The notes under the pieces were generated by a model. It saw nothing but the letters and a program-made list of their open reading frames with translations, did not search any database and had not been told where the DNA came from. A stretch of DNA of 29,819 nucleotides from positions 1 through 29,819 of the IMG/VR virus record IMGVR_UViG_3300028377_000039; one strand, written 5' to 3'. Below are positions 1 to 29,819 of this stretch, piece after piece. The position numbers and the translations under genes were made by a program. How positions within the stretch are numbered: position 1 is the first letter of the stretch; each line of letters starts with the position of its first letter. The DNA is from a virus.

Positions 1-30
1 GGATAAATTTATAAAGTTAAAAAATAAGAG

Positions 31-165
31 ATGAGCTTACAAGAAAAATATAAAGAAGAAACAAATAAAGATTCTACTGAAAATGTGGAGGGGTGGATAG
101 TCTATACAGATGATTATGTGGAATGGTTTGAATCTAAAATTACAATACATCAAAATATTTTGTAA
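31..165 (+). CDS. small hypothetical phage protein, 44 aa
   Basis: A short ATG-to-TAA frame encodes 44 mostly charged residues. It begins MSLQEKYKEE and contains the segment YTDDYVEWFESKI near the C-terminus, a Tyr/Trp-rich pattern I associate with tiny accessory proteins of large phages. The leader is A-rich (AAAATAAGAG), with a weak purine stretch just before the ATG. No domain, signal peptide or membrane segment is visible. The 18153-18443 protein has a similar acidic 'TYIEWLEE' segment, so the two could be distant relatives, but the match is short. Function unknown. Confidence 0.5.
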   Translation: MSLQEKYKEETNKDSTENVEGWIVYTDDYVEWFESKITIHQNIL

Positions 166-259
166 TGGAACTTTGTGGGGTTTCTTTTTCCGCAACAATC
201 ACATTTATATTTTTAATTCTAATTTTTAGAGTTGGAGACGAGAACGGAAAGAAAAAATT

Positions 260-406
260 ATGATAGTAAAAATTGATAAGAACGGAATATTGAAAATTGA
301 AGCAGAAACGCCTGTTGAAGCGTTTGCATTAGAGCAAACTTTTAAAGGTGTAGAAAATAAAGATGTACATAAAAAGATAATTATAAAAACAGGCTTAGAT
401 GAATAA
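260..406 (+). CDS. small hypothetical protein, 48 aa
   Basis: The frame encodes 48 residues beginning MIVKIDKNGI and ending KTGLDE. It looks like a beta strand, then a helix containing PVEAFALEQTF, then another strand. It is preceded by GGAGACGAGAACGGAAAG, a purine-rich leader unlike most genes here. Its base composition is also less AT-rich than that of its neighbours, so it may be a recent arrival. No known domain was recognised. Confidence 0.5.
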   Translation: MIVKIDKNGILKIEAETPVEAFALEQTFKGVENKDVHKKIIIKTGLDE

Positions 407-546
407 TTTTATTTTATTTATTGTGTTAGGCACTTTTTTAATTGTGACCTTTCATCGTGAACTTTTCCTTTTATATCTATAAATAATTCCATTTTAATTT
501 CCTTTAATTAGTTAATAAAAAGGAAAAAACTCAAAATTATTATTAG

Positions 547-657
547 GGAGAAGATGTTACAACTAATGGTATTTACTACCCTATAAGACTAATTGAATAT
601 GATAAAATTCATGAAGAAATAAATAGTATTAAATATCAAATTCAATTGATAAACTAA
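547..657 (+). pseudogene. C-terminal remnant of an unknown gene
   Basis: A frame open from just after a TAG at 544-546 to a TAA at 655-657 encodes about 36 residues. It starts GEDVTTNGIYYPIRLIEYDK and ends with a helical IHEEINSIKYQIQLIN segment. There is no start codon in the frame, and the sequence upstream is not coding in it. The simplest reading is the tail of a gene whose 5' part was deleted. It lies in a 550-base stretch full of other gene scraps. Confidence 0.35.
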
Positions 658-668
658 AAATATAAAAT

Positions 669-737
669 ATGGAAACTTTAATTAAAAAATATGTAGATGT
701 TGGAGTACATCAAAATAAGTCACATGATCTATCGTAA
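669..737 (+). pseudogene. N-terminal remnant of an unknown gene
   Basis: An ATG with an A-rich leader opens a frame beginning METLIKKYVDVGVHQNK, which stops after 22 codons. The first 15-17 residues look like a normal protein start. The last few codons run into sequence that belongs to the 3' end of the opposite-strand gene at 710-1308. This suggests that a rightward gene was cut at about 712-718 and joined tail-first to that leftward gene. Confidence 0.35.
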
Positions 738-1308
738 TTTTTAATATGTAATATTAATGTAGTTGAGTCTTTATATACTAATTCATCTTCTTTATAATCA
801 ATACCACTTGAATCCCATTTACCTTGTGAATTCTCAATAAGAGATTTAGTATCTTTTATAAGATCATTAATATTATTATATCTCCCACCTTTTTTAGAAT
901 AGAAATCCTTTATAATATCAGCAGATTTGATATTATTCCCAATAAGATCTTTGAGTTTTTGGTTTACAAGTTTCCTAGATCTAGATGGTAGTGATTTAAT
1001 TATCTGATTTACTTTAGTATCTATTTTAACATTGGTTAAGTAATCATATAAATCTTCTGCTGTTTTGAATTTATTAATATCAGTATCTAACCCTACTTTT
1101 TTAATTTCATTATAAATATCCTGTAAGAACCCCAAAGAAACATCATCATTACCAAATAACCATTCGGTGAATTTACCTAAGTATCCGAGATTTTTCGTTA
1201 ACATATCTCTTAATTTTAGGTAATCTTCATTACTTTGATCTAACCATTATCATCTAAGAATTTCTTAGATTGTCTAACATTTTCAAATATATTATATTTT
1301 TTAATCAT
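710..1308 (-). pseudogene. frameshifted and 3'-truncated phage gene
   Basis: The obvious start lies at 1308 and gives MIKKYNIFENVRQSKKFLDD, then a TAG at 1240-1242. Shifting by one base after that point (about 1239-1247) continues the protein as LDQSNEDYLKLRDMLTKNLG and stays open for about 180 residues to 710. One missing T in the GGTTAG run would restore a single gene, so this is either a real mutation or a homopolymer sequencing error. The product is mostly helical. Its C-terminus ends abruptly at KNYDRSCDLF. In related phage proteins I recall a Trp-Cys-Ile segment after such a sequence, so the tail may have been lost at a junction. The N-terminal YNIFENV matches the capsid-targeting-like motif seen in several window proteins. 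Confidence 0.5.
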
Positions 1309-1327
1309 TTTGTAATATATGGTATTT

Positions 1328-1600
1328 TCAATTTGTCAATATCCTATCGCAACCAAAACATTTAATAGCTCTTTTACCATCAATATTGGTCACTTTTTTA
1401 TCACATTCTCCTATACACCTTTTCATATTTTCTAAATCATCATCATTGATATTAATATCAATTTCTTTATTTAATTTAAATATTTTAATTTTTAAATTAT
1501 CACCTTCTTTATTTAAAACTTTACCAACATCACCTTTGTAAGTGATTAAATCATCGGTATTTATATTCTTAAAACTTTCGTATATAGTTAGATATTTCAT
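1328..1600 (-). CDS. hypothetical protein with paired cysteines
   Basis: This 90-residue protein starts MKYLTIYESFKN. That start resembles the T4 internal-protein capsid-targeting sequence (Tyr-x-x-Phe near residue 10) and similar starts elsewhere in the window. The middle is beta-rich (ITYKGDVGKVLNKEG, an SH3/KOW-like pattern). The C-terminus carries CIGEC and CFGC pairs spaced by about 18 residues, a plausible small zinc-binding site. The motif TTTAATATATAAA ends two bases before the ATG. No function can be assigned. Confidence 0.6.
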   Translation of the reverse strand: MKYLTIYESFKNINTDDLITYKGDVGKVLNKEGDNLKIKIFKLNKEIDININDDDLENMKRCIGECDKKVTNIDGKRAIKCFGCDRILTN

Positions 1601-1602
1601 GG

Positions 1603-1615
1603 TTTATATATTAAA
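1603..1615 (-). promoter_or_regulatory. TTTAATATATAAA start-proximal motif
   Basis: The 13-mer TTTAATATATAAA, read on the minus strand, ends two bases before the ATG at 1600. The same 13-mer occurs exactly at 13267-13279 (minus) and 18481-18493 (plus), each just before a start codon. It could be a phage promoter element, in the style of the T4 late TATAAATA box, producing a nearly leaderless message, or an AT-rich translation enhancer. Confidence 0.4.
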
Positions 1616-1700
1616 AATAAAAAATAAATTACCTTTTTTTTAAACTTTTCTAAAACAGTTACTATATAACCTATATATTGTTTAATTAAAATCAGAATTT

Positions 1701-3881
1701 ATGTATAACAAATTGAAAAAAGAGTCTGGGAAATTACCAGAAGTTAAAATGTCAGTTTCAGATGACGGTGACGGTCCTACTGGAAGTGGTAGTGGTAAGA
1801 AAAATATTGGTAAGGGAAAAGATTCCAAATCAAAAAAATCCACAACACCTGTTTTGGATTCCTTCGGAAGGGATTTAACAATTTTAGCCAATGAGGGTAA
1901 ATTAGATCCTATAATCGGAAGACAGAAAGAAATCGATAGGGTTTCACAAATCTTATCTAGACGTAAGAAAAACAATCCTATCTTAATAGGTGAACCTGGT
2001 GTTGGTAAAACAGCAGTTGCTGAGGGATTAGCCCTTAAAATAATGGAAAAGAAAGTTTCTCGAATCCTTTTCGATAAAAGGATTATAACTTTAGATTTAG
2101 GAACGTTAGTAGCGGGTACTAAATATAGAGGTCAATTCGAAGAAAGGATGAAGTCTATAATGGATGAAGTTCAAAAAAATGATAATATCATCTTATTTAT
2201 AGATGAGATACACACCATGGTTGGTGCGGGTGGGACATCTGGATCATTGGATGCAGCGAATATATTAAAACCATCTCTTGCAAGAGGTGAAATGCAATGT
2301 ATTGGAGCAACAACTCTTGATGAATATAGACAACATATTGAAAAGGATGGAGCATTAGCAAGACGTTTTCAAAAGGTTGTAGTTGATCCAACATCTCCAG
2401 AAGATACAATGACTATTCTTGAGAATATAAAGGATAAATATGAGAGTCATCACAATGTAACATATAGTGATGAAGCATTAGCAGCATGTGTTAAATTAAC
2501 TGAGAGATATATAACCGATAGAAACTTACCTGATAAAGCAATTGATGCTTTGGATGAAACAGGTTCAAGGGTTCATATATCTAATATCATTGTACCTAAA
2601 GCAATCACAGATACTGAAGATAAAATTAGTAAAATTGGTATAGAGAAGAAAAAAGCTATCCAATCTCAGAAGTACGAAGAAGCAGCAGACCTTAGAGATT
2701 TTGAAAAAGAATTAGATTCTAAATTAGAAAAGGAAAAGGAAAAATGGGAAGAATCATTAAAGAAAAATAGAAAACTTGTTTCCGAAAGAGAAGTTTCAGA
2801 AGTTGTTTCTATGATGTGTGGTGTACCAGTTGATAGAGTTTCAGAAGATGAAGGTAGTAAATTAGTTGACCTTGATAAAACTATTAAAAATAAAGTTGTA
2901 GGACAAGATGAAGCTGTTCAGAAAGTAGTTAAAGCTATTAAAAGAAACAGAAGTGGTCTTAAAGATCCTAATACTCCAATAGGAACATTTATATTCCTTG
3001 GTGATACAGGGGTAGGTAAAACCCAACTGGCTAAAATTTTAGCTGAGAATATGTTTGAGGGTAAAGATTCTTTGATTAGAATCGATATGTCAGAATATAT
3101 GGAGAAATTCTCAGTATCTCGACTTATCGGAGCACCTCCAGGATATGTAGGACACGATGAGGGTGGTCAATTAACAGAAAAGGTTAGAAATAACCCATAT
3201 AGTATTATACTATTAGATGAGATAGAGAAAGCTCATCCAGACGTATTTAATCTATTGTTACAAGTACTTGATGAGGGTACTCTTACAGATAGTTTAGGAC
3301 GTAAAATAAACTTCAAAAATACTATTGTTATTATGACATCTAATATTGGTTCTCGACAACTAAGTGAGTTTGGAACAGGTGTAGGTTTTGCTACAGGGTC
3401 ATCAAAAACAAAAGAAGAAGAAAATTCTAAGGGTGTTATCCAAAGTGCTTTGAAGAAAGCATTCGCTCCTGAGTTCTTAAACAGAGTTGATGATGTTATT
3501 ATGTTCAGAAAATTAGATAAAAAAGATATATCAGAAATCATAGATATTGAATTAGAAAAATTATCAGAAAGAGTTGAAGGACTTGGGTTTAAAATGAAAT
3601 TCAATAAGAAGGTTAGGAATTATATTGTTGAGAAAGGATTTTCTAAAGAGTACGGAGCTAGACCTTTAAAAAGAGCTATTCAAAAGTATATTGAAGATGT
3701 AGTTGCAGAAGAAATGATAAATAATACAAAAATTTCAGAAGGATCAGTTATATCTATTGGATATGATAGTAAGGAGGAAGAGGTTACAGTTAAAATAACT
3801 GAACCAAAAACGAGATCAAATAAATCATCTAAGTCTGATGATAATGATGATAGTAATGTTAACCCAAAAGAAGAAGTATAA
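1701..3881 (+). CDS. clpC: ClpC-like AAA+ unfoldase without N-domain
   Basis: This 726-residue double-AAA+ Clp/Hsp100 protein should unfold substrates with ATP and thread them into ClpP. Domain D1 carries Walker A GEPGVGKT (97-104) and Walker B ILFIDE (164-169). A UVR-like coiled middle region follows (about 315-360). D2 has Walker A GDTGVGKT (434-441), Walker B IILLDE (502-507) and the ClpP-docking tripeptide VGF (561-563). Wording such as PVLDSFGRDLT and ILSRRKKNNPILIGEPGVGK resembles Bacteroidota ClpC. Cellular ClpC is about 810-850 residues. Here the whole Clp_N repeat domain is absent and replaced by about 48 low-complexity residues rich in Gly, Ser, Lys and Asp. The C-terminus ends in an acidic Ser/Asp/Asn tail. 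The clpP gene follows after 27 bases, which supports a working pair. An identity as ClpA is less likely because of the middle domain. Confidence 0.93.
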   Translation: MYNKLKKESGKLPEVKMSVSDDGDGPTGSGSGKKNIGKGKDSKSKKSTTPVLDSFGRDLTILANEGKLDPIIGRQKEIDRVSQILSRRKKNNPILIGEPGVGKTAVAEGLALKIMEKKVSRILFDKRIITLDLGTLVAGTKYRGQFEERMKSIMDEVQKNDNIILFIDEIHTMVGAGGTSGSLDAANILKPSLARGEMQCIGATTLDEYRQHIEKDGALARRFQKVVVDPTSPEDTMTILENIKDKYESHHNVTYSDEALAACVKLTERYITDRNLPDKAIDALDETGSRVHISNIIVPKAITDTEDKISKIGIEKKKAIQSQKYEEAADLRDFEKELDSKLEKEKEKWEESLKKNRKLVSEREVSEVVSMMCGVPVDRVSEDEGSKLVDLDKTIKNKVVGQDEAVQKVVKAIKRNRSGLKDPNTPIGTFIFLGDTGVGKTQLAKILAENMFEGKDSLIRIDMSEYMEKFSVSRLIGAPPGYVGHDEGGQLTEKVRNNPYSIILLDEIEKAHPDVFNLLLQVLDEGTLTDSLGRKINFKNTIVIMTSNIGSRQLSEFGTGVGFATGSSKTKEEENSKGVIQSALKKAFAPEFLNRVDDVIMFRKLDKKDISEIIDIELEKLSERVEGLGFKMKFNKKVRNYIVEKGFSKEYGARPLKRAIQKYIEDVVAEEMINNTKISEGSVISIGYDSKEEEVTVKITEPKTRSNKSSKSDDNDDSNVNPKEEV

Positions 3882-3894
3882 AACTTCTTCTTTT
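3866..3894 (+). terminator. hairpin across the clpC stop codon
   Basis: A perfect 12-bp inverted repeat (AAAAGAAGAAGT / ACTTCTTCTTTT) with a five-base loop spans the clpC stop codon. It ends in TTTT, 15 bases before the clpP start. It could be a weak intrinsic terminator or attenuator that sets the clpC:clpP ratio, or an mRNA stability element. Confidence 0.4.
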
Positions 3895-3908
3895 ATAAAC
3901 CAATTAAA

Positions 3909-4676
3909 ATGGATTTAAATAAAGAATTTTATGAATATGCTACAAAGCATCATAACATTAAAGCGGGGGTCTTAGACCAACACTTTGGGTTTGATGTGAA
4001 ATCTGGTATAGATGCTAGTGTTCCTAGCATAGAAGCAAGTATGACACCTTATATCTTAGAAGAAAGAAAAATGAGGGTTACTCAAATGGATATCTTCTCA
4101 AGATTGATGAGAGATAGAATTATATGGCTTGCTGGACCAGTTAATGATAGAATGTCAACAGTAGCTCAAGCACAATTAATGTTTCTTGATGACACAGAGA
4201 AAAAAGATATAACTCTACATATAGATTCACCAGGTGGGTCTGTTAAAAGTGGTCTTTCGATTGTTGATGTCATGGATTATATAAAATCCGACATAGCAAC
4301 TGTTAATACTGGAATGTGTGCTTCAATGGGGTCAGTACTCTTAGGAGCAGGGACAAAAGGTAAGAGGTCAAGTTTAAGGTTTTCACAAGTAATGTGTCAC
4401 CAAGTATCACATGGTACTCATGGTAATATCCAAGATACACGGATAACACATAAAGAAGGTGAAAAAGCTAATTATATTCTTGGTAGATTACTTGCACAAT
4501 ATAGTGGTAAAGGATTTAAAGAATATATGGAGACTGTTGTTAGAGATAAATGGTATACTTCAACAGAAGCTAAAAACTTCGGTCTTATTGATGAAGTTAT
4601 AGAATCTAAAAATTCAACTATTGATGAGTTACTAGAAGGGTTTGATGAGTATTATTCTGAAATGAATAAAATTTAA
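3909..4676 (+). CDS. clpP: ClpP-type serine protease subunit
   Basis: This 255-residue protein aligns by eye with ClpP, the barrel peptidase that degrades proteins fed to it by Clp unfoldases. The triad is present: Ser139 in MCASMGS, His164 in MCHQ, and Asp213 in VRDKW. The oxyanion-side loop DSPGGSV (106-112) and GAGTKGKRSSL are also conserved. It has about 45-50 extra N-terminal residues before the usual MTPYILEER start, possibly a processed propeptide. Val follows HQ where Pro is usual. It follows the clpC-like gene by 27 bases and is followed two bases later by another gene, so it is probably co-transcribed. Bacteroidota ClpP is the closest type I recognise. Confidence 0.93.
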   Translation: MDLNKEFYEYATKHHNIKAGVLDQHFGFDVKSGIDASVPSIEASMTPYILEERKMRVTQMDIFSRLMRDRIIWLAGPVNDRMSTVAQAQLMFLDDTEKKDITLHIDSPGGSVKSGLSIVDVMDYIKSDIATVNTGMCASMGSVLLGAGTKGKRSSLRFSQVMCHQVSHGTHGNIQDTRITHKEGEKANYILGRLLAQYSGKGFKEYMETVVRDKWYTSTEAKNFGLIDEVIESKNSTIDELLEGFDEYYSEMNKI

Positions 4677-4678
4677 AA

Positions 4679-4930
4679 ATGTTTTCTTTAATCACAATTA
4701 GGACTCATAACTTTAGTCTAATACTCACTGATAAATCAAATATAGATTTCGAAAAGGGAGAGATAATTGATAAAAATGATATCATAGAATTGGAATTCAA
4801 ACCCAATTCTATGATTATTATAGTGAAAGGTAAAAGTAAAGAACTTAGTCCCTTTCGTAAAATAAAAGATAATGATGAAATAATCATCAAAAATAAAAAA
4901 TATATTGTTTTACATAAAATAAAATATTAA
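4679..4930 (+). CDS. hypothetical beta-rich protein, 83 aa
   Basis: The ATG follows the clpP stop by two bases, so translation is probably coupled to clpP. The sequence alternates Ile/Lys/Asp-rich strands, for example NSMIIIVKGKSKEL and DEIIIKNKKYIVLHKIKY, and suggests a small all-beta fold. No signal peptide, membrane segment or known motif is visible. Its position makes a Clp adaptor or modulator conceivable, but the sequence itself does not show that. Confidence 0.6.
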   Translation: MFSLITIRTHNFSLILTDKSNIDFEKGEIIDKNDIIELEFKPNSMIIIVKGKSKELSPFRKIKDNDEIIIKNKKYIVLHKIKY

Positions 4931-4949
4931 TTTAAATAAAAAATTAAAA

Positions 4950-5495
4950 ATGGTTAAAAGGAATTTAAAAAAAGGAACTAAATGTGTTATAGTTGGTAAT
5001 AACTCTAGACATAACCAACCAATTGGAACTATTGTTAAGATATCAGGACCTTATAATAACCAAGGGTATACTTGTGTAGAACTTGGTGGGGCTTGGTTTG
5101 CTTATAACGACCTTGAGGTACATGAGTCAAGTAAAGAAGATTTACTTGACGAGTATGAATCTATTAAGAGTGAGATGATGTCTATAAGTGATAAATTAAC
5201 CTTCTTAGAAGAAAACAAAAAGGATACGTTAATTATCAAAGAATATAAAGAGTATGTCTTAGGTAAGATAATTGATAGTAAAAAAGGTAGTAGTGAAGAA
5301 AAATCAAAAGCTATACTAGAAATAGTAGAAAGTGTTGATGGGTCTTTTTATTCATACAATGTACTTAAAGTTATCAAATTACCAAAGATTGAAGATGTTA
5401 CAGAGGATTTAGAAAAGGAAGAATTTGAGGATGAAGATGAAGGTGAAGGTGGGTTTGGAATTGCGAATGTGAATCATGATCAAGGTTTGGGGTAA
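4950..5495 (+). CDS. hypothetical SH3-like and coiled-coil protein
   Basis: This protein has 181 residues. The N-terminal 55 residues (GTKCVIVGNNSRHN, then IGTIVKISGPY and CVELGGAWFAYNDLEV) have the strand and turn pattern of an SH3/KOW-like barrel. Residues about 56-120 are helical and probably coiled coil (YESIKSEMMSISDKLTFLEE). The C-terminus is a Glu/Asp/Gly-rich acidic tail ending NVNHDQGLG. The leader is AAATAAAAAATTAAAA. It belongs to the same rightward run as clpP. Function unknown. Confidence 0.6.
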   Translation: MVKRNLKKGTKCVIVGNNSRHNQPIGTIVKISGPYNNQGYTCVELGGAWFAYNDLEVHESSKEDLLDEYESIKSEMMSISDKLTFLEENKKDTLIIKEYKEYVLGKIIDSKKGSSEEKSKAILEIVESVDGSFYSYNVLKVIKLPKIEDVTEDLEKEEFEDEDEGEGGFGIANVNHDQGLG

Positions 5496-5530
5496 TGGAT
5501 CGATAAGACTAATTAATTATATTTAAAAGT

Positions 5531-5761
5531 ATGACAAAGTGTTATAAAATAATAGGTAAGAATACAAAACAGATCCAAGGGGATACATTCTTAAAATTGG
5601 AAGGTGTTCATGTTGATGTTGAAGTACCATTCTATATTTATCTCAATACGGTAATAGGTAGACATTTTGCTAGTTGTCAATTTGATGGTAAATCAAAATC
5701 ATATAAAGTTTTGGATATCTTTTCAGAAGGTGGTGGGATAATACTAAAAAATAAAAAGTGA
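5531..5761 (+). CDS. hypothetical protein, 76 aa
   Basis: This small beta-rich protein begins MTKCYKIIGKNTKQIQGDTF and ends GGGIILKNKK. Its stop codon TGA shares its last base with the ATG of the next gene, so the two are translationally coupled. No motif was recognised. Confidence 0.55.
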   Translation: MTKCYKIIGKNTKQIQGDTFLKLEGVHVDVEVPFYIYLNTVIGRHFASCQFDGKSKSYKVLDIFSEGGGIILKNKK

Positions 5762-6018
5762 TGGAGACAGATGAAATCATAACTTTTATAATAAAAATGT
5801 CTAATGATAAATTAGATTTTAAAATTAGAAATTACGCAGAAGGTAATTGGATAAACACATTGAATGGGAAGTGGATAATACAGAGAATATACATTTCTAT
5901 GAAAAAAGACCACTCCATCAATACTAAAATATTGAATGATATTATTTCAAAAGTAAATTCAGAATCTCTAAAAGTCAATAAAGAAATAATCCTTATGAAC
6001 TACACAGCTAAAGACTAA
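5761..6018 (+). CDS. hypothetical protein, 85 aa
   Basis: I chose the ATG at 5761, which overlaps the upstream TGA, over an in-frame GTG one codon earlier. The product begins [17 protein letters not shown] and has a beta-then-helix pattern ([16 protein letters not shown], then [12 protein letters not shown]). Its stop overlaps the end of the tnpB remnant on the other strand, so the insertion sequence seems to have landed exactly at the 3' end of this gene and may have replaced its last codons. Confidence 0.55.
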
Positions 6019-6409
6019 TGTGCTTCGGGTTTCATAGAGTGTGCTTCTTCACAGAAGTCTGATTTACTCTCCACCTTTGTAATGGCAAGTCCCTCACCAT
6101 ATATTTTTAAACCTTCTTTTAGAATGTTTTTACTTGCATTAATATCCCTATCATGAGTTTCACTACATTTACAAGTCCATTCTCTGAAAATTGGATAGTC
6201 TGACTATTAACTTCTTTTAACCATTTATAATATTCATCTTTCTTTAATTCTGTTAAAGTTTTTGCTTGAGCATAATAGTTATCTGATTTTTTATCTTTTT
6301 GATATTGTTCTTTACGTTCATTAAGAAAATGATTATACACAAATCTTGAACACCCAAAATGTTTAGATAACAAGATTTCTTGATCTTTATTAGGATATAT
6401 TCTAAACTT
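6015..6409 (-). pseudogene. tnpB: decayed IS200/IS605 TnpB remnant
   Basis: The 5' part (about 6409-6200 on the minus strand) reads KFRIYPNKDQEILLSKHFGC and SRFVYNHFLNERKEQYQKD, the typical TnpB N-terminus. The frame then shifts, and from about 6185 a different frame gives [20 protein letters not shown], the C-terminal zinc-finger and DRD motif of TnpB, ending SMKPEAH at a TAG (6015-6017). The middle 250 or so residues, including the RuvC core, are missing. The upstream start is destroyed by a TAA at 6410-6412. No TnpA gene is present. TnpB is an RNA-guided nuclease, but this copy cannot be active. Confidence 0.85.
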
Positions 6410-6420
6410 TTAAAGTCCCC

Positions 6421-6490
6421 TTTTACAAAATCGTATATTATTTTGTAAAAGTTTCCATCTTTGAGTAAAAACTTTCACAAAATAATATAC
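6421..6490. repeat. overlapping inverted repeats beside the tnpB remnant
   Basis: Two alternative hairpins share one arm. The first is an 11-bp perfect repeat, 6421-6431 with 6440-6450 (TTTTACAAAAT / ATTTTGTAAAA). The second is a 22-bp repeat with one mismatch, 6433-6454 with 6469-6490. They lie at the tnpB 5' side, where the subterminal hairpin of an IS200/IS605 left end would be expected. They could instead serve as a bidirectional terminator before the rhomboid gene. Confidence 0.5.
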
Positions 6491-6543
6491 TATATCTAAA
6501 AAATCTAATTACAATTCAACAAATCCTTATAAATAATTAATAA

Positions 6544-7131
6544 ATGTTCAAAAGTATAGATCTAAATAAATTTGTATTTAAAGTATTAATAGCTAATGTG
6601 GTATTATATATAATATCACTATTTTTAAGCGAACATGATTTGGTTAAAATGTATGGGTTCAGCTTTTATTCTGAAGATTTTAACATTATCCAGTCTTTAA
6701 CCAGTATGTTTTTACATGGTGGATTTTCTCACCTATTCTTTAATATGTTAGTTCTTTTAATATTCGGATATAGTATTGAAGAGGATATAGGGACAAAAAA
6801 AATAATATTTCTATACTTAATAAGTGGATTATCTGGTTGGTTTATCGATTCATTAATACATGGGCATCCAAGTATAGGATCATCAGGAGCTGTTAGTGGG
6901 ATAATGGCATCAACCCTAATAATATTCCCAAAAAAAGAGATATCATTATTTTTCTTACCATTCAAATTTAAACTTAAATGGTTAGTTATTCTTTATTTTA
7001 TAGTAGAAATATTTAAAGCATTCTCATTTTCAGATGATGGTATATCCCATTTTTGCCATATAGGTGGTTTTATAGGTGGGTATTTATATACTTTATATTT
7101 AAAAGATGGAAAAATGAAGTTAAAATTTTGA
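6544..7131 (+). CDS. rhomboid-family intramembrane serine protease
   Basis: This 195-residue, very hydrophobic protein has about six predicted membrane helices. It carries the rhomboid signatures: His63 and Asn67 in HGGFSHLFFNML, the catalytic Ser114 in GSSGAVSG (112-119, GxSG), and His172 in CHIGGFIGGYLY. Rhomboids cut substrates within the membrane. The length fits a minimal six-helix bacterial rhomboid. The start lies after an A/T-rich leader (AAATAATTAATAA) without a Shine-Dalgarno site. The catalytic residues are intact, so activity is plausible. A role in superinfection exclusion, membrane quality control or cleavage of a host protein is speculation. Confidence 0.9.
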   Translation: MFKSIDLNKFVFKVLIANVVLYIISLFLSEHDLVKMYGFSFYSEDFNIIQSLTSMFLHGGFSHLFFNMLVLLIFGYSIEEDIGTKKIIFLYLISGLSGWFIDSLIHGHPSIGSSGAVSGIMASTLIIFPKKEISLFFLPFKFKLKWLVILYFIVEIFKAFSFSDDGISHFCHIGGFIGGYLYTLYLKDGKMKLKF

Positions 7132-7202
7132 ATATAGATAATAAATAATTATAATTGATAACAAGGAATTAAAACAGAAATAAATTAACCAAATTAAATA
7201 AT

Positions 7203-8726
7203 ATGAAAAAAATATTTATCAGTCCAGAATTAGTAACAATTTTTAAAGAGATTGTTGGATCTAATGATAAGAGTAAATCTTTAGTAGCTAGAACATTACT
7301 TGATGTTTCAGAAAATGGTGTTGAAGAAAATGATCTATTGAAAGATTATTGTAATTATTTTACGGTATCAACAGAGTCGAAAAAGTTTATCTCTTATGTG
7401 AAGAGTGAAAAACTAGCAGAAAAGATTGTGAAGTATAATGAGTATGATGAGGACTTGAAAAAGAAATCAGATGTAACAGAAGAAATGTTACAAACTTTTG
7501 ATGAGAAGTTCTTTTCAAGAAAAGTAGCTAGAACTAGAGCTAAACCATCAAAGATTATCTCAAGAATTTTCAAAAAATCTTTTATTGAAGATAACCTGAA
7601 AGGAAGGGATATCGAGTCTTTTATAAATCAATATCAATCTACTATTAGGGATAAAGTTGATATTAGATTAGTGAGTGGTAAAGATATCAATAAGTATTAT
7701 CTTAATGAAAACTATGAACCTGATTGTCCAACAGGATCAATGAAAGGTTCATGTATGTCACCAAAGGAAAGAAATATGTTGATAGACTTTTATGCAAACA
7801 ATAAGAATGTATCAATGCTTGTGGCTTTCTCCGAAAACAATAAAGTTATAGGTAGAGCAATCGTTTGGGATAATGTTAAATTTTATCAAGGTCATAAAAA
7901 AATTGATGAGGGTTGTTCTTTCATGGATAGAATTTACTATACGTATGACTGGTTAGAAAGTAAATTTAAAAAATGGGCTAAAGATGAGGGTTGTTACGTA
8001 AAATATCGACAATCACATGATGCTCGAAATGAATTTATAACTCCTACCCAAGACGTATTGGACTTAAGAGTAGAAATATCGGTAGATCTTCAATCACAAT
8101 ATTACCCATATATGGATACAGTTAGTTTCCCTGATTATGAAAAGGGTACATTATCAAACAAAAGAGCTAATGAAAATTACTCTGAATTAAGAGCTCATTC
8201 AAATGGGATTCCGGCTAAAGTGTTTGACTTTATTAATGGTAAAGTTTTGAATTCTAATACGGCTAAATGGTCAAAGTATAGTAATACATATATCCATTTA
8301 GATGAGAGTATTGAAATTAAGGATGAATACTTCCATAAAAAAATATGTGAAAAAGATAGGTTAGGTGGATATATGACACCTAATGATGAAAGGGTTAAGT
8401 GTGTAGTAACTGGTGATGAATTCTCTAAGAGAGATATGGTTGAATCCGAATACCATAAAGGGTTAATCCATAATAAAGAAGGTGTTAAATCAGTAGATGC
8501 TGGACTTATACATAAATCAGATTCCGTTAAATCTAAATACTTAGGTAAAACCTTATCTAAAGGTGGATCAATTAAACTTGAAAGAGTAAATGACTATCTA
8601 CCAAAAGAAATTTTAGAATCTGGTGTTGATATTGAACAGTTGGAAAGGGTAATTGAATCATTGAATAAAATTCAAGGTGAAAATGACTTCGAAGATGATT
8701 CTTCAACATTTGTTTTTAACTTTTAA
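7203..8726 (+). CDS. conserved-type large phage protein, 507 aa
   Basis: No enzyme family can be named with confidence. Residues 1-150 are helical and charged. Residues about 175-270 contain GSMKGSCMS, then VSMLVAFSENNKVIGRAIVW and FMDRIYYTYDWLESKFKKWA, a mixed alpha/beta region I have seen in hypothetical proteins of large phages. Residues about 395-455 hold short repeats of the form V-x-S-x-Tyr-x-K-GLIHK, spaced roughly 16-18 residues. They look like zinc-knuckle repeats that have lost most cysteines (only CVVTGDEF keeps one). The C-terminus is helical and acidic, ending in FVFNF. A strong terminator follows 20 bases after the stop. Confidence 0.65.
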   Translation: MKKIFISPELVTIFKEIVGSNDKSKSLVARTLLDVSENGVEENDLLKDYCNYFTVSTESKKFISYVKSEKLAEKIVKYNEYDEDLKKKSDVTEEMLQTFDEKFFSRKVARTRAKPSKIISRIFKKSFIEDNLKGRDIESFINQYQSTIRDKVDIRLVSGKDINKYYLNENYEPDCPTGSMKGSCMSPKERNMLIDFYANNKNVSMLVAFSENNKVIGRAIVWDNVKFYQGHKKIDEGCSFMDRIYYTYDWLESKFKKWAKDEGCYVKYRQSHDARNEFITPTQDVLDLRVEISVDLQSQYYPYMDTVSFPDYEKGTLSNKRANENYSELRAHSNGIPAKVFDFINGKVLNSNTAKWSKYSNTYIHLDESIEIKDEYFHKKICEKDRLGGYMTPNDERVKCVVTGDEFSKRDMVESEYHKGLIHNKEGVKSVDAGLIHKSDSVKSKYLGKTLSKGGSIKLERVNDYLPKEILESGVDIEQLERVIESLNKIQGENDFEDDSSTFVFNF

Positions 8727-8745
8727 TTAATATTTGGTTAATTAA

Positions 8746-8786
8746 AAAAAAACCCACTAAACTTAAATAAGGAGGTGGGTTTTTTT
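8746..8786 (+). terminator. intrinsic terminator
   Basis: The stem pairs 8746-8758 (AAAAAAACCCACT) with 8774-8786 (GGTGGGTTTTTTT), including one G-T pair, with a 15-base loop. The right arm runs into seven T. It closes the transcription unit of the 507-residue protein. Confidence 0.8.
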
Positions 8787-8875
8787 ATTATATAATAAAC
8801 ATTTTGTTAATATTTTAATATTATTAATAATAAACGGCAAATATACTGTAATACAGATAAAAAAAAGTAATCTAA

Positions 8876-9727
8876 ATGATGAAAAAAGAAAAAGAGAGAG
8901 ATCCTGTTGATTTAACTAAACAAATACAAATCTTCAAGGAAAAGACGGGGAAAGATTTCACAGAATTCTATAATAAATACAGACCCAAATTAATATATTT
9001 CGCTAATAAATTTTGTAAAGATGAAGACCAAGCAGTTGATTATGCTGAGGAATCATTTATAAATAGTTTAGAGAAAATAGATACGTATGATAGTGAAAAA
9101 GCAGGTTTTTCAACATGGCTCTTCACAATAGCTAGAAATCATATATTTCAAAATATCAAAAAAAGTAAACGAATGCCTACTATATCAATGGATACTAAGA
9201 TTGATGAAGAAGGTACAACTATAAAAGATTTTATATCAGGTAATGATATAGAAGATCAGTTAAATAAGGAAAAGAGAGATTTGGATGTTAAGAAAGCTGA
9301 GATAATGATGGAAAGTATAGAAACTTTAAAAAAACCATATAGGAATGTTATAAAAATGCGTGAGGTCGATAGAATGAGTTATCGTGATATAGCATCTAAA
9401 TTAGGAGAAGATAAAGTTTTAACTCTGGTTATTGATGATTTCCAATTAAATGAAAAAATAGAATTACCCGAACCAATAAGTAGTATTTATGAAGTGGTTG
9501 ATTCAGAAGGTAATATTGTAGAAATTGACTTTTCTTTATATGAGGGTGATACTAAAAAAACACCATTTTTAACTCATATAAAAATAAAACAGAAAGGTAA
9601 ATTCCATCTTAAATGTAGAACTCCTAAAAATCTATCAACTGTTAAATCTCAGATCAGGAATGGTCGTTTGAAACTACAAGATATGGTAAAGGATAGATTT
9701 AAAAGATTAGATCAAATGTATGTTTAA
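8876..9727 (+). CDS. phage sigma factor with domain inside sigma-4
   Basis: This 283-residue sigma-70 family (ECF-like) factor should direct host RNA polymerase to phage promoters. Region 2 spans about 28-100 (FYNKYRPKLIYFANKFCKDE, then YAEESFINSLEKI and FSTWLFTIARNHIF). Region 4 begins at about 143 (IETLKKPYRNVIKMREVDRM, then SYRDIASKLGE), where the DNA-recognition helix should follow at once. Instead about 74 residues (roughly 178-251, bases 9407-9628) intervene, with alternating strands such as KVLTLVIDDFQ and THIKIKQKGKFHLK. Then the expected NLSTVKSQIRNGRLKLQDMV resumes. The reading frame is intact, so this is an in-frame domain insertion in the HTH turn. It lacks the intein-type Cys/Ser start and His-Asn end. 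The gene stands alone between two terminators. Confidence 0.85.
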   Translation: MMKKEKERDPVDLTKQIQIFKEKTGKDFTEFYNKYRPKLIYFANKFCKDEDQAVDYAEESFINSLEKIDTYDSEKAGFSTWLFTIARNHIFQNIKKSKRMPTISMDTKIDEEGTTIKDFISGNDIEDQLNKEKRDLDVKKAEIMMESIETLKKPYRNVIKMREVDRMSYRDIASKLGEDKVLTLVIDDFQLNEKIELPEPISSIYEVVDSEGNIVEIDFSLYEGDTKKTPFLTHIKIKQKGKFHLKCRTPKNLSTVKSQIRNGRLKLQDMVKDRFKRLDQMYV

Positions 9728-9749
9728 ATAATAAAAAATAAAGTAAAGT

Positions 9750-9788
9750 AAAAGAACTCCATATGTTTTAAACATATGGAGTTCTTTT
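9750..9788 (+). terminator. perfect 19-bp hairpin after the sigma gene
   Basis: Bases 9750-9768 are an exact inverted repeat of 9770-9788, centred on 9769, ending in TTTTT. It works on paper as a terminator for the sigma gene. It also contains the ATG at 9776 that would be the longest start of the next gene, so it may also block translation of the endonuclease from read-through transcripts. Confidence 0.75.
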
Positions 9789-9817
9789 TATATATACTAA
9801 CAAAGGTCAGATCGGGA

Positions 9818-11524
9818 ATGGTAACAAGGGATTATATAGATGGGATAATAAACAAAAGTAGTAATAATAATCAAATATGTCAGGCTCTCAGGAATAGGTC
9901 TGATGAGGTTATAGAAGTTATATGTAACTATCTTGGTATAATTTATATTGGTGATATAACATTAATGCAGATGATTTATCATTATAAAGAAGGTATAACT
10001 GAAATAGAGAAGTGTATATGTGATAAGAACCGAAAGTATCATTGTTATGGGTATAGGAAAACTTGTGGGGATGAGAAGTGTATTAATGAAGTTAGAGAAT
10101 TATCAAAAAAGAAAACCTGTTTAGATAAATATGGTAAGGAATATGTCACACAAGTAGATACGATTAAAGAAAAGATGTCAAATTCTATTTTCGAAAGATA
10201 TGGAGTTTATAACCCCACTAAATCTATGGAAGTTATAAATAAAAGAAAGGAGAATAATTTCGAAAAATATGGATATTATGAAACCCTATCCGTTCCATCG
10301 ATAAGAAAAAAAATAGAAGAAACAAATTTAGATAGATTTGGGCACTTATCTCCATTGGGATCAATAGAGATAAGAGAGAAGATAAAGAAAACAAATTTGT
10401 TGATTTTTGGGTTTGATAATCCACAAAAAAATCCACAAATAAAAAAGAAAACCATGGAGACTATGATGGATAATAATATCATAGATAGGGAAAATAATCT
10501 AAGGGATATGGGATATCATATTTTATCTAATGTGGGAGATACATATGATCTTAGATGTATGGATGGGCATGATTTCACAATAAGTAGAAGTTGGTTAAAT
10601 TTAAAACTGAGGAACAATATCACTATTTGTAATGAGTGTATGGGTATATCATCTAAATCAATAGAAGAGATTAATATTTTAAAATTCATAAAGGATAATT
10701 ACACCGGTGAGGTAATCCATAATGATAGAATGGTATTAGATGGGATGGAGATAGATATATACCTACCAGAATTAAAATTGGGGATAGAATATAATGGACT
10801 ATACTGGCATTCCGAATTATTTAAGGAGGATAATTACCATTCAGATAAAAGTAATAAATGTGAGAGTTATGGAGTTCAATTAATCCATATATTCGAGGAT
10901 GAATGGCTCTTCAAAAGAGATATTATTAAATCTAGATTATTAAATTTATTGGGAGGGTCTAATAAGATATATGCTAGGAAATGCGAAATAAGGAAAATTG
11001 ATGATAATAAACTAATAAGAGAATTTCTATTGGGAAATCATACCCAGGGATTTGTGGGCAGTAGAATTAAATTGGGACTCTTTTATAATGATGAGTTAGT
11101 ATCTCTTATGACTTTTGGTAATTTGAGAAAAAATATGGGTCAAACATCAAAAGAAGGTAGTTTTGAACTATTGAGATTTTGTAATAAATTAAACACATCT
11201 GTTGTGGGTGGAGCTTCTAGGTTATTTGAATATTTCATGAAAAACCATTCACCTAAATATATTCTCAGTTATGCTGATCGTAGATGGAGTAATGGTAATT
11301 TATATGAAAAATTGGGATTCGAATTTAATGAAAATACCGTTCCGAATTTTTATTATGTTAAGAGTGATAAGAATCGATTGAATCGATTTAATTTCAGAAA
11401 GGATATTTTAGTCAAAGAGGGGTATGATAATAATAAAACCGAACGCTTAATAATGTTAGAGAGAGGGTATTATAGAGTATATGATTGTGGATCAAAACGA
11501 TATTCAATCCTTTTTGACAACTAA
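9818..11524 (+). CDS. Vsr/Hef-like homing endonuclease
   Basis: This is a large selfish-nuclease protein of about 568 residues. The first half holds repeated Tyr-Gly units (CLDKYGKEYVTQVDTIKEK, IFERYGVYNPTKSMEVINK, NFEKYGYYETLSVPSIRKK, NLDRFGHLSPLGSIEIREK), a linker type seen in phage homing nucleases. The second half has a Vsr-like nuclease core: MEIDIYLPELKLGIEYNGL, then YWHSE and QLIHIFEDEW. The C-terminal block contains IYARKCEIR, ELLRFCNKLNTSVVGGASRL, YADRRWSNGNLYEKLGF and RGYYRVYDCG, which I recognise from T4-type phage mobile endonucleases. The frame is open from an ATG at 9776, but that codon is buried in the hairpin. I prefer the ATG at 9818 (MVTRDYIDGI). A stem-loop cluster and terminator follow the gene. 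Confidence 0.85.
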   Translation: MVTRDYIDGIINKSSNNNQICQALRNRSDEVIEVICNYLGIIYIGDITLMQMIYHYKEGITEIEKCICDKNRKYHCYGYRKTCGDEKCINEVRELSKKKTCLDKYGKEYVTQVDTIKEKMSNSIFERYGVYNPTKSMEVINKRKENNFEKYGYYETLSVPSIRKKIEETNLDRFGHLSPLGSIEIREKIKKTNLLIFGFDNPQKNPQIKKKTMETMMDNNIIDRENNLRDMGYHILSNVGDTYDLRCMDGHDFTISRSWLNLKLRNNITICNECMGISSKSIEEINILKFIKDNYTGEVIHNDRMVLDGMEIDIYLPELKLGIEYNGLYWHSELFKEDNYHSDKSNKCESYGVQLIHIFEDEWLFKRDIIKSRLLNLLGGSNKIYARKCEIRKIDDNKLIREFLLGNHTQGFVGSRIKLGLFYNDELVSLMTFGNLRKNMGQTSKEGSFELLRFCNKLNTSVVGGASRLFEYFMKNHSPKYILSYADRRWSNGNLYEKLGFEFNENTVPNFYYVKSDKNRLNRFNFRKDILVKEGYDNNKTERLIMLERGYYRVYDCGSKRYSILFDN

Positions 11525-11554
11525 TAATGTATAATGTAATATACTATATTAGTT

Positions 11555-11599
11555 CTTAGTTACTATCTTAACTAAGTGGTGGGGTTGGATAGTATCCAA
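11555..11599. other. pair of inverted repeats in the intergenic region
   Basis: CTTAGTTA (11555-11562) pairs with TAACTAAG (11569-11576), and TTGGATA (11585-11591) pairs with TATCCAA (11593-11599). Together with the terminator at 11608-11640 they make three consecutive hairpins in a 170-base gap. This fits a structured 3' UTR or a small noncoding RNA. The second palindrome, with its one-base centre, could also be a protein-binding operator. Confidence 0.35.
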
Positions 11600-11607
11600 T
11601 TAGTCCT

Positions 11608-11640
11608 AAGATCCTCTTATTTTATAAGAGGATCTTTTTT
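11608..11640 (+). terminator. intrinsic terminator after the endonuclease gene
   Basis: A 13-bp perfect stem, AAGATCCTCTTAT (11608-11620) with ATAAGAGGATCTT (11624-11636), has a TTT loop and is followed by a T run. It is among the strongest terminators in the window. Confidence 0.85.
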
Positions 11641-11696
11641 GATTATCAGATTTTTTTGGTTAAATTCAATTTAAATGATAAATTCATAAAATAGAA

Positions 11697-11933
11697 ATGG
11701 TAAATTTAGAAATAATTTTAATCGCTGTTATTTGGGTATCTTACGGGGTGTTCAATACATGGCAACATGATTGGTATAGAGATAATACTAGATCAAACCC
11801 TTTACAACATCCTTGGTTTTGGGGTAGAAATTCCGCCTCTGACCTCAGTATATTTAATATACTACTATCCCCAATAGCTCTTCTTATTCGACTTTTTAGA
11901 GGGATTTTTTACTGGAAAGGCACTTATAAATAG
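11697..11933 (+). CDS. small membrane protein, 78 aa
   Basis: An N-terminal hydrophobic helix (about 4-20, LEIILIAVIWVSYGVF) and a second one (about 52-70, IFNILLSPIALLIRLFRGIF) flank a Trp/His-rich stretch (WQHDWYRDN, LQHPWFWGRN). A hairpin-like two-pass inner-membrane protein is likely. No known holin or superinfection-exclusion motif was recognised, although the size and topology would fit such roles. Confidence 0.6.
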   Translation: MVNLEIILIAVIWVSYGVFNTWQHDWYRDNTRSNPLQHPWFWGRNSASDLSIFNILLSPIALLIRLFRGIFYWKGTYK

Positions 11934-11953
11934 TTTTATAAACAAAAGAAATA

Positions 11954-12211
11954 ATGAAGTTATTAAGTAAAAATTACAAAGATTATATATTTGATATTAA
12001 AGATTTTTCTGAATTTATCAAAAAGTCAAGAGAAAGGACATTTGGTTGTTTGATATATTATGTATGTCCATTCAATGATAGTTTCTCTTTAAATAATAGT
12101 ATAAAATCCAAAAAGGATATAATTTATGATCCTATTCAAGATAAGATATATTATAATAAAATAGAATTAAGTAGAAAAGAAAAAATAGTTTTAAATAAAT
12201 TACTTACCTAA
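11954..12211 (+). CDS. hypothetical protein, 85 aa
   Basis: This Lys/Ile/Ser-rich protein begins MKLLSKNYKDYIFDIKDFSE and ends SRKEKIVLNKLLT. It lies 20 bases after the membrane-protein gene and overlaps the 3' end of the leftward UvsY-like gene by 12 bases. No motif is visible. Confidence 0.5.
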   Translation: MKLLSKNYKDYIFDIKDFSEFIKKSRERTFGCLIYYVCPFNDSFSLNNSIKSKKDIIYDPIQDKIYYNKIELSRKEKIVLNKLLT

Positions 12212-12694
12212 AAATTCCATTAAATTTACAATATTTTTTACTGAAAAATTAAATGACTGTAAGTTCTTAACGGTTTCTCTCAAAAAATCAATATGTGTTT
12301 CTATCAATTCTAACTCTCTATCTTCTTGACAAAGGTGTGAATCTATAAGTATTTTCTTTTCACCTAAATTAGTTTTCATCCCAAACCCAGTTGAATAAAA
12401 TATAAACTTTTCCTGTTTAGATAGCTTTACATTTGTAGTAGCCTTACTCATTTTATTTAAGAAAAAAGAAGATTGGTCATTAAGGTGTTGAATATACGAA
12501 AGAGCTAAAGCTTGAGAATCAATAATAGTTTTAAACTCAGACGAATTCATGTTATTACTTTTAATAGTCTCAAAAACATCATCCACTTTTTTATTCCATT
12601 CGTCCCTTTTACCTTTGAAAAATTCCTCTAATCTATCATTAGATTCCTTTTTCTCGTTTATTTTTTCAACATCTTCTTTATTAAAAACTTTCAT
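12200..12694 (-). CDS. uvsY: UvsY-like recombination mediator candidate
   Basis: The 164 residues are mostly helical. From about residue 70 the order of features matches T4 UvsY (137 residues), which loads the UvsX recombinase onto gp32-coated single-stranded DNA. Here LNDQSSFFLNKM parallels LNKHSSIKKEML. KLSKQEKFIFYSTGFG parallels VALKARLDYYSGRG. KKILIDSHLCQEDRELELIE parallels the T4 segment before its last helix. The end FNFSVKNIVNLMEFLGK closely parallels FAIKHIQDMRAFEAGK. The protein has about 30 extra charged N-terminal residues. The match is by eye only. No uvsX is in this window. Confidence 0.6.
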   Translation of the reverse strand: MKVFNKEDVEKINEKKESNDRLEEFFKGKRDEWNKKVDDVFETIKSNNMNSSEFKTIIDSQALALSYIQHLNDQSSFFLNKMSKATTNVKLSKQEKFIFYSTGFGMKTNLGEKKILIDSHLCQEDRELELIETHIDFLRETVKNLQSFNFSVKNIVNLMEFLGK

Positions 12695-12736
12695 TATAGT
12701 GGTTATTTTATTTAAGTATTATATCAATAAACCCAG

Positions 12737-13264
12737 TCATAGTTCATAACTTTTTATATATTTTAAGTCTACATGGTGTATATCACCATCTATATAAACT
12801 AAAACTTCTCCACCATCTACACTAACAGGTGTTAGGGGATCATCTTCATTATGGTCTGGATAGTTATCGACAATATTAGTATATATAACCCCATTGTTAT
12901 TAATAACCTCTATTATATCATCCACATCTATATTACTATTATTAATATAATCACCATCATCAGTATTTTCATTGATGTTAGTATTGTGTTGGATTTTAAA
13001 ATCACCATCAAAAGTTTTTACTATTATGTTTAAATTCACTATATCTTTTTTGGATATATCATCTTCAAATAAGATACCATTTTCCCCCATCGCCAAAGTC
13101 AACTCATCTTCTAGATCCATCAATTCATATTCTGTGAAATTTAAATGATTTCCAATTCCATTTACAAGTAAATCTTTTAAATCATCAGATTTAAATATGG
13201 TATCATTATTATTTTTTAATTCAAAAGTATTATCAGTTTTGAATTCATTAAATTTTAGTAACAT
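12737..13264 (-). CDS. acidic Asp/Asn-rich hypothetical protein
   Basis: This 175-residue, strongly acidic protein starts MLLKFNEFKTDN, one of the capsid-targeting-like N-termini in this window. The rest is Asp/Asn/Ile-rich with probable beta strands, for example NLNIIVKTFDGDFKIQ and GGEVLVYIDGDIHHVDLKYI near the C-terminus. A TTTAATATATAAA motif ends two bases before its ATG. The acidic charge could suit a DNA-mimic or head-internal protein, but that is inference from composition only. Confidence 0.55.
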   Translation of the reverse strand: MLLKFNEFKTDNTFELKNNNDTIFKSDDLKDLLVNGIGNHLNFTEYELMDLEDELTLAMGENGILFEDDISKKDIVNLNIIVKTFDGDFKIQHNTNINENTDDGDYINNSNIDVDDIIEVINNNGVIYTNIVDNYPDHNEDDPLTPVSVDGGEVLVYIDGDIHHVDLKYIKSYEL

Positions 13265-13266
13265 AA

Positions 13267-13279
13267 TTTATATATTAAA
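13267..13279 (-). promoter_or_regulatory. TTTAATATATAAA start-proximal motif
   Basis: An exact minus-strand copy of the 13-mer found at 1603-1615, again two bases before an ATG (13264). Confidence 0.4.
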
Positions 13280-13348
13280 TTTTGTATATGATAAATATAA
13301 TTGGTATATTTATATATAATTAATAATTACAAACCCAAAATAAAAAAT

Positions 13349-13690
13349 ATGACTAGATACAGTAAAGATAGATATAGAGGTCTTAACTATATAGAGGAAC
13401 ATTTAGCAAAAAGTATAGATGAGATTACTCAAACCATCAAAGATGAGTTGAAAATTCAACTAGTTTATTTCGATCCAAAGCCAGCTAAAAAATATGGCAT
13501 CACTAGAATGGGGTACTTCCCTCATATTTCAGAGGGATCAACTTCTAGAGTTTCTTCGTGGAAGGAGGTAAATGGTAAGAAATTAGTATATATAAAACAG
13601 ATGTTGAAAAATAAACAATTTTATGGGATGAGGAATATAAATGGTCAATCTTGTAAAGTTAGATTCAAACAAAAAAAAATAAACCAATAA
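13349..13690 (+). CDS. hypothetical basic protein, 113 aa
   Basis: I start the gene at 13349 (MTRYSKDRYRGLNYIEEHLA), preceded by AAATAAAAAAT, rather than at an upstream in-frame codon whose residues look like noncoding sequence. The product is basic, with an N-terminal helix, a middle containing RMGYFPHISEGSTSRVSSWK and a C-terminal KVRFKQKKINQ. The nucleotidyltransferase gene follows four bases later, so the two are probably co-transcribed. Function unknown; nucleic-acid binding is possible from charge alone. Confidence 0.55.
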   Translation: MTRYSKDRYRGLNYIEEHLAKSIDEITQTIKDELKIQLVYFDPKPAKKYGITRMGYFPHISEGSTSRVSSWKEVNGKKLVYIKQMLKNKQFYGMRNINGQSCKVRFKQKKINQ

Positions 13691-13694
13691 TATA

Positions 13695-14942
13695 ATGAAA
13701 TACATACGAGAAAGAAATCAATTTAAATTTAATATAACACTACCAAAGGTAGTTAAACTTATCAATTCTATATTTGAGAAAGGTGGGTATAAGTTATATT
13801 TAGTTGGTGGTGCTGTAAGAGATTTCATTGATGGGAGAAAACCTAAAGATTTTGATGTTGCTACAAATGCTACACCAAAAGAGGTAGTTGAAATGTTCTC
13901 TGAAATATTCGGAATTAAAAAAGAAAAAGCTAATGAATACATTTTAAATAATAAGTGGAGGATTAACTTACAGGGTGAATCTTTTGCGGTTGTAGTTATC
14001 TATATCCCTGGGGAAAGGGAAGGTATCGAGATAGCTTCTTTTAACACTCGACATGATGGTAAAATCGTGGTAGATGGTGTAACTCTTGAACAAGATGCTG
14101 AAAGAAGAGACCTTACCTTTAATGCTCTTTATTATGATATATCTAAGGGTGAAGTAATTGATCTTGTTGGGGGGGTTGATGATCTGAAAAATAAAAAAGT
14201 TAGAATGGTTGGTGATCCTGATGAAAGAATTAAAGAAGATCCTTTAAGAATCCAAAGAATATTTAGATTTGCTTGTAGATATGATAGTGTAATGGATGAA
14301 GAAACCAAAAAAGCCATTAATGGGAATAAAGATCTATACCGAAATTCCACTCCTGAGAGACCTAATGGTGTTTCCCAAGAAAGGATAATTCAAGAGTTTG
14401 TAAAATCATTTAAGACATCTCCGGATTTCACCACATACTTAGGTTTTATTAATGAATTTAAAATGTGGGATATACTATTCCCTGGTATCAGTTTTGGTAC
14501 ATTTGATATAAGTAAATATACATCAACAAACAAGTTGAGTATCTGCTTGTCTCAAATATTAATCAATGAGGGGATGGATATCTTTAAATCAATTATGGTT
14601 AATGAGTGGAAGTTTCCTAAAGATATAACTCAAGAAACATCTTTATTTGTTGAAATGACTCGGTTGGAAATGAGTAAGAAAGCAGTTAACTTGAAAATGA
14701 GAAAAGAAAGGTTCAACATTTCAGATAAAATCACTAAAGAGTTCATTAACCTAATGGGATTGAATGATAAGGAAATTATCAAAAGTTTCTTAAAGTTCGA
14801 TCCAACTATTGATTCTAAAAAATTAATGGATAAGAATGGTATTGAGAATAATAATGGTAAAATAAAAAACCCATCAAAGGATGGTAAAAAATTAGGTATG
14901 TTAATATCTAAGGAAAGAATAAATAATTTTAATTCTTTATAA
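13695..14942 (+). CDS. CCA-adding / poly(A) polymerase-type nucleotidyltransferase
   Basis: This 415-residue class II polymerase-beta nucleotidyltransferase carries GGAVRD (38-43) and the metal-binding DFDVAT (Asp52 and Asp54). It also has RRDLTFNALYYD (138-149, the sugar-discrimination motif) and DERIKEDPLRIQRIFRFACR (176-195, the base-templating motif). About 25 extra residues sit in the head domain between the catalytic loop and IASFNTRHDG. The family includes tRNA CCA-adding enzymes, which repair or complete tRNA 3' ends, and bacterial poly(A) polymerases; sequence alone does not separate them well. The tmRNA in this window lacks an encoded CCA, which favours a CCA-adding role. The next gene starts one base after its stop. 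Confidence 0.88.
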   Translation: MKYIRERNQFKFNITLPKVVKLINSIFEKGGYKLYLVGGAVRDFIDGRKPKDFDVATNATPKEVVEMFSEIFGIKKEKANEYILNNKWRINLQGESFAVVVIYIPGEREGIEIASFNTRHDGKIVVDGVTLEQDAERRDLTFNALYYDISKGEVIDLVGGVDDLKNKKVRMVGDPDERIKEDPLRIQRIFRFACRYDSVMDEETKKAINGNKDLYRNSTPERPNGVSQERIIQEFVKSFKTSPDFTTYLGFINEFKMWDILFPGISFGTFDISKYTSTNKLSICLSQILINEGMDIFKSIMVNEWKFPKDITQETSLFVEMTRLEMSKKAVNLKMRKERFNISDKITKEFINLMGLNDKEIIKSFLKFDPTIDSKKLMDKNGIENNNGKIKNPSKDGKKLGMLISKERINNFNSL

Positions 14943-14943
14943 T

Positions 14944-15696
14944 ATGGAAATATTCACTAATGAAAGTACATTCAGAGGATCTTTGAAATACTTTAAACGT
15001 AAGACATTACAATTAAACCTTGAAGGGTTTCGGCTAGGTGATATTGAAGAGATAACCAACTTAGGCGTACTTGCTACTTATAAAAAGAACAATCAAAAGT
15101 ATCATATTTTCTACCTTTATAAAAATTTGAGAGGTAAGGGTATTTATGAAAAAATAATTCGGAGTAAAAAATGGAGGATAATAGTATCTGATCCAAAATA
15201 TTATGGATACTTTAAAAATAAGAAAATTGAATATATACCATTATTAGGGATTAATAAGTCTGCTGAATATCTTATAGCTTGTGACCATTATGGTGATAAG
15301 ACTGATGATAATGGGATACCTTTAGTTTATAAATTAGATATACGATTATATATACTAAAAGGTTTAGGTGGTTCTTATACAGCGATTAAATCAATGTGTT
15401 TGGATCAGACACTTAAATCACCACTCTTTAAATACGGATCAAGTGATGTAATACGGATATTAAATAACTATAGGACTGTTAAAGAATCATTAATAAGGAA
15501 TGAGATAATAAGACCTAGAGATGAAGATGTTAAAAAGATGGTAACATCAAATGAAATTCAAGAAAAAATAATTGAAGATTCTATTAACTCAAAGACATCA
15601 AGGGTTAAATTGAATAGGTGTCTATCATCTTTCGGTTTTAACACTAGTATTTTTCAATATTATAATATAAAAATTAAAAAGATTTGTAAGGTATGA
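14944..15696 (+). CDS. hypothetical protein, possibly a degenerate HD domain
   Basis: The 250 residues start one base after the nucleotidyltransferase stop, so expression is probably coupled. Residues about 60-100 form a strand-helix pattern (YHIFYLYKNLRGKGIYEKII). Residues about 112-170 loosely resemble RelA/SpoT-type HD hydrolases: ACDHYGDKTDDNGIPLVYKL aligns with their A-H-x-G-Q-x-D-x-x-G-x-P segment, and FKYGSSDVIRILNNYR with the later FG-x-x-V helix. The HD metal ligands themselves are not evident, so an active hydrolase is unlikely. The assignment is weak. Confidence 0.5.
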   Translation: MEIFTNESTFRGSLKYFKRKTLQLNLEGFRLGDIEEITNLGVLATYKKNNQKYHIFYLYKNLRGKGIYEKIIRSKKWRIIVSDPKYYGYFKNKKIEYIPLLGINKSAEYLIACDHYGDKTDDNGIPLVYKLDIRLYILKGLGGSYTAIKSMCLDQTLKSPLFKYGSSDVIRILNNYRTVKESLIRNEIIRPRDEDVKKMVTSNEIQEKIIEDSINSKTSRVKLNRCLSSFGFNTSIFQYYNIKIKKICKV

Positions 15697-15703
15697 TGAA
15701 TAA

Positions 15704-15943
15704 TCATTTTTTATTAATTACCATATCAATATATTTTTGTTTTAATTTTAATAGTTGGTCAGTAATTTCGTCCTCTGTATAATCATGTAAACCAAAAAAG
15801 TGTTTTTTTATTTTCAAGTGGTTTATTTCAATAAGATCTTTGAAATCTGGTATATCATTGCAGAACTTAACATACCACTTCATGTGGTGTTCCGTTATTT
15901 CGAATAACAAATTTGTTTGTTCTATTGTAAATTCCATAATCAT
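15704..15943 (-). CDS. hypothetical protein, 79 aa
   Basis: This helical protein begins MIMEFTIEQTNLLFEITEHH and ends KLKQKYIDMVINKK. Its ATG overlaps the upstream gene's stop (ATGA), which marks it as the last gene of a three-gene leftward operon. There are no motifs beyond His/Lys-rich helices. Confidence 0.55.
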   Translation of the reverse strand: MIMEFTIEQTNLLFEITEHHMKWYVKFCNDIPDFKDLIEINHLKIKKHFFGLHDYTEDEITDQLLKLKQKYIDMVINKK

Positions 15944-16710
15944 TCATTCCAAAAATAATAATCATTAAGTTTACCGTTATAATCAAAATCATCATTTTGT
16001 AATAAATCACTAATTACCTTAATTATATGGTCAGTATCAATATTAATCTCCTTTAATAAATCTTCTTTTTCTCCTAAGATACTTTTTAAATTAATTTTAA
16101 AATCAACATCTTTCATATCTATTGTTTTATCATAAATTCTATCTAATATTAGATCTTTGAAATTACCCATAATCACTTCTATATCTTTATCTGATAATAC
16201 CAAAATTCTTAAACTACCATTTGAGTGTTTTATTTCATAGGTATGTTTATCTAAATCTATAACACTTACATGACCTAAAGATATTCTATATTTATCACAT
16301 ATTGATTTCTCATATTCTATATTTGATTTCTCAATATTTTCAAAAATAGGATGTGTCCAAAAAGATGTATTATCATCTTCTTCAATATCGGGTGATTCAA
16401 ACCCAGATTTGACATTTCCCTGTTTCGTATAATTCAAGAAGCTAGTTTCAAAGCTCTCAAATTTGAGTACACCATCTTTTTCCATACCATGTCTATCATC
16501 TACAACATCTGTTATGATCTTTTCTATTTTCATAATATTATTTAAATCATTCCTATCTATAAATTTTCTCAAACCAATACTCCCAGGCTTTAAATACCTT
16601 TTTAAAGAAGACGGTTTAATTTTCCATGACTCAAAATATGAATCTATTAATTCATTAATTTTATCATAAAAATCATTTATATTATCTGGAGTTATTTTAA
16701 TTTTTTTCAT
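15940..16710 (-). CDS. hypothetical protein, 256 aa
   Basis: This charged protein has Lys/Asp/Ile-rich helices at both ends and a central strand-rich region (KYRISLGHVSVIDLDKHTYE, then SLRILVLSDKDIEVIMG). It begins MKKIKITPDNINDFYDKINE, which looks like a genuine phage N-terminus. It is the middle gene of a leftward trio, 12 bases from the upstream gene and overlapping the downstream one by four. No family was recognised. Confidence 0.6.
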   Translation of the reverse strand: MKKIKITPDNINDFYDKINELIDSYFESWKIKPSSLKRYLKPGSIGLRKFIDRNDLNNIMKIEKIITDVVDDRHGMEKDGVLKFESFETSFLNYTKQGNVKSGFESPDIEEDDNTSFWTHPIFENIEKSNIEYEKSICDKYRISLGHVSVIDLDKHTYEIKHSNGSLRILVLSDKDIEVIMGNFKDLILDRIYDKTIDMKDVDFKINLKSILGEKEDLLKEINIDTDHIIKVISDLLQNDDFDYNGKLNDYYFWNE

Positions 16711-16722
16711 ATATAAGAGTCG

Positions 16723-17328
16723 TTATTTTTTAAATCCTAATTGTTTTGATCTATGGTTGAAAATTTCAGCTATCTTTTTAAGTGTTTTTTTAGAATATAA
16801 TTTTGTTGATAATTCAGAACCAATGGAATTATATAATGATAATATTTTTTCCGCTGATAACGCTCGGTAAAAAGCTTTCTCTCCATTTTTTATTTTATCA
16901 GCTTGATTTTGGGTTATTTCTATAGCCTTATCATGATCCCCATCAGCCCTTCTAATTATATCATCTATCCTTTTATCATGTTTTTTTAACATTGAAAGAG
17001 ACTGGTGTTCATTTAATATATTTTCATATTTAGATATATTATTATCCAACCCATTAAACTTAGCTTCTTGTAAAACTTTCAAGGAATCCATTACATCTTT
17101 ATCTTTAAATAAATCCACAATAGCACTAATAAACACATCCTTACCAACGATTTTAATAGTTCCTTCAAGTATAGGATCGATTGGTCCCTCTATTCTAATT
17201 TTCAAAAAATCATTAATTAGTTTACTTATAGTATATTTCAGAGTTCTTTCTTCCAAGTCACCTTCCTCTTCTTTGATTTCTGGCTTTTGGTTTACTTTTG
17301 ATTTTGTTATTTTACTGAATTTATTCAT
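16723..17328 (-). CDS. hypothetical helical protein, 201 aa
   Basis: The first gene of the leftward trio. After a basic and acidic N-terminal stretch (MNKFSKITKSKVNQKPEIKE), the protein is almost entirely helical. Likely coiled segments are KVLQEAKFNGLDNNISKYEN and KHDKRIDDIIRRADGDHDKA. It ends NHRSKQLGFKK. A TTTAATATATA element lies 23 bases upstream (17351-17361). Function unknown; a structural or scaffold-like role is only one possibility. Confidence 0.6.
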   Translation of the reverse strand: MNKFSKITKSKVNQKPEIKEEEGDLEERTLKYTISKLINDFLKIRIEGPIDPILEGTIKIVGKDVFISAIVDLFKDKDVMDSLKVLQEAKFNGLDNNISKYENILNEHQSLSMLKKHDKRIDDIIRRADGDHDKAIEITQNQADKIKNGEKAFYRALSAEKILSLYNSIGSELSTKLYSKKTLKKIAEIFNHRSKQLGFKK

Positions 17329-17350
17329 ATAAATAATTATTTTTATATAA

Positions 17351-17361
17351 TATATATTAAA
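17351..17361 (-). promoter_or_regulatory. TTTAATATATA motif upstream of leftward operon
   Basis: An 11-base partial copy of the 13-mer motif on the minus strand, 23 bases before the ATG at 17328. It is in the right position to start the three-gene leftward operon. Confidence 0.3.
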
Positions 17362-17393
17362 TAAACTTTTTTAAATTGTGTGATATAATTATT

Positions 17394-18134
17394 ATGTTTA
17401 CTAAAAAAATATTTATTGATAGAATAAAGGAAATTAATCCAGTGCCACTTTCTATATTATGGATAATACTCTTGTGTTTTATGATGATAGGGTATAGTAT
17501 GAGAGAAAAGGAAATATATAATTTGGAAGATTATGTAGTAGAAAATAGGGATAAATACATCACTTCTTTAGATCATAAAGATTCCATCATTTCAAGTAAG
17601 AACCATGAAATAGATTCTTTAGAAGATTATTTAGATTCTAAAGAATATTTGGAATTTTTAATTTATAAGGAAGCTCATTTAGATGATTTTAAAGTTAATT
17701 TATCTAGAGTTGATTATAAAACATTAAACCTAATGGTGGAGCAAGCTGATAAATATAATATACCATATACTATATATTTTAGGTTAATTGATATGGAATC
17801 CGGTTTTTCATTTATACCTAACAAATCATCTGGAGCATTTGGATATATGCAATTAATGCCACAGACTTTCAGATCATATTACAATAAACTTAATTTAACC
17901 GGTGGTCACACAAGGGAAAATAACATTATAATAGGTAGTTATAAACTAAATAAGAATTATAAAAAATGGAGATGTAGGGGTAAAAAGGATTGTATGTCTT
18001 GGGAATATACTTTAGCTGAATATAATACAGGAGAAGGTAAAATGCAGATAAAGAAAGAGGGTAAAGTTGTGGGATTTTATATCCCATCATATACAAAAGG
18101 TTATATCAGTTACATAATGAGATATTATAATTAA
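17394..18134 (+). CDS. membrane-anchored SLT lytic transglycosylase
   Basis: I use the ATG at 17394, because the frame also extends to a TTG six codons upstream that is less likely. The 246-residue protein has one membrane helix (about 17-34, PLSILWIILLCFMMIGY), then a charged, probably coiled stalk (about 38-110), then an SLT goose-lysozyme-like domain. The catalytic Glu135 is in DMESGF, GAFGYMQLMP spans 147-156, and AEYNTG spans 208-213. Such enzymes cut the glycan strands of peptidoglycan. The anchor and stalk place the active site in the periplasm, fitting a lysis enzyme or a wall-remodelling factor. No holin is clearly next to it. Confidence 0.88.
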   Translation: MFTKKIFIDRIKEINPVPLSILWIILLCFMMIGYSMREKEIYNLEDYVVENRDKYITSLDHKDSIISSKNHEIDSLEDYLDSKEYLEFLIYKEAHLDDFKVNLSRVDYKTLNLMVEQADKYNIPYTIYFRLIDMESGFSFIPNKSSGAFGYMQLMPQTFRSYYNKLNLTGGHTRENNIIIGSYKLNKNYKKWRCRGKKDCMSWEYTLAEYNTGEGKMQIKKEGKVVGFYIPSYTKGYISYIMRYYN

Positions 18135-18152
18135 ATAAAATTAAAGAAAATT

Positions 18153-18443
18153 ATGGGTTTAATGGAAGAATATAAAAAAGACATGGATACTTCATCTGAA
18201 TGGACTACATATATAGAATGGTTAGAAGAGAGAACTAAACGTATTGAAAATAAATATGAGAATTCCTTATCTGCTTTACTATCTATTTATGATAGTTTAA
18301 AACTACATGATAATGGGCAATTATTTAATGATGATGAGACATTAACTCAAATAATGTTTCGTAAAATGAAAGGTTATAATGTTGATCTAAATAAAGAATT
18401 AAATTTCACTCACTTAAAACCCACAAAAAAACAACTTCATTAA
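18153..18443 (+). CDS. hypothetical coiled-coil protein, 96 aa
   Basis: This acidic helical protein contains MEEYKKDMDTSSEWTTYIEW, then LEERTKRIENKYENSL. The TYIEWLEE segment recalls the 44-residue protein at 31-165. The gene sits 18 bases after the transglycosylase and may be expressed with it. No domain was recognised. Confidence 0.55.
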   Translation: MGLMEEYKKDMDTSSEWTTYIEWLEERTKRIENKYENSLSALLSIYDSLKLHDNGQLFNDDETLTQIMFRKMKGYNVDLNKELNFTHLKPTKKQLH

Positions 18444-18480
18444 TTATTTTATTAAAATTCCCATGGAAGTAGTATGGAAA

Positions 18481-18493
18481 TTTAATATATAAA
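18481..18493 (+). promoter_or_regulatory. TTTAATATATAAA start-proximal motif
   Basis: An exact plus-strand copy of the 13-mer, four bases before the ATG at 18498. Having the same motif on both strands, always facing a start codon, argues that it is functional. Confidence 0.45.
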
Positions 18494-18497
18494 TCTA

Positions 18498-19409
18498 ATG
18501 GGTAACTCAATTTTAAATACTAAAGAATATTGGAATAATCATGATGTGGAATACATTTTAAATCAAAAAATGCTTATAAATGAAGATAATGCTTATGTTC
18601 CTAGATTCAGTTTGAAGGATATAGAAATATTTAGTGATGTTCCAGTGAATAAACCATTGAAACCATCAAAAGATCTTTTAATTAAAGCTATTCAATATGG
18701 TATGATATTCCTTATTAACTATAAAGGTGCAGAAGATGATCACTTCTCCGGTCACGAAAGGGTTATATATCCAATGGTACTTGGTAAATCATCAAAGCAG
18801 AAATATTTATTAAGAGGTCACCATTTAAATGGTTGGTCAGTCTCACAAAACAGACACGTTAATAAAGTATGGAGGTTATTCAGGGTAGATAGGATACTTT
18901 CAATGACCTTTACTGGATCGTTTTATAGATTACCCCCTGATGGATATAAGATTAACGATAAGGGGATGATAGGTGGTATAATTGCTAAAGCAGATTTCAA
19001 TAGAATAAGGAAAAATCAACAAACATTAGTTAATAAAGAGAAAATACAAAGTAAAGAAGAAGTTAGTTTAGAAAAAGATGGTAAGAAATTTGCTATAGTG
19101 AAAGCTAAAGATACTGATAGTATCTTAGATCTAAATGATGTGTTTGATAATCAATATGTGGAAAATTCCAAAGATATCGACAATCTTAGAATAAGTTTTC
19201 TTAAAAGTGTTTATGGTAATAAATATGCTGCTATGTTAGGAGCGATTGGTAAACCAGGAAATACTATTAAATTAATAGACTCTGATAACAATAAGACCGT
19301 GGGTACGTATAGGGTTTTAGATAGTGTGGATGGATCATCTTTAAAAAAGATCAAAAGGGTTAAAGGTAATTCTAAATATGATCTTTATATTTTCGATAAG
19401 AAGGTTTAA
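18498..19409 (+). CDS. WYL-like domain protein
   Basis: This 303-residue protein contains a WYL-type ligand-sensing fold at about 65-150: AIQYGMIFLINYKG, then RVIYPMVLGKSSKQKYLLRG, YHLNGW-like HHLNGWSVSQ, and VWRLFRVDRILSMTFTGSFY. That matches the WYL order of strand, Arg-x-Ile-x-Pro, Tyr-Leu, and Phe/Arg-x-Asp-Arg-Ile. WYL domains often bind nucleic acid or nucleotides and control transcription or defence genes. No helix-turn-helix is visible. The C-terminal half is unassigned and ends with strands (GTYRVLDSVDGSSLKKIKRV). The stop abuts the 3' end of the leftward HAD gene with no gap. Confidence 0.65.
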   Translation: MGNSILNTKEYWNNHDVEYILNQKMLINEDNAYVPRFSLKDIEIFSDVPVNKPLKPSKDLLIKAIQYGMIFLINYKGAEDDHFSGHERVIYPMVLGKSSKQKYLLRGHHLNGWSVSQNRHVNKVWRLFRVDRILSMTFTGSFYRLPPDGYKINDKGMIGGIIAKADFNRIRKNQQTLVNKEKIQSKEEVSLEKDGKKFAIVKAKDTDSILDLNDVFDNQYVENSKDIDNLRISFLKSVYGNKYAAMLGAIGKPGNTIKLIDSDNNKTVGTYRVLDSVDGSSLKKIKRVKGNSKYDLYIFDKKV

Positions 19410-19967
19410 TTACATACTATAAGAAACATCTCCTTTATAATCACTATTAATCCCTACTCCTTTAAATGATTCTAAGATATCGATAACTTTTAATAAAGTA
19501 TCATCATCACACCCATTATACTTTCTGATGTTTAAAACATTACCATCATAAGCACAGTTTGGCTCACTATCTATGAATAATATATCTTCTTTATTATATC
19601 CCTTTATTTTATTAATACTTTTTATTCTATGCGTCCCATAACCAAATCCGCAAATTTCATAATGTCTGAGTGTGCATTTTTTTATTGAATATGAAAATTC
19701 TATTTTATCTTTAATTCCTAAAACATCAATTGTACCATCTATATAATCTTTATGTTTAGAAGATGACCATATACCAACTTTAAAATTATTAAATAGATAT
19801 TTAAAGAATGTATCAAGGTGGTTTCGTTTACAAGTTAAAGCCTCCCCATTTAATATTTTAGCCCCATTCATTACTTGTTGATAACTAGGTAATTCTATAC
19901 TAGGATATATTGTATTTATTATAACATTTTCTAAATCTAATATGATTATTTTATTATTATCGGACAT
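19410..19967 (-). CDS. HAD-superfamily, FCP1/SCP-like phosphatase
   Basis: The 185 residues follow the HAD order. Motif I is ILDLENVI (nucleophile Asp11, but with Glu13 where the second Asp is normal). Motif II is VGIWSSSKHKDY (Ser68-70). A Lys-rich segment HRIKSINKIKG holds motif III, and FIDSEPNCAYD (Asp133) holds motif IV. The order and the 'YNKEDILFID' wording resemble NLI-interacting/FCP1-type phosphatases. The Asp-to-Glu change could lower phosphatase activity or alter specificity. The substrate is unknown. It converges with the WYL-like gene. Confidence 0.7.
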   Translation of the reverse strand: MSDNNKIIILDLENVIINTIYPSIELPSYQQVMNGAKILNGEALTCKRNHLDTFFKYLFNNFKVGIWSSSKHKDYIDGTIDVLGIKDKIEFSYSIKKCTLRHYEICGFGYGTHRIKSINKIKGYNKEDILFIDSEPNCAYDGNVLNIRKYNGCDDDTLLKVIDILESFKGVGINSDYKGDVSYSM

Positions 19968-19983
19968 AATTTAAAATTTTGCA

Positions 19984-19996
19984 CTTAATATATAAA
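19984..19996 (+). promoter_or_regulatory. CTTAATATATAAA motif
   Basis: A 12-of-13 match to the recurrent motif, 29 bases before the ATG at 20026, in the divergent gap between a leftward and a rightward gene. Confidence 0.35.
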
Positions 19997-20025
19997 ATAA
20001 TAATAAGAAAACAAACAATAAAGAA

Positions 20026-20532
20026 ATGAAAAACATTAAAATAAATAGGATTGAAAGGTTTGGTGATTTTATTTTAGAGAAAGTTTATTTATATAAAACT
20101 ATTTTTAGTAAATATAACCTAATAGTAGATCCATTATCCAAAGTTGGTCATTTTAACTTAGATGTTAGGGGGTTTGGTGATGTTAAATTAGAAATAGAAA
20201 AATATGGCAAGGATGGTAATATTTTTATTATAAGAAATCCAAATATTAATATAGATGATGAGTTAAATATATTTAAAAATATAATAAATGATATTATTTA
20301 TATTCTTAATAAAAATAGGTTAGATTATAAATTCAATTTAATTGAGGTTAAAAAAGAAACACAATTGGATATTTATGCCTTAATTGAATGTGATATGGAT
20401 ATTAATATAGGGGAATTGGAAAAAATATCCCAAACAACAAAGATAGTGAATGCTAAAGTAACAGATAAAGAAGATTTGGATAAATTAGTTTATAAGACAT
20501 CTGGTGGAGGTGTTTCTTCATACAAAAAGTGA
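20026..20532 (+). CDS. hypothetical protein, 168 aa
   Basis: It begins MKNIKINRIERFGDFILEKV. The RFGDFILE segment is similar to the capsid-targeting-like starts, but placed a few residues later. The body alternates strands (FNLDVRGFGDVKLEIEKYG) and helices (DELNIFKNIINDIIYILN) and ends with a Gly/Ser-rich tail (TSGGGVSSYKK). No known family. The next gene converges from three bases away. Confidence 0.55.
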   Translation: MKNIKINRIERFGDFILEKVYLYKTIFSKYNLIVDPLSKVGHFNLDVRGFGDVKLEIEKYGKDGNIFIIRNPNINIDDELNIFKNIINDIIYILNKNRLDYKFNLIEVKKETQLDIYALIECDMDINIGELEKISQTTKIVNAKVTDKEDLDKLVYKTSGGGVSSYKK

Positions 20533-20535
20533 TAT

Positions 20536-20907
20536 TTATAAATATATAAACTCACCATCTTCCATATAATAATAAAGTTGGTATTCTTCATCAAGATAAA
20601 CTTCATGTAGGTTACCACTCACATCCCTATAATATAAATCTTCACCATTAGACCTGAACCCAACAGCAAACATCTCATCACCCTCAATATTTTTTAACCT
20701 ATTATTCAAGCTATCGATTTTTTCAATGACTATGGATTCATTATCTTTTATTAATCGGATTATATTTTTTTCTAATTGTTCTTCGGAATTACTTTTATGG
20801 TCTTGATATTCGTTATATATCCATCCTAATGCACCACATATTATTGTAATTGCAGTAGTTACTGATGCAATATGTACTATTTTTTTTGAGAATTTAGTTA
20901 ACGCCAT
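20536..20907 (-). CDS. single-pass membrane protein, 123 aa
   Basis: Residues about 10-31 (IVHIASVTTAITIICGALGW) form one membrane helix after a short basic N-terminus, so the protein is probably anchored with its bulk on the periplasmic side. A coiled helix follows (EEQLEKNIIRLIKDNESIVI), then a Tyr-rich beta C-terminus (LYYRDVSGNLHEVYL, ending in DGEFIYL). A spanin-like or membrane-remodelling role is conceivable from the topology, but no spanin signature is seen. A TTTAATATATA element is at 20932-20942. Confidence 0.6.
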   Translation of the reverse strand: MALTKFSKKIVHIASVTTAITIICGALGWIYNEYQDHKSNSEEQLEKNIIRLIKDNESIVIEKIDSLNNRLKNIEGDEMFAVGFRSNGEDLYYRDVSGNLHEVYLDEEYQLYYYMEDGEFIYL

Positions 20908-20931
20908 AATTTCTATTTTAATCTTATAATG

Positions 20932-20942
20932 TATATATTAAA
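20932..20942 (-). promoter_or_regulatory. TTTAATATATA motif
   Basis: A partial minus-strand copy of the recurrent motif, 24 bases upstream of the ATG at 20907. Confidence 0.3.
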
Positions 20943-21012
20943 AAACAAAATCATTATTTACTAAATAAAATAAGAAGATATAAACCAACTCATGTTTTGA
21001 AGATGAGATATG

Positions 21013-21040
21013 AATACTAAAAACAAAAGTATTATTTTTT
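21013..21040 (+). terminator. weak hairpin with T run
   Basis: AATACT (21013-21018) pairs with AGTATT (21028-21033), followed by ATTTTTT. The six-pair AT-rich stem is weak. It lies in the 170-base gap before the peptidase gene and could be an attenuator or chance. Confidence 0.2.
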
Positions 21041-21080
21041 ACTATACTATTAGTAAATGATGTAATAAAACAAAAGATAT

Positions 21081-22061
21081 ATGAATATTAAAGAAAAATT
21101 TATAGAACTAACTTCAAAAACGTATCCTCACCCACAGGATATTGAAGTATTAAAACTATTGCCTGATGGTCTAACAGAAGATCCATTTGGTAACTATTAT
21201 AAAGTAATAGGTGACTCAGACACTATATTCTCAGCTCATTTAGATACAGCAGACATGAACCAAAAAGATGTAACTCATATTTTTGATAAAGATGAGAATG
21301 GTGATGAATGGATAAGAACTGATGGCACTTCTATATTAGGAGCTGATGATAAAGCAGGTGTGGTAGTACTACTCTATATGATGGAGAATAAAGTACCAGG
21401 TATATATTACTTCTTTGTTGGTGAAGAAGTTGGATTAGTTGGGTCTGGTAGGTTATCAGATAACTTCGAAAAATTTAAATTTCTAAGTGATGTTAAACGA
21501 ATGGTTTCATTTGATCGTAGAGCATTTAATTCTATTATAAGTAGACAGATGGGTAGAAACTGCTGTTCAAAGGAATTCGTAAGTGATTTATCAGAACAAT
21601 ATGGTAAAAATGGATTGGTTATGACTGATGATCCCACTGGTATTTATACTGACTCTGCTATTTTTATAGATAAAATACCAGAGTGTACAAATATAAGTGT
21701 TGGTTATTTTAACGAACATACACATAGAGAGTGTCAGAATATTAGTTTCCTTGAAAGGTTATGTGAAGCTTCTATAAATGTTAAATGGGATGAATTAGAT
21801 ATAGGAAGAAGTTTAGGTATAGATGAAGATTTATATGATGAAAAAGAGGAAATAATTGAACATATAGAATCTTTAGAATTTATAAATGGGAAATCTATAC
21901 ATGAGGAAGATGGTAAATTATGTATATCATTAACAGTTGAAGATACTTCAAGTGAGGTTTTATTGACTGAAATAGAAGCTTTAGTAGAGACATTCAATAA
22001 ATTTAAAAGCGATATAGATGTTAAAGTAAATCAAAATACTATTGAAATACTTGTTGATTAA
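21081..22061 (+). CDS. zinc metallopeptidase, M20/M28/M42 (MH clan) type
   Basis: This 326-residue protein has the conserved metal-ligand order of di-zinc exopeptidases. His53 and Asp55 are in FSAHLDTA, Asp89 in ILGADDKAGVVVLL, Glu115-Glu116 in VGEEVG, Asp145 in VSFDRR, and a late His (213 or 215) in FNEHTHRECQN. The segment TDGTSILGADDKAG is closest to peptidase T-like enzymes. These enzymes trim short peptides in the cytoplasm. The usual dimerisation insert is short or absent, so it looks like a compact M28/M42-like form. It could finish peptides released by ClpCP. It leads a rightward run with the next two genes. Confidence 0.8.
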   Translation: MNIKEKFIELTSKTYPHPQDIEVLKLLPDGLTEDPFGNYYKVIGDSDTIFSAHLDTADMNQKDVTHIFDKDENGDEWIRTDGTSILGADDKAGVVVLLYMMENKVPGIYYFFVGEEVGLVGSGRLSDNFEKFKFLSDVKRMVSFDRRAFNSIISRQMGRNCCSKEFVSDLSEQYGKNGLVMTDDPTGIYTDSAIFIDKIPECTNISVGYFNEHTHRECQNISFLERLCEASINVKWDELDIGRSLGIDEDLYDEKEEIIEHIESLEFINGKSIHEEDGKLCISLTVEDTSSEVLLTEIEALVETFNKFKSDIDVKVNQNTIEILVD

Positions 22062-22073
22062 TTAATTAAATAT

Positions 22074-22370
22074 ATGGGAAAATTACAAAGGGATGAATTT
22101 ATAACTAATAAATTAAAAGAATTAATTCATCAATTCGAAGATATAAAAATTCGTTACGAATTTAAAAAGAGTACAAACGTTCATTTAGTTGAAGTATTAC
22201 CATTTGCCCTATTTGATAATAATACTGAATATATCTTAAAAGAGTGTGAAATTCAAGATAGGTTTGAAGATCTATTTGGATGTGATACAGATGAAGAATT
22301 GTTATTTATATCAGATAACTCTTTAAATGAAATTGAAGAATCTGAAGGAATTAAGATACTGGATGATTAA
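22074..22370 (+). CDS. hypothetical acidic protein, 98 aa
   Basis: It begins MGKLQRDEFITNKLKELIHQ, has a strand-rich centre (KIRYEFKKSTNVHLVEVLPF) and an acidic C-terminus (SLNEIEESEGIKILDD). It starts 12 bases after the peptidase gene. No motif was recognised. Confidence 0.6.
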   Translation: MGKLQRDEFITNKLKELIHQFEDIKIRYEFKKSTNVHLVEVLPFALFDNNTEYILKECEIQDRFEDLFGCDTDEELLFISDNSLNEIEESEGIKILDD

Positions 22371-22389
22371 GGAATGACTTATATATAAT

Positions 22390-22398
22390 AATATATAA
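22390..22398 (+). promoter_or_regulatory. AATATATAA core motif
   Basis: The core of the recurrent motif, three bases before the ATG at 22402. The same spacing and core occur at 24280-24288 before the ATG at 24292. Confidence 0.35.
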
Positions 22399-22401
22399 GT
22401 C

Positions 22402-23481
22402 ATGAAAAAATTACAGAAATATGATTATTTTATAAATGAATCACTTAGTAAAAAAGTGTTCCATTTCACATATTTGACTAATTTAGACAACATTCTTTCA
22501 GAAAATGTTCTACAGTCCACACCGGTCATGGGAACAGGAGCAGATGCTAATCAGAACAAGGATAAATTTTATTTCTTTTCTACTACTTCATCTAGACATT
22601 CCGAGATAGGATTTGGTGCTAGTTTACCAAAAAGAGGATTAGTTAGACTAAACTTAAATGGTGATAAATTAAACCAAAATTATAAAGGCACTAGGGTTGA
22701 TTACTGGCAAAGACCAAAAGATCCAAAAGATCCAATATATAAAAATTATGCTGCTGCCGGTAGTAAAGCACATTTAAAGCATGTATCAAGACAAGATGAA
22801 TTAGAGGATAGATTAATGACTGATGAACCATTAATTAAAAATGCTAATAAGTATATAGACTCTATAAGTGTATTATTCAGTGAGGATGAATATAGGTTTG
22901 AATATGATTATAAAATAATGATGAAGATATTAGATAATGCTAATGAATTGGATATACCAATTTACTTTTATAATAATCAAGATGCATTTGACCATGAATT
23001 AACTAATAAATCAGTAAATATTAGTAAATTGAAAGTTGATGAACCAGAAGATGAAGAGGAATATGTTAGTAGAATGATAGAAATGACGAGAATATTATCA
23101 TTATTATTTTATGCTGATGAAGATCTTAGAGATAGTCTAATAAAAGGTCTCAGTAAGATAGAAGAATTTAAAGATAGATTAAAGGCGAGAGAAAATACTT
23201 TTGATGATTTCATCGAATATATCGATAAGAAATCCGATGATGATAGAAAGAACTATTTATACTACATAAATGATGATTTTAAAAAGAATGACTTTCCGAT
23301 AACTGATTATATAAGTGCAGTATCTAATGATGTACATAACGGTAAATCCAAACCCTACGAACATAGAAGATATATAACACATGAACTATCAAAGGATATG
23401 AGAAAGAATAATACTAAAAACCTATACGAGTATATCAAGTATAAAGTAAAGCTAGGTCATGAAAAATTTCCAAAAAAGTAA
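22402..23481 (+). CDS. candidate ADP-ribosyltransferase-like protein
   Basis: This is a 359-residue protein. The N-terminus MKKLQKYDYFINES resembles the T4 capsid-targeting sequence MKTYQEFIAE (Tyr-x-x-Phe-Ile-x-Glu). Residues about 20-140 show an ADP-ribosyltransferase-like order: His21 in VFHFTYLTNLDNIL, Tyr57 in KFYFFSTTSSRH, VRLNLNGDKLNQNYKG and DYWQ, then DELEDRL with Glu133 and Glu135. This is compatible with a His-Tyr-Glu type site. The rest is helical and acidic, with no assignment. If both readings hold, it could be a head-packaged enzyme injected with the DNA, as T4 Alt is. The fold is inferred by eye, and DarT or Tpt1-like relatives are alternatives. Confidence 0.5.
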   Translation: MKKLQKYDYFINESLSKKVFHFTYLTNLDNILSENVLQSTPVMGTGADANQNKDKFYFFSTTSSRHSEIGFGASLPKRGLVRLNLNGDKLNQNYKGTRVDYWQRPKDPKDPIYKNYAAAGSKAHLKHVSRQDELEDRLMTDEPLIKNANKYIDSISVLFSEDEYRFEYDYKIMMKILDNANELDIPIYFYNNQDAFDHELTNKSVNISKLKVDEPEDEEEYVSRMIEMTRILSLLFYADEDLRDSLIKGLSKIEEFKDRLKARENTFDDFIEYIDKKSDDDRKNYLYYINDDFKKNDFPITDYISAVSNDVHNGKSKPYEHRRYITHELSKDMRKNNTKNLYEYIKYKVKLGHEKFPKK

Positions 23482-23552
23482 CTGTTATAAAGTTTATTTA
23501 AAATTTGGTAGTTTCGGTAAAATTCCATATCTTTATGGAAAAGTATTAAGAT

Positions 23553-23717
23553 ATGAAAACAAAATTTAAAAAATATAAAGGATTTATTAGATGGGGAGCA
23601 ATGATACCAATTGTAATAATTATACCAGATCCATTAATTTATATATCATTGATTTTTTTAAGTATACAATTAACTTGCTTTGGGTTAATGTGTTATATTG
23701 GATGGGGCTTTGATTAG
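23553..23717 (+). CDS. small membrane protein, 54 aa
   Basis: An ATG frame begins MKTKFKKYKGFIRWGAMIPI. It has two hydrophobic stretches (about 16-36 and 38-52, VIIIPDPLIYISLIFLSI and LTCFGLMCYIGWGF) after a basic N-terminus. The gene fills most of the 270-base gap between the ART-like gene and the HAD gene. It could be a holin-like or toxin-like peptide, but nothing more specific is visible. Confidence 0.45.
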   Translation: MKTKFKKYKGFIRWGAMIPIVIIIPDPLIYISLIFLSIQLTCFGLMCYIGWGFD

Positions 23718-23753
23718 TAAATAGTAATAATAAATTAAATTAAATTAATAGTT

Positions 23754-24281
23754 ATGAAAGTTTTATTTTTAGATAATGATGGTGTTATATGTTTAAGTAA
23801 CAACTGGGGTGGTAGGCATAAGAAAAGGGAAAGGTTCATTAAGGAAAATCCCAATATCACTAAAATACCTATCAATTTCACCTTTGATGATTTTGATAAA
23901 AAGTCTATTGATGTTTTAAATTCTATTATAGAAGAAACTGATTGTGAGATTATAGTGTCTTCTGATTGGAAATTACACGCTAATTTAAAGGAACTATCTG
24001 AGTATTATTTATCACAAGGTATTTCTAAAGCACCCATAGGATGTACTCCAAATATGGAGGTTTTTGATCCAAAAATGGATGATTTGTATATGTTTAGGGG
24101 TAATTTATCAGAAAAAAGAGAAATTGAAATTAAAAGGTTTTTAGATAATAATAAAATTGATAAGTGGGTAGCAGTTGATGATTTATATATGAAGCTAGAT
24201 AATTTTGTTTATTGTCCTATACAAAATGAGGGTATAAAACAATGTGGTAGAAAAGAGAAAATAATCGAATATTTGAAATAA
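23754..24281 (+). CDS. HAD-superfamily hydrolase
   Basis: The 175 residues carry a full set of HAD motifs. Motif I is FLDNDGV (Asp7 and Asp9). Motif II is IIVSSDWK (Ser69-70). RGNLSEKREIEI holds the Lys/Arg of motif III. WVAVDDLYM (Asp142-143) is motif IV. The SSDW segment and arrangement resemble HAD domains linked to RNA-repair proteins and phage polynucleotide phosphatases, so 3'- or 5'-end phosphate removal is one candidate activity. No kinase or ligase domain is attached. An AATATATAA element follows directly and serves the next gene. Confidence 0.75.
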   Translation: MKVLFLDNDGVICLSNNWGGRHKKRERFIKENPNITKIPINFTFDDFDKKSIDVLNSIIEETDCEIIVSSDWKLHANLKELSEYYLSQGISKAPIGCTPNMEVFDPKMDDLYMFRGNLSEKREIEIKRFLDNNKIDKWVAVDDLYMKLDNFVYCPIQNEGIKQCGRKEKIIEYLK

Positions 24282-24288
24282 TATATAA
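24280..24288 (+). promoter_or_regulatory. AATATATAA core motif
   Basis: The same core and spacing as at 22390-22398, ending three bases before the ATG at 24292. It overlaps the stop codon region of the HAD gene. Confidence 0.35.
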
Positions 24289-24291
24289 GTA

Positions 24292-24555
24292 ATGAAAGGA
24301 GTCGAAAAGTTAAAAGATTTATTTTCAAAGATTTTAAAATCTAGAGATGTTAAAGGTAAAAACATAGAGATATTAGAGGAAAAATTAAATTTTACTATTG
24401 CTGTGAATATCAGTATAACAAATTTAGAGGAATTGAAAAATATTTTAATATCTTATCGACAAATTGAAATAATTCTTAAAGATGATTATGAATCAGAAAT
24501 AGATTTATATTCACCTTATTTAGAATTATATTTAGATAAAATAGAAAATAAGTAA
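24292..24555 (+). CDS. hypothetical protein, 87 aa
   Basis: This Lys/Glu/Ile-rich protein begins MKGVEKLKDLFSKILKSRDV and continues with a strand-helix pattern (FTIAVNISITNLEELKNILI) to a C-terminus ending YLDKIENK. No motif. It is the last gene before the tmRNA. Confidence 0.55.
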   Translation: MKGVEKLKDLFSKILKSRDVKGKNIEILEEKLNFTIAVNISITNLEELKNILISYRQIEIILKDDYESEIDLYSPYLELYLDKIENK

Positions 24556-24586
24556 TGAAATATTTCTTATTTTTAAACATTTGATG

Positions 24587-24642
24587 TATATTTGTTATAC
24601 AATAAAAAACAATACTAATTAAAAGAAATTAGTTCTTTGACA
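24587..24642 (+). promoter_or_regulatory. tmRNA promoter and boxA-like element
   Basis: TATATTTG at 24587-24594 fits the Bacteroidota -7 consensus TAnnTTTG, about 50 bases before the mature tmRNA 5' end. GTTCTTTGACA at 24632-24642, just upstream of the RNA, resembles the boxA antitermination element (TGCTCTTTAACA), which is common before stable RNA genes. A clear -33 box is not obvious. Confidence 0.45.
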
Positions 24643-24645
24643 TAT

Positions 24646-25029
24646 GGGGGTGACTTGGAATAGATCACTGACAATTGAGAGTAGTAAGCAGGTATCGGAT
24701 TTTCTATTAATGTGTCCGATTAATAAATTAGTAGGAAAATGCTTAATTGCAAACACGAATGAAGTCGGCTCAGTAGCTGACGTATTAACAGTAGTTAATG
24801 AAACTGCGGAAGCAGTTTCAGTCTAGTTGGAGAACTAGGTCTATTTGTAAATACTACGATAAACTCAAAAGCAGGTTGGTTACTTTACTGTAATAAAAAT
24901 ATGTAACACAGAGTTTTTTATTTCTCTGAAACAAAAATAAATATTTGTTTGTTTAGAATAAATAAACTAAGCTTGTAGAAATCATTTTTAATGTTAGATG
25001 AGACATGGGTTCGAGACCCATCATCTCCA
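24646..25029 (+). ncRNA. ssrA: transfer-messenger RNA (tmRNA)
   Basis: The ends form a tRNA-like half. GGGGGTG (24646-24652) pairs with CATCTCC (25022-25028), discriminator A25029 follows, and the T-arm is ATGGG-TTCGAGA-CCCAT (25005-25021). CCA is not encoded (CTA follows). Helix 2 pairs 24668-24673 with 24992-24997. Pseudoknot 1 is clear: ATCGGA/TCCGAT (24694-24699, 24715-24720), with loop 24700-24710 pairing to 24728-24739 with one bulge. The resume codon GCA (24749-24751) follows TAATT, matching the E. coli TAGTC context. The frame ends at TAG 24824-24826. It gives 25 residues starting ANTNEVGSVA, like ANDENYALAA, but ending AEAVSV instead of a Leu-Ala-Ala type end. Later hairpins (24802-24819, and others up to 24960) and CTAAGC-x-TGTAGA near the 3' side are also tmRNA-like. 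Confidence 0.92.
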
Positions 25030-25045
25030 CTAAACACATTTATGT

Positions 25046-25084
25046 ACCTTGTTATTTTATATATACTTTATAAAATAACAAGGT
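25046..25084. repeat. perfect 16-bp hairpin between tmRNA and endonuclease gene
   Basis: ACCTTGTTATTTTATA (25046-25061) is an exact inverted repeat of 25069-25084, with a seven-base loop. No T run follows, so it is a poor terminator. It ends six bases before the ATG at 25091 and may block ribosome access to the endonuclease message or define the tmRNA precursor 3' end. Confidence 0.55.
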
Positions 25085-25252
25085 ATAAAAATGGCAAGAA
25101 AAGATTTTTTGCAAATCCTTGTTTCACGCAAATTCACCCAACATCACTTCATTTATAAAACGATTAATACACTTAGCGGTAGGTATTATATCGGTATGCA
25201 CTCAACTGATGATTTAGATGATGGGTATATGGGTAGTGGGGCTTATTATTTT

Positions 25253-25477
25253 TGAGATAGAAATATTTACAACAATTTACGCCCATTTACAAATTTATGT
25301 GTATATACGAAAAAACATCCAGACAAGAACAAAATAACTAAAGAGAAAAATAATATTTTCGCTCTATCTACCAACCCAACTACCAACCTATCTACCAACT
25401 CATCTACCAACCTTTGAAATTTTTGGACATCCAGAGCTAAGTAAATATCCACAAATTCAACAATTTCTTTTGCCGAT
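25253..25477. other. 225-bp insertion splitting the GIY-YIG gene
   Basis: The boundaries are inferred from where the endonuclease sequence stops and resumes (uncertain by about 10 bases). The insert is less A-rich than its surroundings and holds a four-copy 12-bp tandem repeat. Two overlapping plus-strand frames lack start codons. One, from about 25340, reads YLPTQLPTYLPTHLPT, then FEIFGHPELSKYPQIQQFL. No transposase or terminal inverted repeats are visible. Confidence 0.5.
25364..25411. repeat. four-copy 12-bp tandem repeat
   Basis: Four 12-base units, CTATCTACCAAC, CCAACTACCAAC, CTATCTACCAAC and TCATCTACCAAC, follow one another without gaps. Units 1 and 3 are identical. The array lies inside the insertion that breaks the GIY-YIG gene. 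Confidence 0.85.
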
Positions 25478-25881
25478 TAAGATTAGCTATGCGTAAACAT
25501 GGTAAAGTTAATTTCACAAGGGAAATATTAGAATTCTGTGAGGATAGGATAGAACTAAGTGATAGAGAATGTGAAATAGTTAGTTTAAATGAAATATCCA
25601 AAGTTGATTGTATGAATATGAGAGTTGGTGGGACTGGAGGAGCTTCCAAAGCGGGTAATGACGCTTATTTATATAGATTACATAATGATGATGAATTCCG
25701 AAAAATGATTACTGAAAAAGCTAAGGCTAATACCATAAGATTAATTAAAGAGGGTAAGTTAAAACCTTGGACTAAGGATAATTATTATGATTGGAATGGT
25801 AAAAAACATTCTGATGAAACAAAGAAAAAAATGTCCGAAGATAAGAAAGGTACTGGTATGGGTGAATCAAATTCTCAATAT

Positions 25882-26205
25882 GGTACTTGTTGGATAACAA
25901 GGAATGGTGAGAATAAAAAAATCAATAAAGAATTGCTTGACATATACATTATTGATGAATGGATTAAGGGAAGGGTATCTAAGAAAGGTACTGGTATGGG
26001 TGAATTAAATTCCCAATATGGTACTTGTTGGATAGTAAAGAATGGTGAGAATAAGAAAATTAACAAAGAATTGCTTGATACATACATTATTGATGGATGG
26101 ATTAAGGGAAAGGGTACTTGTTGGATAACAAGGAATGGTAAAAATAAAAAAATCAATAAAGAATTGCTTGATACATACATTATTGATGGATGGGTCAAAG
26201 GAATA
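25882..26205 (+). repeat. three direct repeats in the endonuclease C-terminus
   Basis: A unit of about 93 bases encoding GTCWITRNGENKKINKELLD plus YIIDGWIKG starts at 25882, 26020 and 26113. The first two copies are joined by a 45-base linker whose first part (KGTGMGE-NSQY) is also repeated at 25846 and 25984. The copies are nearly identical in DNA, so the expansion is recent or kept alike by recombination. Confidence 0.85.
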
Positions 26206-26262
26206 ACTAAGAAAATTAAAAATGGTATGGGTAATTAGATTAATATTACCCATCGGATTAAT

Positions 26263-26898
26263 TTAATAACTCTTTTTTTGTTTCTTATATTCAAACAATT
26301 CAAACTTCTCAAGTAACTTATCATAATTAACAGATCTTTTAACATTATCAGAAAAGGTATTATATTGAATAGCTACCATTGGGTAAGTTAGATATACGTT
26401 TATTTTATTTTCTTTTGATAATTTACCAAGATATCTATCTAAGTGTTTAGATCCTTTATAGTTATGTTGAAGTATTGCATCATAAGCTGTTTTGTTTATT
26501 AAAGTACAATGTAGGGAAGAGAAATCATCTACCTTCAAAATATGACCATTTGCCTTTATCTCTTTATTAGTTAGATGATATACACCACCTAATAATATAT
26601 CCCAATTTTCTGGAAGTGAGTCAATAGCCTTTTGGAACTTAATTTTCGAATTTTTCGAGGTGAATTTAACATCATCCTCAAAAATTAAAACGTGTTCTAA
26701 GTTATTAGACTTAGCTTGTCTAATAATTGACTTGAAACTCTCAGAAGTTCCTTTATATCCTGGAGACATAGCTATAGCATCAAAAACTTCCCAATTATCA
26801 GTAAAAGAATTTAATTCTTTGATCATGTTTTTTTCCCTATCTTTCCTCTTCTTTAAATGCACACAATATGATTTAATATTTTCTAATTTAATTTCCAT
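26263..26898 (-). CDS. GT25-like glycosyltransferase
   Basis: I prefer the ATG at 26898 (MEIKLENIKSYCVHLKKRKD); the frame also allows 26919, seven codons upstream. The 211 residues match the glycosyltransferase family 25 pattern: an N-terminal YCVHLKKRKDREKNM, WEVFDAIAMSPGYKG, then VLIFEDDVKFT with the metal-binding EDD (74-76), WDILLGG and a late YPMVAIQYN. This family transfers sugars in lipooligosaccharide synthesis. In a phage it could modify host surface sugars, virion proteins or DNA bases; the sequence does not say which. Confidence 0.8.
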   Translation of the reverse strand: MEIKLENIKSYCVHLKKRKDREKNMIKELNSFTDNWEVFDAIAMSPGYKGTSESFKSIIRQAKSNNLEHVLIFEDDVKFTSKNSKIKFQKAIDSLPENWDILLGGVYHLTNKEIKANGHILKVDDFSSLHCTLINKTAYDAILQHNYKGSKHLDRYLGKLSKENKINVYLTYPMVAIQYNTFSDNVKRSVNYDKLLEKFELFEYKKQKKSY

Positions 26899-26963
26899 AA
26901 AGTATTTATTAAAAAACATACTCTTCTTTTTGAATGTGTGATTTTTTTAGTATATTTAATGTA

Positions 26964-27482
26964 ATGGATAATAAAATAAAAATGGGGGATTTAGTCAGAA
27001 TGGATTCTGAAAATACCATTTATGAAGAGGGGTATCATAACCCAAGAGACTGCTATGGAATTGTAGTTGATTCAAGAGAGCTTTTTCATGGTTCATTTGG
27101 GGTTCAGTGGATTAAGAGAAGTCACTCATGGGGTCAATCTATTGATCATAATACACGCAGAGAGAATCCATATAATAATGCTTATGATAATGTGGATTTA
27201 ATTAAAATACCCAAAAAGGAAAAAAGTAAAGTTATCTATGGGGATGATGGTATATCCATTAAATCTAAGTTTCTTTTAAATGAGTGTGTTTTATCTTCTA
27301 ATGATCGTAAATTAAATGATAAAGTAAGAGAATTCTTTGATCATTTTAAAAAATTGGTCCATAATAAGGGTAAAATAGAATATGTGAATTGTTATTATAA
27401 TACTGATTTTACAGTAGATGGTGAGGATCTTAAATCATTAATTTTACCAAACATACTCGAAAAAATTGAAATTGAAACATAA
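26964..27482 (+). CDS. hypothetical protein with N-terminal SH3-like domain
   Basis: I start at 26964 (MDNKIKMGDLVRMDSENT), because the upstream in-frame residues look noncoding. Residues 1-85 resemble a small SH3-like barrel (GDLVRMDSENTIY, NPRDCYGIVVD, FGVQWIKR, VDLIKIPKKEK). The C-terminal half (LNDKVREFFDHFKKLVHNKG, then KIEYVNCYYNTDF) is helical and then strand. Its TAA overlaps the ATG of the next gene, which is a paralogue. Function unknown. Confidence 0.65.
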   Translation: MDNKIKMGDLVRMDSENTIYEEGYHNPRDCYGIVVDSRELFHGSFGVQWIKRSHSWGQSIDHNTRRENPYNNAYDNVDLIKIPKKEKSKVIYGDDGISIKSKFLLNECVLSSNDRKLNDKVREFFDHFKKLVHNKGKIEYVNCYYNTDFTVDGEDLKSLILPNILEKIEIET

Positions 27483-28125
27483 TGGATAGTGAAATAAAAA
27501 TAGGGGATTTAGTCAGAATGGATAGTGAAAATACTAGGTATTCAGAATCCACTAATAACCCAAGAGATTGTTATGGATTTGTTTATTCTATAAGTCATTT
27601 TACTTTGATAAGCGTTCGTTGGCTTAATGGTAATAAAAATGGTGGTTATGTGATTGATAGGGATTTAATTAAAATACCCAAAAAGGAAAAATGTAGGGTC
27701 ACTTATATAGATGGTCAAGTATATATTGAATCTAAATTCCTTTTAGATAATTTTGATAGAATACCAGATATAGTTCCACATATAATCCTATCAAATTGGA
27801 TTCGATCATACCAAAAGATATCCAATCTAAATTGTTAGGTATTGAAAATGATCCTTATATTTTATGTTCTGATCCATCGTGGTCACGTTTATACCCAAAC
27901 TCTCAATCACATTTGGATAATAAAATAAAGGACTTTTTCAATCAATTCAAAAAACTATATGATAGGTTTGGTAAAATAGAATATGTGAATTGCTATTATA
28001 AAACTAATTTCTTAGAATTCATTTTTAATGATAATGAAATATCTATGCATAATTATTATTTAGATAAAGTTCATAATTCAAATCCTTCTTACTTAATTGA
28101 AAAAGTCGAAATAGATACTTATTGA
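27482..28125 (+). pseudogene. frameshifted paralogue of the upstream gene
   Basis: The first frame (27482-27838) gives MDSEIKIGDLVRMDSENTRY, NPRDCYGFV and IKIPKKEKCRVTYIDGQVYI, then diverges after SKFLLDNFD. The second frame, one base back and open from 27760 to 28125, gives LDSIIPKDIQSKLLGIEND and then KIKDFFNQFKKLYDRFGKIE, YVNCYYKTNF, matching the paralogue's C-terminus. The shift lies between 27760 and 27838. A single indel (mutation or sequencing error) explains it; programmed frameshifting is not excluded. It overlaps the end of the leftward glycosylase gene by seven bases. Confidence 0.65.
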
Positions 28126-28883
28126 TATTTACTATTGAACCAAAATGTTCTATTATTAGAATCTTTTATTTTAGATCCTTTACCGTAACACTTTATCCAA
28201 TTATTGAAGCTTGTCTTATCTTTACCAAATGGGTTCTCCCAATCTTTAAGTTGTCCACCACCAAGTTTATAAGATTCCTCACATACCGATTTACATAAGT
28301 CTAAGATAATAGGATTGTCTTCAATAAATTCTTTCCCACTTTTGAATGGGGTATCATCTATCCTATATAGTATCTCAGCCCTTAAATAATTACCTATCCC
28401 ATTGAAGTATCTTTGATCAAGTAAGGACTCATAGATAGGTTTTTTAAATACTTTTATCCTATCAATATCTTTGTATATTTTATCCTTAAAATTTGTTAAG
28501 TCATATATTGGATCATATCCCCTATTATTAGATTTAAACCCACCTAACCTAAACCTTGGACCTAAATAACCACCATATAATAGTAAAGACATATTACTTT
28601 TACTATCAAATCGGAGCCTAGTGAATTTTATAGTATCAACATCATCTGTGGATATCCATGTCCAATTTCCTGACATACCCATAAATACAGAAATTTTTTG
28701 ATCCCTTATATTAATACTTATTTCTTTTCCATACGATTCAGATATTATTTTAAACCCACCTTCTATATTTGATTCTTCAGTAATATTACCCTTTTCGACA
28801 AAATAACACTTATCGAATTCTTCATTTTCACATTTCTGATTTATATAATCAGACATTAATCTTAACTCTGGTAATTCTGGCAT
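28119..28883 (-). CDS. Fpg/Nei-family DNA glycosylase
   Basis: The start is set at 28883 because mature family members begin with Pro-Glu (MPELPE), the Pro being the catalytic nucleophile; the frame extends further but not meaningfully. The 254 residues carry Pro2/Glu3, Lys53 in YGKEISI, MGMSG (68-72) and the H2TH motif (YESLLDQRYFNGIGNYLRAE, then IL). The C-terminal finger reads KCYGKGSKIKDSNNRTFWFN, then SKYQ. The Arg-Thr turn is kept, but three of four zinc cysteines are missing, so it is a 'zincless' finger. The enzyme should remove oxidised bases and cut at the resulting site. Confidence 0.85.
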   Translation of the reverse strand: MPELPELRLMSDYINQKCENEEFDKCYFVEKGNITEESNIEGGFKIISESYGKEISINIRDQKISVFMGMSGNWTWISTDDVDTIKFTRLRFDSKSNMSLLLYGGYLGPRFRLGGFKSNNRGYDPIYDLTNFKDKIYKDIDRIKVFKKPIYESLLDQRYFNGIGNYLRAEILYRIDDTPFKSGKEFIEDNPIILDLCKSVCEESYKLGGGQLKDWENPFGKDKTSFNNWIKCYGKGSKIKDSNNRTFWFNSKYQ

Positions 28884-28967
28884 ACTTTTAATATTAGATA
28901 AATGAATATTAGTTTTGGTAATTACTATATTTATTACTATTTTTATAATTGATGATAATAATAATAT

Positions 28968-29357
28968 ATGATTTATAAAGATAAACATGGTGAGATACAT
29001 TTAATTGGAGATGATAAGAAAGGGATTTCTTTATCGAGTGGATATTACAAAGACTATAGATGGGATTCAGTAGAAAATTCGGATAAATGGATAAAGTTAA
29101 ATGAATTAGTAATAAAACAACCAACTACAAAACAAAGAACTATTAGTGTTGACGGAAAAGAACATGGATTTTATATTAAGGATAGGAATAATATCATATA
29201 CAACTCTAGAAATGGAAAAAGACTTATAAAATCATTAAAAGGTTTTATCAATGGTAATTTTTGTTCTAGATTATTAATCTACCATACTTTACCAAAAAGT
29301 TATTATGGGTATATTACTATTAAAAATAAACCAGTTAGTATTAAAATTAAAATATAA
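28968..29357 (+). CDS. tandem paralogue 1, hypothetical, 129 aa
   Basis: The first of three related genes. It starts MIYKDKHGEIHLIGDDKKGI, continues SLSSGYYKDYRW and GFYIKDRNNIIYNSRNGKRL, and ends KPVSIKIKI. It is beta-rich. It is divergent from the glycosylase gene, with an 84-base AT-rich gap that must hold both promoters. No family was recognised. Confidence 0.65.
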   Translation: MIYKDKHGEIHLIGDDKKGISLSSGYYKDYRWDSVENSDKWIKLNELVIKQPTTKQRTISVDGKEHGFYIKDRNNIIYNSRNGKRLIKSLKGFINGNFCSRLLIYHTLPKSYYGYITIKNKPVSIKIKI

Positions 29358-29361
29358 TGTA

Positions 29362-29697
29362 ATGATTTATAAAGATAAAGATGGTGAGATACATTTAGTT
29401 GGAATTGATGGTAAAGGCATTCGCTTATCAGATGGATATTATAAAACCTATAATAAAGAAGAAATATTATCTTATAAGAAATTAAATTCGTTGGTGGTAA
29501 AAAATAAAATGGATACCATACATGGGGTTTATTTTAAAGATAAAAATAATATTATCTATCAATCAAGAAGTGGTATGAGACTTATCAAATCAGATGAAGA
29601 TGGTATATTAATACTCCCTTCTGTTTATTTAAAAATAAACTACAATAAGTATATTATTAGTAAAGATAAACCAGTTAGTATTAAAATTAAAATATAA
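29362..29697 (+). CDS. tandem paralogue 2, hypothetical, 111 aa
   Basis: It starts at 29362, four bases after paralogue 1. A longer frame from 29305 would overlap paralogue 1 and is rejected. It begins MIYKDKDGEIHLVGIDGKGI, has GVYFKDKNNIIYQSRSGMRL in the middle and again ends KPVSIKIKI. Compared with paralogue 1 it lacks about 18 residues in the middle. Confidence 0.7.
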   Translation: MIYKDKDGEIHLVGIDGKGIRLSDGYYKTYNKEEILSYKKLNSLVVKNKMDTIHGVYFKDKNNIIYQSRSGMRLIKSDEDGILILPSVYLKINYNKYIISKDKPVSIKIKI

Positions 29698-29701
29698 TGT
29701 A

Positions 29702-29819
29702 ATGATTTATAAGGATAAACACAGTGATATACATTTAATTGGAGATGATAATATAGGGATTCGCTTATCAGATGGATATTATAAAACCTATAATAAAGAA
29801 GAAATATTATCTTATAAGA
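29702..29819 (+). CDS. tandem paralogue 3, partial at window end
   Basis: It begins MIYKDKHSDIHLIGDDNIGI, then RLSDGYYKTYNKEEILSYK, and is cut by the window end. From 29759 to the end (61 bases) it is identical to paralogue 2 (29419-29479), which points to recent duplication or gene conversion. Confidence 0.7.
   Translation, partial: MIYKDKHSDIHLIGDDNIGIRLSDGYYKTYNKEEILSYK

Follow-up and report, generated by a model that had tools for sequence, protein, structure and literature searches.

A tmRNA with a long tag, ClpC, ClpP and a peptidase in a huge-phage fragment: a probable phage-encoded trans-translation pathway

The best explanation of the DNA studied here, to which we give a probability of about 0.55, is that it belongs to a huge phage with its own trans-translation, based on a long tag that represents a phage-only type, whose products most likely go to the phage's own ClpC, ClpP and peptidase. 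Once charged with alanine, the tmRNA would be loaded by SmpB (encoded by the kin phages themselves, and here outside the fragment). In infected cells it would free ribosomes that have stalled on broken mRNA, adding the long tag in place of the usual ~10 residues. Unfolding by a phage ClpC devoid of N-domain would be the most likely fate of the tagged products, provided that the tag is recognised; a ClpP presumably paired with this ClpC would then cut them and the phage peptidase would trim the resulting peptides. At the level of sequence, the tmRNA, its tag frame, the enzymes with their motifs and the SmpB and ClpC of the kin are all there, and it is plausible that the tmRNA/tag and the Clp machine of the fragment work together. 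The host is probably a member of the Bacteroidota. The five genes claimed by an earlier note on this DNA are all present in the window, that is, the whole 29.8 kb fragment analysed (Table 1); the length of the tag, the loss of the ClpC N-domain and the SmpB of the relatives go beyond that note.

Table 1. Location of the features discussed in the window.
Feature	Position	Strand	Remarks
tmRNA (ssrA)	24646..25029	+	384 nt; ends of the mature RNA deduced from the paired acceptor; gene without CCA
Tag reading frame	24749..24826	+	25 codons, ANTNEVGSVADVLTVVNETAEAVSV, and TAG stop; from alignments to Rfam consensus and kin tags
PK1-type stem ATCGG/CCGAT	24694..24720	+	Same letters in all three aligned tmRNAs
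Promoter-like element TATATTTG	24587..24594	+	51 nt 5' of tmRNA
ClpC-type unfoldase	1701..3881	+	Two AAA modules with short UVR middle domain and VGF loop; N-domain missing
ClpP	3909..4676	+	Ser/His/Asp motifs; starts 27 bases past the clpC stop
CCA-adding / poly(A) polymerase-type nucleotidyltransferase	13695..14942	+	Pfam-type and PHROGs matches
MH-clan (M20/M28, PepT-like) peptidase	21081..22061	+	Domain, PHROGs and structure matches; kin alignment

The tmRNA had been described as structurally complete, and this is borne out by a full-length match to RF00023 that a focused scan gave (24646-25032, model 1-374; 45.7 bits, E 1.6e-16) and by the letters themselves, which give an acceptor stem of 7 bp (7/7 paired, with G3-U70) and a T-arm with a 5-bp T-stem and the loop TTCGAGA. 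The default Rfam scan reported nothing because the score falls slightly short of the 47-bit gathering threshold, and ARAGORN reported nothing either; long-tag tmRNAs are missed or under-scored by these two standard tools. The fold is more stable than expected (z = -4.18; 0/100 shuffles equally stable). Sequence comparison indicates that the molecule resembles the tmRNAs of its kin, and a DNA-similarity search gave weak pieces only, one of which led to the tmRNA of LR756502. A search for acceptor and T-arm across the tag family imposed GGG and TCC ends; it left 4/83 entries without acceptor and gave one false match (L270). Since G3-U70 was imposed by the search itself, the idea that all members of the family share this pair was given up.

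Compared with bacterial tmRNA-SmpB trans-translation (RF00023, PF01668), the order of acceptor stem, PK1-type stem, tag frame and T-arm is the same, G3-U70 is present in the window tmRNA and SmpB is found in the kin, whereas the 25-residue tag, the lack of SmpB in the fragment and the score under the Rfam cut-off set the window apart. Upstream of the gene, the promoter-like element matches TAnnTTTG, which we take to be the Bacteroidota -7 promoter consensus. Elements of this type occur in 47/58 distinct stretches upstream of kin tmRNAs (background 5.8%), mostly 10-29 nt 5' of the gene, compared with 51 nt in the window.

The tag is the most unusual part of the molecule. The commonest tag length in the tmRNA database is 10 (PMC11915505). 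The window tag, an open frame downstream of PK1 whose resume codon would be GCA, has a hydrophobic end and belongs to a family with lengths of 27-30 residues, of which it is an outlier (32% to the first sequence of the alignment; no closer relative than the family members was found). The tag alignment alone, used as query, retrieved 98 viral stretches, 80 of which were kept, and the 5' domain of a tmRNA lies immediately upstream of the tag in 79 of them. One pattern gave 108 matches in 84,980 prokaryote genomes and no relative of the family; no relative of one family tag was found in 72,556 plasmids, and a search with the 5' core gave 25 viral stretches and 0 prokaryote stretches. By these searches of viral, prokaryote and plasmid sequences, the long-tag family is confined here to viral sequences. 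That a tag-only search finds viral loci alone, 79/80 with the tmRNA 5' domain, supports the main reading. Other huge-phage lineages carry other, apparently distinct long tags of 21 to about 34 residues. Tags are short in Lak phages (10 residues in Lak-B1) and of ~9 residues, on an uncertain reading, in phage G; tmRNAs were found in G063 and G075, and the script read no tag from either. No printed description of long phage tmRNA tags was found.

It is highly improbable that the long frame is under constraint mainly as RNA, with tag-region hairpins that shape the tmRNA and a peptide that is a by-product, as might be thought from the three successive hairpins into which this region of the window folds and from the modest selection on the frame (median dN/dS 0.54, with other frames close to that value). 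Against this, the frame and its stop are kept in 80/80 loci with lengths of 27-30, although the choice of loci by tag similarity favours an intact frame, and variation is highest at codon position 3 (0.202 vs 0.135 and 0.127). The modest selection and the outlying position of the window tag nevertheless weaken the preferred reading, in which phage tags lead to phage enzymes.

The best-conserved part of the family tags is the inner core TNEV..EDLV.AL rather than the C-terminal end. This bears on a more specific version of the main reading, which we think less likely than not: in huge phages of several lineages, lineage-specific long tags would be labels read by the N-less phage ClpC with ClpP, the core acting as recognition site and the hydrophobic end as a grip for the pore, and phage enzymes, among them the peptidase, would recycle the failed products. 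The conserved core also argues against the distinctly unlikely alternative that the phage tmRNA feeds host ClpXP and upholds rescue at host shut-off, the long tags being drift plus an end degron. The several more, apparently distinct long tags speak against it as well; the short tags of Lak phages, the scattered genes of the kin and the final A or V of all tags read would suit it. Family tags end in ATV, MTV, AVV, SLV, ELV, EVA or QFA, that of the window in VSV and none in LAA, which would agree with a tmRNA that rescues ribosomes with an altered tag sparing phage proteins from host ClpXP, while the phage ClpCP serves otherwise. Clp ATPases in phages with no detected tmRNA also fit such evasion. 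We consider it unlikely, given that A or V ends are possible in degrons, that the tags of several further lineages finish with AVAA, AVA or IAA, and that ClpC accompanies the long tag in every large record tested (see below).

The window unfoldase is an N-less ClpC-type protein. It matches AAA_2 (8.5e-69), ClpB_D2-small (2.8e-22) and UVR, its two AAA modules, UVR middle domain and ClpP loop being those expected of ClpC, and its best solved relative is S. aureus ClpC (6em8, E 1.7e-233), a Firmicutes ClpC which it resembles in both AAA modules, the UVR middle domain and the VGF loop. The ATPase motifs and VGF loop were said to be intact, and GEPGVGKT, GDTGVGKT and GTGVGFATG were located at 97, 434 and 558. 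Unlike 6em8, the window protein lacks the N-domain: its alignment starts at residue 152 of the 6em8 chain and no Clp_N match was obtained in the domain search. MecA-type adaptors dock at the ClpC N-domain, and therefore such docking would not be expected here. The neighbouring ClpP (CLP_protease 1.5e-51; 2zl0 1.5e-42) carries CASMGS, MCHQ and RDKWYT, in keeping with the S14 family and with the intact Ser-His-Asp triad claimed for it. Its best PHROGs matches are head maturation proteases; the adjacent clpC favours a ClpP that partners an unfoldase over a prohead protease. As a single query in IMG/VR this ClpP gave no relatives, unlike the SmpB alignment, which did retrieve them.

The earlier note had seen no smpB and held that host SmpB would be needed. 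The first part stands, with 0 matches across the fragment; the second is put in doubt by the SmpB genes of all four huge phages searched whole (LR745206, LR756502, LR756504 and Lak-B1), and a phage-encoded SmpB beyond the fragment ends is therefore likely. The co-occurrence survey proposed in that note gave a divided answer. ClpC and ClpP often accompany SmpB (27/45 and 18/45 SmpB-bearing records, most of them fragments) or a long tag: among the long-tag records of 200 kb or more that were tested, 13 in all, a count that omits L344 (242 kb, long tag) and most of the 80 tag-search contigs, ClpC is present in 13/13 and ClpP in 10/12 tested. Among 16 tested long-tag records below 200 kb, ClpC is present in 10 and absent in G005, G015, G026, G034, G060 and G068. 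The comparison by tag type at this size sets those 13 against one short-tag record, Lak-B1 (10-residue tag), which has tmRNA, SmpB and ClpP and no ClpC.

On the other hand, Clp ATPases also occur in phages with no detected tmRNA. Jumbo phages such as GAP32, BF, CBB, PA5oct and RaK2 share with the window a phage-borne Clp ATPase and ClpP, but their ATPase matches are about 41-46% identical and no tmRNA was detected; the result for jumbo phages with Clp ATPase (0/8) is a soft negative, as the model also misses the tmRNAs of LR745206 and LR756502. ClpC-type matches were found in three SmpB records of 200 kb or more that gave no tmRNA: G007 and G035, searched with both models, and LR756501, searched with RF00023 alone. 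These ATPases and records, together with Lak-B1, weaken the main reading.

Gene arrangement is also two-sided. In the closest kin the parts lie no nearer than chance (0 pairs within 12 kb; 5/5 records), a dispersal that counts against the main reading. In some other lineages ClpC, peptidase, tmRNA and SmpB lie within about 6-10 kb, or DnaJ, ClpP and tmRNA have a peptidase or FKBP as neighbours; for three records, from two lineages, this clustering has P 0.0135-0.0197. The tmRNA-peptidase linkage is found in 74/80 tag loci, of which 69 have it upstream and same-strand and 5 have it downstream and on the opposite strand, and 5 of the 6 misses have < 400 nt of contig upstream. As a strong sign of joint function this linkage was downgraded, because five other neighbour families are kept nearly as often (31, 30, 29, 28 and 22 of 33 clusters). 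Nevertheless, the window retains the pair, 2.6 kb apart, with none of those five families.

The dispersal and the shared linkage of the block would also suit a huge phage with many translation and proteostasis genes in which the tmRNA, the Clp proteins, the CCA enzyme and the peptidase each work on their own, as would the wide spread of peptidase relatives (382 phage records) and CCA-type enzymes (461). This we regard as doubtful in view of the 13/13 for ClpC, the clusters in other lineages and the pair kept in the window outside its block. Linking the genes into one system, as the earlier note did, is supported in part, with the large long-tag records and the clusters on its side and the dispersed kin genes against it. 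Our preference for phage trans-translation coupled to phage proteolysis is supported by the ClpC count, SmpB in 4/4, the adjacency of clpC and clpP, the clusters, the retained tmRNA-peptidase pair and the promoter element before the tmRNA.

The remaining enzymes are of the types first proposed. The nucleotidyltransferase (PolyA_pol 1.8e-28; phrog_2244 1.9e-53 over residues 32-413) falls in the class II family, with putative CCA-adding activity. It had been thought to serve the tmRNA. CCA is indeed unencoded here, CTA following the discriminator A at 25029, but no special link was seen, some kin tmRNAs encode CCA themselves, and phage tRNAs explain the enzyme as easily as the tmRNA does. The peptidase matches phrog_4191 (2.3e-63), Peptidase_M28 (21.9 bits, cut-off 21.3) and, over a short stretch only, the tripeptidase 3rza (E 1e-5). 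The residues that we take to be metal ligands and catalytic acids are intact in the kin alignment: H53, D55, D89, E115, E116, D145 and H213 are kept in 74 or 75 of 75 sequences and D90 in 72/75. Its best matches in the kin are the paralogs adjoining the tmRNA.

Huge phages with tmRNA and SmpB are already published (Al-Shayeb et al. 2020, PMC7162821), and the long tags are what is new here. Those phages are of the same kind as LR745206, LR756502, LR756504 and Lak-B1, in which SmpB was found; their tmRNAs were assigned with ARAGORN, 'Clp' occurs 0 times in the main text, and tag length is unmentioned in the passages concerned. The moraphages (PMC12619734), jumbo phages predicted mostly to infect Bacteroidota, have a Clp ATPase, a putative peptidase and a sigma factor among their shared groups, but tmRNA and SmpB appear 0 times in the main text of that paper.

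A phage tmRNA could be a mere spare of the host's own gene. Because the long tags are viral-only here and persist among diverged phages, and because the two standard tools miss or under-score their tmRNAs, the family suggests instead that phages have re-engineered the label itself. If such labels are indeed read by the phage's own ClpC and ClpP, failed translation products in infected cells would escape host quality control. Tag-protease pairs from long-tag phages may be orthogonal to bacterial pairs, and through this family virus-built protein quality control becomes a testable question.

The window tmRNA scores 45.7 bits when aligned end-to-end with RF00023, the Rfam tmRNA covariance model, against a gathering score of 47; since it falls under this threshold, default tmRNA scans report nothing in the window. 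Its fold is more stable than those of all 100 shuffled sequences (z -4.18), and the acceptor (GGGGGTG paired with CATCTCC) and the T-arm (ATGGG-TTCGAGA-CCCAT) can be read from the sequence. The discriminator A is followed by CTA, therefore CCA is not encoded, as the earlier note had stated. A GCA triplet is the presumed resume codon, and the frame from there to TAG encodes ANTNEVGSVADVLTVVNETAEAVSV, a tag of 25 residues. The tag of mycobacteriophage Bxz1 is reportedly also of about 25 residues. The tag region folds into three successive hairpins, with a fourth over the stop codon. The commonest tag length is 10 among the 97,179 unique tmRNA sequences of a database that includes 79 phage sequences (available part of PMC11915505).

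As far as sequence comparisons reach, the strongest new point of this analysis is a long-tag family which is found in phages only. RF00023 gave no tmRNA in the huge phages LR756502 and LR745206, though both carry one, located via weak similarity and then read from the sequence. Two models, RF00023 and a 5'-domain covariance model built on three sequences, were applied to 45 records, whose tags were read by hand. The records are LR745206, LR756502, LR756504, Lak-B1 and 41 IMG/VR loci out of the 80 retained in a SmpB search with 349 relatives. The tags of the window's relatives align, with the consensus GKTNEVGTREDLVAALQNNMLxVxELAxV; the window tag has NTNEVGS in common with them and diverges afterwards. 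An alignment of ten tags, used as sole query, retrieved 98 viral stretches, of which 80 were kept. The tmRNA 5' domain lies immediately upstream of the tag in 79 of these loci (the exception is L241), a stop codon closes the frame in all 80, and a 3' acceptor motif is found 157-191 nt past the stop in 73. Their 41 distinct peptides have 29 (55 loci), 27 (13), 30 (10) or 28 (2) residues. In 84,980 prokaryote genomes the same alignment matched 108 times, in one pattern, without yielding a relative; one long tag gave 0 matches in 72,556 plasmids and hit only LR745206 and LR756502 among 50,697 phage records, and the 5'-domain core occurred in 25 viral stretches vs 0 prokaryote ones. The median dN/dS of the tag is 0.54 (28 distinct sequences), the pooled ratio of the tag frame, 0.63, is below those of the two alternative frames (0.74 and 0.87), and position 3 is the most variable codon position in the tag frame; these figures, biased because the loci were picked via tag similarity, point to moderate selection at the peptide level.

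Other huge-phage lineages carry long tags (GNVLNKMALVGLVRQDELVNVA and its kin, GNIFNIDENFLANASVEVVAGEAIAA and its kin, DNVNSFEQSILNELFAPVEMAVAA and AKVELSTWTVEDALAFVDGEYAVAA) that are apparently distinct from this family, and the tag of the huge phage LR756508 has about 34 residues. Tags of 10 residues occur in Lak-A1, Lak-B1, Lak-C1 and the SmpB-bearing record G020, and one of about 9 (an uncertain reading) in phage G. Five bacterial-like tmRNAs from small contigs have tags of 9 to about 17 residues. Besides its full tmRNA, LR756508 has a second tmRNA-like domain (L304; 112 nt, 58 bits), too short for the usual tag frame, which resembles the tag-less tmRNA form that phage DS6A reportedly has. 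In a fixed reading of 35 distinct tmRNA 3' ends (L207-L286; one is false) that resolves part of them, 20 have a fully paired 6-bp T-stem, whose loop is GGCAGT[AG]-like in most cases, in place of 5 bp with a TTCGANN loop, and five, window included, have a fully paired 5-bp stem.

All five genes that had been linked into one rescue and degradation pathway (tmRNA, ClpC, ClpP, CCA-type enzyme and peptidase) were recovered by sequence and structure matches and motifs. The window, with 25-32% GC in 2-kb steps, also encodes a sigma factor, a homing endonuclease, a transglycosylase, a Fpg/Nei-like glycosylase and two phosphatase-type domains. clpC precedes clpP by 27 bases. Among GenBank phages, the nearest ClpP is that of LR745206 (635 kb; 67.6%), and the nearest ClpC are those of LR756502 (642 kb) and LR745206 (67.0% each). 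The window ClpC is without the N-terminal domain and aligns with S. aureus ClpC from residue 152 onwards; among 27 ClpC-matching records, open frames of 666-736 residues occur in 21, and longer ones in G018, G028, G030, G031 and G035 (820-870) and G038 (755). In the locus L300, just upstream of clpC on the opposite strand, a 126-residue protein has two UVR motifs; we take it to be McsA-like, and it is a candidate ClpC partner.

Coordinates of features in the window and in two other loci
Feature	Sequence	Position	Remark
ClpC	window	1701-3881	
ClpP	window	3909-4676	
Rhomboid-type membrane protease	window	6544-7131	2e-31
Peptidase	window	21081-22061	
HAD_SAK_2 domain	window	23754-24281	name taken from RNA repair proteins; in the peptidase-tmRNA interval
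tmRNA	window	24646-25029	discriminator A at 25029
Tag frame	window	24749-24826	GCA at 24749, TAG at 24824-24826
Tag-region hairpins	window	24760-24840	
Two-UVR protein	L300	2029-2409	opposite strand to clpC
Second tmRNA-like domain (L304)	LR756508.1	414804-414915	

In 74 of the 80 long-tag loci, the peptidase is no more than 6 kb away from the tmRNA, upstream on the same strand in 69. Matches to the window peptidase occur in 24/45 records (1-8 per record), and the best one adjoins the tmRNA in the eight highest-scoring records, not so in LR756504. Its metal ligands are conserved in nearly all 75 aligned sequences, and a query from G029 found relatives in 382 phage records, many of them 43-kb phages. 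LR745206, LR756502 and LR756504 have 5, 4 and 8 matches per genome, an expanded family. Five other families are common to the conserved neighbourhood around tmRNA and peptidase in the relatives (31, 30, 29, 28 and 22 of 33 clusters); none of them was found in window 17001-29819, and tmRNA and peptidase are 2.6 kb apart there despite this absence.

Distances between the parts were tested over 13 large records. They are no nearer than chance in the window's relatives LR745206, LR756502, G001, G002 and G004 (0 pairs within 12 kb), and likewise in G029 and G007. Clustering was found in G032 (3/6 pairs, P 0.020), G036 (3/6, P 0.019) and LR756504 (2/6, P 0.0135), and the closest pairs of G031, G039 and G041 gave P 0.03-0.12; G032, G036 and G041 are one lineage, judged by tags. 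The order is ClpC, peptidase, a 454-residue protein, tmRNA and SmpB in G033 (with extra genes in G036), DnaJ, ClpP, tmRNA and peptidase in G031, and DnaJ, ClpP, tmRNA and FKBP in G034, with small frames interspersed in the latter two. In L290 and L291, ClpP and tmRNA lie near DnaJ, in one also near FKBP, as a small phage proteostasis cluster.

No SmpB match was obtained in the 29,819 bases of the window, an IMG/VR virus record, in line with the earlier note, which proposed that host SmpB would be needed. Four of four huge phages (LR745206, LR756502, LR756504 and Lak-B1; picked by ClpP similarity) encode their own (167-186 bits), and the gap is best explained by the record being a fragment, with a phage SmpB probably encoded outside it. 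ClpC was matched in 27/45 records and ClpP in 18/45, mostly fragments, and ClpC in 10 of 41 further ones (39 more SmpB loci, LR756501 and LR756508). Among tested long-tag records of at least 200 kb, ClpC is present in 13/13 (LR745206, LR756502, LR756504, LR756508, G001, G002, G004, G029, G031, G032, G036, G039 and G041) and ClpP in 10/12 (missing in G001 and G039). LR756508, which is not among the 60 of 67 SmpB matches listed, is no independent case because it was picked by its ClpC, and 12/12 remain without it; these counts are not independent either, since the lineages are related. The one short-tag record of this size tested for ClpC, Lak-B1, has none (0/1), and no tmRNA was found in the equally large SmpB records G007 and G035 (5'-domain model and RF00023) and LR756501 (RF00023 only). 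As a control, RF00023 gave 0/8 tmRNAs in jumbo phages, six of them Clp ATPase carriers (GAP32, Phosso, PA5oct, XaC1, BF and CBB) plus 121Q and RaK2 (kin with Clp ATPase), and, in the same run, 3/3 in Lak-A1, Lak-C1 and phage G; it is a soft negative because this model misses the tmRNAs of LR745206 and LR756502.

TAnnTTTG is the -7 element of Bacteroidota. Of 83 entries, 58 distinct stretches were left after removal of duplicates, contig ends and those lacking a matching 5' motif. In 47 of the 58 the element occurs at most 80 nt upstream of the tmRNA (vs 5.8% of random stretches), in 46 of the 47 at 10-29 nt; in the window the distance is 51 nt. This suggests that the tmRNA would have its own transcript and the phages Bacteroidota hosts; such hosts are predicted for most moraphages (available part of PMC12619734).

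Huge phages with tmRNA (assigned by ARAGORN) and SmpB (available part of PMC7162821) and phage tmRNAs (available part of PMC4131195) were already described; among the open-licence PubMed Central papers listed, none was found that treats long phage tags or links a phage tmRNA to ClpC. Although the parts are scattered in the relatives, ClpC in 13/13 tested large long-tag records partly supports reading these genes as one pathway, and a tmRNA-to-Clp route encoded by the phages themselves is plausible.

Follow-up and report, generated by a model that had tools for sequence, protein, structure and literature searches.

The window, the whole 29,819-nucleotide stretch of DNA that we analysed, encodes on its plus strand an ECF-like sigma-70 factor of 283 amino acids (positions 8876–9727). 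A single uninterrupted frame spans the gene, its product matched the RNA polymerase sigma factor family PHROG 1740 (E 6e-20), and Pfam recognised regions 2 and 4 only, regions 1.1 and 3 being absent. The first-pass annotation had described a phage sigma factor with residues inserted in frame in the region 4 helix-turn-helix (HTH), and both the assignment and the intact frame were borne out. Region 2, responsible for -10 recognition and core binding, covers residues 31–99 (8966–9172, +; PF04542, Sigma70_r2, 51.4 bits, E 9.5e-14, cut-off 24). The first part of region 4 covers residues 143–177 (9302–9406, +) and closes with HTH helix 2; the structural model has helices at residues 131–150, 155–164 and 169–175. 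PF08281 (Sigma70_r4_2) matched these residues over profile positions 3–37 of 54 (33.3 bits, E 3.7e-8, cut-off 25.7) and halted at an insert of 74 amino acids. This insert, hereafter type A, occupies residues 178–251 (9407–9628, +); residue 178 begins at 9407 and residue 251 finishes at 9628, exactly as proposed earlier. The HTH recognition helix (NLSTVKSQIRNGR...) and a C-terminal extension follow at residues 252–282 (9629–9721, +; model helix 253–282), and the junctions read SYRDIASKLGE / DKVLTL...CRTPK / NLSTVKSQIRNGR. The two HTH helices are separated by 74 residues, versus the short turn that is a usual trait, rather than a defining criterion, of the ECF-like sigma-70 family.

The ClpA-like gene of the window was closest to those of LR756502 and LR745206 (67%), which together with the relatives of the sigma factor suggests that the window is probably a megaphage fragment. 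By size, LR745206, LR756502, LR756504 and LR756501 correspond to the four largest genomes described by Al-Shayeb et al. 2020, which belong to the Mahaphage clade and for which replication was predicted in Bacteroidetes (PMC7162821).

Several other genes were found in the window. At 1701–4676 (+), a ClpA-like ATPase gene is followed by a ClpP-type protease matching head maturation protease families, possibly forming a phage-encoded Clp pair, and a rhomboid membrane protease gene, here in a phage genome, lies at 6544–7131 (+; Pfam E 2e-31). A large homing endonuclease gene (9776–11524, likely start 9818; PHROG 3339, E 2e-127) directly follows the sigma gene, beyond a terminator-like hairpin. Further along are an endonuclease-like gene (25489–26238, +), in which a NUMOD3 motif and three nearly identical repeats (GTCWITRNGENKKINKELLDTYIIDGWIKG) were noted, and a gene for an Fpg/Nei-like DNA glycosylase (28119–29000, −) whose C-terminus weakly matches the NEIL1 DNA-binding family and which looks unusual for a phage. 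The sequence TTAATATATAAA occurs four times (1603–1614, −; 13267–13278, −; 18482–18493, +; 19985–19996, +), against 0.58 expected from shuffles; each copy sits just upstream of a gene start in the same sense, three of them at most 5 bases from the ATG, and it may be a promoter or start-site motif of the phage. Promoter motif discovery in the window returned a single recurrent motif, AT-rich and without a link to the sigma factor.

Relatives with and without the insert

Homologues of both kinds, with and without the insert, were recovered, as the first-pass annotation had suggested looking for. About 20 relatives, most of them 48–56% identical to the window protein, have contiguous HTH helices (KLGK-NLSTIKSQIRNGR). 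When the flanks of the window protein were likewise joined without the insert, the Sigma70_r4_2 score rose from 33.3 to 48.8 bits, with profile positions 6–54 of 54 matched. The earlier claim that the insert lies between normally adjacent helices is supported both by this completed profile and by the lack of residues at the site in these relatives. The closest matches in the annotated collection came from LR745206 (634 kb), LR756502 (642 kb), LR756504 (636 kb) and LR756501 (735 kb); three of the four lack the insert, and LR756501 carries a different one. Scans of IMG/VR yielded about 20 insert-less contigs, one contig with a homologous insert (L011) and three with the LR756501-type insert (L033, L046 and L052). 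A scan with the recognition-helix pattern returned insert-less members only.

The L011 insert occupies the identical site and is 49% identical to that of the window over the insert region, with EGDTKKTPF and RTPK common to both; these two were the type A sequences that we compared. In the BFVD collection, A0A8D9C9Z7, a 295-amino acid protein of an uncultured marine phage annotated as ECF sigma factor SigW, is 64% identical to the window protein over 283 alignment columns and so bears the same insert. We infer that its source may be Mar_Mega_1 (PMC9723777), a sister to LR756502 and LR745206 (Michniewski et al., PMC9723777).

The second kind of insert, type B, is about 90 amino acids long and was found at the same HTH-turn site in L002, L033, L046 and L052, four phages that include the 735-kb LR756501. 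That 735-kb genome contained one Sigma70_r2 match only. A comparison of types A and B by hhalign, with very thin profiles, gave no similarity. We saw no convincing extra copies of either insert within the same genomes, no plasmid matches covering the insert and no cellular relatives with it, all 27 GTDB matches being distant. A second sigma factor, RpoD-like, 242 amino acids long, with an uninterrupted region 4 and no insert, is encoded at L116 274–1002, in the record of the 464-kb relative L025.

Coding evidence and selection on the insert

Of shuffled 222-base sequences with the composition of the insert, 0.065% remain free of stops, and all five other frames of the insert DNA contain stops. 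Its composition resembles that of the whole gene, and its GC content varies by codon position in a coding-like manner (0.43, 0.24 and 0.11). The type B insert is under purifying selection, as judged from L002 and L033, which differ by 22.5 synonymous and 8.5 non-synonymous changes (dN/dS 0.063). For type A, the window and L011 gave a dN/dS of 0.31 with synonymous sites near-saturated. Between L002 and L046, dN was 0.51 inside the type B insert versus 0.13 outside. The first-pass annotation had allowed that the gene might be decaying; the conserved homologues (L011 and A0A8D9C9Z7) and purifying selection contradict this.

We also considered an intein and rejected it: the insert has 74 amino acids, versus at least about 130 for a splicing domain, its junctions carry no Cys, Ser or Thr but E/D on the N-terminal side and K/N on the C-terminal side, and no Pfam intein family was matched.

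Predicted structure of the region 4 HTH

We utilized AlphaFold2 with 21 sequences to predict the structure of the window protein (mean pLDDT 81, pTM 0.54). The low pTM is probably due to the flexible linker between regions 2 and 4, which was mostly of low confidence. The first-pass annotation had called the insert beta-rich, and the model resolves it into a separate six-stranded beta domain in the HTH turn (strands 178–186, 195–201, 203–209, 219–223, 232–237 and 241–249; block pLDDT about 75–94), although the alignment behind this prediction is thin, with two type A rows. Both HTH helices are kept, at residues 169–175 and from residue 253, and are predicted still to pack, a check that had been proposed earlier. 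With VIA-align, model residues 133–277 superposed on region 4 of sigma-E bound to -35 DNA (2h27_A; Z 9.2, rmsd 3.1 Å, 71 of 71 residues).

The type B model has eight strands (pLDDT 82.5, pTM 0.64). It aligned with 7fcn_A (Z 9.0), 3x0t_B (Z 8.7) and 5gu5 (Z 8.3) over 82–91 residues and may form an eight-stranded antiparallel sandwich, a common arrangement from which we claim no kinship. In the models of both types, a nine-residue first strand starts 1–2 residues past helix 2, and a nine-residue last strand ends 2–3 residues ahead of the recognition helix. Structure searches with the type A model gave lists filled by sigma factors, and nothing convincing was found for either insert in Pfam, PHROGs or PDB sequences. 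We do not believe a weak match to PHROG 27445 (E 0.0036), which spans 34 residues of a functionally uncharacterized protein from a Cellulophaga phage. In HTH complexes the turn comes close to the backbone of the DNA. A clash between insert and DNA is therefore conceivable in a structure modelled without DNA.

Recognition helix and polymerase

Conservation in the window protein is highest in the recognition helix. Residues 252–264 have a mean identity of 93% to the insert-less relatives, versus 54% for region 2; in type B proteins the helix is 82% identical to the insert-less relatives and region 2 is 38–42% identical. Such conservation suggests that the -35 element is still read as before, and -35 recognition is probably unchanged. 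In L011, HTH helix 2 has drifted (YKNIACNQG versus YKDIADELG), with 46% identity to the insert-less relatives compared with 78% for a typical member, and region 4 scored 23.3 bits, just below the Pfam cut-off of 25.7; the HTH of L011 may be weakened. This drift (L011 4409–4765) perhaps compensates for the insert or results from it.

We searched for the RNA polymerase beta' domain PF04983 and found it in 0 of 6 relatives, three of whose records are fragments, versus 14 of 14 control genomes. Its absence from the large relatives suggests that the host RNA polymerase is probably the enzyme with which the sigma factor works. A recent review likewise reports that the sigma factors of jumbo phages lacking an RNA polymerase serve the host polymerase (PMC13282480).

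Phylogeny of the inserts

In a tree of the shared core, the type B carriers formed one clade (100/98), and the window fell outside a clade (89/91) of L011 and 18 insert-less relatives. A clade of the window and L011 was not rejected (p-AU 0.20), and a single clade of all insert carriers was weakly rejected (p-AU 0.02), in a tree limited by long branches and short sequences. Since no similarity between types A and B was found, two gains are the simpler reading, though not a proven one. We put slightly under an even chance on a broader proposal, that the region 4 HTH turn of sigma factors in megaphages is a hotspot for insertions. Two or more unrelated beta domains would have been acquired there independently, each a built-in domain for partner binding or switching beside the -35 element.

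Discussion

We consider it very probable that the insert is genuinely a nested domain and that the sigma factor carrying it works. The explanation that we favor as a whole, with a probability of about 0.7, is a functional sigma factor for the host RNA polymerase that carries a nested docking domain. The ECF-like factor of a Bacteroidota-infecting megaphage would recruit the host polymerase, and a compact beta domain, roughly 74 amino acids long, is nested between its region 4 HTH helices. The end strands of the insert abut these helices, which suggests that the domain ends are probably close enough to stand in for the short turn. The HTH would then form despite the insert, and the recognition helix would read the same -35 element. 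The nested domain would project from the turn beside the -35 DNA and serve as an accessory protein-docking module, whose partner, whether a phage protein, a host protein or the polymerase itself, could tune promoter choice or timing. Docking or regulation as the role of the insert is the more tentative part, somewhat short of even odds. Net charge runs from -14 to -1 across the six inserts, from strongly acidic to near neutral, and this speaks for a protein partner and against the DNA-contacting domain that the first-pass annotation had entertained alongside a regulatory or polymerase-contacting one. Most relatives lack the domain, indicating that the basic function does not require it, and this absence, together with the fast change of type B, fits an accessory or conflict-driven role.

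Judging from sequence and model, we favor docking ahead of auto-inhibition, which we regard as unlikely but as the best of the competing accounts. An auto-inhibitory domain would prevent region 4 from reaching the beta flap or the -35 DNA, a block lifted once a partner, a ligand or proteolysis moves the domain, making the factor a switch that is off by default. The insert directly precedes the recognition helix, the charge of -14 in the type B inserts of L002 and L033 would repel DNA, and inserts that are selected yet missing in relatives would suit such a switch; the near-neutral charges of the type A inserts (-4 and -1) speak against it. Alternatively, the insert could contact upstream DNA itself and widen the promoter sequence read by region 4. 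The general geometry of HTH complexes places the turn beside the -35 element, but the net negative charge of all six inserts makes this improbable, as do searches of Pfam and PHROGs that returned no DNA-binding family. Similarly improbable is a shield against anti-sigma factors of the host or of rival phages, without a role in transcription. Conflict would predict different domains at one site across lineages, as seen here, and the type B insert outpaces the rest of its protein (L002/L046); however, no anti-sigma factor is known for this family, and rapid change is also compatible with loose constraint.

Selection, conservation and coding-like composition exclude, for practical purposes, an intron, a bypassed stretch or decay. 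T4 gene 60 and mobA reportedly provide a precedent for a bypass or mobile element accompanied by a homing endonuclease, and a gene of this kind (PHROG 3339) begins some 50–90 bases past the sigma gene. Nevertheless, the chance that such an element is removed before the protein is made is negligible: the insert is open in frame and conserved as protein (type A at 49% identity, type B at a dN/dS of 0.063), its fold is predicted confidently, an Rfam search gave no intron family and no relevant match, and in L011, L002 and L046 no homing endonuclease or endonuclease-like gene was seen beside the sigma gene among the flanking ORFs that we read. A decaying or misassembled gene, conceivable in a 29.8-kb metagenome fragment, is just as remote given the uninterrupted frame, the conserved recognition helix and the insert at the identical site in an independent contig (L011) and a database protein.

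The turn between HTH helices is usually regarded as one of the places where the motif tolerates change least. Conserved whole domains of two kinds beside an unchanged recognition helix suggest that the HTH motif can be split and that a split HTH may be a natural design for regulated sigma factors. A sigma factor with a nested domain would also offer a testable handle on how megaphages without a polymerase of their own control the host enzyme. In the open-access literature, we found no paper on a domain inserted in a region 4 HTH and no description of sigma regulation by HTH-turn domains.

Among known proteins, A0A8D9C9Z7 carries the same insert as the window protein at 64% identity. The Mahaphages LR745206 and LR756502 and the IMG/VR relatives share a near-identical recognition helix at mostly 48–56% overall identity, but have no insert. 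LR756501, L033, L046 and L052 carry an insert at the same HTH turn that is also predicted to be a beta domain, although with about 90 amino acids and eight strands it has no detectable sequence similarity to type A; this type B domain recalls jelly-roll-like folds (PirA, GOLD and Ena appendage subunits; Z 8–9), without our asserting family membership. In ECF factors, the HTH helices are joined by a short turn. The window protein resembles such factors (E. coli sigma-E 6jbq/2h27, AlgU and SigW) in having regions 2 and 4 only and a region 4 that superposes on DNA-bound sigma-E, and differs from them in the 74 amino acids nested in that turn.

Follow-up and report, generated by a model that had tools for sequence, protein, structure and literature searches.

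In mycoplasmas, which lack ClpXP, the extended tmRNA tag ends in AFA and is read by Lon (PMC3985003, PMC9097571); this tag and Lon are also cited in PMC11986505, and that of M. florum is printed as AANKNEENTNEVPTFMLNAGQANYAFA in PMC9097571. In E. coli, an A at position -4 (A86) was found to be critical and is what chiefly sets the resume frame (PMC2481249). Also in E. coli, ssrA variants with the endings ASV, AAV, and LVA form a graded series of degrons that still destabilize GFP, ASV and AAV less so (PMC9097571). In a 2025 tmRNA database that covers RefSeq viruses, the most frequent tag length is 10 aa (PMC11915505). Among phages, tmRNA and SmpB were mentioned in huge phages by Al-Shayeb et al., who called tmRNAs with ARAGORN and assigned their genomes larger than 634 kb to the Mahaphage clade, whose hosts are Bacteroidetes (PMC7162821). 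The locus described here resembles those in clade and hosts, and the passages of that paper drawn on here do not mention the tags. In the open-access literature, which leaves out most subscription journals, we found no description of the phage tags reported below.

The window, the whole stretch of 29,819 nucleotides of viral DNA that was analyzed, was searched with Rfam models under an E-value threshold. The complete RF00023 model (positions 1–374) aligned to 24646–25032 with 45.7 bits and an E-value of 5.5e-17, and, judged from its sequence, this stretch is a full-length tmRNA (Table 1). The score lies 1.3 bits short of the gathering cut-off of 47 bits, which is a database threshold and not a biological feature; a default Rfam search of the window therefore reports no family. 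ARAGORN reported no tmRNA in the window, and the related tmRNA of LR756504 clears the cut-off with 65.2 bits. The whole-RNA fold had a z of -4.2, and none of 100 shuffles was as good. The tRNA-like domain comprises a 7-bp acceptor stem with G3-U70, a T-arm with the T-loop TTCGAGA, and a discriminator A at 25029 that closes it; CCA is not encoded, and ACTA stands in its place.

Table 1 Positions of the tmRNA gene, its parts, and the candidate partner genes in the window
Feature	Position	Strand	Evidence
ClpC-like AAA+ unfoldase, 726 aa	1701..3881	+	Pfam; PHROG "ATP-dependent protease"; 57% to G077 homologue
ClpP-family peptidase, 255 aa	3909..4676	+	PF00574, E 1.5e-51; 27 bases after ClpC-like gene
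tRNA nucleotidyltransferase, CCA-adding type	13695..14942	+	PF01743; PHROG tRNA nucleotidyltransferase
M28-type peptidase	21081..22061	+	Pfam, protein search; relatives in LR756502 and LR745206 ~0.6 kb upstream of tmRNA
tmRNA (ssrA) gene	24646..25032	+	Rfam RF00023 full length; ends set by acceptor/T-arm pairing
Acceptor stem 5' strand GGGGGTG	24646..24652	+	Pairs with 25022–25028 CATCTCC, G3-U70 included; RF00023 alignment
Pseudoknot 1 region: ATCGGA...TCCGAT, then TTTTCTA paired with TAGTAGGAAAA	24692..24740	+	Sequence, fold; motif common to relatives
TAATT ahead of resume codon, A at -4	24744..24748	+	RF00023 alignment, family contexts
Tag frame, 25 codons and TAG: ANTNEVGSVADVLTVVNETAEAVSV	24749..24826	+	Frame reading; homologous tags in relatives
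Hairpin 1 in tag: GTCGGCT CAGT AGCTGAC, 7-bp, tetraloop	24764..24781	+	Fold; counterpart with compensating change in L182
Hairpin 2 in tag: ATTAAC AGTA GTTAAT	24784..24799	+	Fold
Hairpin 3 in tag: GAAACTGC GGAA GCAGTTTC	24800..24819	+	Fold
Hairpin 4, holds tag stop TAG; likely counterpart of helix 5	24822..24839	+	Fold
Conserved 3' tmRNA box AACTAAGCTTGTAGA	24965..24979	+	RF00023 alignment
T-arm ATGGG-TTCGAGA-CCCAT, then acceptor 3' strand CATCTCC	25005..25028	+	RF00023 alignment, acceptor/T-arm pairing

The neighboring genes point to the origin of the window. In protein searches, its ClpP had 67.6% identity over 81% to a protein of the 635 kb record LR745206. Its M28-type peptidase scored best against LR756502 and LR745206 (43.7% and 43.8% over 98–99%), followed by LR756501 (50.0% over 77%) and LR756504, and all four of these records contain tmRNAs. 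The gap from peptidase to tmRNA is 2.6 kb in the window and about 0.6 kb, on the same strand, in LR756502 and LR745206. These matches suggest that the window probably belongs among the Mahaphage-type huge phages, as a piece of a giant bacterial virus. Protein scans of viral contigs with the neighboring proteins found no closer relatives; a DNA pattern for pseudoknot 1 succeeded instead.

The DNA around the gene was also inspected. The motif TATATTTG (24587–24594 in the window) was found in 26 of the 50 distinct upstream stretches of 80 bases, where 3.2 would be expected; its position is frequently close to -27 but is -59 in the window, and we take it to fit the Bacteroidota TAnnTTTG promoter element. 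Directly 5' of the gene, GTTCTTTGACAT (24632–24643) presumably resembles a boxA-like leader, and GTTCTTTGA was found in 6/50 distinct upstream stretches. On the 3' side of the tmRNA, a long palindrome, CCTTGTTATTTTAT...ATAAAATAACAAGG (25046–25084), which gave spurious microRNA matches in Rfam, is possibly a terminator or a processing hairpin. Right after the tmRNA, at 25091–26238, lies an apparently broken GIY-YIG homing endonuclease, recognized as such by eye, which reads GRYYIGMHSTDD...GSG up to a stop; the next frame contains a NUMOD3 motif and near-repeats of GTGMGE.NSQYGTCWI.

The tag frame opens with the resume codon GCA at 24749 and ends after 25 codons at TAG 24824–24826, and both the coordinates and the peptide had been given correctly in the original prediction; the shifted frames close early, at codon 5 (-1) and codon 9 (+1). 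The placement of the resume codon was likewise confirmed, with RF00023 putting UAAUU/GCAAAC of the window on its resume-codon consensus and with an A at -4 in 24/24 distinct contexts of the phage family (T at -5 in 23/24). The codon TTA 24743, two codons upstream (tag LIANTNEVG...), was considered since the aligned peptides extend upstream in frame, and was rejected because UAAAY right before a G-starting codon is near-invariant, a pattern also seen in the Rfam consensus and in UAGUC of E. coli. Read-through or recoding of the TAG at the tag end, which would add LEN before a second TAG, was disfavored. The listed genes of the window stop at TAA (27), TGA (7), and TAG (2); because two of them end in TAG, it was counted as a working, though rare, stop. 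The original prediction held that a Leu-Ala-Ala signal is absent. LAA is indeed missing, but to call the signal simply absent is an overstatement, as the C-terminal VSV is close to the degradable ssrA variants ASV, AAV, and LVA.

The pseudoknot 1 pattern found 99 viral stretches in IMG/VR, of which 71 were tmRNA-like and the other 28 (L169 among them) were not. Long tags were read in 68 of the 71; one tag was short (L130), and two ran off the DNA (L087 and L181). The frame was chosen by similarity to long tags and by more than 60 open bases, a choice that favors long tags, and L130 was spotted by eye. With the window and four Mahaphage-type records of 635–735 kb, the 68 loci make up 73 phage tmRNAs with 42 distinct tags of 24–40 aa (median, 29), so that the comparison with related phages proposed in the original prediction returned a family of homologous long tags. 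About eight tag types were distinguished by eye, and because the sequences are related, the 42 tags are not 42 independent events. The tags lie at an equal distance from pseudoknot 1, and their stops are TAA in 69 and TAG in 4 of the 73 tmRNAs. The C-terminal residue is Ala (26) or Val (16) in 42/42 distinct tags, a small or hydrophobic end of the LAA/LVA/AAV/ASV class, and Ala and Val together account for 27% of the tag residues. By eye, L130 combines the same pseudoknot 1 motif with the short tag DGAYAPVRMAA and is a possible short-tag relative; L385, found later and standing outside the 73/42 counts, has a 32-aa tag with the end VAA. A second scan with the pseudoknot pattern, in a genome collection, gave at least 116 stretches, and among the 80 looked at (L186–L265), a crude GCA filter let through one, L201, which was not tmRNA-like.

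The tag of the nearest relative, L182, whose contig is 508 kb long, is GNVITNEVGSLSDILSVLAKSKTTATQVEELEIA, and that of L111 is GNIITNEVGTKADLAF...ELELAA; the window tag aligns with both through TNEVG(S/T), and the central peptide is recognizably conserved across these three and the main group of tags. Of the 90 alternative frames of the 45 distinct nucleotide tags, 89 are interrupted by a stop. For 20 ungapped main-group tags, pN/pS was 0.60 (bootstrap, 0.44–0.79) in the tag frame, whereas the shifted frames gave 0.79 and 0.74, which weakly suggests constraint at the peptide level. The open frame, the constant Ala/Val end, and the recognizable central peptide are stronger points for such constraint than pN/pS.

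The tRNA-like ends of the relatives were analyzed in 73/75 selected entries and located in 64, with 9 not located. G3-U70 was kept in 39/39 distinct acceptor-stem rows, and the stem varied in step, a variation biased toward pairing, as the ends were located by complementarity. Among the 64 tmRNAs with both ends located, the T-arm loop was of the GGCAGUA/GGCGGUA type and not UUCRANN in 32, mostly with a 6-bp stem, and UUC in 12. The former loops were seen in L070, L071, and about 30 IMG/VR loci, with G3-U70 still kept; a tRNA-like domain without a canonical T-loop would be unusual, and these ends were placed by complementarity.

As a control from the likely host phylum, 61 Bacteroidota genomes were drawn, one of which was left out for want of a match above the cut-off. 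The tags of the 60 tmRNAs were 9–10 aa long in 59/60 and had xAA-type ends in 58/60, and the two deviating readings look like ARAGORN misreads; the phage tags therefore have roughly three times the length found in the likely host phylum. Compared with the standard RF00023 tmRNA of E. coli and Bacteroidota, the window RNA shares the G3-U70 acceptor stem, the T-arm, pseudoknot 1, the A at -4, the G-starting resume codon, and the ANxN/GNxN tag N-terminus, whereas it differs in its 25-aa tag in place of 9–10 aa, in the end VSV in place of xAA, in the hairpins inside the tag frame, and in being 1.3 bits under the Rfam cut-off and ARAGORN-negative.

The mycoplasma tags are similarly long and have a degron that extends beyond the last three residues; that the stretch NTNEV is common to the tags of the window and M. 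florum is probably a coincidence. However, an AFA end was found in 0/42 distinct phage tags, and Lon (PF05362) was found in 0/20 phage records (control, 13/14), which ruled it out as a phage-encoded tag partner. The tmRNA of the Bxz1-type mycobacteriophage ET08 (tag ATDTDATVTDAEIEAFFAEEAAALV) is also phage-encoded, with a tag of exactly 25 aa and a Val end, but shows no evident tag sequence similarity and belongs to a phage of an actinobacterial host. Phage G (tag AKLNITNNELQVA) and ten ARAGORN-found IMG/VR tmRNAs with tags of 19–31 aa (L005, L011, L017, L021, L028, L050, L057, L058, L066, and L068) likewise exceed 10 aa and have Ala ends, whereas their tag sequences are unrelated. Several of these ten tags end in LALAA, and long tags thus recur in unrelated phage tmRNAs.

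The partner genes of trans-translation were searched in the related records. SmpB was present in 8/25, exactly those of at least 270 kb (LR756502, LR745206, LR756501, LR756504, G001 of 476 kb, G002 of 385 kb, G003 of 271 kb, and G077 of 508 kb), and did not turn up in any of the 17 shorter ones, the window fragment among them. The ClpC-like protein of the window has two AAA modules and a UVR motif in Pfam, and its Pfam search gave no match to the Clp N-domain, which docks adaptors. It shares a GVGF loop with the G077 protein; a loop of this type presumably binds ClpP, as in ClpP-binding ClpC (also ClpA and ClpX). Frames of about 670–750 aa with the same D2 module were noticed in several huge phages. 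A ClpB/ClpC-type D2 module was detected in 9/20 records and ClpP in 11/20, and a protein search also found both in G077. A ClpP of the phage's own is not universal, because LR756501 and the 385 kb G002 gave no ClpP match, though both have the long tag and a ClpC-like gene. The nearest relative, on its 508 kb contig, combines a homologous long tag with SmpB, a ClpC-like protein, and ClpP. The CCA-adding-type enzyme of the window fits a tmRNA gene without an encoded CCA, and this nucleotidyltransferase could finish the CCA-less tmRNA.

In our best reading, the window tmRNA would be a phage-encoded RNA with a genuinely extended tag and part of a Mahaphage-type phage trans-translation kit. The architecture of the RNA, GCA 24749 with its A at -4, the 25-aa tag, its homologous family, and the SmpB, ClpC-like, and ClpP genes of the larger related records are read from sequence; every step beyond the RNA itself we infer. 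The phage tmRNA would be alanylated, G3-U70 being kept, and given its CCA by the nucleotidyltransferase, and would enter stalled ribosomes with phage or host SmpB. The unfinished protein would then gain Ala and the 25-aa tag, and a ClpP-type protease would degrade the product. The VSV end would act as a weakened ssrA-type signal and the conserved central segment (NEVGS..D-hydrophobic) as an added recognition element, whose most likely reader is the ClpC-like unfoldase of the phage itself, which lacks the N-domain, and rescue and recycling would thereby continue during host takeover. The more likely tag partner is a Clp-type machine, of either host or phage. A tag-protease pairing of the phage's own, as raised in the original prediction, appears plausible, with the ClpC-like gene adjoining ClpP in the window and a matching set in the nearest relative. 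Overall, we consider it fairly probable that tagged products are degraded with a role for the phage ClpC-like unfoldase. The weak pN/pS signal, the uneven presence of ClpP, and the SmpB-negative window fragment count against it, and RNA hairpins, not the peptide, may have shaped part of the window tag. A further version can be proposed only tentatively, namely, that the phage keeps a private line of rescue and degradation with its own tmRNA, SmpB, CCA enzyme, and N-domain-less ClpC with ClpP, in which the tag center has co-evolved with the unfoldase, routing is independent of host ClpXP, and the tag in the window's branch is both a peptide degron and an RNA hairpin chain.

It is unlikely, though several observations agree with it, that host ClpXP or ClpAP alone handles the long tag through its Ala/Val end, in which case the extra length would be a neutral spacer and other tasks, such as head maturation, would fall to the phage Clp genes. 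The Ala/Val end of all 42 distinct tags fits such a route, LR756501 and G002 lack a ClpP match, and pN/pS is just 0.6. In addition, the PHROG matches of the window ClpP are mostly head maturation proteases, which phage ClpP-like proteins can be. However, the conservation of the central peptide from the window, L182, and L111 to the main group speaks against it, as do phage tags that stay at 24–40 aa against 9–10 aa in the host phylum and the ClpC-like gene that adjoins ClpP in the window.

The tag is also a folded stretch of RNA. Tetraloop hairpins stand back to back along it, four when the adjoining downstream sequence is counted, and the 75-base tag has a lower folding energy than all 150 dinucleotide shuffles (z -3.4) and all 150 synonymous shuffles (z -2.9). 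The tags of L182, L115, L129, L091, and L095 fold similarly. L182 has a matching 7-bp tetraloop hairpin 1 at identical codons, which differs by a single double change from A-U to C-G and by two one-sided changes; a shifted form of it occurs in L385. In both, the pairing was read by hand. The tag might accordingly be long because the RNA needs its hairpins, the four being an RNA element translated by chance. We regard this as improbable, since the EVGTSEDL tags of the large main group are equally long without folding in this way (mean z of -0.6 over the 45 distinct nucleotide tags), and RNA structure is therefore no general reason for the tag length, although it may add to it in the window's branch.

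That the tag protects or redirects products, with the phage tmRNA outcompeting that of the host and tagged proteins being stable or sent elsewhere, is more doubtful still. LAA is missing from the window tag, and the TLD-only phage RNA of DS6A inhibits host tmRNA (PMC4131195, PMC11915505). However, the phages carry SmpB and a Clp-type unfoldase, and because 42/42 distinct tags end in Ala or Val, a retained degradation signal fits better than protection or redirection. A base error or pseudogene hiding a short tag that ends in Leu-Ala-Ala, an option raised in the original prediction, is very unlikely: the window is known from a single contig and its Rfam score is slightly under the cut-off, but the relatives share the long frame, its ending, and its constant distance from pseudoknot 1, and the GCTGAC noted at the place of the E. 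coli stop, although present (24776–24781), is the paired 3' arm of hairpin 1. Because related giant viruses have it too, the long tag is genuine and inherited, not an artifact of sequencing.

The molecule itself is thus of a known kind, a tmRNA, and what is new is the extended tag family with its partners. ARAGORN, a usual caller, misses the window tmRNA and returned no tmRNA on the Mahaphage loci tried here, and phage ribosome rescue is therefore probably under-counted. An extended tag with a matching protease is established for mycoplasmas, in which Lon took over the tag once ClpXP had been lost. With a viral case as the second, in which the partner appears to be of Clp type, the co-evolution of tag and unfoldase would become testable in natural pairs, supplied by the 42 distinct tags and by the ClpC-like genes that several of these genomes also carry. 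If the tag and protease are orthogonal to those of the host, the two could serve as a new, tunable degron pair in Bacteroidota.
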